A DNA stretch of 64,000 nucleotides, from the NCBI GenBank assembly GCA_947627665.1, contig CANQWX010000001.1:1-64000 (forward strand), written 5' to 3'. Position numbers and translations under genes: made by a program. The DNA comes from an uncultured Clostridia bacterium. GTDB lineage: Bacteria > Bacillota > Clostridia > Christensenellales > Borkfalkiaceae. Positions 1 through 64,000 of the stretch are shown here, one piece after another (within the stretch, counting starts at the first letter, position 1; each line of letters begins with the position of its first letter). The notes under the pieces were generated by a model that saw only the letters and a list, made by a program, of their open reading frames with translations, had not been told where the DNA came from and searched no databases.

Positions 1-38
1 CGATCTGTATTGCAGCTGTGCTTATTATAGCACAAAAC

Positions 39-96
39 AGAGATATATCTCTCATATTTGCAAAAGTTTTTTGGTAGACTATAAGAGATATATCTT
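39..96. promoter_or_regulatory. Two operator-like palindromes (AGAGATATATCTCT at 39-52; AGATATATCT core at 86-95) flanking a promoter-like TTGCAA-16-TATAAG
   Basis: Direct reading: 12-mer AGAGATATATCT occurs twice, at 39-50 and 84-95, just upstream of an XRE-like reading frame. Confidence 0.55.
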
Positions 97-116
97 CAAG
101 GCGCGGGCGGATAAAA

Positions 117-365
117 TTAGAAGAGGCGATCACAAAGCGAATATATGATCTGTGCGACCAAAGAAAGATTGCGCCGAACAAGCTGGCGAGCATGGCGAGC
201 ATGGCGGGCATGCCGTCGGCGACGCTAAGGTGTATCTTCTACGGGCGCAGCAAAAATCCGGGAACGAGAACGATCCTCGATATTTGCCAAGCGCTGAATA
301 TCACCCTGTATGACTTTTTCGACGACCCCGTATTCAAGACGACGGACTTGGAGGGGAGTTACTGA
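117..365 (+). CDS. Small XRE-family helix-turn-helix regulator; possibly a pseudogene, no ATG/GTG/TTG start seen
   Basis: Manual translation LEEAITKRIYDLCDQRKIAPNKLASMASMAGMPSATLRCIFYGRSKNPGTRTILDICQALNITLYDFFDDPVFKTTDLEGSY; the frame is closed upstream by TAG at 75-77. Not in the ORF track. Confidence 0.6.
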   Translation, partial: LEEAITKRIYDLCDQRKIAPNKLASMASMAGMPSATLRCIFYGRSKNPGTRTILDICQALNITLYDFFDDPVFKTTDLEGSY

Positions 366-415
366 GCATGATAAATCGGAGGCAGAGTATTGCCCCCGAT
401 TTTTTGCTCTTTCTT

Positions 416-630
416 GGCTGCCCCCTTTGAAGGGTGGAGCATTGCCCACCCCCTTAGTCCCCCTCCATTGGAGGGGGTTCCATTACCCTCTCCGTGGGTG
501 TGGGGTAGGGGTGTGGGGCGTGTTCTGAATACGTCACCCTGAGCGTAGTCGAATGGGTGACAAGTGGACCATGTTTCGACTTCGGCTAACGCCTCCGCTC
601 AACATGACGTGGGTGGGGGAATACAAGAGG
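416..630. repeat. Intergenic composite palindromic repeat region R1
   Basis: CCCTCC..GGAGGG modules plus GTCACCCTGAGCGTAGTCGAATGGGTGAC...GCTCAACATGACGT, recurring at 7.9, 8.1, 9.4 and 62.2 kb. Confidence 0.75.
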
Positions 631-643
631 GGGCGAACCGTTC

Positions 644-1045
644 TTAAAAAATATTTTCTGCGGCGGGCTTGTAGGTGTCGGGCAGGCACTTCGTCAAATG
701 GATCATGATCTCCAGCTTCGCAAGCGCAAGGTCGTACTCCTTTTCCGCAATGAGCCGCACCGTTTCCGCCATGTAGTCGTCCATGCGCGAAATGTCGTTA
801 TGGGGGATCCAGACGTGCAGTTTTTCCTTGCGGTTTTCCCAAGAACTCTGCACGGCCTTTGCGTCCTCGCCGTTTGCGGTTTCGTCGTCCGCTTTGAGGT
901 AGAGGGTATGCAGTTCCTCGCCGAATGCGTCGAACTGGTCGGTCACATAATACCATTCAAACAGTCCCGCGCCCAAGAGCAGCAGCACCGCGATCCCGAT
1001 CGCCGTTAAAGATTTGATCATAATTATGTAAAGTGTTTTTCGCAC
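644..1045 (-). CDS. DUF4363-like membrane-anchored protein
   Basis: 133 aa, one N-terminal TM; sequence pattern and neighbouring DUF421 gene fit DUF4363. Confidence 0.65.
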   Translation of the reverse strand: MRKTLYIIMIKSLTAIGIAVLLLLGAGLFEWYYVTDQFDAFGEELHTLYLKADDETANGEDAKAVQSSWENRKEKLHVWIPHNDISRMDDYMAETVRLIAEKEYDLALAKLEIMIHLTKCLPDTYKPAAENIF

Positions 1046-1069
1046 AATTCTTTGCTCGCTTTTCCCCTT

Positions 1070-1555
1070 ATTGTCATTTCGACCGAAGCCGAAGGCGGAG
1101 TGGAGAAATCTCGCTCTTGCTGTCCCTTTTAGGGAAAGTACCCGAGCGAAGCGAGGGGGAAAGGGTTTCTGAGAACCCCTCAGTCACTCACTTTGTTCGT
1201 GACAGCTCCCCTGCAAGGGGCGCCAAGTGCGGTAGAGATGTTTCGACTGCGCTCAACATGACATTTAAGAATGCCTCCGCGCGGAATGACATTTACGTCA
1301 CCCTGCCCCGCGTTCTCAGTACGTCACCCTGCCCCGCGCGAAGTTCTGTTTCTCTAAGCGCGGCACGAGCCGCAGGCGAAGTAGCAAGACGAGCGTAGCG
1401 AGGCGTCGTCGAATGGGTGACGTCATGATAATGAGGACCATATTTCGACTTCACTTCGTTCCGCTCAATATGACGTGAGAATGCCCCCACCTGTCACGGC
1501 TGCGCCGTGCCACCCGCCCCCGTAAACGGGGGCAGGTCATGTCCCAAATCCGTTC
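1070..1555. repeat. Composite nested palindromic repeat region R2
   Basis: GTCATTTCGACCG...GGAGAAATCTC (1072-1112), a module with GGGAAAG...CCCCTCAGTCACTCAC...CTCCCCTGCAAGGGGCGCC, then GCGGTAGAG..CGACTGCGCTCAACATGAC, then further copies. Confidence 0.75.
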
Positions 1556-2261
1556 ACCAAACTTTATGGGCGGGGTAGGTCACCTGCAGCGTTTCAAACT
1601 TTTTTCCCTTCGCCTGCAAGTAGAGCTTTCCGTTGCCGTCGGCGGTCAAAACAAGCACCCGTTTCACATTTTGCACCTTTTGCTTTTTCAAAATGCCCTC
1701 GAAAAAAGACTGCGAAAGCCCCGTCAGTTCCAGATTTTTCTCGTCGAATTTTCCGTTGTCGATGATGACGAGGGGGAGAGAGTTCTGCATCGTTTCGTAG
1801 TCCTGTTTGGGCAGGGCGGAGAAGGTCCCGTTCGCCTCGTAGAGGGCGTAGTCCACGCAGTCGAGGGAGAAATACCCCGCCGAGCGCAAACTTTCGATGA
1901 GGTCGGAAACGTCCAAATTGTTGCGTTTGAGCTGGTAGTCGTCGATGCCGTTCTTGTTGATGACGACGGACGGCTTGCCGCTGATGAAGCTCTTCCACGG
2001 CTTGACTTTGAGGTCGAGGAGGGTCATGATCTCGTGCAAGATATAGATGGTGATCACCGACACGATGCCGTACAGAAGGGGAATGGAGGCGTCTGCCATG
2101 GGGATGCAGGCGAGTTCTGCGATGAGCAGGGTGATGACGAGTTCGAAGGGCTGCATTTCGCCGATCTGCCGCTTGCCCATGAGGCGCATGATGATGAGGA
2201 GGACGACGAAGATGACCGCCGTGCGGATCATGACGAGTACCATGTTGATAGTTTTGTTCAT
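1554..2261 (-). CDS. DUF421 (YetF-like) membrane protein
   Basis: MLMKxxMGKRQIGEMQPFELVITLLIAELACIPM-type core and N-terminal TM helices typical of DUF421. Confidence 0.85.
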   Translation of the reverse strand: MNKTINMVLVMIRTAVIFVVLLIIMRLMGKRQIGEMQPFELVITLLIAELACIPMADASIPLLYGIVSVITIYILHEIMTLLDLKVKPWKSFISGKPSVVINKNGIDDYQLKRNNLDVSDLIESLRSAGYFSLDCVDYALYEANGTFSALPKQDYETMQNSLPLVIIDNGKFDEKNLELTGLSQSFFEGILKKQKVQNVKRVLVLTADGNGKLYLQAKGKKFETLQVTYPAHKVW

Positions 2262-2284
2262 TTGGGGAAATGTATGTAAAACCG

Positions 2285-2313
2285 TTGCGCTTTTCGGCGG
2301 GATGTGCTATGAT
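2285..2313 (+). promoter_or_regulatory. Promoter TTGCGC-17-TATGAT
   Basis: Direct reading, 17-bp spacing, just upstream of the riboswitch. Confidence 0.55.
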
Positions 2314-2316
2314 AGC

Positions 2317-2415
2317 CCCAGAAGAGTAGCCAAGGCGCGTTAAGTGTTGCGAAACGGGACGTTGTTCGCAAACGAAAGGGCGGGGGATTTTTCTCCCTGC
2401 GTCCTGCGGTGCCGC
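2317..2415 (+). ncRNA. Tetrahydrofolate (THF) riboswitch
   Basis: AGAGTAGCC..GGCGCGTTAAGTGTTGCGAAACGGGACGTTGTTCGCAAACGAA..CTGCGTCC matches the THF-I riboswitch core (GAGUAG, CGUUAAGUG, GGGAYGU, TTGCGAA/TTCGCAA stem); lies upstream of a FolT-like gene. Confidence 0.85.
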
Positions 2416-2557
2416 GGCGCGTCCGCTCTCGTCGGCGCAAACTCCGCTTCGAGCCATTTGTGCAAGCCCCAATGGCAAGTGCGCTCCGTTGCGCCTTCTC
2501 TTCGCAAAAAATTGCGAAATCTTTTTTGCGAGTGTTTTTGGCTGTGTGCCGACGACG

Positions 2558-2584
2558 GACCTCCTCGTATCAGGGAGGTTTTTT
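2558..2584 (+). terminator. Expression-platform hairpin: terminator that also overlaps the Shine-Dalgarno
   Basis: CCTCC-tcgtatcag-GGAGG-TTTTTTT; AGGGAGG is also the SD for the ATG at 2585. Confidence 0.7.
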
Positions 2585-3235
2585 ATGCAGGAAAGGGCAA
2601 AACAGGCGGGAAAGTGGAAACGGTTTCTCTATTCGGAGGCCCTGCTCGGGCTTTCCGACGCGCGGCAGATCGCCTACATCGGCGTGGTCACGGCGCTCTG
2701 CATCGCGGTGAACTTTTTCGAGTTCAAACTTGCCGATACGCAGTTCTCCTTTACCGTATTCGCAAGCATTCTCGCGGGCATGCTTTTGGGACCCGTATTC
2801 GGCTTTGTCGCGGTGTTTTTGGGGGACGCCATCGGATTTCTGGCGAATTCGGGCGGATTTTTGTACATGCCGTGGGTGGGGCTTTCGGTGGCGGTGATGG
2901 CGCTTCTCGCGGGGCTTGTGATGAAACTCCCCCTGCATTTTAAGGGGAGCTGCTACGCAAAACTTGCGATCATCTGCGTTTTGTCCCTCCTCGTCTGCTC
3001 GGTGGGGATCAACACGACGGGCTTCTACTTCTACTATACGCGCGTCGGGTTTTCGTCCAAGGCGCTCGGCTATCTCAGCGACTATTTCGGCGGCGCCAAT
3101 TTGTACTGGACGTACGCCCTCGTCCGCCTCGTGTTTATGGGACAGCTCGTCAACAGCGCCGTCAACTACGCGCTCCTCTTTGCCGCGGTGCCCCTGCTCA
3201 AAGCGGTCAAGCCGCTCAAACTCAAAATCGAATGA
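2585..3235 (+). CDS. folT: Folate-family ECF transporter S component
   Basis: MQERAKQAGKWKRFLYSEALLGLSDARQIAYIGVVTALCIAVNF...; multi-TM ECF S protein downstream of a THF riboswitch. Start moved from 2489 to 2585. Confidence 0.85.
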   Translation: MQERAKQAGKWKRFLYSEALLGLSDARQIAYIGVVTALCIAVNFFEFKLADTQFSFTVFASILAGMLLGPVFGFVAVFLGDAIGFLANSGGFLYMPWVGLSVAVMALLAGLVMKLPLHFKGSCYAKLAIICVLSLLVCSVGINTTGFYFYYTRVGFSSKALGYLSDYFGGANLYWTYALVRLVFMGQLVNSAVNYALLFAAVPLLKAVKPLKLKIE

Positions 3236-3262
3236 AATTTCCCCGAGCCAACCGTTTAGCGG

Positions 3263-3292
3263 TTGACTTTCCTTTTTATAACGTGCTATAAT
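3263..3292 (+). promoter_or_regulatory. Promoter TTGACT-18-TATAAT
   Basis: Direct reading upstream of lgt. Confidence 0.6.
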
Positions 3293-3307
3293 GGGTTCAC
3301 CCTGAAA

Positions 3308-4393
3308 ATGAGGAATACTATGACATCGCTTTTTCTTGCCGGAAGTCCTCTGTTCGGCGCGAACGACAGAGGGATCATCGTCTTCGGCTTTGAGATCTAC
3401 TACTACGCCATCTGCATCGTGACGGGCATCATCGTCGCCACCACGCTCTCGGCGCTTCTCATGAAACGGCGGAACATCTCGCCCGATCTCATCTTCACGC
3501 TGTTCGTATTCTGTATCCCCGTGGCGCTCCTGTGCACGCGGCTCTTTTACTGTATCACGGACGGCATGCCCATCTCGCAGTGGTTTTCGTGGCAGAGCAT
3601 CCGCGAGGGGGGTCTGTCCATCGTCGGCGGCGCCTTGGGCGGCGTCGGAACGGGCTTTGTCGTGTGCAAGGTGAAAAAGGTCAGCTTCCTGCGCGCAGCG
3701 GACTGCGTCGTCATCACCATTTTGGCGGCACAGGCGATCGGACGGTGGGGGAATTATTTCAACCAAGAGGTGTACGGCGGCCTCGTGACGGACCCCTCTA
3801 TGCAATGGTTCCCCTTCGCGGTGCAGATCGGCAGCGAATGGCACTACGCCTTCTTCTTCTATGAGAGCCTCATCAACGCCTGCGGGTTTATCCTTCTCTA
3901 CACCCTTGCGTGGAAGTGGGCGAAGAAGCCCAACGGGCTGTTCACCTGCGCCTATTTTGTCTGGTACGGCACGGTGCGCTCCATCATGGAGCCTCTGCGC
4001 GATCCCAAATATATTTTGAGCGGCGGCGGTGTGCCGTGGTCGCTCGTCTTTTCCATTCTCATGATCGTGGGCGGCGTGACCGGCATCGGGCTGCTGCTCT
4101 ACTTCAATCATCGCAAGGAGGGCGCGCCCATCGGCAGCAAAGAGGGCGACCCGTGCGGCATCACCGAGTTCATTCCCGCCTCCAAGGACGAAAAGCCCTA
4201 TTTCAGCAAGATCAACATGCTCGGCGGGAACTATCCGCCCATGCCCGAGGAGGAGACCTTCCGCTATAAGTGGGACCGCTTCTGCGGGAAAGTGAAAGGG
4301 TGGTTCTCCAAGGACAAGAAAGACCCCGAAGAACCGACGGAGCCGACCGAACAGCCCGAGAACGGGCAAACGGAGGACGAGGAGAAAAAATGA
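3308..4393 (+). CDS. lgt: Prolipoprotein diacylglyceryl transferase
   Basis: Lgt signature region GGLSIVGGALGG...AQAIGRWGNYFNQEVYG; start is 3308 or 3320. Confidence 0.95.
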   Translation: MRNTMTSLFLAGSPLFGANDRGIIVFGFEIYYYAICIVTGIIVATTLSALLMKRRNISPDLIFTLFVFCIPVALLCTRLFYCITDGMPISQWFSWQSIREGGLSIVGGALGGVGTGFVVCKVKKVSFLRAADCVVITILAAQAIGRWGNYFNQEVYGGLVTDPSMQWFPFAVQIGSEWHYAFFFYESLINACGFILLYTLAWKWAKKPNGLFTCAYFVWYGTVRSIMEPLRDPKYILSGGGVPWSLVFSILMIVGGVTGIGLLLYFNHRKEGAPIGSKEGDPCGITEFIPASKDEKPYFSKINMLGGNYPPMPEEETFRYKWDRFCGKVKGWFSKDKKDPEEPTEPTEQPENGQTEDEEKK

Positions 4394-5817
4394 GAAATTT
4401 AACGCTTTTGACCGATCTGTATCAACTCACGATGGGGCAGGGATATTTTGCCGAGGGCAAACACGAACAGCTTGCCGCGTTCGACATCTTCTTCCGTCCC
4501 AACAAACTCATCACCTATTCGGTCGCGGCGGGCATGGAGCAGGCGGCGGAATATCTCGAAAACCTGCATTTTTCCGAGGAGGACATCGCCTATCTCCGCT
4601 CCCTCGGCATCTTCCGGGAGGACTTCCTCGCCTATCTCAAAGACCTTCGCTTTACGGGGGACGTGACGGCGGTCAGGGAGGGGGAGCTGGTCTTTCCATA
4701 TGAACCCATTCTGACGGTGAAGGCGCCCATGTTGCAGGCGCAGCTCGTCGAAACGGCGCTTCTCACCTTTGTCAACCACCAGACGCTCATTGCCTCCAAG
4801 GCGGCGAAGATCTGCAAGGCGGCGGGCGGCGGCGTGATGGAATTCGGCCTCCGCCGTGCGCAGGGCGCGGACGCGGGGATCTACGGCGCGCGGGCGGCGA
4901 TGATCGGCGGTTGCGTGGGAACTTCCAACGTCCTGGCGGGCAAGATGTTCTCCGTTCCCGTTTCGGGCACCATGGCGCACAGCTGGGTGATGAATTTCCC
5001 CTCCGAACTCGAAGCCTTCCGCGCCTACGCGAGGAGCTTTCCCGACGGCTGCCTTCTGCTCGTGGACACCTACGACACCCTGCACAGCGGCATGCCGCAT
5101 GCGATCGAGGTGTTCAAAGAGCTGCGCGCCGCGGGGCATGAACCCAAGGGCGTCCGCCTCGACTCGGGCGATCTCGCCTATCTTTCCAAGGAAGCGCGCA
5201 GAATGCTCGACGAAGCGGGTTTCCCGCACGCGATCGTCTGCGCCTCGGGCGATCTCGACGAATATTCGGTGACCTCTCTTCGGCAGCAGGGGGCGAAGAT
5301 CGACAGCTGGGGCATCGGCACCAAGCTCATCACGAGCGCGGATATGCCCGCCCTCGGCGGCGTTTACAAGCTCTGCGCCGTGTTTGAGGAGGGGAAAGAG
5401 ATCCCCAAGATCAAGCTCTCGGACACGACGGAGAAGATCACCAACCCCGGCATGAAGGAGGTCTACCGCCTCTACGACGGGGATACGGGGAAAGCGATCG
5501 CCGACCTCATCACAAGGGCGGGGGAGAAGATCGACGGGGGAAAGCCGCTCGAAATTTTCCACCCCGTGGAAACGTGGAAGCGCATGACGCTCACGAATTT
5601 CCGCGTGCGGAACTTGCGCGAGCCGCTCCTGAAGGGCGGCAAACGGACGGCGCCGCCCAGACCGTTGAAGGAGATCAACGCCTATTTCGAAGCCGAATAC
5701 GGGCGGTTCTGGGAGGAATACACCCGCCTCGACGTGCCGCACATCTATAAAGTGGACCTCTCCGAAGCGCTTTACGCCTTAAAGACGGAGCTTGTCCGCG
5801 GCTATAAAGGAGAATAA
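4390..5817 (+). CDS. pncB: Nicotinate phosphoribosyltransferase
   Basis: MRNLTLLTDLYQLTMGQGYF...GVRLDSGDLAYLS...SGDLDEYSV; ATGA overlap with lgt stop. Confidence 0.93.
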   Translation: MRNLTLLTDLYQLTMGQGYFAEGKHEQLAAFDIFFRPNKLITYSVAAGMEQAAEYLENLHFSEEDIAYLRSLGIFREDFLAYLKDLRFTGDVTAVREGELVFPYEPILTVKAPMLQAQLVETALLTFVNHQTLIASKAAKICKAAGGGVMEFGLRRAQGADAGIYGARAAMIGGCVGTSNVLAGKMFSVPVSGTMAHSWVMNFPSELEAFRAYARSFPDGCLLLVDTYDTLHSGMPHAIEVFKELRAAGHEPKGVRLDSGDLAYLSKEARRMLDEAGFPHAIVCASGDLDEYSVTSLRQQGAKIDSWGIGTKLITSADMPALGGVYKLCAVFEEGKEIPKIKLSDTTEKITNPGMKEVYRLYDGDTGKAIADLITRAGEKIDGGKPLEIFHPVETWKRMTLTNFRVRNLREPLLKGGKRTAPPRPLKEINAYFEAEYGRFWEEYTRLDVPHIYKVDLSEALYALKTELVRGYKGE

Positions 5818-5818
5818 G

Positions 5819-6316
5819 ATGCGCAAACGGTATAAGGAAAAGGAAGTACAGGCGCTCGTTGCCCGCCTCAAAGAGGAATACGAGGGCGTCGTGCGCGGCC
5901 TGCGCGAAGGACAGGAGGAGCTGAAAGAGGAGAACAGGCTCCTGCGGGCGCGGCTGTCCGTCCTCGAATCGCAGCGGAGCGAGGTCTCCGTGGCGCTCAT
6001 GCGCGCCGTCAAAGAGGGGGAGCGCATCAAAGAGGAGAGCGCCGAAGAGGCGGAGGGGGAAAAGCGGGAGCTGCTGCTCCTTGCCGAAAAGTGCCGCCTG
6101 CTCTCCGAGCGTCTGCTCCGCAAATATCCCGACGAGGAGGACTGCGCCGAATTCAAGACGTTTACCGACGCCCTCCGCGCCCACCTCGGCGAAAAGACGG
6201 AGGACGAGGAGGAAGAGGACACGGGCTTTAATTTGGACGACGTTCTCAATCCCAAAGAGCCTCTCGATCTCGGCAATCTTTGCAAGGAACTCGGGCTGAT
6301 GGAGGAGGATCCATGA
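5819..6316 (+). CDS. Hypothetical coiled-coil protein
   Basis: Charged heptad-like protein between pncB and lspA; good SD (AAGGAG). Confidence 0.6.
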   Translation: MRKRYKEKEVQALVARLKEEYEGVVRGLREGQEELKEENRLLRARLSVLESQRSEVSVALMRAVKEGERIKEESAEEAEGEKRELLLLAEKCRLLSERLLRKYPDEEDCAEFKTFTDALRAHLGEKTEDEEEEDTGFNLDDVLNPKEPLDLGNLCKELGLMEEDP

Positions 6317-6864
6317 CTGTGGCCATCGTCGGCGGGCTTGTCATGCTCGTCCTTCTCGCGCTCGATCTCGTCCTGAAAATATTGGCGGCCTGTTTTCTCA
6401 GGGGGCATGCCGCCGTACCCGTCATTCCGCACTTCATCGAGCTGACTTATACCGAAAACACGGGCATCGCTTGGGGGATGTTCGGCAACACGCCTGCCGT
6501 CATGACGGTCATCACCGTTCTCACGGTCGTCATGATCGGGGGGATCGCCGCGCTCTTCTTCACCGTGTTCAAGAGGAACACGCCCGCGCGCGTCTGCCTT
6601 GCCGTCATCGAAGCGGGCGCGCTGGGGAACCTTGTCGACCGTCTTTGCCTCGGCTATGTGCGCGATTTCGTGGACGTGTCGTCCATCGGCTTCGGCGTCT
6701 GCAACTTTGCCGACTTCTACATCACGTTCGGCGCGGTCGCCCTCCTCATCATCATTCTGTTCGTGGGCAAAGAGGCGGTCATCCCGCTCGGCAAATACCG
6801 CAGGCAGGCCAAGGAGGAAGAGGCAAAGGCGCCGCCCGCCGGGGAAGACCAAAATGGAAATTAA
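6313..6864 (+). CDS. lspA: Signal peptidase II
   Basis: FIELTYTENTGIAWGMF...GALGNLVDRL..GYVRDFVDV...FNFAD-type (CNFADFYI) LspA motifs. Confidence 0.92.
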   Translation: MTVAIVGGLVMLVLLALDLVLKILAACFLRGHAAVPVIPHFIELTYTENTGIAWGMFGNTPAVMTVITVLTVVMIGGIAALFFTVFKRNTPARVCLAVIEAGALGNLVDRLCLGYVRDFVDVSSIGFGVCNFADFYITFGAVALLIIILFVGKEAVIPLGKYRRQAKEEEAKAPPAGEDQNGN

Positions 6865-7759
6865 GCAATTCGTCGCGGAAAGCTCCTTCCGCGTCGATGT
6901 TTTTTTGAGCGAAAGATCGGGGCTTACGCGCTCCGCCGTCAAGAAACTCTCCGAGGAGGGGAAAGTCTTTCTCGGCGGCAGGCCCGCCAAGGCGGGGGAA
7001 ACGGTGCGGGCGGGGCAGACGGTCACGGTGGAGATCCCCGACCCCACGCCCATTGCGGCAAAGCCCGAGGACATTCCCGTCGACATCGTCTACGAGGACG
7101 CCGACCTTGCCGTCGTCAACAAGGCGCAGGGCATGACGGTGCATGCGGGCGCGGGCAACTACGAGGGCACCCTCGTCAACGCGCTCTTGTACCGTTTGGA
7201 CAATTTGAGCGGCATCAACGGGGAACTTCGCCCGGGCATCGTCCACCGCATCGACAAGGATACTTCGGGGCTTCTCGTCGTCGCCAAAAACGATCGGGCG
7301 CACCTCTCCCTCTCGGCGCAGATCCAAAACAAAACGTGCAGGCGGGAATACCTCGCCCTCCTCGAAGGCGTGCTAAAAGAGCAAACGGGTCGCATTTTGA
7401 CGCAGATCGGGCGGGACCCGAAGGACAGGCGGAAGATGGCGGTGCTGCCCGCGGGGCAAGGCAGATGCGCCGAAACGGAGTACTTCACCGAGGAGCGTTT
7501 TGCGAAAAACACCCTCGTGCGGTTTTGCTTAAAGACGGGCAGGACCCACCAGATCAGGGTGCATGCAAAGTACTTGGGGCACCCCGTGGTGGGGGACAAG
7601 CTTTACGGCTACAAGAACCAGCGCTTTGCGCTGGAAGGGCAGCTTTTGCACGCGTACCGGTTGGAGCTGACCCATCCTTCCACGGGCGAGCGGATGACGT
7701 TCACCGCGCCGCTTCCCGGCTATTTCACCCGCATTCTGGAGATCGTCCGCCGCGATTGA
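6854..7759 (+). CDS. RluA-family pseudouridine synthase
   Basis: S4-like N-terminus, HRIDKDTSGLLVVAKND, KTGRTHQIRVH. Confidence 0.92.
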   Translation: MEIKQFVAESSFRVDVFLSERSGLTRSAVKKLSEEGKVFLGGRPAKAGETVRAGQTVTVEIPDPTPIAAKPEDIPVDIVYEDADLAVVNKAQGMTVHAGAGNYEGTLVNALLYRLDNLSGINGELRPGIVHRIDKDTSGLLVVAKNDRAHLSLSAQIQNKTCRREYLALLEGVLKEQTGRILTQIGRDPKDRRKMAVLPAGQGRCAETEYFTEERFAKNTLVRFCLKTGRTHQIRVHAKYLGHPVVGDKLYGYKNQRFALEGQLLHAYRLELTHPSTGERMTFTAPLPGYFTRILEIVRRD

Positions 7760-7774
7760 CCCTCACCGCACTCC

Positions 7775-8217
7775 CCTCCGTGGGGATTTTGTGTGCCCTC
7801 TCCTAAGGAGAGGGTGCCGAGCAACGCGAGGCGGGTGTGGTGCCAAGCCCCCTCCATGGAGGGGGGTAGGGGGGGTGGGCAAGCCCCGCGTCCTCTTTAC
7901 GTCACCCTGAGCGCAGTCGAATGGGTGACAAGTGGACCATGTTTCGACTTCGGTTAACGCCTCCGCTCAACATGACGTGATTTTCTTGTCCCCTCCAAGG
8001 AGGGGGGTAGGGGGGTGGGCAAGCCCCACGCACGTCACCCTGCCCCGCGCCCTCTTTACGTCACCCTGCCCCGCGCCCTCTTTACGTCACCCTGAGCAGC
8101 CGAGCAACGCGAGGCGTCGTCGAATGGGTGACAAGTGGACCATGTTTCGACTTCGGCTAACGCCTCCGCTCAACATGACGTGATTTTCTTACCCCCACAA
8201 GTGGGGGCAGGTCATGC
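7775..8217. repeat. Composite palindromic repeat region R3
   Basis: Two GTCACCCTGAGC...AACATGACGTGATTTTCTT units plus GGAGGGGGGTAGGGGG modules. Confidence 0.75.
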
Positions 8218-8219
8218 CG

Positions 8220-8948
8220 TTACCCGCTGCTTAGAAAGCAATCGCAGCCGCGGCCGTTGGGCAAAAAGCCCGTGTCCGAACACTTCTTACACGCATACCG
8301 CGGCAAAAAGTCGCTCTCGGCAAAGTGCAGCCGTGCCATTGCCGCACATCGCCTCTTTTTTGCCATATAGAGCAGCTTCCGAAGGGCAGACGGGTCCTCT
8401 CCCCGCGCCTCTGCCCGCGCAAGAGAGATCTCTGCGTCCTTCATCTCCCGTTCGGCGTCGCGGAATTCCACATCTCCGCGCGCCTTTTCTAAGTTTTTCT
8501 CCGCCTCGTCCTCCGCACGTTGCTTCCGGACGCTGTAAAAACGCTCCCGCTCCGCGATCTTTTCGGTGGGGTCGGTCCCGCGGGCGCGCCGCACGGCAGC
8601 GGGCGCCGAGGGAACGCGCTCCTTCTCATCTACATTCTCATTTTCATTCTCATTCTCATTCTTGAAAGCATTTGCTTTTTTTTCGGAACAAGAAAAATCG
8701 CTGCGGGGTCTGCCGCCCTGCCGTCCTGCGTCCGCCCGCTTTTGGCAGACGAGATCGTATTGCTTGCGGTCGCGGTCGAGCGTACTCTCGATCTCGAGGT
8801 AGAGCATCATGGTAAGCGCGTCGAGGGCGGGCTGTTTGCCGCCGTACTCATGGGCAAAGATCGCTTTGAGGAGGCGTCCGCTCTGCTCGAAGTCGAGCAA
8901 TTCGAGCTGCCTTCCATAGCTTTCGTAGAGGACAAAACTTTTCTTCAT
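8220..8948 (-). CDS. Phage-type DUF6291-like N-terminus joined to a DnaC/DnaI-like Zn-motif region, lacking the AAA+ domain
   Basis: N-term MKKSFVLYESYGRQLELLDFEQSGRLLKAIFAHEYGG; C-term YACKKCSDTGFLPNGRGCDCF; ends at a repeat block. Confidence 0.6.
   Translation of the reverse strand: MKKSFVLYESYGRQLELLDFEQSGRLLKAIFAHEYGGKQPALDALTMMLYLEIESTLDRDRKQYDLVCQKRADAGRQGGRPRSDFSCSEKKANAFKNENENENENVDEKERVPSAPAAVRRARGTDPTEKIAERERFYSVRKQRAEDEAEKNLEKARGDVEFRDAEREMKDAEISLARAEARGEDPSALRKLLYMAKKRRCAAMARLHFAESDFLPRYACKKCSDTGFLPNGRGCDCFLSSG
8624..8663. repeat. Hexanucleotide microsatellite (CATTCT-type) inside CDS 8220-8948
   Basis: CTCATCTACATTCTCATTTTCATTCTCATTCTCATTCTT encodes KNENENENENV. Confidence 0.8.
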
Positions 8949-9050
8949 GCCTCTATTATATCAAACAAACGTTCGTTTGTGTGGCATATGTGCCGATTAT
9001 TTTTGCTTTTTTTGTGGGGGGGCGCTTGCTGTCCCTGAAAGGGTGGAGCA

Positions 9051-9179
9051 TTGCCTTCTGCCAACGATTGATAATCGTTGGCGCAATGCGACATGAGTGC
9101 CCCGCCTTTCTAATGTCTAATTCCTTAGGCGGCACGAGCCGCAGGCGAAGTAGCGCATTTGCCGCGCGAACGGTGACCG
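9051..9179. repeat. Repeat B copy 1 (about 129 bp)
   Basis: TTGCCTTCTGCCAACGATTGATAATCGTTGG...GCCGCGCGAACGGTGACCG; near-identical to 12184-12313 and 62616-62745. Confidence 0.9.
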
Positions 9180-9700
9180 CCCCGCCCGCACGTTCTGTTT
9201 TTCTAAGGGCGGCACGAGCACGCAGTGCGAAGTTACACGGGCTTCTACCCGTGTGAGAAAGTACCCGAGCAACGCGAGGGTGGTTTCCGAGAACCCCTCA
9301 GTCACTCACTACGTTCGTGCCAGCTCCCCTGCAGGGGCGCCAAGATGCCCACCCCCTTTATCCCTCTCCGTGGGAGAGGGGTAGGGGTGTGGGGCGTGTT
9401 CTGAATACGTCACCCTGCCCCGCGCCCTCTTTACGTCACCCTGCCCCGCGCGCTGTTCTGTTTCTCTAAGCGCGGCACGAGCCGCAGGCGAAGTAGCAAG
9501 CCGAGCGCAGCGAGGCGTCGTCGAATGGGTGACAAGTGGACCATGTTTCGACTTCACTTCGTTCCGCTCAACATGACGTTATAAGAACAGCGCGGGGCGC
9601 CGAGAACACCACACCCGCCTCGCGTTGCTCGGCACCCTCTCCTTAGGAGAGGGCTTGCCCACCCCCTGTATCCCCCTCCGCAGGAGGGGGTTCTGTTGCC
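9180..9700. repeat. Composite palindromic repeat region R4
   Basis: CCCCTCAGTCACTCAC module, GTCACCCTGCCCCGCG...GTCGAATGGGTGAC module, CCCTCC/GGAGGG modules. Confidence 0.75.
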
Positions 9701-9750
9701 GTGGCAAAAAGCGGCAACCCTGCCGTTTTTGATTTTCTGCACGTTTTTTC

Positions 9751-9779
9751 TTTACAAAGGACGGAAATTTTTTTATAAT
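9751..9779 (+). promoter_or_regulatory. Promoter TTTACA-17-TATAAT immediately upstream of der
   Basis: -10 ends at 9779; candidate start codons at 9780 and 9789. Confidence 0.65.
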
Positions 9780-9788
9780 ATGGGTATT

Positions 9789-11099
9789 ATGATACCTTTG
9801 ATCGCAATCGTCGGCCGTCCCAATGTCGGAAAGAGCACCTTCTTCAACAAGGTCGCGGGACGGAAGATCTCCATCACCGAGGACAGGCCCGGCGTCACGC
9901 GGGACCGCATTTACGTCACGAGCGAATGGCGCGGCAAGCCCTTTACCCTCGTCGACACGGGCGGCATCGAACTCAAAAGCGAGGACCTGATGTGGAAACA
10001 GATCGCCCTGCAGGCGCAGCTCGCCGTGGAGACCGCCGACGTCATCCTCTTCTTTACCGACGGGAAGGAGGGGCTTACAAGCTCCGATCACGACGTGGCG
10101 GACTATCTCCGCCGCAGCAAAAAGCCCGTGATCCTCGTCGTCAACAAGATCGACGACTACTCTCCCGACAAGGTGTTCGAGTTCTACTCCCTCGGCCTCG
10201 GGGAGCCGTTTGCCGTGTCTGCGGAACATTCGCGCGGCATCGGCGATGTGCTCGATAAGGCGGTGGAGTGGTTCGAAAAGGGGGAGAACGCCGAGGACGA
10301 CTCCTTAAAGATCGCGGTCGTGGGCAAGCCCAACGCGGGCAAGAGTTCCCTCGTCAACAAAATTTTGGGGGAGGAGCGCACCATCGTCACCGAGATCGCG
10401 GGCACCACGCGGGACGCGATCGACACCCCCTTCACGCGCGGGGAGAAGAAATACACCATCATCGACACGGCGGGCATCCGCCGCAAGCGCTCCGTCGGGG
10501 ACGACGTGGAGTACTATTCCGTGCTCCGCGCCTTCGACGCCATCCGCCGCGCGGACGTCGTGCTTCTCGTCGTGGACTGCACCGTCGGGCTGACCGAGCA
10601 GGACGTGCGCATCATCGGCAGAGTGCATGAGGAGGGGAAGCCCTCCGTCATCGTCATGAACAAGTGGGACGCCGTCGAAAAGGACACGCACACCATCGAG
10701 AAGTTCGAAGAAAAGCTCCAAGAGGACCTCAAATTCATGGACTATTATAAGTCCGTGTACATTTCCGCCAAGACGGGGCAGCGGGTGGAAAAACTGCTTG
10801 CCCTTGCCGAGGAAGTGTACTCCCATGCGAACTTCCGCATTCCGACGGGCGCGCTCAACGACCTTCTGATGGACGCGATGCGCGTTTCCGAGCCGCCGAG
10901 CTATCTGGGACGGCGCATGAAGCTCTATTATGCCTCGCAAGTTTCCGTGAAGCCGCCGCACTTCGTGCTGATGGTCAACGACGAAACGCTGCTGCACTTC
11001 TCCTATGCGCGCTATCTTGAAAACGTCATCCGCGAGGCGTACGATTTTTCGGGCACGCCCATCCGCATCCAGGTGCGCAGCAAAAAGGAGGACGCATGA
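9789..11099 (+). CDS. der: Ribosome biogenesis GTPase Der (EngA)
   Basis: Two GTPase domains: GRPNVGKST...DTGG and GKPNAGKSS...DTAGIRRK; KH-like C-terminus. Confidence 0.96.
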   Translation: MIPLIAIVGRPNVGKSTFFNKVAGRKISITEDRPGVTRDRIYVTSEWRGKPFTLVDTGGIELKSEDLMWKQIALQAQLAVETADVILFFTDGKEGLTSSDHDVADYLRRSKKPVILVVNKIDDYSPDKVFEFYSLGLGEPFAVSAEHSRGIGDVLDKAVEWFEKGENAEDDSLKIAVVGKPNAGKSSLVNKILGEERTIVTEIAGTTRDAIDTPFTRGEKKYTIIDTAGIRRKRSVGDDVEYYSVLRAFDAIRRADVVLLVVDCTVGLTEQDVRIIGRVHEEGKPSVIVMNKWDAVEKDTHTIEKFEEKLQEDLKFMDYYKSVYISAKTGQRVEKLLALAEEVYSHANFRIPTGALNDLLMDAMRVSEPPSYLGRRMKLYYASQVSVKPPHFVLMVNDETLLHFSYARYLENVIREAYDFSGTPIRIQVRSKKEDA

Positions 11100-11893
11100 T
11101 GCCCCTTCTCTCCGCCTCTTCCGTCATTTCGAGCGGAGGCGCAGCCGCAGTCGAGAAATCTCTCGCCTTCTCCCAACTCTGGTACTGGTTCCTCCTCATG
11201 GCAGCCGTGTGCTATCTGATCGGCTGTTTCAACTTTGCGGTGCTCATCGCGCGCTTCAAGCATAAGGACGTCCGCAAGATCGGCAGCGGCAACCCCGGCA
11301 CGATGAACATCTCCCGCGAGTTCGGCTTAAAGGTGGGGCTGCTCAATTTCCTGCTCGACGCCTGCAAGGGGGGCGTTCCCGCGCTCATCAGTTATTTTAT
11401 CTTCCGCCACTATGTGTTTGCGGGGACGGAGGTCGTCATCTCCGATTTCACCCGCTATTTTTGCGGCGTGTTCGTCATCATCGGGCACATCTGGCCCGTG
11501 ACGATGAAATTCAAGGGCGGCAAGGGGATCGCCTCCACGCTGGGACTGTTCTGGTTTTGCCTCCCCTGCGAGAAATGGTGGTATTTCTTCGTTCTGTTTG
11601 CGCTGCTTTTCGTGGGGATCGTGGGCTACATCGCCCTGACCGAGTGGGGGAGCATGGGTTCGCTTTTGGGCGTCACGGGATTTTCCGTGTGGCAGGGGCT
11701 GATCTTTTTCTTCCGCTACGAAGGGACGCTTGCAAGCGGTTGGGCGATCGCGTGTTTTATGATGCTGCTTGTGCTGAACGCATTGACGTGGTTTGCGCAC
11801 AGGAAGAATCTGGTGCGCCTCTATGCAGGCGAGGAACACCGCACGTCGGTGCGGAAGCTCTCCCACGGCAAGCGCGGGATGAAAAATATGTAA
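11096..11893 (+). CDS. plsY: Glycerol-3-phosphate acyltransferase PlsY with repeat-derived N-terminal segment
   Basis: YLIGCFNFAVLIARFKHKDVRKIGSGNPGTMN...GHIWPVTMKFKGGKGIAST; start has strong SD (AGGAGG) and overlaps der stop. Confidence 0.9.
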   Translation: MMPLLSASSVISSGGAAAVEKSLAFSQLWYWFLLMAAVCYLIGCFNFAVLIARFKHKDVRKIGSGNPGTMNISREFGLKVGLLNFLLDACKGGVPALISYFIFRHYVFAGTEVVISDFTRYFCGVFVIIGHIWPVTMKFKGGKGIASTLGLFWFCLPCEKWWYFFVLFALLFVGIVGYIALTEWGSMGSLLGVTGFSVWQGLIFFFRYEGTLASGWAIACFMMLLVLNALTWFAHRKNLVRLYAGEEHRTSVRKLSHGKRGMKNM

Positions 11894-12136
11894 AGAGGTT
11901 CACAAAATTTGTCTTGCGACAAATTTTCGTGAGGAAATGGGCTGTGCGCGCCTTAACTTGCTTGTCCTCTCGTTCGCCTTGTCCAACACGAAGCCGTAGG
12001 TGTGCGGCAAATTGGGTCGCCCACGGCGGAAGTGAATTCCGCCTAAGGCATGGGGATTATATTAAGCCGTAAGCATACGGCAAATTGTGGGCGCTTATGG
12101 AAAAGCGCGGGATGAAAAATATGTAAAGAGGTTCAC
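11870..12136. repeat. Pair of 34-bp direct repeats (11870-11903, 12103-12136) flanking a hairpin-rich 199-bp segment
   Basis: AAGCGCGGGATGAAAAATATGTAAAGAGGTTCAC occurs twice, 233 bp apart; first copy is the plsY 3' end. Confidence 0.9.
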
Positions 12137-12183
12137 GCGTTTCTTTGCTCCTTCCCCCCTTGCCCACCCCTCGAGGTGGAGCC

Positions 12184-12313
12184 TTGCCTTCTGCCAACGA
12201 TTGATAATCGTTGGCGCAATGCGACATGAGTGCCCCGCCTTTCTAATGTCTAATTCCTTAGGCGGCACGAGCCGTTAGGCGAAGTAGCGCATTTGCCGCG
12301 CGAACGGTGACCG
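12184..12313. repeat. Repeat B copy 2
   Basis: Near-identical to 9051-9179 and 62616-62745. Confidence 0.9.
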
Positions 12314-12339
12314 AACACGGGCTTCTACCCCGTGTGAGA

Positions 12340-12805
12340 AGGGTGGATTGCCGCAACGGCGGCAAGACGGAAGGGGTGTCGTAAACAAAAACACCCCCTC
12401 AGTCACTCGCTAGCTCGTGACAGCTCCCCCTCAAGGGGCAGCCGAGATTACTTGCTGTCCCTTTTAGGGAAAGTGGCGAACGCAGTGAGCCGAAAGGGTT
12501 CTCAAAACCCCTCAGTTTCGCTCCGCTCAACAGCTCCCCTACAAGGGGCAGCCGAGAATTTATTCGTCATTTCGACCAAGGGAGCGAAGCGACCGCGTGG
12601 AGAAATCTCAACCTTATTATAATGCGGTAGAGATTCCTCGACTGCGCTCGGAATGACGTTTTAGAACGGCGCGGGGCGACTTCGGCTAACGCCTCGCCAG
12701 TTCCCCTGCAAGGGGCGCCGAGATTGCCCACCCCCTTTATCCCCCTCCCATGGAGGGGGTACCCTCTCCGTGGGAGAGGGGTAGGGGTGTGGGGCGCCTT
12801 TCCGA
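12340..12805. repeat. Composite palindromic repeat region R5
   Basis: Includes an intact inverted-repeat element at about 12569-12658 (GTCATTTCGACC...GAGAAATCTC...GGTAGAGATTCCTCGACTGCGCTCGGAATGAC). Confidence 0.75.
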
Positions 12806-12857
12806 TAGAGGCGGCAGCACTGTCATTTTTTGCGAGCGTAGGCAATAATCATAAACC

Positions 12858-13802
12858 ATGGAACAGCAAAACACGGCAAAACAGAATAAGCTCGTTTGCT
12901 TTCTTTTCGACGTCCTGCGCGGCGTGGCAATCGGCGTGGCCTTCATCATCCCCGGCTTTTCGGGCGGGTCGGTCGCCGCCATCCTCGGCGTCTATGAAAA
13001 GCTCGTCGGCGCGATCGCCGATTTCTTCAAGCACTTCAAATCGAGCTTTCTCACCCTGCTTCCCATTGTTCTGGGAATGCTCCTCGGGGTGGCGGCGCTC
13101 ATCCTGCCCATCCAGTGGGGGCTGAAACACTACCCCATGCCCACCGTCACGCTGTTCGTGGGGCTGGCGCTCGGCGGACTGCCCTCCGTGACCGACAAAA
13201 TGAAAGGGGAACCGCCGTCAAAGCCCTCGTGGAAGCACCTTTTCGCCTGCATCCTTCCGCTCGCGGCGGCGGCTTCCCTCTGCTTTCTCCCCCTCGGGAA
13301 AGAAGCCGACCTCTTCCACCTCGGTTTCGGCGGGTATCTCCTGCTCGTCCTCGTCGGGATCGTCGGCTCGGCGGCGCTCGTCGTCCCCGGCATCTCGGGG
13401 TCCATGCTCCTGCTCATCTTCGGCTATTATAACCCCATTGTCGCGCTCATCACGGAAAATTTACTGCACGGGCAGCAGATCGGGATCTGCCTTCTCGTGC
13501 TTGCCTGCCTCGCGGCGGGACTTGTCATCGGGTTTTTCGGCATCTCCGTCCTCATGAAGTTCCTCTTGAAGAAGTTCCCCCGCGGCACCTACTTTGCGAT
13601 CTTCGGCTTTATCGTCGGCAGCGTGCCCGCGGTGTACGCTTCGGTGATCCGCGAAACGGGCACCGTTTTGTTCTCGGATCCGTGGTATTGGGCCGTTGCC
13701 GCCATGATGCTCCTCGTCGGCTTCGTGTTGTCGCTTACATTGGTCCTTTGGTCGAAGAGGAGAGCTGCTTCCCAACAAGGAGGGGAGAGCAAGCGGGAGT
13801 GA
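12858..13802 (+). CDS. DUF368-family membrane protein (PopT-type polyprenyl-phosphate transporter family)
   Basis: RGVAIGVAFIIPGFSGGSVAAILGVYEKL and VVPGISGSMLLLIFGYYNPI duplicated motifs. Confidence 0.88.
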   Translation: MEQQNTAKQNKLVCFLFDVLRGVAIGVAFIIPGFSGGSVAAILGVYEKLVGAIADFFKHFKSSFLTLLPIVLGMLLGVAALILPIQWGLKHYPMPTVTLFVGLALGGLPSVTDKMKGEPPSKPSWKHLFACILPLAAAASLCFLPLGKEADLFHLGFGGYLLLVLVGIVGSAALVVPGISGSMLLLIFGYYNPIVALITENLLHGQQIGICLLVLACLAAGLVIGFFGISVLMKFLLKKFPRGTYFAIFGFIVGSVPAVYASVIRETGTVLFSDPWYWAVAAMMLLVGFVLSLTLVLWSKRRAASQQGGESKRE

Positions 13803-13829
13803 CCCCGTCGCCCGAAAGAAACGGGGCCG

Positions 13830-13876
13830 CCCGCCCGCGCCGCTGCGTTTTCCGCGGCGCGGGCGGGCTTTTTTTG
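13830..13876 (+). terminator. Rho-independent terminator after DUF368 gene
   Basis: GCCCGCCCGCGCCGC...GCGGCGCGGGCGGGC-TTTTTTT. Confidence 0.9.
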
Positions 13877-13983
13877 CGCGGTTTTTCAGACAACAAAATG
13901 AAAAAAAGTTGCAAAATTATCAAGATGGTGAATATTTCAATAAAATATATGGTCATGCGCGTGAAAAACAGCAAATAATAAAG

Positions 13984-14031
13984 AAAATTTTTTTCAAAAC
14001 CGTTGACAAACCTCTGTTTCTGTATTAAAAT
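13984..14031 (+). promoter_or_regulatory. UP-element-like tract plus promoter TTGACA-17-TAAAAT
   Basis: AAAATTTTTTTCAAAACC then TTGACA (14003) and TAAAAT (14026). Confidence 0.7.
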
Positions 14032-14072
14032 TTAGGCAAGGAAAATTACTTTCATAAAGAGGAATGCAAACC

Positions 14073-15539
14073 ATGAAAAAATTGCCGTTATTCTTCAGGA
14101 CGCTGATGTGTTTGACCGTATCCGTGCTGCTGCTCTTTTCCTGCATGCTCGCCGGGTGCGACCCGCTTTTGCCCGACGAGAACGATCCCTCGCTCGAGCA
14201 GCCCGATAATCCCGACAAGGAACCGGACAAGGAACCCGAGAAACCCTTCTCGGTCGTGTACCGTTCGGGGTACAAGCCCGAAAAGTTCGGCGAAGTGACG
14301 AATGAGATCACCGAGCTTGGCGCGGGCGTGCACCTCGTTGCGAACAAGCTGAAAAAGACGAACGGGCAGGACGTCGTCGTCTATGCCGTGGAAGTCGACC
14401 TCAAAAAGGCGAACATCGTCGCGGGAACCAAGGACAACGTCGCCGAGGGATTTTCCTATACCAAGACCACGCCCTATCAAATGGCGCAGGCATGGGAGAA
14501 GGACACGGGCGGCCACGTCTATATGTCCCTCAATGCCGACTTCTTCGGCGGCTATTGCGTGAACGCCTTCGTAAAGGACGGCGTCATCGTCAAAGACAGC
14601 CACAACGACGAGGGCAAATACGACTATCGGCAAGGCGCCGATGTGCCCGCCTCCGCGCCCATGCTCTTCGGCGTGAAGGGGACGACGGCGCAGATCGCAC
14701 CCATCCGGAAATACGAGGGCGATCCCGCCTCGCCGTCGGTCAAGGAGCAGCTCGTCAAGGCGAAGCTCTCCTACAAGCTGACGGACGGAGAAAACGTGCT
14801 CGATTTCCAGGAGAACGGCAAAGTTTCGTCCGATTTCATCACCTACCGTTCGAGCGGCGGCGCCAAGCAAAAAGGCGGCTATGCCGTCAAGGTGGACAAT
14901 TCCAAGGGCATCTTCGGCCTCACCGTACTCGAAGTGACGCACGTCACGGAGGATACCCGTTTTTCGGCGGGCGACGGCTACGGGTATCTCGTCACCAAGG
15001 ACGAGGACGGGGCATACGGCAAATATCTCTCCTCCCTCAAAGCGGGGGACAAGGTAGAGCTTGCGGTCACCTCTCCCGACGGGACGTGGAACGGCTATGA
15101 AACCATTCTCGGCTGCCGCCAGGCGCTCGTTGTGGACAATAAGATCGCCGACACCGTCGAAAAAGAGAACACCAACGGCGCGCAAAGCCCCGACGTGCCC
15201 CGCTCGGCGGTCGGCATCAAGCCCAACGGCAACGTCGTCATCTTCGCGGTCGAATCGATGTATTACGGGACGACACAACCGGACAGAAAGGGCAAGCCCC
15301 CCGTAGAGGGCGATACCCACGGCATGAATTTGCCCGAACTCGCCGAATTTGCCTACTACTACGGCTGCACGCAGGCGGCGAACTTCGACGGCGGCGGCTC
15401 CACCCAGCTCGTCGTGCGCGGCGAAAAAGAGGAAACGGGCAGAGTGGTCGTCCGCTCCTCCGATACGGCAAGCACGGAACTTACCGGCACCCGCCCCGTC
15501 ATGAACGGCATTCTGGTCACTTCGAGGAAAGAGGCATGA
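14073..15539 (+). CDS. Lipoprotein, phosphodiester glycosidase (NAGPA/DUF2233-type)
   Basis: Lipobox LFSCMLAGC; LNADFFGGYCVNAFVKDG and AANFDGGGSTQLVV motifs. Confidence 0.82.
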   Translation: MKKLPLFFRTLMCLTVSVLLLFSCMLAGCDPLLPDENDPSLEQPDNPDKEPDKEPEKPFSVVYRSGYKPEKFGEVTNEITELGAGVHLVANKLKKTNGQDVVVYAVEVDLKKANIVAGTKDNVAEGFSYTKTTPYQMAQAWEKDTGGHVYMSLNADFFGGYCVNAFVKDGVIVKDSHNDEGKYDYRQGADVPASAPMLFGVKGTTAQIAPIRKYEGDPASPSVKEQLVKAKLSYKLTDGENVLDFQENGKVSSDFITYRSSGGAKQKGGYAVKVDNSKGIFGLTVLEVTHVTEDTRFSAGDGYGYLVTKDEDGAYGKYLSSLKAGDKVELAVTSPDGTWNGYETILGCRQALVVDNKIADTVEKENTNGAQSPDVPRSAVGIKPNGNVVIFAVESMYYGTTQPDRKGKPPVEGDTHGMNLPELAEFAYYYGCTQAANFDGGGSTQLVVRGEKEETGRVVVRSSDTASTELTGTRPVMNGILVTSRKEA

Positions 15540-16633
15540 ACGTATTCACTTTCGACCCGAACATGACGGGCGATCTGCCCTTCCCGACGGGTCTGAAATG
15601 GCGGAGCGCCAAGGAGCCTTGTTTCGGGCTTTACGGCACGGACGCGGGGGAGGAGGCGGGCTATTGCCGCCTCACGGCCGCCGAGCGCGACCTCATCCGT
15701 CCCTTGAACGACGGCGAGGCGTGGTTCGGCGAGCATTCCTCGGGCATCTCGGTGCGCTTCGAAACGGACAGCGCCGCGATCAGCGTGCGGGTGAAGCTCC
15801 GCGACAAGTTCAACATGACGAACATGACCCAGATCGGGCAGTGCGGCATGGACCTCTACGTCTATGACGGGCGGGCAGGGGACTTTCTCCTGCACGAAGT
15901 CGCGCGCTACGAGTTTGACGCGACGGAGTACGAGGTCCCGCTCAGCCACTTCTTGCACGCGCCGAGAACGCCGCGCAAGTACATCTTACACCTTCCCCTC
16001 TACATGGCGGTCGGATCGCTGGAGATCGGGCTGGACAGCGACGCCTTTGTCCGCCCCTTCGGCTATGAAAACAGCGTACGGGTGGGCATTTACGGCACGA
16101 GCATCGTGCACGGCTGCGCCGCTTCCCGCCCCGGGCTGGCGCCCGCCGCCGTCCTCTCCCGCGCCCTGCATGCGGAAGTGCTGAACTTCGGCTTTTCGGG
16201 CGTCGCCTTCATGGAAAGGGAGATGGGGGAAATTTTGGGGAAGCGCAGGCTCGGCTATCTCATCGTGGACGCCGAACCAAACGCGGGCGTGGACGAGCGT
16301 CTGCGCGACAACGCCGCGCCCTTCCTCGACGCCTTTTTCGCTTCCTCGCCCGACGCGAAGGTCGTGCTCTATTCCCGCGTGCCCTTCGCGCTCGACTACT
16401 ACGATGACTACCGCGCCCGCATGGCGGCGTACTACCGTACCTTCTTACGGCGGCTCGCCGCGCAATACCGCAGGGCGGGACGCGCCGTTTCCTTTGCCGA
16501 CGGCTCCAAGCTCTTCCGCGGGAACATCGGCGAATATTCCACCGACGGCATCCACCCCAACGACATCGGCATGCGCGCGCTCGCCCTTTCCTACGAGCGG
16601 GAGATCAGGCGCTTTCAAGGAGAATGGAGATGA
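15536..16633 (+). CDS. SGNH/GDSL-type hydrolase with N-terminal beta-sandwich-like region
   Basis: VGIYGTSIVHGCAASRPG block, FGFSG, C-terminal DGIHPND. Confidence 0.8.
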   Translation: MNVFTFDPNMTGDLPFPTGLKWRSAKEPCFGLYGTDAGEEAGYCRLTAAERDLIRPLNDGEAWFGEHSSGISVRFETDSAAISVRVKLRDKFNMTNMTQIGQCGMDLYVYDGRAGDFLLHEVARYEFDATEYEVPLSHFLHAPRTPRKYILHLPLYMAVGSLEIGLDSDAFVRPFGYENSVRVGIYGTSIVHGCAASRPGLAPAAVLSRALHAEVLNFGFSGVAFMEREMGEILGKRRLGYLIVDAEPNAGVDERLRDNAAPFLDAFFASSPDAKVVLYSRVPFALDYYDDYRARMAAYYRTFLRRLAAQYRRAGRAVSFADGSKLFRGNIGEYSTDGIHPNDIGMRALALSYEREIRRFQGEWR

Positions 16634-18126
16634 AGATCGTTATGCTGCCGCTCGACGAGCGGCCCTGCAACTATTACTACCCGCAGATCATGCCCAAGGC
16701 GGACTATGAGTTAAAGCTCCCGCCCAAGGAGATCATGGGGGACAAAAAGACCCCGGGAGACACCGAAAAGATCGCCGCGTGGCTGCTCGAAAACATCGGG
16801 GACGCCGACGCCTGCGTGCTCTCCCTCGACACCCTCATCTACGGCGGCATCGTGCCCTCGCGGCTGCACGAATTGCCCCTTGGGGAACTTCTCCGCCGCG
16901 CGCGCCTGGTGGAAGAACTGCGGCGGATCAATCCCCGTATGCAGTTTTATGTGTTCCAGCTCATCATGCGCTGTCCCGATTACTCCCTCTCGGACGAGGA
17001 GCCTGACTATTACGACATTTGCGGGAGGGAGATCCACCTCTTCGGCAGATATACCCACCTCGAAAAGCTCGGCAAGCTCACCGACGGGGAGCGGGAGGAC
17101 ATGGAGCGGGTCAGGGAAAAGGCAGCGCCCTATCTCGGGGACTACCTCGCCCGCCGCGACAAGAACCTCGCCGTGCTCGAACACAATTTGCAATATATCC
17201 GCGACGGCGTCGTGGACTACTTCATCGTCCCGCAGGACGACGCGGCGGTGTACGGCTTTACCGCCATGGACCAGATCCGCATCCGCGCCTTTCTGAAGGA
17301 GAATTCCCTCCACCTCAAGACCGCCATGTATCCCTCGGCGGACGACACGGGGCTTATCCTCCTCGGCAGGGCGGTCGCCCGCCTGAAGGGCGTTTCTCCC
17401 AAGATTTTCGTGCACTTTGCAAGCACCAAGGCGGAGGGGGTCGTCCCGTGGTTCGAGGACAGGGCCATCGGCGAAACGGTCAAATATCATATCCTCGCGG
17501 TGGGCGGCGTGCAGGTGTATTCCCTGCCCGAGGCGGACATCGCGCTCTGTATCAACATGGGTTCCTGCATGTATCACGACACCGACCCCGCCTATGTGCA
17601 GGCCTACGACATCGACCGCAATCTCGGCGAATTCGTCCGTTTCATCGGGTACGCCCTCGGCTGCGGCAAGATCGTGGCGGTGGGGGACGTCGCCGCCTGC
17701 AACGGCAGCGACCTCGAACTTTTGCGCCTGCTTGGAAGCGAGGGGCTTCTTTTGAAGCTCCACGCCTACGCGGGCTGGAACACTTCGAGCAACACCATCG
17801 GCACCGCGGTGTGCCAGAGCGTGCTCTATCTGCTCGGCGGGGACGACGAGGGACGCATTTCCTTCCTGCTCCACCGCTACTATGAGGACGCGGCGTACAT
17901 GGGCTTTGTGCGGCAGGACGTCACCGCGCGCCTCCTCCCCGCGATGGGGCTGGATTATTTCCACGCGGACGGCGAAGAGGGAAAAGTCGCCGCCGCCGTA
18001 CGGGAGGGGATCGTGCGCTACATGCGGGAAAATTTCCCCGCGCTCGCCGCGGAGGTCAAGGACGTACACATCCGCATGCCGTGGCGCAGAATGTTTGAAA
18101 CGGAGGTAAAACTCGAACGCAAATGA
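16624..18126 (+). CDS. DUF4127 family protein, copy 1
   Basis: MLPLDERPCNYYYPQIMPKADY...SLDTLIYGGIVPSRLH...AYAGWNTSSNTIG. Confidence 0.85.
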   Translation: MEMKIVMLPLDERPCNYYYPQIMPKADYELKLPPKEIMGDKKTPGDTEKIAAWLLENIGDADACVLSLDTLIYGGIVPSRLHELPLGELLRRARLVEELRRINPRMQFYVFQLIMRCPDYSLSDEEPDYYDICGREIHLFGRYTHLEKLGKLTDGEREDMERVREKAAPYLGDYLARRDKNLAVLEHNLQYIRDGVVDYFIVPQDDAAVYGFTAMDQIRIRAFLKENSLHLKTAMYPSADDTGLILLGRAVARLKGVSPKIFVHFASTKAEGVVPWFEDRAIGETVKYHILAVGGVQVYSLPEADIALCINMGSCMYHDTDPAYVQAYDIDRNLGEFVRFIGYALGCGKIVAVGDVAACNGSDLELLRLLGSEGLLLKLHAYAGWNTSSNTIGTAVCQSVLYLLGGDDEGRISFLLHRYYEDAAYMGFVRQDVTARLLPAMGLDYFHADGEEGKVAAAVREGIVRYMRENFPALAAEVKDVHIRMPWRRMFETEVKLERK

Positions 18127-18959
18127 AACTCGGCGTAGACATCGGCGGCACCACGGTCAAGGGGGCGCTGCTCGACGGTTTGCACTTTCTCCGCGAGCGG
18201 GAGGCGCCCACCCGCGGCAGGGAGGGGAGAGAAGCGATCCTGACCTCCCTCTTTTCCGTTCTGGACGCACTTCTGGAAGGGGGGGAGAAGGTCGAAAAGA
18301 TCGGCGTTTCCTCTGCGGGAAATATCGACCCGTATCGCGGGATCTGCGTGTATGCGACCGATAATCTCCGCGGCTGGACGGGCATGGACATCAAGGGCGT
18401 GCTCGAGAGCCGCTACCGCGTCCCCGTGCAGGCGGACAACGACGCGGTGTGCGCCCTCAAGGGGGAACTTCTCTTCTGCCCCGGAAAGCGGAACGTCACC
18501 ATGCTCACCTTCGGTACGGGGGTGGGCGGCGCGAGCCTCGTGGACGGGGAGATCGTGCGCGGCGCCTGTTTCGACGGCGCGCGCTGGGGGCACGTCACCC
18601 TCGTCGAAGGCGGGCGGCAGTGCTCGTGCGGGAAGCGCGGCTGCGCGGAGAGCTATCTCTCGGCGACGGCGCTCCTTGCCCGCGGCAGGGAAACGATCCC
18701 CGCGCTGAAAAGCGCCAAACAGCTCTTCGGGCTGTATGCGGAGGGGAATGCCGCCGCAGGGGAAGTCCTGCGCGAATTCGGCGTCTATCTCAACCGCCTG
18801 CTCGATATCATCCGCGCGGAAGTGCGCCCCGAATGTATCCTGCTCGGCGGCGGCATGGCGCAGTCGGAGGAGATCATTTTATCGCTCATCGAAAAGAAAA
18901 CGGACATCGCCTTTGCCCGCCTGAAAAACCGCGCGGGCATCGTGGGCGCCTGTCTTTGA
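18123..18959 (+). CDS. ROK family sugar kinase
   Basis: LGVDIGGTTVKGALL...DNDAVCALKGE...TFGTGVGGA...CSCGKRGCAE zinc motif. Confidence 0.9.
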   Translation: MKLGVDIGGTTVKGALLDGLHFLREREAPTRGREGREAILTSLFSVLDALLEGGEKVEKIGVSSAGNIDPYRGICVYATDNLRGWTGMDIKGVLESRYRVPVQADNDAVCALKGELLFCPGKRNVTMLTFGTGVGGASLVDGEIVRGACFDGARWGHVTLVEGGRQCSCGKRGCAESYLSATALLARGRETIPALKSAKQLFGLYAEGNAAAGEVLREFGVYLNRLLDIIRAEVRPECILLGGGMAQSEEIILSLIEKKTDIAFARLKNRAGIVGACL

Positions 18960-18968
18960 GGAGAAACT

Positions 18969-20819
18969 ATGAAATTCAACATTCTTTCCGCGGACCTGAA
19001 AAGGGCGGCGGCGGAGCTTGCCCCCTGCGGGATCGAGCTTGGCGGGGAGGTCCCCGTCGAATGCAGGGAGGGAGCCTTCCAGATCGAATATAACGGCGGA
19101 CGGGTCGTGATCTCCGTGGAGAAGCGGGTGGAATTTTTCTACGCGCTCAAGCTGCTCTCGGACGAGGGCCTGCCGCGGGAGGGCGCGCCGATCGTCCCGA
19201 AGAGCAATTTTGGCGACCTCACCTACATGCTCGACTGTTCCCGCAACGCCGTGCCCCAAATGGATACCTTGAAGGAGCTGATCCGCCATCTTGCGGTGCT
19301 CGGCTACACCAGCCTCGGGCTGTACATGGAGGACACCTTCGCCGTGGAGGGATATCCCTACTTCGGCTATCTGCGCACCCCCTTCACGGGGGAGGAGATC
19401 CGCGAGGCGGACAAATATTGCAAGCAGTTCGGCATCGAGCTTGTGCCCTATATCCAGACGCTCGCCCATTTCAACACCCTCACCCGCCACTACGCGATGG
19501 GGCACCTGTTCGACACGGGGGACATCCTGCTTGCGGGCGACGGGGAAGTGTACCGCTTTCTCGAGGCGCTCATTTCGGCGTGCGCGCGGTATTTCAGCTC
19601 CCGCAACATCAACATCGGCATGGACGAGGCGTACATGCTCGGACGGGGACGCTATCTCGACCTTCACGGCTGCCGCTCCCGCTTTGAGATCATGGCGGAG
19701 CACCTGAAACGGGTGGTGGAGATCTGCCGCAAATACGGGTTCGAAGCGCCCATGATGTGGTCGGATATGTTCTTCTCGCAGGCGATGAGCGCGCAGTACG
19801 GCGGCGACCTGCCCGCAAATGTCGCTGAGAGCCTGCCCGGAAATGTCGAGCTGATCTATTGGGACTACTGCTCCACCGACGAAAAGCATTACAGCGAAAT
19901 GATGAAGAAGCACCGCGTGTTCCGCAACCCCGTCGGCTTTGCGGGGGGCGCGTGGAAGTGGCTGGGCTTTACGCCCGACAACCGCTATTCCCTCGCCGCC
20001 TCCGCCGCGGCGGTGCGCGCCTGCGTCAAAAACAAGATCGGCCGCTTCGTCGTCACGGGCTGGGGGGACAACGGCGCCGAATGCTCGGTGTTTTCCAGCC
20101 TTCCCGCCATCTTCTATTGCTCCCGCGCGCGCTACGGGAAATTCGCGGTGAACGCCGCCTGCAAGCGCAGCTTCCGCAACCTCACGGGGGTGCGGTTCGA
20201 GGACTTCATGGCCCTCGACCTCTGCAACCGCGTCACGCGGAACGACGACGTGGAGGAGAAGAACAGCGCGAACAAGTACCTTCTCTTCAACGACGTGCTG
20301 CTCGGCACGCTCGACACCACGGTATGGGAGGGCGTGGGGGAATTGTACGAAGAGCACGCCCGCACGCTGCGCGCCGCCGAAAAGAGGGCGGGCAGATGGC
20401 AATATCTCTTTGAAACGCAGTACCGTCTGGCGCGTACCCTTGCCCTCAAAGCGGACATGGGGATAAGGCTGCGCAAAGCCTATCAGGCGGGCGACCGCGA
20501 ACGGCTTGCGCGCTGCCGGATGGAGCTGAAAGAGCTTCTCAAACGCGTCGCTGCCCTCTACGGCGCCTTCTCCGCCCAGTGGGAGAGGGAGAACCGCGCC
20601 AACGGGTTCGACGTGCAGGACATCCGCTTCGGCGCGCTCGAACGGCGCGTCCAAACCGCGCTCCGCAAGCTCGGCGCCTACCTGACGGACGGCACGCCCG
20701 TCCCCGAGCTGGGCGAAAAGCTGCTCGACTTCATGGGGCACGGTAACGATTTCGAGATCGACCCCGACCAGTGCGAATGGCGCTGGCGGCGCATGACTTC
20801 GGTCAATGTCAACGAATAA
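18969..20819 (+). CDS. Glycoside hydrolase family 20-like (beta-N-acetylhexosaminidase)
   Basis: MLDCSRNAVPQMDTLKELIRHLAVLGYTSLGLYMEDTF...NINIGMDEAYMLGRG. Confidence 0.78.
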   Translation: MKFNILSADLKRAAAELAPCGIELGGEVPVECREGAFQIEYNGGRVVISVEKRVEFFYALKLLSDEGLPREGAPIVPKSNFGDLTYMLDCSRNAVPQMDTLKELIRHLAVLGYTSLGLYMEDTFAVEGYPYFGYLRTPFTGEEIREADKYCKQFGIELVPYIQTLAHFNTLTRHYAMGHLFDTGDILLAGDGEVYRFLEALISACARYFSSRNINIGMDEAYMLGRGRYLDLHGCRSRFEIMAEHLKRVVEICRKYGFEAPMMWSDMFFSQAMSAQYGGDLPANVAESLPGNVELIYWDYCSTDEKHYSEMMKKHRVFRNPVGFAGGAWKWLGFTPDNRYSLAASAAAVRACVKNKIGRFVVTGWGDNGAECSVFSSLPAIFYCSRARYGKFAVNAACKRSFRNLTGVRFEDFMALDLCNRVTRNDDVEEKNSANKYLLFNDVLLGTLDTTVWEGVGELYEEHARTLRAAEKRAGRWQYLFETQYRLARTLALKADMGIRLRKAYQAGDRERLARCRMELKELLKRVAALYGAFSAQWERENRANGFDVQDIRFGALERRVQTALRKLGAYLTDGTPVPELGEKLLDFMGHGNDFEIDPDQCEWRWRRMTSVNVNE

Positions 20820-20829
20820 AGGAGAAAAT

Positions 20830-22815
20830 ATGAAATACCGTTTCGGACATCCCTTTCCCACGGATGCGGTCATCCGCAAAGTAGCCCTCTCGTCGGGCGC
20901 GCCCGCGCACTTTTCCCTCTCGCGGGAGGGGGAGCTTGTCACCCTCTCCTATCCGCTTGCGGAAGAGGACGCCGTCTACGGATTGGGCGAACAGATGCGC
21001 GGGATCAACAAGCGGGGCTGGCACTACGAGAGCTGGAACCTCGACGATCCCATCCACCACGAGGGCAGGACGAGCCTCTACGGCGCCCATAACTTCTTCC
21101 TCGTCTGGGGGAAGGAATGCTTCGGCGCCTTCCTCGATTGCGCGGGCAGGGTGGAGTACGACGTCGGCTTTACCGACCGCAACCTCTTTACTGTCAAGGC
21201 GAAAGATTTCGACCTCTATCTCTTCGAGGGGGACAGCCCGTCCGCCATCGTCAGAGAGTTCCGCGCCCTCATCGGCAGGAGCTACATCCCCCCCAAGTGG
21301 GCGTTCGGTTTTGCGCAGTCCCGCTGGGGGTACAAGAACGAGGCGGACATCCGCGAGGTGTACGAAGAATACCGAAAGGCGGGGCTTCCGCTCGATATGC
21401 TCTTCCTCGACATCGACTACATGGAGCGCTTCAAGGACTTCACGGTGGACAAGACCCGCTTCCCCGACCTCAAGGCCTTTGCCGCGGAGATGAAGCAAAA
21501 GAACATCCACCTCGTGCCCATCATCGACGCGGCGGTCAAGGTAGAAGAGGGGTACCCCGTGTACGACGAGGGGATCCAAAAGGGGTATTTTTGCAAGGAC
21601 GCGTCGGGCAGCCCCTTCGTCGTGGGCGTGTGGCCGGGCAACAGCGTTTTGCCCGATATGCTCAACCCCGCGGCGCGCAAGTGGTTCGGCTCCCGCTATC
21701 GGGTCCTGCTCGACATGGGCATCGAGGGCTTCTGGAACGACATGAACGAGCCTGTCCTCTTCTATTCGCAGGAGCGGCTCCAAGACGCCCTTCGGATCGC
21801 CTCGGAAACGAAGGAGATCACCTGCCTTGCCGACTACGAGCGGGTGAGCCATACCTTCTTCGGCCTGCAAAACAACGACGGGGATTACCGCGCCTTCTAC
21901 CACGAAACGGAGAACGGGCGCGTCGTGCACGAAGCGGTGCACAACCTCTACGGCTACAACATGACGCGCGCCGCGGCGGAGTACTTTGCGGAGTACGCGC
22001 CCGGCAAGCGCTTTCTCCTTTTCTCCCGCTCCTCCTGCGTCGGTATGCACCGCTACGGCGGGATCTGGACGGGGGACAACAGCGCATGGTGGTCCCACCT
22101 TCTGCTCAACCTGCAACAGCTCCCCGGGCTGAACATGTGCGGCTTCCTGTTCGCGGGCGCCGATTTAGGCGGATTCGGCGGGAGCACGACGGAGGAACTG
22201 CTCCTCCGCTGGCTTGCGCTCGGCGTGTTCGTGCCCCTCATGCGCAACCATTCCAACCTCGGTTCCCGTCCGCAGGAGTGCTACCGCTTTACGAGGACGG
22301 ACGTATTCCGCAACCTTCTCGGCATACGGTATTCGCTCTTGCCCTATCTGTACAGTGAATTCGTGCGCTGCGCGTTCGAAAACGACATGCTCTTCCGGCC
22401 GCTCGCCTTCGCCTATCCCGACGACGTGCGCGCAAGGACGGTGGAGGACCAGCTCCTCGTGGGCGGCAGCCTCATGATCGCCCCCGTCTATACCCAGAAC
22501 GCCAAGGGCAGATACGTCTACCTGCCCGAACGGATGAAACTCATCCGCATGAAGGCGGGCGACCGCTTCACCGAACAGACGCTCGAAAAGGGGGAATATT
22601 ATATCCCCGTTTCCACGGAGGAAGTGGTGTTCTTTTTGCGCTGCGGCAAGGTCCTGCCCCTCGCAAGACCCGCCCTGAACACCGCCTCGCTCGACGACAA
22701 AAACCTGACATGGGTGAAGTTTATCGAAAGACCCACGGCGTTCACGCTCGTCCGCGACGGCGGGACGTCGCAGATACGGAAGGAGGACTTCGAAACCGTT
22801 CTCGTGGAGCCATGA
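20830..22815 (+). CDS. Glycoside hydrolase family 31, copy 1
   Basis: WAFGFAQSRWGYKNEADIREV...GIEGFWNDMNEPVLF...GADLGGFGG. Confidence 0.9.
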   Translation: MKYRFGHPFPTDAVIRKVALSSGAPAHFSLSREGELVTLSYPLAEEDAVYGLGEQMRGINKRGWHYESWNLDDPIHHEGRTSLYGAHNFFLVWGKECFGAFLDCAGRVEYDVGFTDRNLFTVKAKDFDLYLFEGDSPSAIVREFRALIGRSYIPPKWAFGFAQSRWGYKNEADIREVYEEYRKAGLPLDMLFLDIDYMERFKDFTVDKTRFPDLKAFAAEMKQKNIHLVPIIDAAVKVEEGYPVYDEGIQKGYFCKDASGSPFVVGVWPGNSVLPDMLNPAARKWFGSRYRVLLDMGIEGFWNDMNEPVLFYSQERLQDALRIASETKEITCLADYERVSHTFFGLQNNDGDYRAFYHETENGRVVHEAVHNLYGYNMTRAAAEYFAEYAPGKRFLLFSRSSCVGMHRYGGIWTGDNSAWWSHLLLNLQQLPGLNMCGFLFAGADLGGFGGSTTEELLLRWLALGVFVPLMRNHSNLGSRPQECYRFTRTDVFRNLLGIRYSLLPYLYSEFVRCAFENDMLFRPLAFAYPDDVRARTVEDQLLVGGSLMIAPVYTQNAKGRYVYLPERMKLIRMKAGDRFTEQTLEKGEYYIPVSTEEVVFFLRCGKVLPLARPALNTASLDDKNLTWVKFIERPTAFTLVRDGGTSQIRKEDFETVLVEP

Positions 22816-22816
22816 C

Positions 22817-23596
22817 ATGAAAGCCGTACCGACCATTACGACAACCGAACAGCTGCGGGCATTCGCGCGCGGGCTGGACGTCCCGCGGGAGGCCGTGGAA
22901 CAGCTTGTCTATGAGGAGGGGATCGAAGGGCTTGTCCGCCTGCTCAACGACCCGCTCCGCGCCGAGGAGGGAACGGACGAGCTGCACGAATTGCTGACGC
23001 CCGACGAGGACGGCTTCCGCATGCTCTCCGCCATGCTCCGCGCGGCGGCGACGGCTCCCGTTGCGGAGGGGCTTCCCGAAGGGGTCTACGAGGCCACCAT
23101 GCGCGTCTTCGGCAGGTTCGTGCGGGAAAATCTCGCCAGCTTCGGCCGCTACGGTTTCGACCGCTGGTTCTGGACGTGGCGGCAGACCTCGGGGCTGCTC
23201 GTGCGCATCGGTTCGCTCGAATACGAGAGGACGGACGAGGGGATCTCCATGCACATCCCCTCGGACGCGGATCTGAGCCGTGCCGCGGTGCTCGCCTCGG
23301 TGCGGGAAGCAAAGCGCGCGCTCGGCGGCGGGAACTACTACTGCCGCTCGTGGATGCTCTCCCATAAGCTGAAAAAGCTGCTGCCCGAAGGCTCCAACGT
23401 GCGCGGTTTCCGCGACCTGTTCCGCAAATTCGAATACTTTCCCGACGACGCGGGCTACAAATTGTGGGTGTTCAAAAACCCCGATCTCGCGCCCGAGGAC
23501 TTCCCCGAGGACACCTCCTTGCAGCGGAATATGAAAAATTTTGTGCTTCATGGCGGAAAAGTGGGAGCATCTCACGGTTTTCTACGCGATTTTTGA
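22817..23596 (+). CDS. Acyltransferase (GNAT-associated/DUF5596-like) domain protein
   Basis: ISMHIPSDADLSRAAV...YYCRSWMLSHKLKKLLPEGSNVRGFRDLF pattern. Confidence 0.55.
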   Translation: MKAVPTITTTEQLRAFARGLDVPREAVEQLVYEEGIEGLVRLLNDPLRAEEGTDELHELLTPDEDGFRMLSAMLRAAATAPVAEGLPEGVYEATMRVFGRFVRENLASFGRYGFDRWFWTWRQTSGLLVRIGSLEYERTDEGISMHIPSDADLSRAAVLASVREAKRALGGGNYYCRSWMLSHKLKKLLPEGSNVRGFRDLFRKFEYFPDDAGYKLWVFKNPDLAPEDFPEDTSLQRNMKNFVLHGGKVGASHGFLRDF

Positions 23597-23643
23597 CGAA
23601 AATTTGCAAAAAAGAGTAATTTTATGCAATAAATCGAGAACGC

Positions 23644-23672
23644 TTGACAAATTGTTTTCCAAGTTTTACAAT
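23644..23672 (+). promoter_or_regulatory. Promoter TTGACA-17-TACAAT
   Basis: Direct reading upstream of RpiR gene. Confidence 0.65.
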
Positions 23673-23748
23673 ACAGTCGTCTATTTCGGCAAAATGCCGT
23701 CATATAGGAAAGAAAAACAACTTGCGGCAGCATAACGGAGGAGAGAAT

Positions 23749-24579
23749 ATGCCGACCAGCATCAACACGAAGATCGCCAACATGCGCGAGGGCAAGCTGA
23801 CCAAGAGCCAGCGCAAATTGCTCGATTATTTCGAAACGGTAGACCACAAACGGCTGATCTACATGTCCATCACCGATCTTGCGGCGGCGACGGGGGTCGC
23901 CGAAGCGACGGTGCTCCGTTTTTGCCGTTCGCTCGGCTTCAACGGCTACCAGGAGTTCCGCCTCAACCTTGCGCAGGGCGTCATCGACATCGGGCACAAG
24001 GAACAGGAGGGGATCGACTACGTCGACGAGATCGCCGAGGCGTACGAAGAGGCGATGAAAAATTGCCGCAAAGTGCTCAAGGGCGACCGCTTGCAGGCCG
24101 CCTACGACATGATCTTCGAGGCGGAGACCATCTGCTGCTTCGGCGTGGGGCATTCCTACCTCGCGGCGCTCGAACTGCACAACCGCCTCATGATGATGGG
24201 ACTACTCACCTATTGCGAGCGGGATACCCACCTCCAGAACGTGCTCATCTCTTCGCGCAGCTCCAGGGACCTCATGATCATCTTCAGCGTGTCGGGCAGC
24301 TCCAAGGACACGGTGGAGGCCGCCGAGCTTGCGCGGGCGTGCGGCATGAAGGTGCTCGTCATCACCAATTACGAAAAATCCCCGCTCACGCGGTATGCCG
24401 ACCTCGTTCTGGCGGCGGCGCCCATGGAGGCGCCCAACCAGCCCGGCGCCATGACGGGCAAGATCATGCAGCTCTTCATGGTGGACGTGCTCTGCACGGG
24501 CATCCATATTTCGGACAAGGCGCGCTTCGACGGCTTCGTCGCCCGCAGCAGCCGTGCCACCGTCAGCAAACTCATCTGA
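23749..24579 (+). CDS. MurR/RpiR family transcriptional regulator (HTH + SIS)
   Basis: LTKSQRKLLDYFETVDHKRLIYMSITDLAAATGVAEATVLRFCRSLGFNGYQEFRLNLAQ; SIS domain. Confidence 0.92.
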   Translation: MPTSINTKIANMREGKLTKSQRKLLDYFETVDHKRLIYMSITDLAAATGVAEATVLRFCRSLGFNGYQEFRLNLAQGVIDIGHKEQEGIDYVDEIAEAYEEAMKNCRKVLKGDRLQAAYDMIFEAETICCFGVGHSYLAALELHNRLMMMGLLTYCERDTHLQNVLISSRSSRDLMIIFSVSGSSKDTVEAAELARACGMKVLVITNYEKSPLTRYADLVLAAAPMEAPNQPGAMTGKIMQLFMVDVLCTGIHISDKARFDGFVARSSRATVSKLI

Positions 24580-24617
24580 CCGCGCCCCCCGCACGGTACC
24601 AACATCATCATAAGCTC

Positions 24618-24646
24618 CGCCCCGCCGCTTCGGCGGGGTTTTTTTG
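24618..24646 (+). terminator. Rho-independent terminator after rpiR-like gene
   Basis: CCCCGCCGCTTCGGCGGGGTTTTTTTG; followed by a second strong hairpin GCGCGCCCTGCCG...CGGCAGGGCGCGC at about 24649-24688. Confidence 0.9.
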
Positions 24647-24798
24647 TGCCGCGCGCCCTGCCGGGTTTGCTTTCGGCAGGGCGCGCGGCGCACGGGAGCG
24701 ATGGGGCCGTTTTGACGCAAAATACAAAAAAATTTTTTTCAAAAGAGCATTATTTTCATAAATTTAATGAATTTCTGTCAAAAATCAAGAAAAAAATA

Positions 24799-24847
24799 AA
24801 AATTTTTTTCAAAACCTATTGACAAAGCGTCATTCTGATAGTACAAT
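24799..24847 (+). promoter_or_regulatory. UP-element-like tract plus promoter TTGACA-17-TACAAT
   Basis: AAAATTTTTTTCAAAACC identical to 13984-14001; TTGACA 24819, TACAAT 24842. Confidence 0.75.
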
Positions 24848-24900
24848 AAAACTACAAAATTTATCCTCGGATCATCATCAAGGGGAAACAGGAGGAATTT

Positions 24901-27900
24901 ATGAAAAAGTGGGCAGCTATCTTGCTCGGGGGCGCGATGTTCGCAACGGCGGTTTCGGGCCTTGCGGCATGCAAGCCGGCGAGCGTGACGCTTCGCGCGG
25001 ATCCGCGTGCGGCAGACGCCTATACGGCTTACGACCACGAGGGCACGCCGGTCGGCTCGTATAAGACGATCGCGGACGCCATCAACGCGACCGTCACCGC
25101 GGACCTCGATTATTTCGAGGACGACGCCGTGCCGAACGCGACGAAGGGCGGCTACGTCACGAGAAAGGACGGCACGCGCCATCTGTTCGAAAACAAGAAG
25201 GGCTATACCGAGAACTACGACGACCAGTACTGGTTCTACGAGGACGGCAACAAACTTGCGGGTTACGACGCATGGGACGAGAACCCGTCCATGACCTTCC
25301 TGCGCAACAACAAGATGGTCGTACATAAAGTAACGGGCTACGGGCTTACCCCCGTGCAGTCGTGGAACGGCTACGGCCTGATCGACGAATACGGCGACGA
25401 GGACACCAAGTCGGACAACCCCGCCAGCTGGGCGCTCGGCACGGCGATCGACGCGGGCGTGATGGTATTCCCGTCGAGCGCGGGCGGTACCGCCACGGGT
25501 ATGTCGCGCGATACTTATAAGATCGACCTCACCGAGATGAGGATCACGCCTCCCTACGACGGGACGGCGGACGAGGTTTACGCCTATCTCGGCTTCTACA
25601 TCTGGACGCCCCAGTATGTGCTTGCCATCGGCATCGGCTGCAACACGAAAACGGGCAAATGGTACGAGTTCCGCGGCACTTCCCGCGACGACTCCTTCTC
25701 CGATGTGGAATACGATCTCGGCGACTGCCTCCTGGAGAGCACGTGGGACGAGAAGAACGGCTGTTTCACGCCCAACGCCAAGGAGCTGGAGATCAGCGTC
25801 CAGACCGTCAAGATGGTCGATGAAGAGTTCGGCGAAGAATATTTCGTTTGCCGGTTCAAAGCCGACATCAGGGGCGGAAAGAAGGACGTGACCCTCAACC
25901 GCCTCATCGACGACGAGCTGATGGCGCCCTACTTCTCCGAGCGGATCCATACGGGCAACGACTTCCTGTTCATCGCGGGCCTTGACATCAAGAATCCCGT
26001 TGCAACGGGCGTGAAAGTCAAGAACGTCGACTATTTCAACGGCGCGAAGCTCGAAGGGCTGTGCGTCACCGAAGCGGGCGTCTACTTCCCCACGGAAGAG
26101 GAGATCTCGGACGACGACTTTACGGAACTCAACCTCGATCCCAACCTCCGCGGCAACACCTACGATTTCCTGCTTGCCAACGACCTTGGCTCCGAGGGCA
26201 ACTACGGTTACACCATCCTTTCCAATTATATGTGTACGACTTACACCGCAAAGGACGGCGCGGACTATTACGACTTCCGCTTTGACGGCGACCCCGTCGG
26301 GGAGACCGAACTCGGCGGCATGCTCAAAGAATACCAGGAGAAGATCGATTCGCTCTCCGCGATGACGGTCGAAAACTATCTCGACTATCTCGCGGCCTAC
26401 GAAGAGGCGGGCAAGTGGTACGGGAAGGACGAAACGCACGAGGATTCCACGCTTGGGGATATGTATCTCAACCTGCTTGACTTCTCAACCTACCTTGCGG
26501 CGAAGGAAGTCTACCTCGACGCGATGCACCTCTCCACCGAGGGACAGGAAGTTCTCAATTCCCTCAACAAGCTCGGCCTTGTCACCGCCACCAATTATCC
26601 CTACCAGGGCTGGACGCGGGACGCCGAACATCAAAACGATCCCATTTTGGGTTGGTTCTGGGAGGAAGCGCAGGAATTCGACCGCATCCGCACCGCACTC
26701 CATGCCCTCGAACAGTCCGAGCAGACGAAGGTGATGAACCTTTACAACTCCGAAAAAGAGGGCAACTTCGAAGATTGGGCAAACGCTTACGACAGCGTCA
26801 AGGCCTATCTCGACAATAGCGATTACACCTCCAAGTCCTATACCGTCGCGGATCTGTTGATGAATGGGAAGGACATCACCTATACGGGCGAAACGGCGCT
26901 CCAGAAACTGCTCGCTGCCGCGTTCCGTATCCGTCAGAACTTCTGGCCGCCCGCATCGACCACGAGCGAAGAACCCTATGTGTTCAACAGCGACAACACC
27001 GATAACTATAAGGCGGCCTTCCACCTGCTCTTCCTCCGCACGAAGATGGAGGAAGCGGGCGTCGAGCTTCCCAAGTTCTTCGAAGACATGCTCGAGCTCA
27101 TCACGAACACCCCTCGTTCGGGGAACTTCATGATGGACTTCGACGAATACCTCTATCCCGTGCTCACGCTTGCGGGCGACATCTACAAGAAAAAGCAGGC
27201 CGGCACTTTTGTATGGTTGGATGAGAACATGGCGGACATCGTCAACGAGTACATGATCGACTTCACGTTCTCGGAAGCGGGCTTTGCCTGGAACTTCACC
27301 AACAACCACGACCTGCGCCATGTCGATACCAACTACGAGCGTTACTTCGGTCTGCCCGATGAAAAGGGGCTGAAACCCAACATACAGTACATCATCGACG
27401 TTGTGACCGAGTGCGATCCCACCGCCGAAGTGGCGGCGAGCGGCATTGCCTTCAAGAAAGAGGTAAAGCCGCTGGAAAACGATCCCACCGCAAACGGTTC
27501 CGAACAGGCAAAGGCGGTTTGGGCAGAGATCGAAAAACTTACCGTGCTCGACGGCTATACCTACAAGGGCTGGACGACGCAGAACGCCGATAAGGCGGGT
27601 TACCTCTACTCCGAGATCGAGGCGTTCCGTGCCCTCGTCGAGAAGAGAGAAGCGCTCACCAACGTCGAAAAGGCGTATGTCAATGCACAGCTCGCTTTGG
27701 CGGCACACGCCGCGCAAAACGCGAATTACAAGGCATGGGAAACGCTTTCCGCCGAAATGGCAACGCTCGAGGAGCATGCGGTTTGGGAAAAGAGCTTCGA
27801 AACCTTTGTAAAGGCGAAGGGAACGGATACCAAGACCTACAAGGCGGATGAGGCGTTGGCGGAACTCATCAGCGCTGCTTACCAGATCAAGACGGTCGGT

Positions 27901-29397
27901 AAGGTGACCGACAGCGGCGACGATGTAGCCGACCCCGGTAAGATCGGTGTGAACAACAACTTCAGATCCACGGCGCGGCTCGTTTCCTTCTACGACTTCT
28001 TCATGACGAACGGCGCGCCCCTGCCCACCTTCGTCACGGCGATGACGGACGCGCTCGGTTTGCCCGACTACTACGACAATTTCTTCTATCCGCTTTCGGG
28101 CATGGTGAAGCTCGCGGTGCGCATCCACACGGCTTCCCTTACGAAAATCTCCCAGCTCACCGAAGAGGAGCTTGAATACCTCAACACCTATTGGGTCGCG
28201 GGTTACGAAATGAAGGGTGCCCTGAAAACCCATTGGTGGGCGAACAACGGGGGAACCGAGAAATACTTCGCGTGGATCGACTACAAGCTCACCGAGCAGT
28301 TTACCAAGATGCTCGGCGGAACGGAAACCGAAAAGACCCTTCCTTCCGATTATGTGGCCTATCTCAACGACTTCCTGACGGCGGCTCACTACACGCCGAA
28401 TACGGCGCGCCACGGCTGGGGCGTCACGCAGGCAACGATCTATGCGTCCGACCTCTCCGACAAGCTGCTCCAGATCGCGGTCGCGCTTGAAAAACTCAGC
28501 GACCTCGATACCTACGAGGCAAAGGGTTGGAAGGCTCCCGACAGCACTCCCGTGAAGGGCTACCTTTACAGCGAAGCGCAGTATTACACAACGACCGTTG
28601 CGCCGTTGGTCGCCGATCTCGACCGTACGGAGAGCGAATCGCTCGCGCTGTTGTTCGGCGCCGATACGCTCGAAGAATGGGCTTCTCTTTCGGAGGACGT
28701 TCTCGCGCTTCCCGAAGACAAGACGCAGCTGACGATCCATGCGGCAGAGAGCGACAGAGAAGCTGCCAAGCCGAAGGATTATACGGTGGGCGAATCGCTC
28801 GGCGAACTCCTTTCCGCGATCGCCGCTGCCAATGCGGCGGGCGAGCTGCTCGGCTTCGACAGCGGGATCGACAAGGGCGTTTCTTTCCGCCCGTACTTCT
28901 TCTACTTCATGCTCGAGGAGCTTGAGGTGGAGATCCCCGAGGTCATCCAAGACCGCATGGACGATGTGAAGATGGAAGAAACTGCGGCCGCGAAATTTGA
29001 AACGGATGTGAAATACATCATGACGATCATGCGGCTTGCAAGAGCGATCACGGACGACGCGGACCACAAGCTCACGGCGGCGGAGATCAAACTTGTCAAC
29101 GACAATTTGGTCGGCAAGGACAGATTCGTGGACGGCGGCTTCAAATACGCATACGTCAACGACACGAAATACGGCGATCCCGTTTCGTGGCACGGCAAGT
29201 CCAAGGGCTATAAAGCATACTTCGGCTTCGACGCCAAGCAAGACTTCAAGGTCTATCAGAAGCTTGTCATCGACTATCTTGTTGCGAAGTATCAGGCAAC
29301 GGCATTGATGTATACGGCTCCGTCCGGCTCGGATCCCGCACTGCCCGAAGGCGGCGTTGCAATGGGCATCACCGCGGCGATCTCGGCGCAGAACTAA
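24901..29397 (+). CDS. Giant (1498 aa) lipoprotein with about three internal repeats of roughly 330 aa; function unknown
   Basis: Signal peptide and lipobox VSGLAAC; recurring GW..GYLYSE, LP.F, AxxI..LT..EL...N blocks. Confidence 0.8.
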   Translation: MKKWAAILLGGAMFATAVSGLAACKPASVTLRADPRAADAYTAYDHEGTPVGSYKTIADAINATVTADLDYFEDDAVPNATKGGYVTRKDGTRHLFENKKGYTENYDDQYWFYEDGNKLAGYDAWDENPSMTFLRNNKMVVHKVTGYGLTPVQSWNGYGLIDEYGDEDTKSDNPASWALGTAIDAGVMVFPSSAGGTATGMSRDTYKIDLTEMRITPPYDGTADEVYAYLGFYIWTPQYVLAIGIGCNTKTGKWYEFRGTSRDDSFSDVEYDLGDCLLESTWDEKNGCFTPNAKELEISVQTVKMVDEEFGEEYFVCRFKADIRGGKKDVTLNRLIDDELMAPYFSERIHTGNDFLFIAGLDIKNPVATGVKVKNVDYFNGAKLEGLCVTEAGVYFPTEEEISDDDFTELNLDPNLRGNTYDFLLANDLGSEGNYGYTILSNYMCTTYTAKDGADYYDFRFDGDPVGETELGGMLKEYQEKIDSLSAMTVENYLDYLAAYEEAGKWYGKDETHEDSTLGDMYLNLLDFSTYLAAKEVYLDAMHLSTEGQEVLNSLNKLGLVTATNYPYQGWTRDAEHQNDPILGWFWEEAQEFDRIRTALHALEQSEQTKVMNLYNSEKEGNFEDWANAYDSVKAYLDNSDYTSKSYTVADLLMNGKDITYTGETALQKLLAAAFRIRQNFWPPASTTSEEPYVFNSDNTDNYKAAFHLLFLRTKMEEAGVELPKFFEDMLELITNTPRSGNFMMDFDEYLYPVLTLAGDIYKKKQAGTFVWLDENMADIVNEYMIDFTFSEAGFAWNFTNNHDLRHVDTNYERYFGLPDEKGLKPNIQYIIDVVTECDPTAEVAASGIAFKKEVKPLENDPTANGSEQAKAVWAEIEKLTVLDGYTYKGWTTQNADKAGYLYSEIEAFRALVEKREALTNVEKAYVNAQLALAAHAAQNANYKAWETLSAEMATLEEHAVWEKSFETFVKAKGTDTKTYKADEALAELISAAYQIKTVGKVTDSGDDVADPGKIGVNNNFRSTARLVSFYDFFMTNGAPLPTFVTAMTDALGLPDYYDNFFYPLSGMVKLAVRIHTASLTKISQLTEEELEYLNTYWVAGYEMKGALKTHWWANNGGTEKYFAWIDYKLTEQFTKMLGGTETEKTLPSDYVAYLNDFLTAAHYTPNTARHGWGVTQATIYASDLSDKLLQIAVALEKLSDLDTYEAKGWKAPDSTPVKGYLYSEAQYYTTTVAPLVADLDRTESESLALLFGADTLEEWASLSEDVLALPEDKTQLTIHAAESDREAAKPKDYTVGESLGELLSAIAAANAAGELLGFDSGIDKGVSFRPYFFYFMLEELEVEIPEVIQDRMDDVKMEETAAAKFETDVKYIMTIMRLARAITDDADHKLTAAEIKLVNDNLVGKDRFVDGGFKYAYVNDTKYGDPVSWHGKSKGYKAYFGFDAKQDFKVYQKLVIDYLVAKYQATALMYTAPSGSDPALPEGGVAMGITAAISAQN

Positions 29398-29657
29398 AAC
29401 AGCCCCCCTGAATTCCGCGCTTCGCTCCCGCACCGTGCTTTCACGGCGGGCGCGGAGCGGGGCGCGGATCTCAATTTACCGACACTCATACGGTTTTTCT
29501 CCTATGTACTCTCTCCCGCTTGGGTCATTGAAGCGGGAGAGAACACGGGGGATAGCGTATTTTTCAGACGGTCCTGCCCCGCCGCAAAGGGGCGTTCCGT
29601 TCCCGCTCCCCGCAAAAGACGGACGGGCGCGGAAGATCTGATCATAAGGAGGAAAAC

Positions 29658-31586
29658 ATGAAAAAAATTCTTTCCATCACCGTCGCTTCCCTCATGCTCC
29701 TCTCGGGAGCAGCTGCCTTTGCAGGCTGCGGTGAGCTGTATACGGCGGAGATCGATTGGGACGTCGATCTCTCCCAACCCGTCGAACTGAGGGGCTTCTT
29801 CCCCGAGACCGCGATGAATACCTTCGGCAAGGACGACACCGCCGACATCATCCAGAAAGCGACGGGCTATAAGATGAACTACGAAGAGATGGGCACCAAC
29901 GCCGACCAGGACGTCGCCAACGTCCTCAACGAACGGCAGCCGTTCGACATTCTCAAACTCACGCAGGCGCAGTTCCATCCCTATCTCGAGGACGGCACTT
30001 TCCTCGACCTCACCGAACTCTTGACGACCACCCCGCAGGGCAGAACGCTCTACCAGCTCATCGACCTCATGGAGTACGGCTGGGATTCCGTCACCTACAC
30101 GGACGAGGACGGCAACGACCACATCTATGGCATTCCCGATTTCGGCTTTGTCTGCATGACGGACAGCGCCCTCATCTGGAACATGGATCACCTCGACGAG
30201 ATCGGCTTTGCGGCGAAGTGGAACAAAGCGACCCCCGAAACCATGGAGGAACTCACTTGGGCGTTCGAGGAGCTGCAAAAGCATTTCGGCACAAACAACG
30301 ACAAATACCACGCGTTCATCATCCCCGGCAAGAACAGCTGCGAGGTCTCCCAGATCAAGAGCGCGTTCGAAGTTCCGTGGAACTTCTACTTAGACGAAAA
30401 CAACAAGATCCAACAGTATGTATTCAGCCCCAACGTCGACCGCTATGTGACGTACATGAACGGGTTGTTTAAGCAGGGCGTCCTCTCCGAGGCATGGCAG
30501 GCGGAGATCCAGGCCAACGCCAACCAGAAGTTTGCGCAGGAACTCGGCTCCTGCATCTACATTCCCTATTGGCAGCTGACCCCGCTCATCAACGCGATGA
30601 TCGCGCAGGACAAGAACAACGGCGGACAGATCGCCAAAAAGATGGGCATTGCCAACACCTATGAGTCGCTCAAAGAGAACGCCATCCGCTGGTCCACCCG
30701 CATCCGCGGCGACGGGACGAACGGCTCCGTCGATCAGGAAGTCGCCCGCCTCGAGGGCGATCCCGGCGGCGTGTCCTACTATACCGTCATTCCCGCCCAT
30801 TCTGCGGCGCGCGCGCTCTATGTCATCGACTATCTCGCCAAGAAGCTGGAATCGTTCGCTTCCCTCTATGCGGGCGTCGAAGGCACCCACTGGAACAAGC
30901 TCCAGCCGGGCGACAAGGGCAACTGCGACCCGAGCTGGGCGACAGATCCCGTCGGGCTTTCCGCAGACGCTCCCAAGGCGGAGGACTACACCGAGGAAAA
31001 CGACGCGCTGTACACGCAGTACGAGAACCAGAAGGAGAAGATCATCTTCGTCCGTCCCTACAAGTATTCCTACGTCAAATACACCAACAAGGACCCCGCT
31101 GCGGGCAACAAGCTCGACACGGAGAACATGAACGAGGAAACGGTCACGGTAGAGGGCGGCGGCTTCTGGTGCCAGCTCACCCCCCGCTATCTCAAACAGA
31201 TCGCCGATAATTCGCAGTATTGCACGGGCACGAACTCCGTCGTGGCAAAGTCCCTGTTCCACCTCCGTGAAACAGGCTTCGACGCATGGCAGGTCGCCGA
31301 TCCCGAAGGCGTCGGAAGGATCCACGATCCCATGTTCATGTCGCCTCCCACCAAGCTCTGGTCGCCCGTTTCCATTCTCTCCCGCACGCTGCTCAAAGAC
31401 GGGCTTGCGGCGGCGATCAATGCGGACGATTGCATCAAAAAGCTCAACAGCGCGCGCGAACAGGCAAGAAAGAAGTCCGTCAAGAAGGAAACCAAAGAGG
31501 GAACCGTGCTGTACTATTATTGGTCGGACGCCATTTCCGACGAAATGACGGCATGGTATAACCAGGTCAAGGTCGACCGTCCTTGA
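29658..31586 (+). CDS. Extracellular solute-binding lipoprotein (ABC carbohydrate transporter)
   Basis: Lipobox AAFAGC; substrate-binding protein pattern; directly upstream of two permeases. Confidence 0.85.
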   Translation: MKKILSITVASLMLLSGAAAFAGCGELYTAEIDWDVDLSQPVELRGFFPETAMNTFGKDDTADIIQKATGYKMNYEEMGTNADQDVANVLNERQPFDILKLTQAQFHPYLEDGTFLDLTELLTTTPQGRTLYQLIDLMEYGWDSVTYTDEDGNDHIYGIPDFGFVCMTDSALIWNMDHLDEIGFAAKWNKATPETMEELTWAFEELQKHFGTNNDKYHAFIIPGKNSCEVSQIKSAFEVPWNFYLDENNKIQQYVFSPNVDRYVTYMNGLFKQGVLSEAWQAEIQANANQKFAQELGSCIYIPYWQLTPLINAMIAQDKNNGGQIAKKMGIANTYESLKENAIRWSTRIRGDGTNGSVDQEVARLEGDPGGVSYYTVIPAHSAARALYVIDYLAKKLESFASLYAGVEGTHWNKLQPGDKGNCDPSWATDPVGLSADAPKAEDYTEENDALYTQYENQKEKIIFVRPYKYSYVKYTNKDPAAGNKLDTENMNEETVTVEGGGFWCQLTPRYLKQIADNSQYCTGTNSVVAKSLFHLRETGFDAWQVADPEGVGRIHDPMFMSPPTKLWSPVSILSRTLLKDGLAAAINADDCIKKLNSAREQARKKSVKKETKEGTVLYYYWSDAISDEMTAWYNQVKVDRP

Positions 31587-31630
31587 CCATCGCAGGACGT
31601 CTGTCCAAAGGGATCATTTCAGGTGAAACT

Positions 31631-32674
31631 ATGGAAGATTATGTCAACCAAACAAGCGATTCCCCCGCTGTGCAAGCGGCGGGGGAGACCGCTTCCCTCC
31701 CCGCAGACCCTGTTTTGGGGACGGAAACGGTGAAACCGATTTCGGAGGAGCCTGGGTATTGGAAGAGTCAGTGGAAGCGCATCAAGAAATATCGGAAAAT
31801 TCTCTTTTTCCTCATTCCTGCCGCGGCGTTTACACTGATTTTTTCTTATATCCCGATGTTCGGCATCCTGTTCGCCTTTAAGGGACCCGAATTCAACCTC
31901 ACCAAGGGGGACATCCTCTACAACCTCACGCACGGGAGCTGGACGTTCGCCAACTTCGGCAACATCTTTGTGGACGACTCCTTCTGGCGGGCGGTGGGGA
32001 ATACCCTCATCATCAACGTCATCCGTCTGCTCATCTGCTTCCCGCTCTCCATCATCATCGCGGTGCAGCTCTCCGAACTTAAAAACCAGACGCTCAGCAA
32101 GGTGATCCTCATCATCCTCACGATCCCGAACTTCCTTTCGTGGGCGATCGTCATCGGCATCTGGTCGGGCATTCTGCACCCCGATACGGGCGTGATCGGG
32201 CAGCTCACGGGGCACATCATGGCGCAGGACGCGTGGTTCAAACCGCTCGCGGTGTTCTTCTCGGCGTGGAAGGGCGCCGGGTGGGGGTGTATCCTCTTCT
32301 ATTCCGCCATCGTCGCCATCGACAAGACGTATTACGAGTCGGCGACGCTCGAGGGCGCGAACAGATTGCAGAAGATGTGGTACCTCACCCTTCCCTCCAT
32401 CCTGCCCACCATTGCCCTCATGCTCGTGCTCAACATCAGCGGCATGATGGCGACGGGCTTCGAGCAGATCTACACCATGATGCAGATCAACCCCGGCGAT
32501 CTGAAAAATTCCCAGATCGTGCTCGACACCTATATCTATGAGATCTCCGTGTTCACGGGCACGGACATCCCGTTCGCAACGGCGCTCGGCGTGTTCAACG
32601 GCGCCATCGCCTTGGCGCTCATGCTCATCGGCAATGCGATCACCACCAAGACGATGAAGCGCGGGCTTTGGTAA
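31631..32674 (+). CDS. ABC transporter permease (LplB/CUT1-like)
   Basis: Multi-TM; ESATLEGANRLQKMWYLTLPSILPT EAA-type loop. Confidence 0.9.
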   Translation: MEDYVNQTSDSPAVQAAGETASLPADPVLGTETVKPISEEPGYWKSQWKRIKKYRKILFFLIPAAAFTLIFSYIPMFGILFAFKGPEFNLTKGDILYNLTHGSWTFANFGNIFVDDSFWRAVGNTLIINVIRLLICFPLSIIIAVQLSELKNQTLSKVILIILTIPNFLSWAIVIGIWSGILHPDTGVIGQLTGHIMAQDAWFKPLAVFFSAWKGAGWGCILFYSAIVAIDKTYYESATLEGANRLQKMWYLTLPSILPTIALMLVLNISGMMATGFEQIYTMMQINPGDLKNSQIVLDTYIYEISVFTGTDIPFATALGVFNGAIALALMLIGNAITTKTMKRGLW

Positions 32675-32687
32675 GGAGGGAGAAAAC

Positions 32688-33650
32688 ATGGAAGAAGATA
32701 AGATTTTACAGGACTCTCCCCAAACCGCGGAGGACGCCGTTTTGGAAGCGCGTCCGCACAAGCGGCATCCCAACAAGATCCGCGAGAGCAAGATCGATAT
32801 TTTCCTCAATATCGTCAACATCACCTGCCTCATCATCGGGGTGCTCCTCATCATATTCCCGCTGCTCAACTACTTCTCGCTCGCCTTCAACGACGGGAAC
32901 ACCAACCTCAACGTGGTGATCTTCCCCGTCACACCCACGCTGGCGGCGTTCAAGTACGTTCTGGCGGGGGACGGCGCGCTCGATTTCTGGCGGGCGTTCG
33001 GGAATTCGGTGCTCCTCACGGGCGTCGTCACCATCGGCTCCAATCTCGTGGAAGCGATGGCGGCGTATCCGCTCTCCAAGCGCGATTTCCCCTTCAAGGG
33101 GGGCATTCTGATGTACTTCATCATCACCATGCTCTTCTCGGCGGGCATCGTGCCCATCCGTCTTTTGATGCACAGCTTCGGGCTGATCGATACCATCTGG
33201 TCGGTCATCCTCATCTCCATCTCGAACGTCACCCACCTCTTGTACTTCAAGACCTTCTTCGAGGGGATCCCTTCGGACATCGAGGAGGCGGCGAAACTCG
33301 ACGGCGCGAGCGATCTGCAACTCTTTTTCCGCATCATCGTGCCCATGTCCCTGCCCATCATCGGCAGCTGCTGCTTCTTTACGATCGTCGGCTGCTGGAA
33401 CGGCTACGGTTCGGCGCTCATCTTCATCGGGCAGTCCGCCAAGGGCAAGATGGCGCAGCCCCTCGCGTACTATCTCTATCTCATGCTGCAAAGCGGCGCG
33501 CTCGATAAGAGCGATACCTGGCTCATGGCGAACGCGCAGAACGTGGAGGCGGCGGCGATGGTCGCAAGCATCGTTCCCATCCTCCTCATGTACCCTTACG
33601 TCGTAAAATACATCAAGGGCGGACTTCAGATCGGCTCCGTCAAGGGATGA
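32688..33650 (+). CDS. Carbohydrate ABC transporter permease
   Basis: Multi-TM; EEAAKLDGASDLQLFFRIIVPMSLPI EAA loop. Confidence 0.92.
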   Translation: MEEDKILQDSPQTAEDAVLEARPHKRHPNKIRESKIDIFLNIVNITCLIIGVLLIIFPLLNYFSLAFNDGNTNLNVVIFPVTPTLAAFKYVLAGDGALDFWRAFGNSVLLTGVVTIGSNLVEAMAAYPLSKRDFPFKGGILMYFIITMLFSAGIVPIRLLMHSFGLIDTIWSVILISISNVTHLLYFKTFFEGIPSDIEEAAKLDGASDLQLFFRIIVPMSLPIIGSCCFFTIVGCWNGYGSALIFIGQSAKGKMAQPLAYYLYLMLQSGALDKSDTWLMANAQNVEAAAMVASIVPILLMYPYVVKYIKGGLQIGSVKG

Positions 33651-33653
33651 TCC

Positions 33654-35162
33654 ATGCACCGTATCCTGCTTTTGCCGCTCGACGAGCGGCCCTGTAACTA
33701 CACTTTCCCGCGCATCATGCCCAAGGCGGACTTCGAACTTGTGGAGCCGCCGAAGGAGTACATGGGGCTGAAAAAGCGCCCCGCGGACCGCGACAGGCTC
33801 GCAAAATGGCTGCTCGAAGAGGGGAAGAGGGCGGACGCCGTCATCCTCTCCTTCGATACCCTCATTTACGGAGGACTCATTCCCTCCCGCCTGCACCGCG
33901 AAACGCAGGAGGCGCTCTCCAAACGCGCGGACCTTGTCAAAACGCTCAAAGCGCAGAACCCGTCCTGCAAGATCTATGCCTTCCAGACGATCATGCGCTG
34001 TCCCTTCTATTCCCTCTCCGACGAGGAACCAGACTATTACGCGCAGTGCGGCGCCGAGATCCATCTCTTCGGCAGATACACGCACAAACAGCGGCTCGGC
34101 ATTCTCACCGCGGAGGAGGAAAAGGACTTCGCCCGCGTGAAGGGGAAGATCCCGCAGGAGGCGCTCGCGGACTACACGGCGCGCAGAGAGGTCAACCTCG
34201 GGGTGCTCTTCCACACGCTGGACCTCGTCAAGGATGGCACGGTCGATTCCTTCGTGATCCCGCAGGACGACAGCGCGCCCTACGGCTTTACTTCGCTCGA
34301 CCAGCAGAAGGTCAGAACGCGCATCCGCGAGATGGGGCTGCTTTTGAAGGTGCCCGTTTATCCCGCGGCGGACGACACGGGCATGACGATGCTCTGCCGC
34401 GCGGTCAACGAACTCAACGGGGCAAGGCCCAAGATCTACGTCTATTACGCCTCGGCGAAGGGACCCTTCGTCACCCCCTCGTTTGAGGACCGCTCCATCG
34501 ACGCCACCATCAAAAACCAGATCCTGGCGGCGGGGTGCCGCAGGGTGTACAGCCTGCCCGAGTGCGACATCATGCTGGCGGTCAACATCGGCTCCGAGAT
34601 GCTCTATCTCAAGAGCGAGGAGGAGATGAACGCCGCCTATCAGATCGAGCGCAGCCTGCCCGAATATATCGACCAGATCGAGTACGCCCTCTCGGAGGGC
34701 AAGCTCGTGGCGGTCGCCGACGTCGCCCATCCCACGCAGAACGACGTGGAGCTGTTCCGTCTGCTCTACGGCGAGGGTTTGGCGCTCAGGATCCACGCCT
34801 ACGCGGGCTGGAACACTTCGAGCAACACCCTCGGCACGGTCATCTGCGAGAGCTGCCTCTACCTCCACGGAAGGGACGAACGGGGCAACCGCGACTTTTT
34901 GCTGCACCGCTACTACGACGACGTGGGCTATTGCTCCCACACCCGCACCTGGACGGACGTCAACCCCGTCCCCGCAAACGGCTGCACGGTGTTCGTGCTC
35001 GATGGCGAGCGGGGCAAGTGCGTCGCGGCGGCGAGAGAGGAGCTTCTCCGCTACATGAAGGAGAATTTCCCCCTCCTTGCCGAAAAGGTGGAGGACGTGG
35101 ACGTCAGCGCCCCGTGGAACCGCACCTTTGAAATGGAATTTGTCTTAAAGACCAAAGACTGA
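33654..35162 (+). CDS. DUF4127 family protein, copy 2
   Basis: LLPLDERPCNYTFPRIMPKADF...LSFDTLIYGGLIPSRLH...AYAGWNTSSNTLG. Confidence 0.85.
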   Translation: MHRILLLPLDERPCNYTFPRIMPKADFELVEPPKEYMGLKKRPADRDRLAKWLLEEGKRADAVILSFDTLIYGGLIPSRLHRETQEALSKRADLVKTLKAQNPSCKIYAFQTIMRCPFYSLSDEEPDYYAQCGAEIHLFGRYTHKQRLGILTAEEEKDFARVKGKIPQEALADYTARREVNLGVLFHTLDLVKDGTVDSFVIPQDDSAPYGFTSLDQQKVRTRIREMGLLLKVPVYPAADDTGMTMLCRAVNELNGARPKIYVYYASAKGPFVTPSFEDRSIDATIKNQILAAGCRRVYSLPECDIMLAVNIGSEMLYLKSEEEMNAAYQIERSLPEYIDQIEYALSEGKLVAVADVAHPTQNDVELFRLLYGEGLALRIHAYAGWNTSSNTLGTVICESCLYLHGRDERGNRDFLLHRYYDDVGYCSHTRTWTDVNPVPANGCTVFVLDGERGKCVAAAREELLRYMKENFPLLAEKVEDVDVSAPWNRTFEMEFVLKTKD

Positions 35163-35163
35163 T

Positions 35164-37122
35164 ATGCAAAAACTCAACGGGCAATTACAAAAGACGGAGG
35201 GGGGATACGCGCTCACGCTGCGCCGTCCCTACCGCGCCGCCTACGGATTCGGCGAGAAGTTCGATTCGGTCGACCAAAAGGGCAAGCTCGTCCGCGCCTG
35301 CGTGCGCGAGAAGTGCTTCTATCAGGGGGAGTATACCTATTGCTCCATGCCCTTTCTGCTCACCCCCGACGGCTTCGGGCTGTATGTGGATACCTATGTC
35401 GAAGTCGGTTTCGATCTCCGCACGGAGGGAGAGATCACGCTGGCGTTTGAAGAGGGAAGCCGCGGCGAACAGGCGGACGTCTATCTCTTCGAGGGAACGC
35501 CGAAGCAAATTTTAACGCAGTTCCGCACGCTTACGGGCATGCCGCGCCTCTTTCCCAAGTGGGTGCTCGGCGCGTGGATGAGCGCCAACCGCTGGCGCAC
35601 GCAGGACGAGCTGGAGGAGCAGCGGCGGCTCACGCGGCAGTACGGCTTCCCCCACAACGTCATGGTGGTGGAGCCGTGGAGCGACCTCACCACCCACTAT
35701 CTGTGGAACGGCAGCACGATCCCGCCCAAGGCGGGGGACGAGTGCGCGCCGCTCTCCGAGATCACCTTCGGGGAGCCGTGGAAAGACCCCAAGGCGCTCA
35801 TCGACGGGCTGCATGCGGACGGGCTGCATCTCCTTTTGTGGGTCGTGCCCATGTACGCGCAGGGGGTCAACATCGAAACGGCGTGGAACGTCCCGCAGTG
35901 CCTCTCGGACAACAAGTATGTGAGCGAACACGGGGAGTGCGTGATGGCCGCGGACGGCACGCCGTACACCATTCCGCACACCTGGTGTGTCGGGAGCATG
36001 GTGCCCGACTTCACCGATCCCGTCGGCACAAAGCATTGGTTCGACCGCTTCCGCTATCTCAAAGAGCTTGGGATCGACGGCTTCAAGACGGACGGCGGCG
36101 AATTTATCCACGAGCACTCCGTCCGCTTCCGCGACGGCACGACGGGAAAAGAGGGCCAGAACCGCTATTGCGAGGACTATACGGCGGCGTTTGCCGGTTT
36201 TATCGGGGAAGAGGGGATCGTGTTCTCCCGCGCGGGCGGACAGAAAAGCCCTTCGTTCACCGTCCTCTGGGCGGGCGACCAGGAGTCGACGTGGAGCGAA
36301 TACCGCTCCGTGCTCAAAGCGGGGCTTTCGGCGGGGCTTTCGGGCTTTTCCGCCTGGGGGTTCGACATCGCGGGCTTCTCGGGCTATCTCCCCACGGCGG
36401 AACTGTATCTGCGGGCCGTGCAGACGGCGGCGTTCTGTCCCGTCATGCAGTGGCACAGCGACCCCGTTTCCAACGGCAGATGCGACTTTTCGGGCGCGTG
36501 GAAGATCAACGACCGCAGCCCGTGGAACATGGCGGCGTTCCACAAGAGCGAAGAACTTCTGGAACTTTGCCGCAAACAATTCTTCCTGCACTACAACCTG
36601 CTGCCCTATCAGTACATGCTCATGCGGGAGGCGCACGAAACGGGCATCCCGCCCATGCGGCACCTTGCGCTCGAATTCCCGTCCGACGAGAGGACCTTCG
36701 GGATCGAGGACGAGTTTATGCTCGGCGACGCGCTGCTCGTCGCTCCCGTTTTGGAGGACTACACCGACCGCCGCACCGTCTATCTGCCGGACGGCGTGTG
36801 GTACGACCTCTTCACGGGGGAACGCTACACGGGCGGCACGCACGAGGTCCTGCTTTGCAGGGAGCACTGTCCCGTCTTTTTGCGGGAGGGGAGGGCGGTC
36901 CCGCTTCATCTGAAGGGCGGAACGCTCTGCTCGGACGTCGGCAATCGGCTGGACGGCTATGAGGAGCTTACCTTCCTCGTGAGCGGGGAGGGCAGTTACC
37001 GCTTCCGTGACGATCTCGGCAACGACATCGGGATCGCATGGACGCAACATGAAACACAAGTCAAGCGGAACGGGCGGAACACCCCCGTACATTTCCTCCG
37101 CTTGGCGGGGAGGGGAAAATGA
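35164..37122 (+). CDS. Glycoside hydrolase family 31, copy 2
   Basis: GFGEKFDSVDQKG...LGIDGFKTDGGEF...SGFSAWGFDIAGFSG. Confidence 0.85.
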   Translation: MQKLNGQLQKTEGGYALTLRRPYRAAYGFGEKFDSVDQKGKLVRACVREKCFYQGEYTYCSMPFLLTPDGFGLYVDTYVEVGFDLRTEGEITLAFEEGSRGEQADVYLFEGTPKQILTQFRTLTGMPRLFPKWVLGAWMSANRWRTQDELEEQRRLTRQYGFPHNVMVVEPWSDLTTHYLWNGSTIPPKAGDECAPLSEITFGEPWKDPKALIDGLHADGLHLLLWVVPMYAQGVNIETAWNVPQCLSDNKYVSEHGECVMAADGTPYTIPHTWCVGSMVPDFTDPVGTKHWFDRFRYLKELGIDGFKTDGGEFIHEHSVRFRDGTTGKEGQNRYCEDYTAAFAGFIGEEGIVFSRAGGQKSPSFTVLWAGDQESTWSEYRSVLKAGLSAGLSGFSAWGFDIAGFSGYLPTAELYLRAVQTAAFCPVMQWHSDPVSNGRCDFSGAWKINDRSPWNMAAFHKSEELLELCRKQFFLHYNLLPYQYMLMREAHETGIPPMRHLALEFPSDERTFGIEDEFMLGDALLVAPVLEDYTDRRTVYLPDGVWYDLFTGERYTGGTHEVLLCREHCPVFLREGRAVPLHLKGGTLCSDVGNRLDGYEELTFLVSGEGSYRFRDDLGNDIGIAWTQHETQVKRNGRNTPVHFLRLAGRGK

Positions 37123-37727
37123 AAAAAAGGATTTGGATCGCCGTAAGCCTCATCGCCTGCATGATCGTCTGCGTCTTGCCGGCGCTCGGCGGCTGCGACG
37201 GGCCGAAGACGGACATCGCGCTCGATAAGCCTGCCGTCACCGTCTATGTCGGCGAAGAGGAGCAGATCATGCTCCAGGGGGCAAGCGGGCAGACAGTCGT
37301 CTGGAAGAGTTCGGACGAATCGGTCGCCACCGTGGAGGCCGAGGGCATCGGCGCCTATATCAAGGGCATTTCGGCGGGCAGCACCACCGTCACCGCCTCC
37401 ATCGGCGGGGAAGAAGCGGCGGTCTGCGAAGTCACCGTAAAGGATTCGCCGCTCTACGTCTTTTTGCCCGACGGCGGGACGGGGAGCCTGAAAAACGGGC
37501 GGCTCGTTCTTCTCAAGAACGGCACGGCGACCGTGAAGGCGATCTCCGACGTGCCGCTCACGGGAACGCCCGAGTGGCGCTCTTCGGACGAGAGCGTCGG
37601 CACGGTGAATTATCAGGGGCTGATCTGCCTCGTCACGGCAGTCGCCCGCGGCGAGTGCACGATCACCGTCGAGTGCGACGGATACCGCGCAAGTTTTACC
37701 CTCTATGTGGGCAAAACGGCGTCATAA
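37119..37727 (+). CDS. Lipoprotein with BIG2-like Ig domains
   Basis: Lipobox ALGGC; VVWKSSDESVATVEAEG...ISAGSTTVTAS and EWRSSDESVGTVN repeats. Confidence 0.8.
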   Translation: MKKRIWIAVSLIACMIVCVLPALGGCDGPKTDIALDKPAVTVYVGEEEQIMLQGASGQTVVWKSSDESVATVEAEGIGAYIKGISAGSTTVTASIGGEEAAVCEVTVKDSPLYVFLPDGGTGSLKNGRLVLLKNGTATVKAISDVPLTGTPEWRSSDESVGTVNYQGLICLVTAVARGECTITVECDGYRASFTLYVGKTAS

Positions 37728-37737
37728 GGAGGCTGTC

Positions 37738-39519
37738 ATGAAAAAAATACTTCTCATTCTTTCTGCTCTGACGCTTACGGTCTGCCTCACGGTCGGGATC
37801 TGCGTTCCCGCGGTTGCGGCGCCCGAAAGCTATAAAAATTACGTCAGCGTCGCCACGCAGGGGAGCGGGCTTACGATCGAGCCGACCCTCGTGCTCGAAC
37901 CCGAAACAGAGGACCAGCTCGACAATAAGGGCTTTGCCTCGGTCATCGTCACGCCCGACGCGGAGATGAACGTCGAGCTTGGGCAAAAGCGCAGCCTGAA
38001 AGATCTCTTCGACCAAAAGCTCAAGGGGAAATACATTCCCGTCCTGCGCCTGACGGCGGAAACGGCCGAACCCTTCCTCAGCTGGTGGAAGGGCACCTAC
38101 ACGATCTCCGACATCATGGTGCTCTCCAAGGACATTTCCGTGCTCCAAAAGATCTACGCCGACGAAAAGGGCTATCTCATCAACACGGTGTACGATCTGA
38201 CGGACACGCAGCTCACCGCCGACCGTTACGCGCAGTGGGACAACATCGCCGCCGCCAACAAGGCGGGCTGCAACATCCTTCTGTACGACGTGCAGGAGAA
38301 CCTCCCCGTCGCCGCGGAGTATGTTTCGGCGATGAGCAAGGTCTGCTGGGCGCGCGCGGAGGATAAAGAGGAGGGCGCGCTGGCGATCGCCGCGGGCTGC
38401 TACGGCGTCGTCGCGGCGGACAGGGACACGCTCAAAGATTCCCTCGGCTACTTCACAGAGAAGGGCTTTGCGCGGGCGCAGTACATCGCCGCCCACCGCG
38501 GCATCACCAAGTATGCCAACGAACAGTCTTTGACGGGCATCATGGCCTCCTACAACGAGGGCGCCACGCATGTCGAGATCGACATCCAGATCACGTCGGA
38601 CGGCCGCATCATCAGCTGCCACAACAGCGACATCGCCTATGTTTCGGGCATCGGGGGCAAATATATCATCAACGAAACGTTCGCCAACCTGAGAAAGATC
38701 CAGCTCAACAATTTCAGCGCACGCTATGAAGAAACGTTTGCGTCGCTCGAAGAAATTTGCGAAGTTCTGCAAAAGACGGACGTCATCCTCATTGCCGAGC
38801 TTAAACTCGACGGCGGCTCCGCCAAGGCGGTGGACGATCTCAAAGCCATCGAAAAGCTCAAAGAGGTCATGGACAAATACCCCGGGATGAAGGGGCATTG
38901 GATCACGATCACCTTCTACGCGCCCTATGCGCAGGAGATGCGCCGTCATCTTCCCGAGATCCCTTGCTGCTACCTCGGCGGCGGGCAGAGCGGCAAAGAG
39001 AGCGCCGAAAACGTCAAGGCATGGAACTATGCGGGCGGCCATGTCAATTCCTCTCAGGTCGGGGCAAAGATCGACTTTTTGCGCAAGTGCGGCATCGGGC
39101 TGGATGAAATGGAATTCGACAGCGGGACCATGAAACTGAGCGGCGCCACGAACAGTCTTGCACAGACCTATCTCGCGCGCGGCTATACGATGAACACCTG
39201 GACGTACGAGGACCTCTCCCACTTCGCCATCAAGACGAACATCGCCACCACCAACAAGGCGGAGGACTGCGCGCTGCTCGTCAAAGAGGTCGCGGTGGGC
39301 GTGACTTCGGTCACGGAGGCGGAACTTTCCGCAGGCAAGGCGACCGTGCCCTGCCGCACCTACAACGGCTGGAGCCAGAACTGCGAATGCAAGGTCATCG
39401 AGGTTTCGCGCTCGGGCAATACCGCGCAGGTGCTCTTCTATTACCTGCAAAAGACGGGCGATAAATCCGTGCCCGAATACGGGATCTATTCGCAGCTTAC
39501 GACGGTGACCGTCGCATAA
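37738..39519 (+). CDS. Exported glycerophosphodiester phosphodiesterase-family protein
   Basis: AAHRGITKYANEQSLTGIMASYNEGATHVEIDIQITSDGRIISCHNSD; IAELKLD; N-terminal signal peptide. Confidence 0.8.
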   Translation: MKKILLILSALTLTVCLTVGICVPAVAAPESYKNYVSVATQGSGLTIEPTLVLEPETEDQLDNKGFASVIVTPDAEMNVELGQKRSLKDLFDQKLKGKYIPVLRLTAETAEPFLSWWKGTYTISDIMVLSKDISVLQKIYADEKGYLINTVYDLTDTQLTADRYAQWDNIAAANKAGCNILLYDVQENLPVAAEYVSAMSKVCWARAEDKEEGALAIAAGCYGVVAADRDTLKDSLGYFTEKGFARAQYIAAHRGITKYANEQSLTGIMASYNEGATHVEIDIQITSDGRIISCHNSDIAYVSGIGGKYIINETFANLRKIQLNNFSARYEETFASLEEICEVLQKTDVILIAELKLDGGSAKAVDDLKAIEKLKEVMDKYPGMKGHWITITFYAPYAQEMRRHLPEIPCCYLGGGQSGKESAENVKAWNYAGGHVNSSQVGAKIDFLRKCGIGLDEMEFDSGTMKLSGATNSLAQTYLARGYTMNTWTYEDLSHFAIKTNIATTNKAEDCALLVKEVAVGVTSVTEAELSAGKATVPCRTYNGWSQNCECKVIEVSRSGNTAQVLFYYLQKTGDKSVPEYGIYSQLTTVTVA

Positions 39520-39543
39520 CAAAAAAACGATAAGGAGTATATT

Positions 39544-41652
39544 ATGAAAAAATTTTTTGCAATGATCCTGGGGGTCTGTATGCTCGCCGCATGCTGCGTG
39601 ACAGGCTGTGACGGTGTGCACGCGCATACCGACAGCGACAACGACGGCAAGTGCGACGTCTGCGGCGAACCCATGACGGAAACGCCGTCCGCCGATTTGG
39701 GCAACGTCGTGGACGATTCCATCCAGACCGACGCCGATTCCTTCCAATATGTGTTCGAAGAACTCTATAAAAGCACCACCTTCCGCGATGAGGCGGCGGG
39801 CTTCGGCTCCGTCGAGGACATCAAGGGCGGCAGGTTCTTCATCAACGGAAAATATTACGACAAGATCAGCTCCGTCGGCAGCCGCCAGGACGTCAAAGTG
39901 GAGCTGTACAACGAACAGAACGCGATGATGATCAACGTTTCGGCGGGCATGGCGTTCACCCTGCCCACGACGGACGTGGACGTGGACTATACGCTCGCGC
40001 AGTACCGCACGCAATATAAGTTCGACGATTCCGTGCTCACGTTCAGCGCGGAGGCGGACCGCAATCCCTACACCGCCAAGGCGAACGCGTGGTACATCTT
40101 CGTCAACGAGTGGGCGATCCGCCATCTCGTGAACGAAAAGTACTACGAGAACCAGAACCTCACCTGGCTCAACAAGGACACTTGCGGCTTTGACATCACC
40201 CCCGTCGGCGAAAACGGCACGTCGGACGGCGAGCACGCCTATCCCACCGTCAAGCAGGGCGACCTTGAATTCCGCCCCGGGTACGAAGTGTACCGCTTCG
40301 ACGTCAAGATCGAGGACGCGGAGAACGTCGAATATCCCTACTATAACATCGGCATCATCCACGAGGTCAACGAGGTCAAGAAGGCCGCGTACTTCGTGAT
40401 GAAGTCGAAGGAGAACAAGGCGGACGTGCGCGACGCGATCCTCAAGAGCTGGCGCGTCATTACGCCCAAGGGCAAGACCCGCAACTACTTCGAAAACTTA
40501 GATCCCGTGCAGGATCCCCATTGGAGCGAGGAGACCAAGGAATTCTTCAACCAATTCATGACGCAGCGCACCAAGAGCTGGGGGGTGTTCTCCTACTCCA
40601 TGCCCGGGCAGGCGGATTCCCTTGTCCCCGGCAGCGGCAGCTACGACCAATATCTCGAGTGGAGCAAACAGATCGAGGAATTCATCGAGGAAACGGCATG
40701 GGGCGGAAAGAAGTACGACGTCTACATGACCTACACCCACCTCGGCTGGGGGAGCAATTACAGCGAAGTTTCCCAGGCCCATCACTACTATCCCTTGGCG
40801 ATGAGCAAGGAGCTTGCGGGCGGCAACGGCAAAAACGGCAAGCCCGTGCTCGAATTCACCTTCCAGTACACGACGAACAACAACCTCGTCGATGAGGAGA
40901 TCACGCCCTTGTTCGACATTATGCGCGGCAAGTATGACGAGTATTTCACCCGCCTCGCAAATGACATCAAGGAATACGGCAAGCCCGTCATGTTCCGCCT
41001 CAACAACGAGATGAACACCGACTGGACGAGCTACTCGGGCATCATGAACCTGCTCGACCCCGACATCTTCAACGCGACGTGGATCCGCCTCTACAACATC
41101 TTCATCGAGAACGGCGTGGATAACGTCATCTGGGTGTGGAACCCCATCGCGGACAGCTGCCCTTATTCGGGCTGGGGCGAGGACCTCTGCTACTTCCCGG
41201 GAAGGGATTATGTGCAGCTGCTCGGCGGCACCAACTACGAGGCGAACAACGACCGCACCAAGTTCCAGACCTTCAAGGAACGGTACGGCTCCCTGTACGA
41301 GAAGAACAAGAGCTACTTCTCCAAGTGGGGCATGATCATCGGCGAATTCGCCTGCGGTTCGGGCGGAAACGCTTCGGGCCAGCTCGGCAGGAACAAGGAC
41401 CTCCAGGAGGAATGGGTCCGCGGCATGTTCGAGGAACTCAACGCCGAAGACCCCGCGCCCTATGTGCAGCAGATCAAGGGCCTCATCTGGTTCAACTGCA
41501 ACGACTACGGCAACGGCGGCATCACCAACCGCTATAAATTCGCGGATACGCCGAAGGGAACAGGCTCCAACAAGAGCGAAACGTACACCGACCTCGAGCC
41601 GACGTGGAAGGCGTTCCAGAAAGGCTTTCAGGATGCCGAGAAATTAAAATGA
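39544..41652 (+). CDS. GH26-like lipoprotein, copy 1
   Basis: Lipobox CCVTGC; HTDSDNDGKCDVCG motif; FRLNNEMNTDW and IIGEFACGSGG resemble GH26 acid/base and nucleophile regions. Confidence 0.6.
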   Translation: MKKFFAMILGVCMLAACCVTGCDGVHAHTDSDNDGKCDVCGEPMTETPSADLGNVVDDSIQTDADSFQYVFEELYKSTTFRDEAAGFGSVEDIKGGRFFINGKYYDKISSVGSRQDVKVELYNEQNAMMINVSAGMAFTLPTTDVDVDYTLAQYRTQYKFDDSVLTFSAEADRNPYTAKANAWYIFVNEWAIRHLVNEKYYENQNLTWLNKDTCGFDITPVGENGTSDGEHAYPTVKQGDLEFRPGYEVYRFDVKIEDAENVEYPYYNIGIIHEVNEVKKAAYFVMKSKENKADVRDAILKSWRVITPKGKTRNYFENLDPVQDPHWSEETKEFFNQFMTQRTKSWGVFSYSMPGQADSLVPGSGSYDQYLEWSKQIEEFIEETAWGGKKYDVYMTYTHLGWGSNYSEVSQAHHYYPLAMSKELAGGNGKNGKPVLEFTFQYTTNNNLVDEEITPLFDIMRGKYDEYFTRLANDIKEYGKPVMFRLNNEMNTDWTSYSGIMNLLDPDIFNATWIRLYNIFIENGVDNVIWVWNPIADSCPYSGWGEDLCYFPGRDYVQLLGGTNYEANNDRTKFQTFKERYGSLYEKNKSYFSKWGMIIGEFACGSGGNASGQLGRNKDLQEEWVRGMFEELNAEDPAPYVQQIKGLIWFNCNDYGNGGITNRYKFADTPKGTGSNKSETYTDLEPTWKAFQKGFQDAEKLK

Positions 41653-43619
41653 GAAAACTTTGTATCCTCCTTGCGGGCGTCCTGCTGCTCGGCGCGGCAG
41701 GTGCGTTCGCGGGGTGTAACAACACGCCCGAAGAGGACGAAAAAGAGGAGCAGAGCGGGCTGTTTCCCGCCGCAGGCAGCGAACAGGTCACGGACCGCGC
41801 CTCTCTGGAATACGCCTACGGCGTCTACGGGGAGGGCGCGCTCGCGGACGAGGCAAACGGCTTTACGGACGTAACTTCGCTCACGGGCGGCAGGTTCATG
41901 GTCAACGGCAGCTACCGCACGGGGCTTGGGGAGAGCGGCAACCGCAACGACATCCGCGCCGAACTGTACAACGGCAGGGCGATCCGCTGCGTGGACCTCC
42001 CCGAGGGCTATGCGTTTACCCTGCCCGCCCCTTCGGCGGAAGTGGACTATTCGATCTCGCAGTACCGCACGCAGTACACCTACGGCGACGCCGTGCTCAC
42101 GGCGACCTTCGAGAGCAAGAATCCCTACACCGCCGACGAGGACCCGTGGTATCTCTTCGCCGAGAGCTGGCTGCTCAAATATCTCAACAGCGAGCTGTTC
42201 GGCCTGCTTGGGATCACCGCGCTCCGCGAGCCTGCGCACGCGTTCACACGGACGGAACCGTACGGCGATCTCGGCATTTTGGAGGGGTACGACGTCTACC
42301 GCTACGACCTCAAGATCGAGGACGGGGGGGAAGAGATCGCGCGTCCCTTCTACCACATCGCCGTCATCCGCGCCGAAAACGCCGTCAAGGAGTTCGCGCT
42401 CTTCGTCTTAAAAGCGGAAAGCGACCGCTCCGCCGACATGGACGCGATCGTGCAAAGTTATGTCCGCCTCCCCGTCAAGGGAGTGAAGCGGACGACGACG
42501 GTGTACGAAGCGCCGCCCGAAAATCCGCGCTGGAACGCTGCCACCAAGGCGTACTACGAGAGCTTCATCTCCTCCGACCGCGTGAAGTGGGGGGTGTTCA
42601 GCGCCTCCATGCCGGGGTACCGCGACGAGTACCTGCCCACGGACAACAACTATAAATATGTGCTCGACCTGAGCCGCCGCCACCAAAGTTATCTCGAAGA
42701 AGCGTGGGATTTCAAGTACGACATCTATCCCACCTATACGGCGCTCCAATACGCGGGCGAACGGGTGCGCTTCCCCGTCTACATGGCGGAGGAGCTTGCG
42801 GGCGGCGACGGCACGAACGGAAAGCCCGTGTTGCAGTTCACCTATCAGTTCACGGCGAACAACAACCTCATGGGCACCACCCCGATGTTCGACATCCTGC
42901 GCGGCAAGTACGACGGACAGTTCCGCGAACTTGCGCAGGACATCAAGAACTATCAAAAGCCCGTCCTCTTCCGCCTCAACAACGAGATGAACACCGACTG
43001 GACGAGCTACTGCGGTCTTATCACCCTGCTCGATCCCGACATCTTCGTGATGACGTGGAAGCGGCTGTACGGCATCTTCGAGGAGGTGGGCGTCGACAAC
43101 TCCATCTGGATCTGGAACCCCAATTCCAACTCCATGCCCTACGGCTGCTGGGGAGAGGACCTGTGCTACTTCCCCGGGCGGGAATATGTGCAGCTGCTCG
43201 GCGGCACCTATTACGAGCTGAACAACTACACCAAGGAAGCTGCGCCGAAGAGCTGCCAATCGTTCAAGAAGATGTACACGGAGCTGTACCGCAAGAACGC
43301 CGCTTTCCGCGAATGGAGCGTCATCCTCTCGGAGTTCGGCTGCGGCTCGGGCGGCGACTACTCGGGCGAGCTTGGCAGAAACCGCGACGTGCAGCTCAAG
43401 TGGGTGCGGGAAATGTTCGAGGAGTTCAACGATCCCGATCCCGCCGACTATATCAAGCAGATCAAGGGCGCGGTCTGGTTCAACGCCAACGACTATAACT
43501 ACGACAACGGCACAAAGGTCACCAACCGCTATCAGCTCTACGATCCCAATAACAACTATTACAGCGATCTTCTCCCGCTCATGGAGGAGTTCCGGCGCGG
43601 GCTTTCGGGCAGAGAGTGA
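41649..43619 (+). CDS. GH26-like lipoprotein, copy 2 (tandem paralogue)
   Basis: Lipobox GAFAGC; same FRLNNEMNTDW and LSEFGCGSGG motifs; shared N-terminal region with copy 1. Confidence 0.6.
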   Translation: MRKLCILLAGVLLLGAAGAFAGCNNTPEEDEKEEQSGLFPAAGSEQVTDRASLEYAYGVYGEGALADEANGFTDVTSLTGGRFMVNGSYRTGLGESGNRNDIRAELYNGRAIRCVDLPEGYAFTLPAPSAEVDYSISQYRTQYTYGDAVLTATFESKNPYTADEDPWYLFAESWLLKYLNSELFGLLGITALREPAHAFTRTEPYGDLGILEGYDVYRYDLKIEDGGEEIARPFYHIAVIRAENAVKEFALFVLKAESDRSADMDAIVQSYVRLPVKGVKRTTTVYEAPPENPRWNAATKAYYESFISSDRVKWGVFSASMPGYRDEYLPTDNNYKYVLDLSRRHQSYLEEAWDFKYDIYPTYTALQYAGERVRFPVYMAEELAGGDGTNGKPVLQFTYQFTANNNLMGTTPMFDILRGKYDGQFRELAQDIKNYQKPVLFRLNNEMNTDWTSYCGLITLLDPDIFVMTWKRLYGIFEEVGVDNSIWIWNPNSNSMPYGCWGEDLCYFPGREYVQLLGGTYYELNNYTKEAAPKSCQSFKKMYTELYRKNAAFREWSVILSEFGCGSGGDYSGELGRNRDVQLKWVREMFEEFNDPDPADYIKQIKGAVWFNANDYNYDNGTKVTNRYQLYDPNNNYYSDLLPLMEEFRRGLSGRE

Positions 43620-43650
43620 CGCGCACGATCAGAAGGAAAGGTGGTTTGCC

Positions 43651-44352
43651 ATGAAAAACGTCATTCCGAAGGGTTTGGTCGTATCCTGCCAGGCGCTCAA
43701 AGACGAGCCGCTCTACGGCGGGAACACGATCCCCAAAATGGCGCTTGCCGCCAAGCAGGGAGGGGCGGTCGGGATCCGCGCCAATACTGTGCGGGACATC
43801 AACGCCATTTACCGCATCACGGGAGGGGAACTTCCCATCATCGGGCTGATCAAGCGGGAGTATCCCGGCTCTCCCGTCTACATCACGCCCACGCGCAAGG
43901 AGGTCAAGGCGCTCATCGCCTCCTCCTGCCACGTCATCGCGCTGGATGCGACGCTGCGTCCCCGTCCCAAGGGAGCTACCTTCGAAGAGCTTGTCGCCTA
44001 TATCCGCGACAATTCGGACAAGGCGGTCATGGCGGACTGCGCGACCGATGAGGACGCCCTTGCCGCCGACGCGCTCGGCGTGGACTACATCTCCACGACC
44101 ATGCGCAGCTATACCGCCGACACGGCGGGCTTTACGATCCCCGATCCCGGTTTCTGCGCGCGGCTTCTGCGCAATGTAAAGAACGCCACCGTCGTCGCCG
44201 AGGGAGGCATCAACTCCTTTGCGGCGCTGCGCAGCGTGCTCGATTCGGGCGTCGAACATGTCATCATCGGCGCGGCGATCACCCGTCCGCAGGTCATCAC
44301 CCGCGAATTCGTCAACGTGCTCGAGGGACATCCTAATTTTGCGGGGGAATAA
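43651..44352 (+). CDS. nanE: N-acetylmannosamine-6-phosphate 2-epimerase
   Basis: GLVVSCQALKDEPLYG...GAVGIRANTVRDI...PIIGLIKREYPGSPVYITPT...VVAEGGI. Confidence 0.95.
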   Translation: MKNVIPKGLVVSCQALKDEPLYGGNTIPKMALAAKQGGAVGIRANTVRDINAIYRITGGELPIIGLIKREYPGSPVYITPTRKEVKALIASSCHVIALDATLRPRPKGATFEELVAYIRDNSDKAVMADCATDEDALAADALGVDYISTTMRSYTADTAGFTIPDPGFCARLLRNVKNATVVAEGGINSFAALRSVLDSGVEHVIIGAAITRPQVITREFVNVLEGHPNFAGE

Positions 44353-44353
44353 C

Positions 44354-45604
44354 ATGAAATTTACGGTTGCGATCCTCGGCTGCGGGAACCGCGGTGCGGA
44401 AACGTACGGCGTGCTCTTGCAGGAGAGGGAGGAATTTACGATCGCGGCGCTCTGCGACCGCGACCGCGGGCGGCTGGAACACTACGGCAAGCAATTTTCG
44501 GTGCCCGCGGAGGCGTGCTTTGCGGACGAAGAGCAATTCTTCGCGGCGCGGCGCGCCGATCTTCTCGTCATCGCCACGATGGACGCCGACCATGTCCGCC
44601 AAGGCGTGAAGGCGCTCTCGCTCGGCTACGATCTGCTGCTCGAAAAACCCGTTTCGGACCGCCGTGAAGAGCTGGAAGCGCTGCTGGCGGCACAGAAGCG
44701 GTACGGCGGCAAGGTCGTCGTGTGCCACGTCCTCCGCTATGCGCCCGCTTTCGTCAAGGCGGCGCAGCTGCTCAAAGAGGGGCGGATCGGCAGGCTCGTC
44801 GCCATACAGGCGCTCGAACAGGTGGCATATTGGCATCAGGCGCACAGCTATGTCCGCGGGAATTGGCGCTCGCGGGCGGAAACGGCGCCCATGATCCTCG
44901 CCAAGTGCTGCCACGACCTCGACCTTCTGCAATACTATGCCGGTTCGCGCGCCGAGAGCGTTTCCTCGGTGGGGGACCTCGTCTGGTTCAAACCCGAGAA
45001 CGCCCCCGGGGGCGCCGCCGCGCGCTGCACCGATTGCAAATATATCGAAACCTGTCCCTATAGCGCCAAGCGCATCTATGTGGACGCATGGAAGCGGAAC
45101 GGGCGGTTCCCCGCCGTCTGGCCGCAGATCCAGATCACGTCCGATTATCCGCTCACCGAAGAAAAGCTGCTGCGGGCGATCCGCGAGGGCGCCTACGGCA
45201 GATGTGTGTATCATTGCGACAACGACGTCGTCGACCACCAGCTCACCGAGATCGCCTTTGAAAACGGCGTCAAAGCGACGCTCACCATGACGGCGTTTAC
45301 GGCGGGTACGGGCAGGATCATGCGCTTCTTCGGCACGATGGGGGAGATCGTCCTCGACGAAGAGGAGGACGTCGTTTCCCTGCGGCCGTTCGGCAGAGAG
45401 CGGGAGGACTTCCGCATCTCCGCGCTCGCCGCGATCGACAGCGGGCACGGCGGGGGAGACCGCGCGCTCGTGGAAACGCTCTACGGCGTGCTCTGCGGGC
45501 GAGAGGGAGAAACTTCGCTCGAGCGCTCGGTGGAGAGCCATCTCATGGCGATCTGCGCCGAGGAGTCCCGCCTCAAGGGCGGCGCGCTCGTCCGCGTTCA
45601 CTGA
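44354..45604 (+). CDS. Gfo/Idh/MocA family oxidoreductase
   Basis: N-terminal Rossmann ILGCGNRGAETYG, LLEKPVSD; internal CTDCKYIETC cluster. Confidence 0.9.
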   Translation: MKFTVAILGCGNRGAETYGVLLQEREEFTIAALCDRDRGRLEHYGKQFSVPAEACFADEEQFFAARRADLLVIATMDADHVRQGVKALSLGYDLLLEKPVSDRREELEALLAAQKRYGGKVVVCHVLRYAPAFVKAAQLLKEGRIGRLVAIQALEQVAYWHQAHSYVRGNWRSRAETAPMILAKCCHDLDLLQYYAGSRAESVSSVGDLVWFKPENAPGGAAARCTDCKYIETCPYSAKRIYVDAWKRNGRFPAVWPQIQITSDYPLTEEKLLRAIREGAYGRCVYHCDNDVVDHQLTEIAFENGVKATLTMTAFTAGTGRIMRFFGTMGEIVLDEEEDVVSLRPFGREREDFRISALAAIDSGHGGGDRALVETLYGVLCGREGETSLERSVESHLMAICAEESRLKGGALVRVH

Positions 45605-45693
45605 AAACCGTACACCCGAAGGGCGCCTTCGGGTGATGTTTTATGCCGTGCCGCCCTGCGGTGCGGCGCAATAACCGAATGGGGGAGAAAAAT

Positions 45694-47052
45694 ATGACCG
45701 TTCCTGTCCTGGATCCCGATTTTTATCCGTTTGTTCTCTTTCTCGCACAATATGAAAAAGAGGTGGCTTCGCTTCCCGCAGAGAAGCGCGCCCGCGTGGC
45801 GTTCTGCGTTTCGCACGGCGAAAAGCGGGAAGTGTACGCCTGCGAGATGCACCGCGACGGCGAGGACGACGCCCGCACCTGCTTCCTTGCCGAACGGCTC
45901 GTAAAGACCATGCTCTGGCTGTACGGCGGCAACCGCGTCGGTGTATACGGCAGCGAGCGGATCTATCGCTACCTTTGCGAACGCTACTGCGCGGACGGTG
46001 CGCGGGCGTTCGATTTCCGCTTCATGCAGGAGGTGTACGAACAGCCCTTTGCGGTGGAGCGGCTTTCCCGCGAGCCGCAGCGCCACGGCGCTTCCTATCG
46101 GGTGGGCGGACATCTCAAGGGCTGCCGCATCGGCTTTGACGCGGGCGGCAGCGACCGCAAGGTGAGCGCCGTCGTGGATGGCGTGCCCGTCTATTCCGAA
46201 GAGGTGGTCTGGCACCCCAAGACGGCGGAGGACCCTCACTACCACTACGAAGAGATCCTCACCGCCATGAAGACGGCGGCGGGCAAGATGCCCCGCGTAG
46301 ACGCGATCGGCGTTTCCTCCGCGGGCGTGTATATCGACAACAAGATCATGACCGCCTCCCTCTTCCTCAAAGTGGACAGGGCAAAGTACGGCGATTATGT
46401 CAAAAACATGTACTTAAACGTTGCAAAGGAGCTTGGCGCGCCCGTCGAGGTCGCCAACGACGGGGACGTCACCGCCCTTGCGGGGAGCATGGAGCTTGGC
46501 GAGGGTCGGGTGCTCGGCATCGCCATGGGCACGAGCGAGGCGGCGGGCTACATCAACGGCGAAGGGGGGCTGAACGGTTGGCTCTCGGAGCTTGCCTTCG
46601 TGCCCGTCGACCTGAACCCCGCGGCGATGCGGGACGAGTGGAGCGGCGATCTCGGCGTCGGCTGCAAATATTTCTCGCAGGACGCCGTCATCAAGCTCGC
46701 GGAGGCGGGCGGCTACCGCTTTGAGGAGGGGCTTACGCCCGCGGAAAAGCTCAAAGCGGTGCAAAAACTTGCCGAGGCGGGGGTCCCCTTGGCGGAGCAG
46801 GTGTTTGCGGACATCGGCGTGTATCTCGGCTACACGCTGCCCTTCTATGCGCGCTTTTACGACATCGGGCACGTTCTGCTCCTCGGCAGGGTGATGAGCG
46901 GCAGAGGGGGCGCCATCGTGCTCGGGCGCTGCAAGCAGGTGCTGCGGGAGGAGTTCCCCGCGCTCGCCTCGCTCGACATCTCGTTGCCCGACGAAAACAG
47001 CAGGAGAGTGGGGCAGAGCATTGCCGCGGCAAGCCTCCCCAAAGACAGATAA
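45694..47052 (+). CDS. ROK-like sugar kinase/regulator with about 160-aa N-terminal extension
   Basis: ROK-like core from about IGFDAGGSDRKVSAVVDG; VANDGDVTALAGS, GIAMGTSEAAGYI. Confidence 0.75.
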   Translation: MTVPVLDPDFYPFVLFLAQYEKEVASLPAEKRARVAFCVSHGEKREVYACEMHRDGEDDARTCFLAERLVKTMLWLYGGNRVGVYGSERIYRYLCERYCADGARAFDFRFMQEVYEQPFAVERLSREPQRHGASYRVGGHLKGCRIGFDAGGSDRKVSAVVDGVPVYSEEVVWHPKTAEDPHYHYEEILTAMKTAAGKMPRVDAIGVSSAGVYIDNKIMTASLFLKVDRAKYGDYVKNMYLNVAKELGAPVEVANDGDVTALAGSMELGEGRVLGIAMGTSEAAGYINGEGGLNGWLSELAFVPVDLNPAAMRDEWSGDLGVGCKYFSQDAVIKLAEAGGYRFEEGLTPAEKLKAVQKLAEAGVPLAEQVFADIGVYLGYTLPFYARFYDIGHVLLLGRVMSGRGGAIVLGRCKQVLREEFPALASLDISLPDENSRRVGQSIAAASLPKDR

Positions 47053-47064
47053 AAGGAGAAACTT

Positions 47065-47787
47065 ATGAAGGTCATCATCACCAAGGACTATGAGGAAATG
47101 AGCGCGAAGGCATTCGAGCTGATGAAGCAGGTCGTCACCGAAAATCCCTCCGCCGTGCTGGGGCTTGCCACGGGCAGCACGCCGCTCGGGCTGTACGAAA
47201 GAATGGCGGAGGACCACAAAAAGAACGGCACGTCCTACAAACAGGTCAAGACGGTCAATCTCGACGAGTACGAGGGGCTGGATATTTCGAGCGACCAGAG
47301 CTACGTCTATTTCATGCGCGAAAATCTCTTCCGCCATCTCGACATCCGTCCCGCGAACACCAACATCGAGAACGGGAAGGCGCAGGACCCCGAGGCGGAA
47401 TGCGCCCGCTACAACGCCCTTCTCGAGAGCATGCGGCAGGATATCCAGGTGCTCGGCATCGGCTCCAACGGGCATATCGCCTTCAACGAACCGGGCACGC
47501 CCTTCGACGCGGAGACACACGTCGTCGACCTCACCGAGAGCACGATACGGGACAACTCCCGCCTCTTCGCGCGCATCGAGGACGTCCCCCGCCGCGCCTT
47601 TACGATGGGGCCGAAAAATATCATGAACGCGCGCAGGATCCTCATCCTCGCCAGCGGCGCGAACAAGGCGAAGGCGGTCTTGGGGCTTGTCAAGGGCGAG
47701 GTCACCGAACAGCTGCCCGCCAGCGTGCTGCAACGCCACCCCGACTGCACCCTCGTGTGCGACGAAGCCGCGGCTTCCCTTCTCTGA
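47065..47787 (+). CDS. nagB: Glucosamine-6-phosphate deaminase
   Basis: LGLATGSTPLGLYERM...VNLDEYEGL...GIGSNGHIAFNEPGTPF. Confidence 0.97.
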   Translation: MKVIITKDYEEMSAKAFELMKQVVTENPSAVLGLATGSTPLGLYERMAEDHKKNGTSYKQVKTVNLDEYEGLDISSDQSYVYFMRENLFRHLDIRPANTNIENGKAQDPEAECARYNALLESMRQDIQVLGIGSNGHIAFNEPGTPFDAETHVVDLTESTIRDNSRLFARIEDVPRRAFTMGPKNIMNARRILILASGANKAKAVLGLVKGEVTEQLPASVLQRHPDCTLVCDEAAASLL

Positions 47788-47791
47788 GAAT

Positions 47792-48946
47792 ATGAAATAT
47801 TTTGAAAATGTCCCCGTCTATCTCCACGGGACGGGGATCGTAAAGAGCAGCGTGCGTTTCGGCGAAAGGATCGTTTCCTTCTCGGAAGGGGAGGAAAAGA
47901 TCGCCCTGCCCGAGGGAGCGGTCGTGCTCCCCGGATTTGTCGACGAACACATCCACGGCGCGGGCGGCGCAGACGCCATGGACGGCACCGCGGCGGCGCT
48001 CACGACCATCTCGCAGACGCTCGTCAGGGAGGGGACCACCTCCTTCCTTGCGACCACCATGACCCAATCGCCCCAGAATATCGTGCGGGCGCTTACGGCC
48101 GTACGGGAAAAATGCGCGGCGGATAGCAAAAAAGACCGCCCGACGGGCGCCCGTCTTTTGGGCGCGCACCTCGAAGGGCCGTTCATCTCGGCGGCGCACA
48201 AGGGGGCGCAGCCGCTCGGATACGTCGCCGCGCCCTCCATCGAAACGTTTGAAGCATATCAGGCCGCGAGCGGCGGGAACATCCGCATCGTCACCCTTGC
48301 GCCCGAGGAAGCGGGGGCGGAGGCGCTCATATCCCGCCTCACCGCGTCGGGCGTGGTGGTTTCCCTCGGACATACGGGCGCGAAATACGCGGACGTCGCG
48401 CGGGCGGTTTCCCTCGGCGCGCGGCACGTCACCCACACCTACAACGCGCAGTCGCCCCTCCACCACCGCGAGATCGGCACCGTGGGCAGCGCCCTCCTCA
48501 TGGACGAACTTGACTGCGAACTCATCGCCGATACCATCCACGTCAGCGAGCCAGCCATACGGCTGCTCGTAAAATGCAAGACGCCCGCCCGCATCCTTCT
48601 CATCACCGACGCCATCCGCGCAAAGGGGCTTGGGGACGGGGAGAGCGAACTCGGCGGGCAAAAGGTGTACGTCAAGGGCGGCGAGGCAAGGCTCGAAGAC
48701 GGCACCCTCGCGGGCAGCGTGCTCCAAATGAACCGCGCCGTGCAGAACATGGTGGAAAAGGCGGGGCTGTCCCTGCCCGAGGCGGTGGACTGCGCCTCGC
48801 TCTTGCCCGCAAAGGCGCTCGGCCTTTCGGGAGAGCTTGGCAGCGTCGCCCCCGGCAAGCGGGCGGACTTCACCGTTTTAAGTCCCGCGTTCGACGTCCT
48901 CATGACGGTCGTCGGCGGCGAGATCGTCTACCGTCATGCGTTATAA
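47792..48946 (+). CDS. nagA: N-acetylglucosamine-6-phosphate deacetylase
   Basis: PGFVDEHIHGAGGADAMDG...GAHLEGPFIS...GHTGAKYADV...THTYNAQSPLHHRE. Confidence 0.97.
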   Translation: MKYFENVPVYLHGTGIVKSSVRFGERIVSFSEGEEKIALPEGAVVLPGFVDEHIHGAGGADAMDGTAAALTTISQTLVREGTTSFLATTMTQSPQNIVRALTAVREKCAADSKKDRPTGARLLGAHLEGPFISAAHKGAQPLGYVAAPSIETFEAYQAASGGNIRIVTLAPEEAGAEALISRLTASGVVVSLGHTGAKYADVARAVSLGARHVTHTYNAQSPLHHREIGTVGSALLMDELDCELIADTIHVSEPAIRLLVKCKTPARILLITDAIRAKGLGDGESELGGQKVYVKGGEARLEDGTLAGSVLQMNRAVQNMVEKAGLSLPEAVDCASLLPAKALGLSGELGSVAPGKRADFTVLSPAFDVLMTVVGGEIVYRHAL

Positions 48947-49778
48947 GCTCGAAAACGACGCCATGAGCGTCATGATCGACGCGCTCGGCGCGGAACCTGT
49001 CAGCCTGGTATTCCGCGGCAGAGAGCGGCTCTGGCAGAACGCAAACGGCAGCTGGGCGGGACATGCGCCCGTCCTCTTTCCCGTCTGCGGGAATTGCGCG
49101 GTGGACGTCGGCGGCGTGCATTACCGCCTGCCCCGCCACGGATTTGCCCGCAGAATGAACTTTGCGCTCAAAGCGCAGACGGAGCGTTGCCTCTCGCTCG
49201 TGCTGCACTCGGACGGGGAAACGCTGCGGCAATTCCCGTTCGCGTTCGTCCTTACCGTGACTTACCGCTTGGAGGGGGACAGCCTGCTCATCGGCTACGA
49301 GGCGGAAAACCCCGCGGAGGAGCCGCTGTACTTTTCGTGGGGCGGGCACCTTTCGCACGCGCTCTTTGCCCCGTTTTCGCGGCACGTCCTGCGTTTTGCG
49401 GAGCGGGAGGAGCTGATCGCCGCGCTGCACGACGGCGAGGGCAGGCTCACGGGCGAAAGAAAACTGCTCGGCACGGGGCGGGAACTTCCGCTCTCTCAGG
49501 AGGCGCTCAACGGCAACACCCTCATTTTCAAGCCAAGATCGCGCGAGGTCACCCTCTGCGAGGGGGAAAAGCCGCTCGCAAAGGTCGGATTCGCGGACTT
49601 TGACTACCTGCTTTTATGGCGGCCCGCGGGGGCGGACATGCTCTGCGTCGAACCGTGGGGCAACCTGCCCGACCGCGCGGGGGAGTTCCTTCCCTTCCCG
49701 CAGAAGAGGGGGGTGCGCGTCCTGGCGGGCGGGGAAAGCGTTTCCGCGCTGCAAAAAATCACCTATTACGAGGTCTGA
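48936..49778 (+). CDS. Aldose 1-epimerase family protein
   Basis: GAEPVSLVFRGRERLWQ...APVLFPVCGN; RLPRHGFARRM. Confidence 0.88.
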   Translation: MRYKLENDAMSVMIDALGAEPVSLVFRGRERLWQNANGSWAGHAPVLFPVCGNCAVDVGGVHYRLPRHGFARRMNFALKAQTERCLSLVLHSDGETLRQFPFAFVLTVTYRLEGDSLLIGYEAENPAEEPLYFSWGGHLSHALFAPFSRHVLRFAEREELIAALHDGEGRLTGERKLLGTGRELPLSQEALNGNTLIFKPRSREVTLCEGEKPLAKVGFADFDYLLLWRPAGADMLCVEPWGNLPDRAGEFLPFPQKRGVRVLAGGESVSALQKITYYEV

Positions 49779-49780
49779 AT

Positions 49781-51952
49781 ATGATCACCTACGACCCGAA
49801 AACACGCACCTTTTTCCTGCACGGGAGGTCCTTTTCCTGCGCGCTTTGGGTGCATCCCGCGGGGTATCTCGTCGGCCTGCACTTCGGCGGAAGCGCGGGG
49901 GAGGACGATCTCGGCTATCTCGACCCCTCGCCGCGGGAGCTGAGCTTTTCGCCCATTCCGCCCGATGTGGAAAATTATTTTTCGCTCGACGTCGCGGGCA
50001 GCGAATACGGCAGCTTCGGGCAGGGGGATTTCCGCACGCCCTCCGTGCTGATCGCGCGGGAGGACGGCATGCGGGCGAGCAGGTTCCTCTACCGCTCGCA
50101 TGAAATTTACGACGGCGCGCCCGACCTGGGGGCTTTGCCTGCCGCGCGCGGCGGAAAGACCCTTTCGATCGTTCTCGGGGATGCCCTGTCCGCCGCCGAG
50201 ATCCGCCTGAATTACATCCTGTATGAAGACTTAGACGTTCTGGTGCGCAATGCGGAGATCGTCAACCGCGGCAATTCGCCCATGTTCCTCTTGCGCGCCT
50301 ATTCCTTCTGCCTCGACCTCGCGGCGGGGGAGTACGACGTGCTGCGCCTGCACGGGCGGCACAACATGGAGCGCACGCCCGAGCGCACGCCGTTGGGACA
50401 CGGCAGCGTGAAGATCGGCTCGCCGCGCGGCGCCTCTTCCCATCAGATGAATCCCTTCCTCGCCCTTTTAGAGCGGGAAACGGGGGAGGACCGCGGCGTC
50501 TGTATCGGCTTCGAGCTATTGTACAGCGGCTCGTGGACGCTCGAGGCGGAACAGTCGCAGATAGGCTCCGTCCGCGTGAGCGGCGGGATCGGCGACCTGA
50601 ACTTCTGCTGGGAACTCAAAGCGGGCGAAAAATTCGTGACGCCCGAGGTCGCCATCTGCTATTCGGAGGAGGGGCTTGGGGGGATGTCGCGCGGCTTTGC
50701 GGACTTTTTGCGCGGACACGTCCTGCCCGAAAAAGAGGTGTTTAAGCCCCGCCCCGTGCTCATCAACAACTGGGAGGCGACTTACTTTGATTTCGACCGT
50801 GAAAAGCTCTGCGCGATCGCGGACGCGGCCGCGCCGCTCGGCATCGATACCTTCGTCCTCGACGACGGCTGGTTCGGCGCACGGAACGACGATCATACCT
50901 CGCTCGGCGATTGGTCCGTCAATGAGAAAAAACTTGCCGGCGGGCTTGCCCCCGTCATCGAACATTGCAAGAAGCGCGGCTTAAAGTTCGGGCTTTGGTT
51001 CGAACCCGAGATGATCTCCGAGGACAGCGCGCTCTACCGCGCCCACCCCGATTGGGCGGTCGGGCGGGCGGACGCGCCCCGCTGCAAGAGCCGCCACCAA
51101 TATGTGCTCGACATGACCCGCCAAGAGGTGACCGACTATCTCTTCGCGCGGATGAGCGATATTTTGGGGGGATACGAGATCTCCTATGTCAAGTGGGACA
51201 TGAACCGCCACATCAGCGAGTTCTATTCCGCCGCGCTCCCCGCAGAGCGGCAGGGGGAATTTGCCCACCGCTACATTTTGGGCGTTTACGGCCTGATCAG
51301 AAGGTTGCAGGCGGCGTTCCCGTCCGTCTTTTTCGAGGGCTGCTCGGGGGGCGGCGGACGGTTCGACGGGGGCATGCTCGCCTTCTTCCCGCAGTTCTGG
51401 ACGAGCGACGACACCGACGCCTACGAGCGCGCCAAGATCCAGTGGGGCACCTCCTACGGCTATCCGCTCTCCGCCATGAGCTGCCACGTTTCCTCCTGTC
51501 CCAACCACCAGACGGGCAGAACGGTCCCCTTCGCCTCGCGCGGGGCGATTGCCTCTCTCGGCGCCACGGGCTACGAGCTTGATTTGGGGCGTCTGAGCGC
51601 GGAGGAAAGGACGCAGGTCAAGGAGCAGATCGCAAATTACCGCGCGATCGAACCGCTCATCCTGCGCGGCGATCTGTACCGCATTTCCGACCCGTACCGC
51701 GAAAACCGCTTCTGCGTTGCCGTCGTGAGCAAGGACAAGACCCGCGCCTATGTCGTGGGCATGTGCGTCCATGCCGTGGCGGGCGATTTCGACAGGCGGA
51801 TCCGCCTCAAAGGGCTATGCGCCCAAAAGCATTACAGGGTGGAGGAGTCGGGGCTTACCCTCCGCGGCGACACCCTGATGAACGTCGGGCTGCTCCTGCC
51901 GCGCCTTCCCGATTTCGGGAGCTGGGTCTGGCATCTGCAAGAAACATCTTGA
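49781..51952 (+). CDS. Alpha-galactosidase, GH36
   Basis: FVLDDGWFGARNDDHTSLGDW...LKFGLWFEPEMIS...YVKWDMNRHISEFYS...FEGCSGGGGRFD. Confidence 0.94.
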   Translation: MITYDPKTRTFFLHGRSFSCALWVHPAGYLVGLHFGGSAGEDDLGYLDPSPRELSFSPIPPDVENYFSLDVAGSEYGSFGQGDFRTPSVLIAREDGMRASRFLYRSHEIYDGAPDLGALPAARGGKTLSIVLGDALSAAEIRLNYILYEDLDVLVRNAEIVNRGNSPMFLLRAYSFCLDLAAGEYDVLRLHGRHNMERTPERTPLGHGSVKIGSPRGASSHQMNPFLALLERETGEDRGVCIGFELLYSGSWTLEAEQSQIGSVRVSGGIGDLNFCWELKAGEKFVTPEVAICYSEEGLGGMSRGFADFLRGHVLPEKEVFKPRPVLINNWEATYFDFDREKLCAIADAAAPLGIDTFVLDDGWFGARNDDHTSLGDWSVNEKKLAGGLAPVIEHCKKRGLKFGLWFEPEMISEDSALYRAHPDWAVGRADAPRCKSRHQYVLDMTRQEVTDYLFARMSDILGGYEISYVKWDMNRHISEFYSAALPAERQGEFAHRYILGVYGLIRRLQAAFPSVFFEGCSGGGGRFDGGMLAFFPQFWTSDDTDAYERAKIQWGTSYGYPLSAMSCHVSSCPNHQTGRTVPFASRGAIASLGATGYELDLGRLSAEERTQVKEQIANYRAIEPLILRGDLYRISDPYRENRFCVAVVSKDKTRAYVVGMCVHAVAGDFDRRIRLKGLCAQKHYRVEESGLTLRGDTLMNVGLLLPRLPDFGSWVWHLQETS

Positions 51953-51976
51953 CAAAATTTTCCGTTGTGATATAAT
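51949..51976 (+). promoter_or_regulatory. Promoter TTGACA-16-TATAAT for rubrerythrin
   Basis: -35 hexamer contains the GH36 stop codon TGA. Confidence 0.75.
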
Positions 51977-52006
51977 AAAAATATCTTAAACCAAAGGAGA
52001 AGGATT

Positions 52007-52549
52007 ATGGCGGAAAACAAATATGCTGGCACGCAGACCGAAAAGAATTTGCAGGCGGCGTTTGCGGGAGAATCGCAGGCGCGCAACAAGTACACCTACT
52101 TTGCCTCCGTGGCAAAGAAGGAGGGCTACGAGCAGATGTCCGCGCTCTTTTTGAAGACGGCGGACAACGAAAAGGAGCACGCGAAACTCTGGCTCAAAGA
52201 GCTTTGCGGCATCGGCGACACCGCAGCCAACTTGAAGGAAGCGGCGGACGGCGAAAACTACGAGTGGACGGACATGTACGAGGGCTTTGCCAAGACCGCC
52301 GAGGAAGAGGGCTTTCACGCGCTCGCGGTCAAGTTCCGCATGGTCGCCGCCATCGAAAAGCACCATGAGGAGCGCTACCGCGCGCTGCTCCACAACCTCG
52401 AGACCGCGCAGGTATTCGAAAAGAGCGAGGTAAAGGTCTGGGAATGCCGTAACTGCGGACACATCGTCGTCGGCACCAAGGCGCCCGAGATCTGCCCCGT
52501 CTGCGCCCACCCGCAGAGCTTTTTCGAAGTTTCCGCCCAAAATTATTGA
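52007..52549 (+). CDS. rbr: Rubrerythrin
   Basis: Ferritin-like domain with C-terminal rubredoxin-like [28 protein letters not shown]. Confidence 0.95.
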
Positions 52550-52589
52550 GGCAGAGAGCGGTAAAGCAGAGAAAGAAAGCATAAAAGAA

Positions 52590-52625
52590 CGCCCGCCCGC
52601 GGCACAGCCGCGGGCGGGCGCTTTT
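52590..52625 (+). terminator. Rho-independent terminator after rubrerythrin
   Basis: CGCCCGCCCGCGGCACAGCCGCGGGCGGGCGCTTTTG. Confidence 0.8.
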
Positions 52626-52677
52626 GCGTATTGGCTCGAGAGAAACCGCAAAAAAAATGCCCGCACGAAGCGGACAT

Positions 52678-52875
52678 TTATTCCACATATTCAATAATAT
52701 CTTCCACTCTGCATTGCAGAATTTTGCACAGGTCGTTGATCTTCGCGGTCGTGATCCCGCCGCCCTTCTTCATGCGGTCGATCGTCGCACTGCTGATGTT
52801 GTGCTTGACGATGAGCGTATAGGTGCTCTCTCCCTTCGCCCGCAAAGTTTTCCAAAACGGCGCGTAACTTATCAT
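52678..52875 (-). CDS. Small XRE/Cro-type HTH regulator
   Basis: MISYAPFWKTLRAKGESTYTLIVKHNISSATIDRMKKGGGITTAKINDLCKILQCRVEDIIEYVE; track start trimmed. Confidence 0.88.
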   Translation of the reverse strand: MISYAPFWKTLRAKGESTYTLIVKHNISSATIDRMKKGGGITTAKINDLCKILQCRVEDIIEYVE

Positions 52876-52881
52876 AAATTT

Positions 52882-52932
52882 ATTATAGTATGCCGTCATT
52901 TTCTTGACAATAGTCATAAAAATGACTATAAT
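52882..52932. promoter_or_regulatory. Overlapping divergent promoters with perfect operator palindrome
   Basis: Plus: TTGACA(52904)-17-TATAAT(52927). Minus: TTGTCA(52905-52910)-17-TATAAT(52882-52887). Palindrome ATAGTCAT-AAAA-ATGACTAT at 52910-52929. Confidence 0.85.
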
Positions 52933-52972
52933 CTTTTTATGCACCCCGCCGTGGGAAACATAGGAGAAAATC

Positions 52973-53998
52973 ATGTTAGCCAAATTGAAAAATTGCATTG
53001 GGAGCAAATTCGGTAGGCTCCAAGAACTCATTGTGAGCCATAAGATCGTTGTGGCAGTTCTTGTTCTTTTTGCGATCGCCTTTGCAATATTGATCATCGT
53101 GACCGCAACGGCTCCCGATCCCAACCGTCTGCTCTACACCGAAAAAGCAGACGGCACGTTAGAAGTGGAGGGGATCAAAAATACCTATCGGGACGGTTGG
53201 TTTTGTAAATATCGTTTGGCGGTGCCCGAAAGTGTAAAAGGAAAGCAGGTGACTTCGGTTGCCCGTCTTGATTCGGCAAAATTGCAGGAGATCATTCTGC
53301 CCGATAGCGTCACGGAGATCAAGGCGGAAGCGTTCGCGGGCTGTAGTTCGCTCAAGGAAATCACTTTGGGAAGCAATTTGCAAACGGTTGGCGACGGAGC
53401 TTGGAAAAACTGCCCGTCCCTGTCTAAGATAACAATCCCGCAAAGCGTTCGGGTGTTCGGCAAAGCTGTTTTCGACGGCACGCCGATCGAGTTTCATACA
53501 GCCGAAGGGTTGAATTATGTCGGAAACGAAGAAAATCCATACCTGGTGCTCATCGGCGCGAAAGATGCCTCGCTCGGTAAGGTGCGGGTGCATGAGAACG
53601 CCAAGGTGGCCGCACGGGCCTGTTTCGAAGGGAGCGGCATTGCCGAGGCCGACACAGGCGATCTGACCTGTTTGCCGGAGAGAATGTTTGCGGGTTGCAA
53701 CGCTCTCAAACGGGCGGATATTTCCGCCGCCATAGAACTGGGGGCAAATTGCTTTGAAAAATGCGCGGGTCTGACGGAAATTGATTTTTGCGAAAAATTG
53801 GCTGTCATCGGGGACAGGGCGTTTTTGGGTTGCGACGGGTTGAAAGAAGTGCATTTTGAAGACCCGAGCGGGTGGAAGGTTTCGCAAAACCATGATATGT
53901 CGGGTGCAGAAACGGTTTCGGGGCTGGAAGATCCCGAGTTCGCCGCAAGGGCTTTGACGGATATTTATGTGGATCATGCTTGGAAACGCGAGGGATAA
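52973..53998 (+). CDS. Membrane-anchored BspA-type leucine-rich repeat protein
   Basis: N-terminal TM then LPDSVTEIKAEAFAGCSSLKEITLGSN-type LRR_5 repeats. Confidence 0.88.
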   Translation: MLAKLKNCIGSKFGRLQELIVSHKIVVAVLVLFAIAFAILIIVTATAPDPNRLLYTEKADGTLEVEGIKNTYRDGWFCKYRLAVPESVKGKQVTSVARLDSAKLQEIILPDSVTEIKAEAFAGCSSLKEITLGSNLQTVGDGAWKNCPSLSKITIPQSVRVFGKAVFDGTPIEFHTAEGLNYVGNEENPYLVLIGAKDASLGKVRVHENAKVAARACFEGSGIAEADTGDLTCLPERMFAGCNALKRADISAAIELGANCFEKCAGLTEIDFCEKLAVIGDRAFLGCDGLKEVHFEDPSGWKVSQNHDMSGAETVSGLEDPEFAARALTDIYVDHAWKREG

Positions 53999-54087
53999 AA
54001 AGCGCGCGCCGTTTGCCGGCCTCTGCGTTCTTCCGCGGAATAAAAACAAAAAGGCGGGGTACTCCCGCCTTTTCGCATGTCTGAACG

Positions 54088-54633
54088 CTATTTCAGCAAA
54101 CAGAAGGTATCTTTGAGGGGCTTGCGCTTCTTGGGGCGCACTTCGTAGCCCTCGGCGGGATAGCCCACCGCCACCACATGCGGAATGTGCACGTCCTTCT
54201 TAAAGCCCAAAAGGGCGCGCAGTTTGTCCTCGTCGCGGCCGCCCAAAATGCAGGTGCCGAGGCCTGCCGCCTCCGCCGCTAAGACGAGATGCGCGGTCAG
54301 CAGCCCTAAGTCGTTTTTGACGTAGGGGTTTTCCTTGAAAATTTCGCCCATTTTCATCATGCCGCCGCTCTTGTCCTGCGCGACGACGATGAGCGCCTGC
54401 GCCTTGGAGGCGAATTTGTTCATACCCATCGGCTGAACGGCTTTGACGAATTCGGCTCTCTTCTCTCCCATCACGGCGATGAGCTGCCACGGCTGGGCGT
54501 TCACGGCGGAGGGGGAGAGCAGCGCAAGTCCGCAGATCTTTCGGATGAGTTCTTCTTCGACGGGCTTGTCGGAAAATTCGCGGCAGCTCTGGCGGTGCAG
54601 ATACAAAGTTTCGATGTCGTTGAGATCCATCAT
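54088..54633 (-). CDS. Nitroreductase family protein
   Basis: HRQSCREFSDKPVEEELIRKICGLALLSPSAVNAQPW; start trimmed to 54633. Confidence 0.9.
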   Translation of the reverse strand: MMDLNDIETLYLHRQSCREFSDKPVEEELIRKICGLALLSPSAVNAQPWQLIAVMGEKRAEFVKAVQPMGMNKFASKAQALIVVAQDKSGGMMKMGEIFKENPYVKNDLGLLTAHLVLAAEAAGLGTCILGGRDEDKLRALLGFKKDVHIPHVVAVGYPAEGYEVRPKKRKPLKDTFCLLK

Positions 54634-54654
54634 TTTCCTTCCGGTTATGGTTTT

Positions 54655-54913
54655 TTGATTTGGTAGGGGTGTGGCGTGCTCTGAAAAATGCCCACCCCCT
54701 GAATCCCCCTCCGCAGGAGGGGGTCCCATTGCCCTCTCCGTAGGGTGGAGGCGGCGCCATGCCCTCTCCTTAGGAGAGGGGTAGGGGTGTGGGGCGCTTG
54801 CTGTCCCTTTTAGGGAAAGTGGCATGAGCGGAGCGAATGCCGAAAGGGTTCTCGGAGAACCCCTCAGGCTCGGCTATCGCCTCGCCAGCTCCCCTGCAAG
54901 GGGCGCCAAGTCG
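54655..54913. repeat. Composite palindromic repeat region R6
   Basis: CCCCCTCCGCAGGAGGGGG, CCCTCTCC..GGAGAGGG and CCCCTCAG..CTCCCCTGCAAGGGGCGCCAAG modules. Confidence 0.75.
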
Positions 54914-56911
54914 TCAGTCACTCACTACGTTCAGGGAGGACTTCGCCTTGGCGACAACGTTTTCCACCGTAAAGCCGAATTTTGCAAACAGTTCGGGCGC
55001 GGGAGCGCTTGCGCCGAAGGTCGTCATCGCCACGATCTCGCCGCGGTCGCCCGCATACTTGTACCAGCTGTACGGGCTGCCCGCCTCCACGCAGACGCGC
55101 GCCTTCACCGCCTTGGGAAGCACGCTCTCCTTGTAGCGCTCGCTCTGCTTTTCGAATTCCTCGATGCAGGGCATGGAGATCACGCGCGCCTTGACGTTCT
55201 CCTCCGCGAGCGCGGCCTTTGCCTTGACGCAGAGTTCCACCTCGGAGCCGCTTGCGATCAAAAGCACGTCGGGCGAGCCATCGCAGTCCTCCAAAACATA
55301 GCCGCCTTTGAGCGCTTCAAGCCCGCTGTTTGCGTATTGGGGTAGGTTCTGACGGGTCAGAACGAGCGCGGTGGGAGCGGAACCGGTGAGCGCGGAGATC
55401 CACGCCGCCGCCGTTTCCTTGCCGTCCGCGGGGCGGTACACCTTCATGTTGGGAATGGAGCGGAGCGCGACGAGCTGCTCGACGGGCTGATGGGTGGGAC
55501 CGTCCTCGCCCACGCCGATCGAATCGTGGGTGAGAAGATAGACGACGGGGATATTCATGAGCGCGGAGAGGCGCATCGCATGCTTGCAGTAGTCGGAGAA
55601 GATGAAGAAGGTCGCGCAATAGGCGCGCACGCCGCCGTGCAGCTGCATGCCGTTTGCGATCGCCGCCATCGCGTGTTCGCGGATGCCGAAGTGCATGTTC
55701 CTGCCCTCATAGTGGCCGGGGCGGAAGTCGCCGTAGACGGCCGTATCGGTGTCCTTCATGTCGGAGAGGTTGGAGGGCGCAAGGTCGGCGCTGCCGCCCA
55801 TGAGGGAGGGGACGCGCGCCGCGATCTGTTGCAGCACCTGCGCCGAAGTCTGGCGGGTCGCCATCGGTTTTCCGAAGGAAAACAGCTCCTCGCAGTGGGC
55901 AAGATCGGGCAATTCTCCCTTCATCGCGGACTTGTATTCCGCCGCAAGCGCGGGGTACGCCTTTTCGTAGCCGGCGAACATCGCTTTCCAAGCCCGTTCG
56001 CGCTTTGCGCCTCTTCTTCCCGCCATAGCCGTGTGCTTTAAGACCTCCGCGGGGACCTCGAAGGGCGGATAGTTCCAGCCGAGTTTTTCCCGCGTCTTTT
56101 GCAGGTTTTCGGCGCCGAGCGGGGAACCGTGGCACTTCTGGCTGCCCTCGAGGGGAGAGCCGTACCCGATCCGCGTCTTGCAGATGATGAGGGAGGGCTT
56201 CTTGCTCTCCCGCTGCGCCTTTCTCACGGCGTTTGCGAGGAGCGCCACATTGTCGGGAGCGGAAACGAGGTCCACTTTCAGCACCTGCCAGTTCTGCGCC
56301 TTGAAGCGGGCGGCGACGTCCTCTTTGAAGGTGATGTCGGTACTTCCCTCGATGGTGATGTCGTTGTCGTCATAGAACACGATGAGTTTGCCGAGTTCGT
56401 GCGTTCCCGCAAAGGAGCACGCCTCGTAGGAGATGCCCTCCTCCAGACAGCCGTCGCCGACGAGCGCGTAGGTGAAATGGTCGACGACGGGGAAGCCCTC
56501 GCGGTTAAAGCGGGCGGCAAGGTGCGCCTCGGCGACCGCCATGCCCACGGCGTTGGCGATCCCCTGCCCGAGGGGGCCTGTCGTCGTTTCCACGCCCACC
56601 GTATGGCCGTATTCGGGGTGACCCGGGGTCTTGCTGCCGAGGCGGCGGAAGTTTTTCAGGTCCTCCGCCGTCAGCCCGAAGCCGTAGAGATAGAGGAGGG
56701 AATAATAGAGCATGGAACCGTGCCCCGCGGAGAGGATAAAGCGGTCGCGGTCCTCCCACTTGGGGTCTTTGTTGTTGAATTTCAGAAAGGATTGCCACAG
56801 CGTATAGGCGATGGGCGCAGAGCCGAGGGGAAGCCCGGGGTGTCCCGAGTTTGCCTTCTGGATCGCGTCTGCCGAAAGCATGCGGATCGCATTGATGGTC
56901 GTTTGTTTCAT
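54914..56911 (-). CDS. tkt: Transketolase
   Basis: MKQTTINAIRMLSADAIQKANSGHPGLPLG...GDGCLEEGISYEA...; start trimmed from 57460 to 56911. Confidence 0.95.
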   Translation of the reverse strand: MKQTTINAIRMLSADAIQKANSGHPGLPLGSAPIAYTLWQSFLKFNNKDPKWEDRDRFILSAGHGSMLYYSLLYLYGFGLTAEDLKNFRRLGSKTPGHPEYGHTVGVETTTGPLGQGIANAVGMAVAEAHLAARFNREGFPVVDHFTYALVGDGCLEEGISYEACSFAGTHELGKLIVFYDDNDITIEGSTDITFKEDVAARFKAQNWQVLKVDLVSAPDNVALLANAVRKAQRESKKPSLIICKTRIGYGSPLEGSQKCHGSPLGAENLQKTREKLGWNYPPFEVPAEVLKHTAMAGRRGAKRERAWKAMFAGYEKAYPALAAEYKSAMKGELPDLAHCEELFSFGKPMATRQTSAQVLQQIAARVPSLMGGSADLAPSNLSDMKDTDTAVYGDFRPGHYEGRNMHFGIREHAMAAIANGMQLHGGVRAYCATFFIFSDYCKHAMRLSALMNIPVVYLLTHDSIGVGEDGPTHQPVEQLVALRSIPNMKVYRPADGKETAAAWISALTGSAPTALVLTRQNLPQYANSGLEALKGGYVLEDCDGSPDVLLIASGSEVELCVKAKAALAEENVKARVISMPCIEEFEKQSERYKESVLPKAVKARVCVEAGSPYSWYKYAGDRGEIVAMTTFGASAPAPELFAKFGFTVENVVAKAKSSLNVVSD

Positions 56912-56940
56912 GATGTTTCTCCCGGATTTTATATTTGGTT

Positions 56941-58446
56941 TCAGCCGTTTTGCAGGAGTTTCCCGATGTCGGGGAAACCGTATCCCTGCATGAGGGCATA
57001 CAACTCTTGAAGGATGAGGGCGACGCCGCCTTGGGAATCGCTCTCGGCATTGACGGGCATGATGGGTTCGTGGAGGCTCATCCGCACGAGCGCCCAGCCG
57101 TCCCCATGCCCGCGGTCGAACGCGATGCGCACGCCCTCGTGATTTTCGGGCGGGAGGGAGAGATAGGGCAGCCTCTCCGCCGCTTGTTTCAGATCTTTGA
57201 GGATGCGCGCGCCGAGCGCCTTGTAGTCCGTTTGGGGGGGAAAGTGCAGGCGGACCTCCCTCGCCTCGGCAGGCTCGGGCAGACCGGAGATGAGATCCAT
57301 GAGGTCCTTTCCCTCCTTCGCCGCCTTGGAGAGGGCGATCAGAAGGCGGGTGACGAGATACGCCCCGTCGTCGAGGTAGTCGTTTTCGGGGAACGCCGCA
57401 TGTCCGCTCGTTTCGATGGCGAGCGGGGAGTATTTGCCCTCGGCGTTCAGTCGTTTGCATTCGTTGATGACGTTCTTATATCCCCTGCGGAAACGGCGGT
57501 GCACGCCGCCGCGGCTTGCGATGAACTGCGAAAGCCCGTCGCTCGTCACGCTGTCCGTCACGATGTACGCGCCCTTTCTTTCTTCGAGCAGGATCGCCGA
57601 GATGAGCGCGATCAGGCGGTTGCGGTTGATCTCTTCCCCCGTGGAGGAAACGGCGCCCGCGCGGTCCACGTCGGTGTCGAAGATCACGCCGAAATCGGCA
57701 TGGCTGCGCTTTACCGCCTCCGAAACGGAGCGCATCGCCTCCGCGTCCTCGGGGTTGGGGATGTGGTGGGGGAAACGCCCATCGGGCTGTGTGAACTGCG
57801 AGCCTGCCGTGTCCGCGCCGAGGGGACGCAGCACGAGGCGTTCGTAAAAGCCGCCCGCGCCGTTGCCCGCGTCCACGACGATGCGCTTGCCCGCAAGTGG
57901 CCTTTCTTCCCCCGTCGCCTTACGCACCATGCCGACAAGCCCCGCGGCGTACCGTTCGAGATAGGGGCGGTATTCGGGCTTCTCCGCGCCCGTCTGAGCG
58001 GGAACCTGGACGCTTTCCGCGATGTGCAGCACTTCGTCCAGCTCGGCGCTCTCGAGGGCGCCTTCCCGCGTGAAGAATTTCAGCCCGTTCTTCTGGTAGG
58101 GGAGATGGCTCGCCGTGACCATGACCGAAACGTCCGCGCCGAAGGCGGGATCGAGGAGCAATTTGAACATCGACGGCGTGGAGGACAGCCCCGTGAGGAC
58201 AGCTTTCCCTCCCTGCGAAAAGACGCCGCGCACCGTGAGGGAAACCAGCCTCTCCGAGGAAAGACGGGGATCGTGCCCGACGGCCACCGTCGGCTTTTTG
58301 CCGAGCCTTTTTTCCGCCCATACCGTGAATGCCGCGGCAATGGAGAGCACCGCCCCGTCGGTGAGCGTGACGGGATCGCCGTCCACCCCTTCGGTCGCCG
58401 TGCCGCGGATGTCCGTCCCGTTTTTGAGAAGCAGAAGGTCTGCCAT
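56941..58446 (-). CDS. Phosphoglucomutase/phosphomannomutase family protein
   Basis: TASHLPYQKNGLKFF active site; GVIFDTDVDRAGAV; start trimmed. Confidence 0.88.
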   Translation of the reverse strand: MADLLLLKNGTDIRGTATEGVDGDPVTLTDGAVLSIAAAFTVWAEKRLGKKPTVAVGHDPRLSSERLVSLTVRGVFSQGGKAVLTGLSSTPSMFKLLLDPAFGADVSVMVTASHLPYQKNGLKFFTREGALESAELDEVLHIAESVQVPAQTGAEKPEYRPYLERYAAGLVGMVRKATGEERPLAGKRIVVDAGNGAGGFYERLVLRPLGADTAGSQFTQPDGRFPHHIPNPEDAEAMRSVSEAVKRSHADFGVIFDTDVDRAGAVSSTGEEINRNRLIALISAILLEERKGAYIVTDSVTSDGLSQFIASRGGVHRRFRRGYKNVINECKRLNAEGKYSPLAIETSGHAAFPENDYLDDGAYLVTRLLIALSKAAKEGKDLMDLISGLPEPAEAREVRLHFPPQTDYKALGARILKDLKQAAERLPYLSLPPENHEGVRIAFDRGHGDGWALVRMSLHEPIMPVNAESDSQGGVALILQELYALMQGYGFPDIGKLLQNG

Positions 58447-58558
58447 TTTATTCTCTCCCGCGTTTTTATCGACAGTTCCATTATAGCGGTATCGCCCTTT
58501 TTTTTCAAGGGAATTCGCAAATAAATTTCCGAAATTTCCCCGAACGGCGGAAATGCCC

Positions 58559-58587
58559 TTGCATACTTTGTCCAAAAGTGTTATAAT
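58559..58587 (+). promoter_or_regulatory. Promoter TTGCAT-17-TATAAT
   Basis: Direct reading upstream of first DegV gene. Confidence 0.55.
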
Positions 58588-58648
58588 GGAAAAGATCCCG
58601 TAAGTTTTTCACAGTGCGGCGGCAAACTTTGCGGGAGAGGAGGCGTAT

Positions 58649-59539
58649 ATGCGGCGCTTTACGGTTTCTTCCGACTCCACCTGCGATCTGTCCCATGCGC
58701 AGACCGCCGCCCAAGACATCGCGGTCGTCTACCACACCTTTACCGTCGAAAAGAACGGCGTCCTCGAGGAGCGGACGGACGACTTTACCGACGACCGCCA
58801 ATACGTCGATTTTTACAACGAACTGCGCGCGGGCGCGGCGGTCCGCACCTCCATGCTCAATTACGAAAAGCACTATGCCCACTTCCGCGCGCTCGCCGCG
58901 GCGGGGGCGGAGGACGTGCTCCACTTCACCATCTCGTCGGGGCTTTCGCCCACGCGGGAGGTCGCGGCGCGGGCGGCAGAGGACGTGAAGAAGGAATTTC
59001 CCGCTCTCCGCGTCTATGTGTGCGACCCGCTCACCGCCACGGTGGGGCAGGGCGCGCTCGTGACGGAGGCGGTCAAGTGCCGCGACGCGGGCATGACGGC
59101 AGAGGAAACGCTCGCCCATTGCAATTCGCTGCGGCTGCATATCCAGCATTTCATCGTGCCCGACGATCTCAACTATCTCAAAAGGGGAGGAAGGATCTCC
59201 TCCGCGGGCGCTCTCTTCGGCACGCTGCTCGGCGTCAAGCCCGTCATCTCCTTCGACAACGAGGGGAAGCTCTTCCCGCTCGCCAAGGTGCACGGCGCGC
59301 GCAAGGCGGTCTCTTTCATCAAACATAAGCTCGGGACGGAAGGTCCCGACGAAAGGGGGATCGTCTATATCACCCATACGGACAACGGGCCTGCGGCGGA
59401 GGAGCTGGAAGCGTTCGTGCGGGAAAAGTTCGCCATCGAGCCGCATACCCGTATCATGGGACCCGTCATCGGCTCCCACCTCGGACCGGGGGCCTTTGCC
59501 CTCGGATACATCAGCAAGAGCGGACGGAACGAATTTTGA
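58649..59539 (+). CDS. DegV family protein, copy 1
   Basis: SSDSTCDLS..; TISSGLSPTREVA; YLKRGGRIS; GVKPVISFDNEGKL. Confidence 0.92.
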   Translation: MRRFTVSSDSTCDLSHAQTAAQDIAVVYHTFTVEKNGVLEERTDDFTDDRQYVDFYNELRAGAAVRTSMLNYEKHYAHFRALAAAGAEDVLHFTISSGLSPTREVAARAAEDVKKEFPALRVYVCDPLTATVGQGALVTEAVKCRDAGMTAEETLAHCNSLRLHIQHFIVPDDLNYLKRGGRISSAGALFGTLLGVKPVISFDNEGKLFPLAKVHGARKAVSFIKHKLGTEGPDERGIVYITHTDNGPAAEELEAFVREKFAIEPHTRIMGPVIGSHLGPGAFALGYISKSGRNEF

Positions 59540-59571
59540 GTCCGTCCGAAGCGCAACCTACTGCGGAGAGT

Positions 59572-60474
59572 ATGAAAAATATGTATCGATTTACGCTATC
59601 GACCGATTCGACCTGCGACCTCTACCAAAGCGAGTACGAGGAAAACGACATCAAGCACGTCCCGCTGACCTTCCACGTCGAGAAGGACGGCGTGATGACC
59701 GAATGTGTCGACGACTTCTCGGACTACGGACAGTACGTCGCCTTCTACGACGAGCTGCGCGCGGGGGCGTTCTCCAAGACCGCCATGCTCAACTACGACG
59801 CCCACCTCGGGCACTTCACCCGCCTTGCCAAAGAGGGGGCGAAGGACGTATTGCACTTTACCATCTCCTCGGGCCTTGCGAGAACGCATGAGGTGGCGGA
59901 GCAGGCGGCGGCGGACGTCAGGAAGGACTACCCCGATTTCCGCGTCTATGTCTGCGACCCGCTCACCGCGACGGTGGGACAGGGGTGCCTCGTGCGCATC
60001 GCCTGCGATTGCAGAAACAAGGGCATGACGGCGCAGGATACGCTCGCGCTCTGCAATTCGCTCCGCCTGCATATCCAGCATTTCATCGTGGCGGACGACC
60101 TCCAATACCTCAAAAAGGGGGGAAGGATCTCCGCGGCGGTCGCGGCGATCGGCGGCGTGCTCAACGTAAAGCCCATCATCTCCTTCGATAGGGAGGGAAA
60201 GCTCGATTCCATTGCCAAGGTGCGCGGCGCCAAGAAGGCGATCGCGTTCATCAAGGGGAAACTCTTGAAAGAGGGTCCCGACCCCGATTATCAATATGTT
60301 TTCATCGTGCACACGGGCAACGAACCCGCCGCCGCGGAGCTGGAGGCGTTCGTCAGGGAGAAGTTCGGCATCGAGCCGCACACCCAGATCATGGGACCCG
60401 TCATCGGCTCCCACGTCGGCCCGGGCGCCTTTGCCCTCGGGTATATCAGCAAGAGCGAGAGAAACGAATTTTAA
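59572..60474 (+). CDS. DegV family protein, copy 2 (tandem)
   Basis: STDSTCDLYQSE..; TISSGLARTHEVA; YLKKGGRIS; strong similarity to copy 1. Confidence 0.92.
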   Translation: MKNMYRFTLSTDSTCDLYQSEYEENDIKHVPLTFHVEKDGVMTECVDDFSDYGQYVAFYDELRAGAFSKTAMLNYDAHLGHFTRLAKEGAKDVLHFTISSGLARTHEVAEQAAADVRKDYPDFRVYVCDPLTATVGQGCLVRIACDCRNKGMTAQDTLALCNSLRLHIQHFIVADDLQYLKKGGRISAAVAAIGGVLNVKPIISFDREGKLDSIAKVRGAKKAIAFIKGKLLKEGPDPDYQYVFIVHTGNEPAAAELEAFVREKFGIEPHTQIMGPVIGSHVGPGAFALGYISKSERNEF

Positions 60475-60516
60475 GGCTCGGAACATTCGGGATATAAAGA
60501 AAAAGAACATAAAGAA

Positions 60517-60555
60517 CGCGCCCGCGCGGCAGAATTGCCGCGCGGGCGCGTTTTC
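60517..60555 (+). terminator. Rho-independent terminator after DegV pair
   Basis: CGCGCCCGCGCGGCAGAATTGCCGCGCGGGCGCGTTTTC. Confidence 0.85.
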
Positions 60556-60572
60556 TTTGTTTAATGCAGAGA

Positions 60573-62000
60573 TCAGACGAAATAGAGGGGGTCGGGTGCG
60601 GCGCCCGCCAGCTCCTCTTTCTGCGCCTCGTAGCCGGGCTTGCCGAGGAGGGCGAAGGTCGCCTTCTTGCCCGCTTCCACCCCGGGCTGGTCGAAGGTGT
60701 TGATGTTCAGCATCGCGCCCGCGTAGGCGGTCTGCAATTCAAACAGGAACAGGAGCTGCCCCAAGGTGAACTCGTTGAGTTCGGGCAGAGCAATGGTGTA
60801 ATTGAGCCGCCCCGCCTTGGTGAGCGCAAACGCCGTCGCCCGGTTCTCCGCTTGAATGAGTTCTTCCATCGTGTGTCCGCCCAAAAAGCTCACGTCGGGA
60901 ATGCCCGCGCAGCCGTGCGGGATGGGGTACTTCTCCTTGTAGGAGCCGAGGGAGAGGAAGGTGACGACCTTGTCGTAAGGGCCTTCGGTGTAGAGCTGCA
61001 CCTGCGAGTGCTGGTCGGTGACGCCGAGCGCCTTGACGGGGGTCTGCCCTACATTGCAGGGCTGGCCGCCGAGGGTCTTGTTCTTGCCGAGGGACTCCGC
61101 CCACAGCTGGGCGTACCAATCGGAGATATATTTGAGGTTGTCCGAATAGGGGAGCATGACGCCGATGTTCTTGCCGTCCTGCATGGCGATGTATTGCAGG
61201 GTGGCGCAGAGAAGCGCGGGGTTCCGCCTGTAATCGGCGCTCTTGCACAGCTTATCCATGTACGCCGCGCCCTTCAAAAGGAGCTTGATGTCGATGCCGA
61301 GCACCGCCGCGGGCAACAGTCCCACGGGGGAAAGCTCGGAAAATCTTCCGCCCACGCCGTCGCCGAGCACAAAGCTCTTCACGCCGCCAAGCTCCTTGGA
61401 GATCTTGACGAGATTGCCGCGCGAGGCGTCCGTCGTAAAGATGAGGTGGTCCTTGACGTTCTCGCCCGCCTTTTGGAGCAGATCGGCAACGACGAGGTGT
61501 TGGGTCATCGTTTCGCTCGTGGCGCCGCTCTTCGAGATGACGTTGAAGCAGGTCTTTTTGATGTCGATGACGTCCAGAAGCTCCTTCATGCGGACGGGGT
61601 CCACGTTGTCCTCCACATAGAACTTGGGACCCTTGCGCTTGCTCTTGGGCAGGTCGTTGTAGTGCAGGTGGCAGAGGGCGTTAAACGCCATGATGGGGCC
61701 GAGCGCGCTGCCGCCGATGCCGAGCACGACGAAGTATTCGAACTTCTTGCGTACTTCCTTCGCGGTGGCGAGGATGTCGAGGACGATCTCGTCCTGGTTA
61801 TAGGGGAGTTCCGTCCAGCCCATAAACAGCTCGTCTTTGCCGCGGTTTTCCGCAACGTAGGCATGCGCCTCTTTGGCGAGCTTCTTATGCGCGTCGAGGG
61901 TCTTTTGCGAGTAGCCCTTGTCGCCCAAATATTTGTCCGTCATGTTGGTGTAGTCCACCGTGACGCGTAGCTGCTTTTTCCGTTCTTCCGTCAATCTCAT
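60573..62000 (-). CDS. pgi: Glucose-6-phosphate isomerase
   Basis: VVLGIGGSALGPIMAFNAL...VISKSGATSETMTQHLV. Confidence 0.95.
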   Translation of the reverse strand: MRLTEERKKQLRVTVDYTNMTDKYLGDKGYSQKTLDAHKKLAKEAHAYVAENRGKDELFMGWTELPYNQDEIVLDILATAKEVRKKFEYFVVLGIGGSALGPIMAFNALCHLHYNDLPKSKRKGPKFYVEDNVDPVRMKELLDVIDIKKTCFNVISKSGATSETMTQHLVVADLLQKAGENVKDHLIFTTDASRGNLVKISKELGGVKSFVLGDGVGGRFSELSPVGLLPAAVLGIDIKLLLKGAAYMDKLCKSADYRRNPALLCATLQYIAMQDGKNIGVMLPYSDNLKYISDWYAQLWAESLGKNKTLGGQPCNVGQTPVKALGVTDQHSQVQLYTEGPYDKVVTFLSLGSYKEKYPIPHGCAGIPDVSFLGGHTMEELIQAENRATAFALTKAGRLNYTIALPELNEFTLGQLLFLFELQTAYAGAMLNINTFDQPGVEAGKKATFALLGKPGYEAQKEELAGAAPDPLYFV

Positions 62001-62029
62001 AGAGTACCTCCGTATTTTTGTCTTAGAAC

Positions 62030-62058
62030 ATTTTAGAATACTTTTGCGGGAAAGTCAA
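62030..62058 (-). promoter_or_regulatory. Promoter TTGACT-17-TAAAAT for pgi
   Basis: Read on minus strand. Confidence 0.65.
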
Positions 62059-62149
62059 GAAGAAAGCCGTTATTTTTCGGGGAATATCGCGCGCCCGCCG
62101 CGGTTTTTCCCAAAACCGCGGCGGGCGCAAAACGGTATGGATCGCATGC

Positions 62150-62885
62150 CTTCTCCATTGGAGAGTGTAAAAAGACCCCCTCCATTGGAGGGGGATCAAG
62201 GGGGTGGGCAATCACACGTCATATTGAGCGCAGTCGAAATATGACGTCCTTATTATAATGATGTCACCCATTCGACTACGCCTCACGTTGCTCGGCTCGC
62301 TACTTCGCCTGCGGCTCGTGCCGCGCTTAGAGAAACAGAACAGCGCGCGGGGCAGGGTGACGTAAACGTCATTCCGAGCGGAACGCAGTGAAGTCGAGGA
62401 ATCGCTACCGCACTTGGCGCCCCTGTAGGGGAGCTGGCGAGGCGATAGCCGAGCCTGAGGGGTTTTCGTGACCCCTTTCCCCCTCGCGTTGCTCGGGTAC
62501 TTTCCCTTTCAGGGACAGCAAGCGCCCCACACCCCTTCCGTCTTGCCGCCGTTGCGGCAAGCCACCCACCCCTCAAGGGGTGGGCAAGAAAGGCTCCTCC
62601 TTAGGAGGTGGAGCATTGCCTTCTGCCAACGATTGATAACCGTTGGCGCAATGCGACATGAGTGCCCCGCCTTTCTAATGTCTAATTCCTTAGGCGGCAC
62701 GAGCTGTTAGGCGAAGTAGCGCATTTGCCGCGCGAACGATGACCGAACACGGGGTTCTACCCGTGTGAGAAATGTCACCAAAGGTGACTGAGGTGGTGTT
62801 TTCACCACACCCGCCTCGCGTTGCTCGGCACCCTCTCCTAAGGAGAGGGTACCAGGGGGATTCAGGGGGTGGGCAAGGCGCAGTG
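62150..62885. repeat. Composite palindromic repeat region R7, including repeat B copy 3 at 62616-62745
   Basis: Same modules as R1-R6; TTGCCTTCTGCCAACGATTGATAACCGTTGG... at 62616. Confidence 0.8.
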
Positions 62886-62893
62886 GCCGCGCC

Positions 62894-64000
62894 TCACCCT
62901 TCCCGCTTCCAATAATAATGGAGGTAACTACCCGTCAAATATCCTGCGGCTGTTGCGGGGTCTTCCAGCCCCGAAACGGTTTCCGCGCCCGACATACCGT
63001 CACTCCGCGACACTTTCCACCCGTTCGGATTTTCAAAATGCACTTCTTTCAACCCGCTACAACCATTGAACGCATAATCCCCAATCGAGGTCACGCTGTC
63101 GGGAATCGTCACCGAAGTCAACGCGCTGCAATGATAGAACGTATACTGATAAATCGCATAATTTTTGCCCGTGGGCGACTTGGCGGGAAGGTTCAATTGT
63201 GTTTCTTTCCCGATATAACCAAGCAAATAACTTTCCTCCCCCTCTTCGTAGAAAATATAGTCATCCACAACAGTCTGTTTGCTCGGCGTATTCTCCGTAT
63301 AAACATGCTTTGCATGATAAGCTTCATATCTTCCCGCTTGGATATTCAACCCCGAATAATTCCATATTTCAATCAGCTTATAATCTAAACCGAATGCATC
63401 TCCGATTTCGGTCACGCCGCTGCCGATCGTGACCGAAGTCAAATTATAACAATATTCGAATGCGCAATTTCCAATCGAGGTCACGCTGTCGGGAATGGTG
63501 ATCGAAGTCAACCCGCTACACTTATAGAACGCCTGGACCGCTATTGTTTTTGTGCCGCTGCGAATGGAATAACTTCCCGAAATCGTATCTTTTGCTTTAA
63601 TCAAATGATTTCCGATATAGAGAACTCCCGCCTTATCCCAATTGCTATCGTTATTATAATAAGCAGTGTCACGAAACGCCTCACCATTGATTCCGGTCAC
63701 GCTGTCGGGAATAGTGATCGAAGTCAACCCGCTACAATTAGAGAACGCATCATATCCGATCTTGGTCACGCTGTCGGGAATAGTAATTGAAGTCAACCCG
63801 CTACAACCCGAGAACGCCGAATATCCAATCTCGGTCACGCCGTTGCCGATCGTGACCGAAGTCAACCCGCTACAACCCAAGAATGCCCTCTCTCCGATTT
63901 CGGTCACGCTGTCGGGAATGGTAACTGCGCCTTTGATCGCTTTTGGAATCGAAAGAATTTGTGTTTGTGCTTTATCATACAAAACGCCATCTTGACTACT
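62894..64000 (-). CDS. BspA-type leucine-rich repeat protein; 5' end lies beyond the window
   Basis: Multiple CSGLTSITIPDSVTxIGxxAF repeats; frame stays open to base 64000 (SSQDGVLYDKAQ...). Confidence 0.88.
   Translation of the reverse strand, partial: SSQDGVLYDKAQTQILSIPKAIKGAVTIPDSVTEIGERAFLGCSGLTSVTIGNGVTEIGYSAFSGCSGLTSITIPDSVTKIGYDAFSNCSGLTSITIPDSVTGINGEAFRDTAYYNNDSNWDKAGVLYIGNHLIKAKDTISGSYSIRSGTKTIAVQAFYKCSGLTSITIPDSVTSIGNCAFEYCYNLTSVTIGSGVTEIGDAFGLDYKLIEIWNYSGLNIQAGRYEAYHAKHVYTENTPSKQTVVDDYIFYEEGEESYLLGYIGKETQLNLPAKSPTGKNYAIYQYTFYHCSALTSVTIPDSVTSIGDYAFNGCSGLKEVHFENPNGWKVSRSDGMSGAETVSGLEDPATAAGYLTGSYLHYYWKREG

Follow-up and report, generated by a model that had tools for sequence, protein, structure and literature searches.

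A conserved and probably co-regulated 38-kb gene cluster of a gut Clostridia bacterium that may serve the scavenging of foreign, ManNAc-containing surface glycopolymers

What polymer would a gut Clostridia bacterium harvest with a cluster that places two phosphodiester-cleaving families beside glycosidases and an amino-sugar route containing NanE? In the window, the whole stretch of 64,000 nucleotides analysed, positions 14073-51952 are 97% filled by 25 plus-strand ORFs with 0 internal stops, and GC3 (0.78-0.87) far exceeds GC2 (0.36-0.49) across them, which identifies these ORFs as genuine coding sequence. Profile searches recovered, in the order claimed, every family that a sequence-only reading had listed here, and added two DUF4127 proteins, a Gfo/Idh/MocA oxidoreductase, an acyltransferase-like protein, an aldose epimerase and a 1498-aa lipoprotein. 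Eight more species of the genus keep the block in synteny (split over two contigs in two of the eight), and the grouping of its genes is therefore beyond chance. The 38-kb cluster is probably both conserved and co-regulated, and with importer, surface and cytosolic CAZymes and regulator co-localised and kept across species, it belongs to the Gram-positive polysaccharide-utilization locus (PUL) type. Members outside its main functional groups are:

15536-16633, plus strand: SGNH/GxDLY esterase, no signal peptide seen (PF14606 94 bits, PF14607 86 bits)
22817-23596, plus strand: acyltransferase-like protein (NAT_N/GNAT_C profile match), kept in most relatives
24901-29397, plus strand: 1498-aa lipoprotein, candidate glycan-binding/surface protein
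37119-37727, plus strand: Big_2-domain lipoprotein (PF02368 50 bits)
44354-45604, plus strand: Gfo/Idh/MocA oxidoreductase (PF01408 57 bits)
48936-49778, plus strand: aldose epimerase-like protein (PF01263 63 bits)

The 1498-aa lipoprotein has no known domain and returned no match in Pfam/NCBIfam; it is found in relatives in divergent form (26-51% identity). Uptake and regulation are represented by the following features:

29658-31586, plus strand: candidate ABC solute-binding lipoprotein (PF13416 23 bits, below the cut-off of 27; lipobox in sequence)
31631-32674, plus strand: ABC permease A (PF00528 44 bits)
32688-33650, plus strand: ABC permease B (PF00528 40 bits)
23749-24579, plus strand: RpiR-family regulator (PF01418 72 bits, SIS 67 bits)
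13984-13999, plus strand: operator-like motif AAAATTTTTTTCAAAA, upstream of NAGPA
24729-24744, plus strand: operator-like motif, upstream of the 1498-aa lipoprotein
24799-24814, plus strand: operator-like motif, upstream of the 1498-aa lipoprotein

The search of the cluster turned up no ABC ATPase. The AT-rich operator-like motif occurs in three exact copies in the window against 0 expected, and in relatives it keeps the same placement, at the head of both cluster halves. RpiR may act via this motif, which would bring both gene blocks under its control.

The glycosidases are of several families:

18969-20819, plus strand: GH20C beta-N-acetylhexosaminidase, predicted cytoplasmic (5a6b E 2e-120)
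20830-22815, plus strand: GH31 alpha-glucosidase, predicted cytoplasmic (3n04 E 4e-233)
35164-37122, plus strand: GH31 glycosidase, cycloalternan/isomaltosyl-enzyme relative (5i0d E 8e-118, 5f7s E 5e-91)
39544-41652, plus strand: GH26-like lipoprotein A (47% identical to B; invariant E489 (NEMN) and E601)
41649-43619, plus strand: GH26-like lipoprotein B (PF02156 36.7 bits; best solved relative endoglucanase H)
49781-51952, plus strand: GH36 alpha-galactosidase-type (PF02065 about 474 bits)

The GH20 is of the S. pneumoniae GH20C type, and the two GH31 profile scores are 371 and 156 bits. Of the two GH26-like lipoproteins named in the sequence-only reading, B passes the Pfam GH26 cut-off, whereas A stays below it and is known only as the paralogue of B; the acid/base and nucleophile Glu, which both proteins have, are invariant in 17 sequences. 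As a set, the GH26-like, GH36 and SGNH genes could also suit acetylated mannan, a point counted against the explanation preferred below.

The amino-sugar route comprises:

18123-18959, plus strand: ROK sugar kinase, candidate NanK or GlcNAc kinase (PF00480 143 bits; NanK match sub-cutoff)
43651-44352, plus strand: NanE, ManNAc-6-P 2-epimerase (PF04131 182 bits; NF002231 259 bits, cut-off 189)
45694-47052, plus strand: divergent ROK-like kinase at best (TIGR00744, 23 bits only)
47065-47787, plus strand: NagB (PF01182 78 bits)
47792-48946, plus strand: NagA (TIGR00221 342 bits, cut-off 226)

Two ROK proteins had been proposed; the first exceeds the Pfam cut-off, and the second has no Pfam match. 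No NanA over cut-off was found in the genome, a MAG that is 89% complete, the best match (118 bits against a cut-off of 382, with an E. coli-like model of limited sensitivity) being DapA-like; nor does any surveyed DUF4127 locus hold a DapA/NanA-type ORF at E 1e-3. A sialic-acid (nan) route was rejected on this absence. With NanE but no NanA, the ManNAc or ManNAc-6-P most likely has a source other than sialic acid; NanE alone should not be taken as a sign of sialic-acid use.

Which gene, then, accompanies NanE? Two copies of DUF4127 are present:

16630-18126, plus strand: DUF4127 protein A, predicted cytoplasmic (PF13552 466 bits)
33654-35162, plus strand: DUF4127 protein B, predicted cytoplasmic (PF13552 486 bits)

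Of 49 same-genus genomes, 12 hold both NanE and DUF4127 and the other 37 hold neither (Fisher 1e-11, without correction for phylogeny). The concordance extends to G004 and G015, whose locus is of a different type that retains NAGPA-DUF4127-NanE-RpiR; the G004 locus also shows ROK and importer genes, its glycosidases being GH38 and GHL10. Outside the gut, DUF4127 lies at most 300 bp from NanE in 29 of the 32 NanE-holding loci scanned, and in the phylum sample the two occur together in 20 genomes against 5.2 expected. The deepest conserved core, common to Paenibacillus, Neobacillus and Acholeplasma, consists of the ABC importer, DUF4127, NanE, RpiR and ROK kinase. NanE's deep conserved partner is thus DUF4127, and neither NAGPA nor GDPD. 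This pairing offers a testable function for a family found in about 16% of sampled phylum genomes and mentioned in no paper that our literature search found.

The AF2 model of DUF4127 protein B is of high confidence (pLDDT 93.7), and its search against solved structures returned no good match and no informative homologue, GH84 coming first among weak Foldseek hits. A relationship to GH84, hinted at by these hits and by an invariant DD pair at a strand end, found no support in profile-profile comparison, the hhalign probability being 0.4%, and was rejected. Exported DUF4127 paralogues elsewhere adjoin LCP, MltG, DacA and SLH genes, and 27 of the 47 phylum genomes with DUF4127 are without strong NanE, indicating that the family is not specific to ManNAc pathways. 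Our best guess for DUF4127 is a ManNAc-releasing hydrolase; the literature search found no paper on an N-acetylmannosaminidase activity. A bolder and doubtful proposal is that DUF4127 constitutes a new TIM-barrel-like family of glycan hydrolases, that its cytoplasmic PLDERPCN clade is an N-acetylmannosaminidase, and that the locus is a dedicated route through which a gut bacterium that makes no ManNAc wall polymer itself uses those of other bacteria as food.

The sequence-only reading had left room for the cell to recycle its own wall polymer, a suggestion that did not hold: UDP-GlcNAc 2-epimerase, TagA and LCP ligase (PF02350, PF03808, PF03816) are absent from the genome, though at 89% completeness of the MAG such absences are weakened. 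With these three families, for the ManNAc linkage unit and LCP anchoring, missing, recycling of the cell's own wall teichoic acid (WTA) was rejected as effectively excluded, and scavenging of a foreign polymer is the favoured use as read from gene content. Wall glycopolymers are anchored by phosphodiesters and carry ManNAc-GlcNAc-P linkage units (PMC7831098), and the SCWP of Paenibacillus contains ManNAc repeats (PMC11464976); a literature search on WTA/ManNAc recycling gave nothing useful. Teichoic acid is one candidate, and polymers of wall or capsule in which ManNAc repeats suit the locus no less well. Set against one ManNAc per linkage unit and chain, the two DUF4127, two GH26-like and three alpha-glycosidase genes suggest a substrate with a ManNAc-bearing repeat.

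The phosphodiester-cleaving pair bears on the rest of this substrate:

14073-15539, plus strand: NAGPA (phosphodiester glycosidase) lipoprotein (PF09992 76 bits, cut-off 25)
37738-39519, plus strand: exported GDPD-family phosphodiesterase (PF03009 55 bits, cut-off 23.6)

The AF2 model of the former matches 3ohg at TMt 0.75 and vertebrate NAGPA at prob 1.00, and its motifs NADFF (154-158), DGGGS (439-443) and P376-R377-x-A379-x-G381 are invariant; domain score, fold and motifs all place it in the NAGPA family. Across 16 aligned homologues the latter keeps H253-R-G, E262, E280xD282, H295 and E354xK356, that is, the HRG, ExD, catalytic His and E.K of GDPD/GlpQ enzymes, and solved GDPD structures are among its relatives. 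The sequence-only reading had tied its case to the catalytic residues of both enzymes, which are intact, and to conservation of their genes with NanE and DUF4127, which is borne out in part. NAGPA, NanE and DUF4127 occur together in the genus, NAGPA being present in 12 of 12 genomes having DUF4127 and in its neighbourhood wherever the assembly shows the region and the locus is not rearranged, whereas GDPD is absent from two of nine surveyed loci (G016 and G044), so that glycerol-phosphate is not obligate in the substrate. Among 35 non-gut DUF4127 loci, NAGPA occurs in none and GDPD is missing from 33; phosphodiester cleavage therefore lies outside the deep core. A literature search on NAGPA in bacteria returned nothing useful.

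With moderate confidence, we propose that the locus serves the use of bacterial surface glycopolymers of foreign origin that contain ManNAc and probably bear phosphodiesters, be they secondary wall polymer, wall teichoic acid or capsule. Extracellularly, the predicted NAGPA would cut sugar-1-phosphodiesters, GDPD other phosphodiesters where present, and the two GH26-like lipoproteins the chain, and the ABC importer would take up the oligosaccharides. Inside, the SGNH esterase would take off acyl groups, GH31/GH36/GH20C would remove alpha-Glc, alpha-Gal and beta-HexNAc, and the two DUF4127 enzymes would probably free ManNAc-type residues. ROK kinases would phosphorylate ManNAc and GlcNAc, NanE would yield GlcNAc-6-P, and NagA and NagB would lead to fructose-6-P.

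Narrower and unlikely is the teichoic-acid substrate favoured by the sequence-only reading, a poly(glycerol/ribitol-phosphate) WTA in which NAGPA would cut the GlcNAc-1-P linkage, GDPD the polyol chain, and NanE would handle the linkage-unit ManNAc. The presence of both phosphodiester enzymes with intact motifs, a GH31 suited to alpha-Glc decoration and the beta-ManNAc-GlcNAc-1-P of the linkage unit (PMC7831098) agree with it, but GDPD is lacking in G016, G044 and those 33 non-gut loci, a single ManNAc in each chain would hardly justify so large a locus, and the GH26-like enzymes are left without a role. A dietary or host glycan, either acetylated galacto(gluco)mannan attacked by GH26, GH36 and the SGNH esterase or an N-glycan/mucin, with the amino-sugar genes for HexNAc decorations, is improbable too. 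GH26, GH36 and an esterase are a typical mannan set, and the habitat is a herbivore gut, the close relatives being titled as rabbit-gut MAGs; however, the cluster search returned no domain of GH130, GH113, GH3, GH5, GH92, GH125, sialidase or fucosidase type, GH26-like lipoprotein A falls under Pfam detection, and mannan or mucin leaves NAGPA and the strict tracking of NanE with DUF4127 unexplained. A poly(hexosamine-1-phosphate) capsule-type polymer, whose ManNAc-alpha-1-P-6-ManNAc NAGPA would cut to ManNAc-6-P, the direct NanE substrate, accounts for NAGPA, NanE and the esterase without NanA, and UDP-ManNAc does serve capsules in some bacteria (PMC11464976), but it is very unlikely, needing a ManNAc-6-P importer where the present one looks of oligosaccharide type and leaving GH20C, GH31 and GH36 unexplained.

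Gram-positive wall glycopolymers can account for up to half of wall dry weight (PMC7831098), so that in the gut much carbon and phosphate could flow through the turnover of these polymers. Few enzymes of this turnover are known.

Among known systems, nan operons, for example of the Ruminococcus gnavus type, carry NanE/NanK/RpiR and Gfo/Idh/MocA. The cluster has in common with them NanE, ROK, RpiR, an ABC importer, an SGNH esterase and an oxidoreductase; unlike them, it yielded no sialidase domain, its genome holds no NanA over cut-off, and DUF4127 occupies the place beside NanE. An operon found in Paenibacillus/Neobacillus, SBP-permease-DUF4127-NanE-RpiR-ROK-FAD oxidoreductase, likewise has DUF4127 adjoining NanE, an ABC importer, RpiR and ROK, but neither NAGPA nor a GH26-like gene was detected in it, and it carries a PF12831 FAD oxidoreductase, with no informative relative found, and sometimes GH84. 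The GlpQ/PhoD system of B. subtilis, which acts in teichoic-acid turnover (PMC11488536), shares a GDPD-type TIM-barrel phosphodiesterase; it salvages the cell's own wall, whereas the present genome is without wall-polymer ligase and ManNAc biosynthesis genes. With Gram-positive PULs the cluster shares an SBP, two permeases, no local ATPase, lipoprotein endo-enzymes, cytosolic GHs and an RpiR regulator, and to these it adds two phosphodiester-cleaving families, two DUF4127 copies and an amino-sugar end-pathway that contains NanE.

The genome carrying the window (1.81 Mb, 46 contigs, 89% complete) has as near relatives uncultured Clostridia MAGs, mostly from rabbit ('Lapin'), and, further out, Candidatus Scatosoma and one chicken MAG. 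Within positions 14073-51952, 25 plus-strand ORFs with a third-position GC of 0.78-0.87 cover 97% of the sequence. The gene list by which the sequence-only reading had proposed a harvesting system for teichoic-acid-like glycopolymers was borne out, with corrections, by Pfam, NCBIfam and PDB comparisons. Members of the cluster include:

14073-15539, plus strand, phosphodiester glycosidase (NAGPA)
16630-18126, plus strand, DUF4127 copy a
24901-29397, plus strand, 1498-aa lipoprotein
29658-31586, plus strand, ABC solute-binding lipoprotein (SBP)
33654-35162, plus strand, DUF4127 copy b
37738-39519, plus strand, exported phosphodiesterase (GDPD)
43651-44352, plus strand, ManNAc-6-P 2-epimerase (NanE)

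A signal peptide or lipobox can be read in NAGPA, the 1498-aa protein, the SBP, a Big_2 protein, GDPD and both GH26-like proteins. The GH31s, GH20C, GH36, SGNH, both DUF4127 and all remaining enzymes start with neither, suggesting that they are cytosolic. The 1498-aa lipoprotein has no recognised domain and keeps its position in relatives at 26-51% identity, far below the conservation of its neighbours. Directly 3' of the cluster lies a BspA-type leucine-rich-repeat protein (52973-53998); weakly similar LRR proteins occur near the locus in some relatives.

The window has exactly three copies of the 16-mer AAAATTTTTTTCAAAA: one at 13984, upstream of NAGPA, and two at 24729 and 24799, upstream of the 1498-aa lipoprotein. 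The shuffled window contains 0 copies, although whole-window shuffles underrate AT-rich intergenic stretches. Variants precede the 1498-aa gene in 8/8 mapped relatives and NAGPA in 7/8, and head the separate pieces of the split locus in the same-genus genome G034. A looser dyad pattern also matches within coding sequence; support for an operator therefore comes from the 16-mer and from the conservation of its positions. AAAATTTTTTTCAAAA is a candidate RpiR operator, and the cluster genes are probably co-regulated.

Same-genus synteny indicates that the system is real and conserved. Both DUF4127 copies and the block were found again in other species, and NAGPA, SGNH, DUF4127a/b, ROK, SBP, permeases, GH20C, GH26-like and NanE are present in every case where the contig extends far enough, the block of G034 being spread across two contigs. 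NAGPA, DUF4127 and NanE recur together; GDPD is absent, as is the Big_2 lipoprotein, from the syntenic map of G016 and G044. NAGPA orthologues (E < 1e-100) are present in 10/49 same-genus genomes, all 10 with DUF4127; the remaining two DUF4127 genomes, G004 and G015, have a divergent NAGPA (86 bits with Pfam in G004) inside a shorter locus, where in G004 GHL10 and GH38 serve as glycosidases instead. NanE is found in exactly 12/12 DUF4127 genomes and 0/37 others (Fisher 1e-11, ignoring relatedness). Across the genus loci, accessory glycosidases vary while NAGPA, DUF4127, NanE, RpiR and the importer are constant. In one species (loci L044 and L063), the native site retains just GNAT-RpiR-DUF4127b-ROK-NagB-NagA-epimerase, and another contig bears NAGPA-SGNH-DUF4127a-ROK-GH20C-GH31.

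The phosphodiester chemistry had been rightly flagged. NAGPA orthologues retain NADFF, PRxAxG and DGGGS, their profile reaches vertebrate NAGPA, and the structure model matches 3ohg and NAGPA structures (probability 1.00). GDPD retains its catalytic residue set, and many GDPDs of known structure match its profile. Both enzymes are thus likely active.

Regarding the source of ManNAc, no NanA exceeds the cut-off in the genome (best match DapA-like, 118 bits vs 382), and no NanA/DapA ORF occurs in the surveyed DUF4127 loci; the two strong NanA genomes of the phylum sample possess NanE and are devoid of DUF4127. UDP-GlcNAc 2-epimerase, TagA/WecG and LCP ligase were not found in this 89% complete genome, and TagA/WecG is absent from all but one of 29 other same-genus genomes searched. 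Together, these absences indicate that NanE is catabolic and that ManNAc most likely comes from outside the cell; those of the last three favour scavenging of others' polymers over recycling of the cell's own, both of which had been entertained. Beta-ManNAc-(1-4)-alpha-GlcNAc-1-P linkage units, phosphodiester-anchored, exist in Gram-positive wall polymers (PMC7831098), and ManNAc-GlcNAc repeats make up the Paenibacillus secondary wall polymer (PMC11464976). Such linkage-unit polymers and Paenibacillus-type SCWP are obvious candidates for the substrate, and the label 'teichoic acid' is too specific.

The NanE-DUF4127 pair is the more novel element of the locus. Alignment of 39 DUF4127 sequences reveals a group of invariant acidic/basic residues (D10-E11-R12, R115, E124-E125, Q204-D205-D206, D240, E278-D279-R280, D356, W386-N387). 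The confident AlphaFold2 model (pLDDT 93.7, pTM 0.93) alternates strands with helices and has no good solved-structure match (best TM about 0.2); its weak matches are mostly TIM barrels, headed by O-GlcNAc hydrolase, xylose isomerase and GH18 chitinase. We infer that DUF4127 is an enzyme with a TIM-barrel-like fold, belonging to a family not yet described; its most likely role, given the pairing with NanE, is that of a hydrolase freeing ManNAc-type residues. Profile comparison was negative for a GH84 relationship.

When each species was represented by a single genome, scanning yielded 79 DUF4127 loci. Those of Paenibacillus, Neobacillus and their allies usually run SBP-permease-permease-(GH84)-DUF4127-NanE-RpiR-ROK-FAD oxidoreductase, some loci missing members; Acholeplasma has the same families in a different order. 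Among 35 non-gut loci, NanE is present in 32 (in 29 at <=300 bp from DUF4127), FAD oxidoreductase in 26, GDPD in 2 and NAGPA in none. This oxidoreductase (PF12831, L083-L118, e.g. L090:14078-15664), for which no informative solved or curated relative was found, possibly performs a redox step in amino-sugar catabolism. In a phylum sample of 300 genomes, DUF4127 exceeds the cut-off in 47 and strong NanE (E < 1e-20) occurs in 33; 20 genomes have both (5.2 expected), at <=10 kb in 8, and 27 DUF4127 genomes have no strong NanE. Outside sugar operons, many DUF4127 copies display a signal peptide-like start, and some adjoin, by raw adjacency only, genes for LCP (2), MltG, D,D-carboxypeptidase or SLH proteins, all of cell-wall function; exported paralogues so placed are L155, L160, L156, L159, L174 and L177. 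The locus L104:6478-16197 of Acholeplasma granularum encodes DUF4127, FAD oxidoreductase, NanE, a solute-binding protein and an Ig-domain surface protein; as this mollicute is wall-less, its substrate should be foreign. Lastly, in L109, which additionally encodes an IolE-like TIM-barrel protein, and similar Paenibacillus loci (L086, L095, L107, L112), NanE-DUF4127 is accompanied by a Gfo/Idh/MocA dehydrogenase, an arrangement that recalls 3-keto-glycoside pathways.
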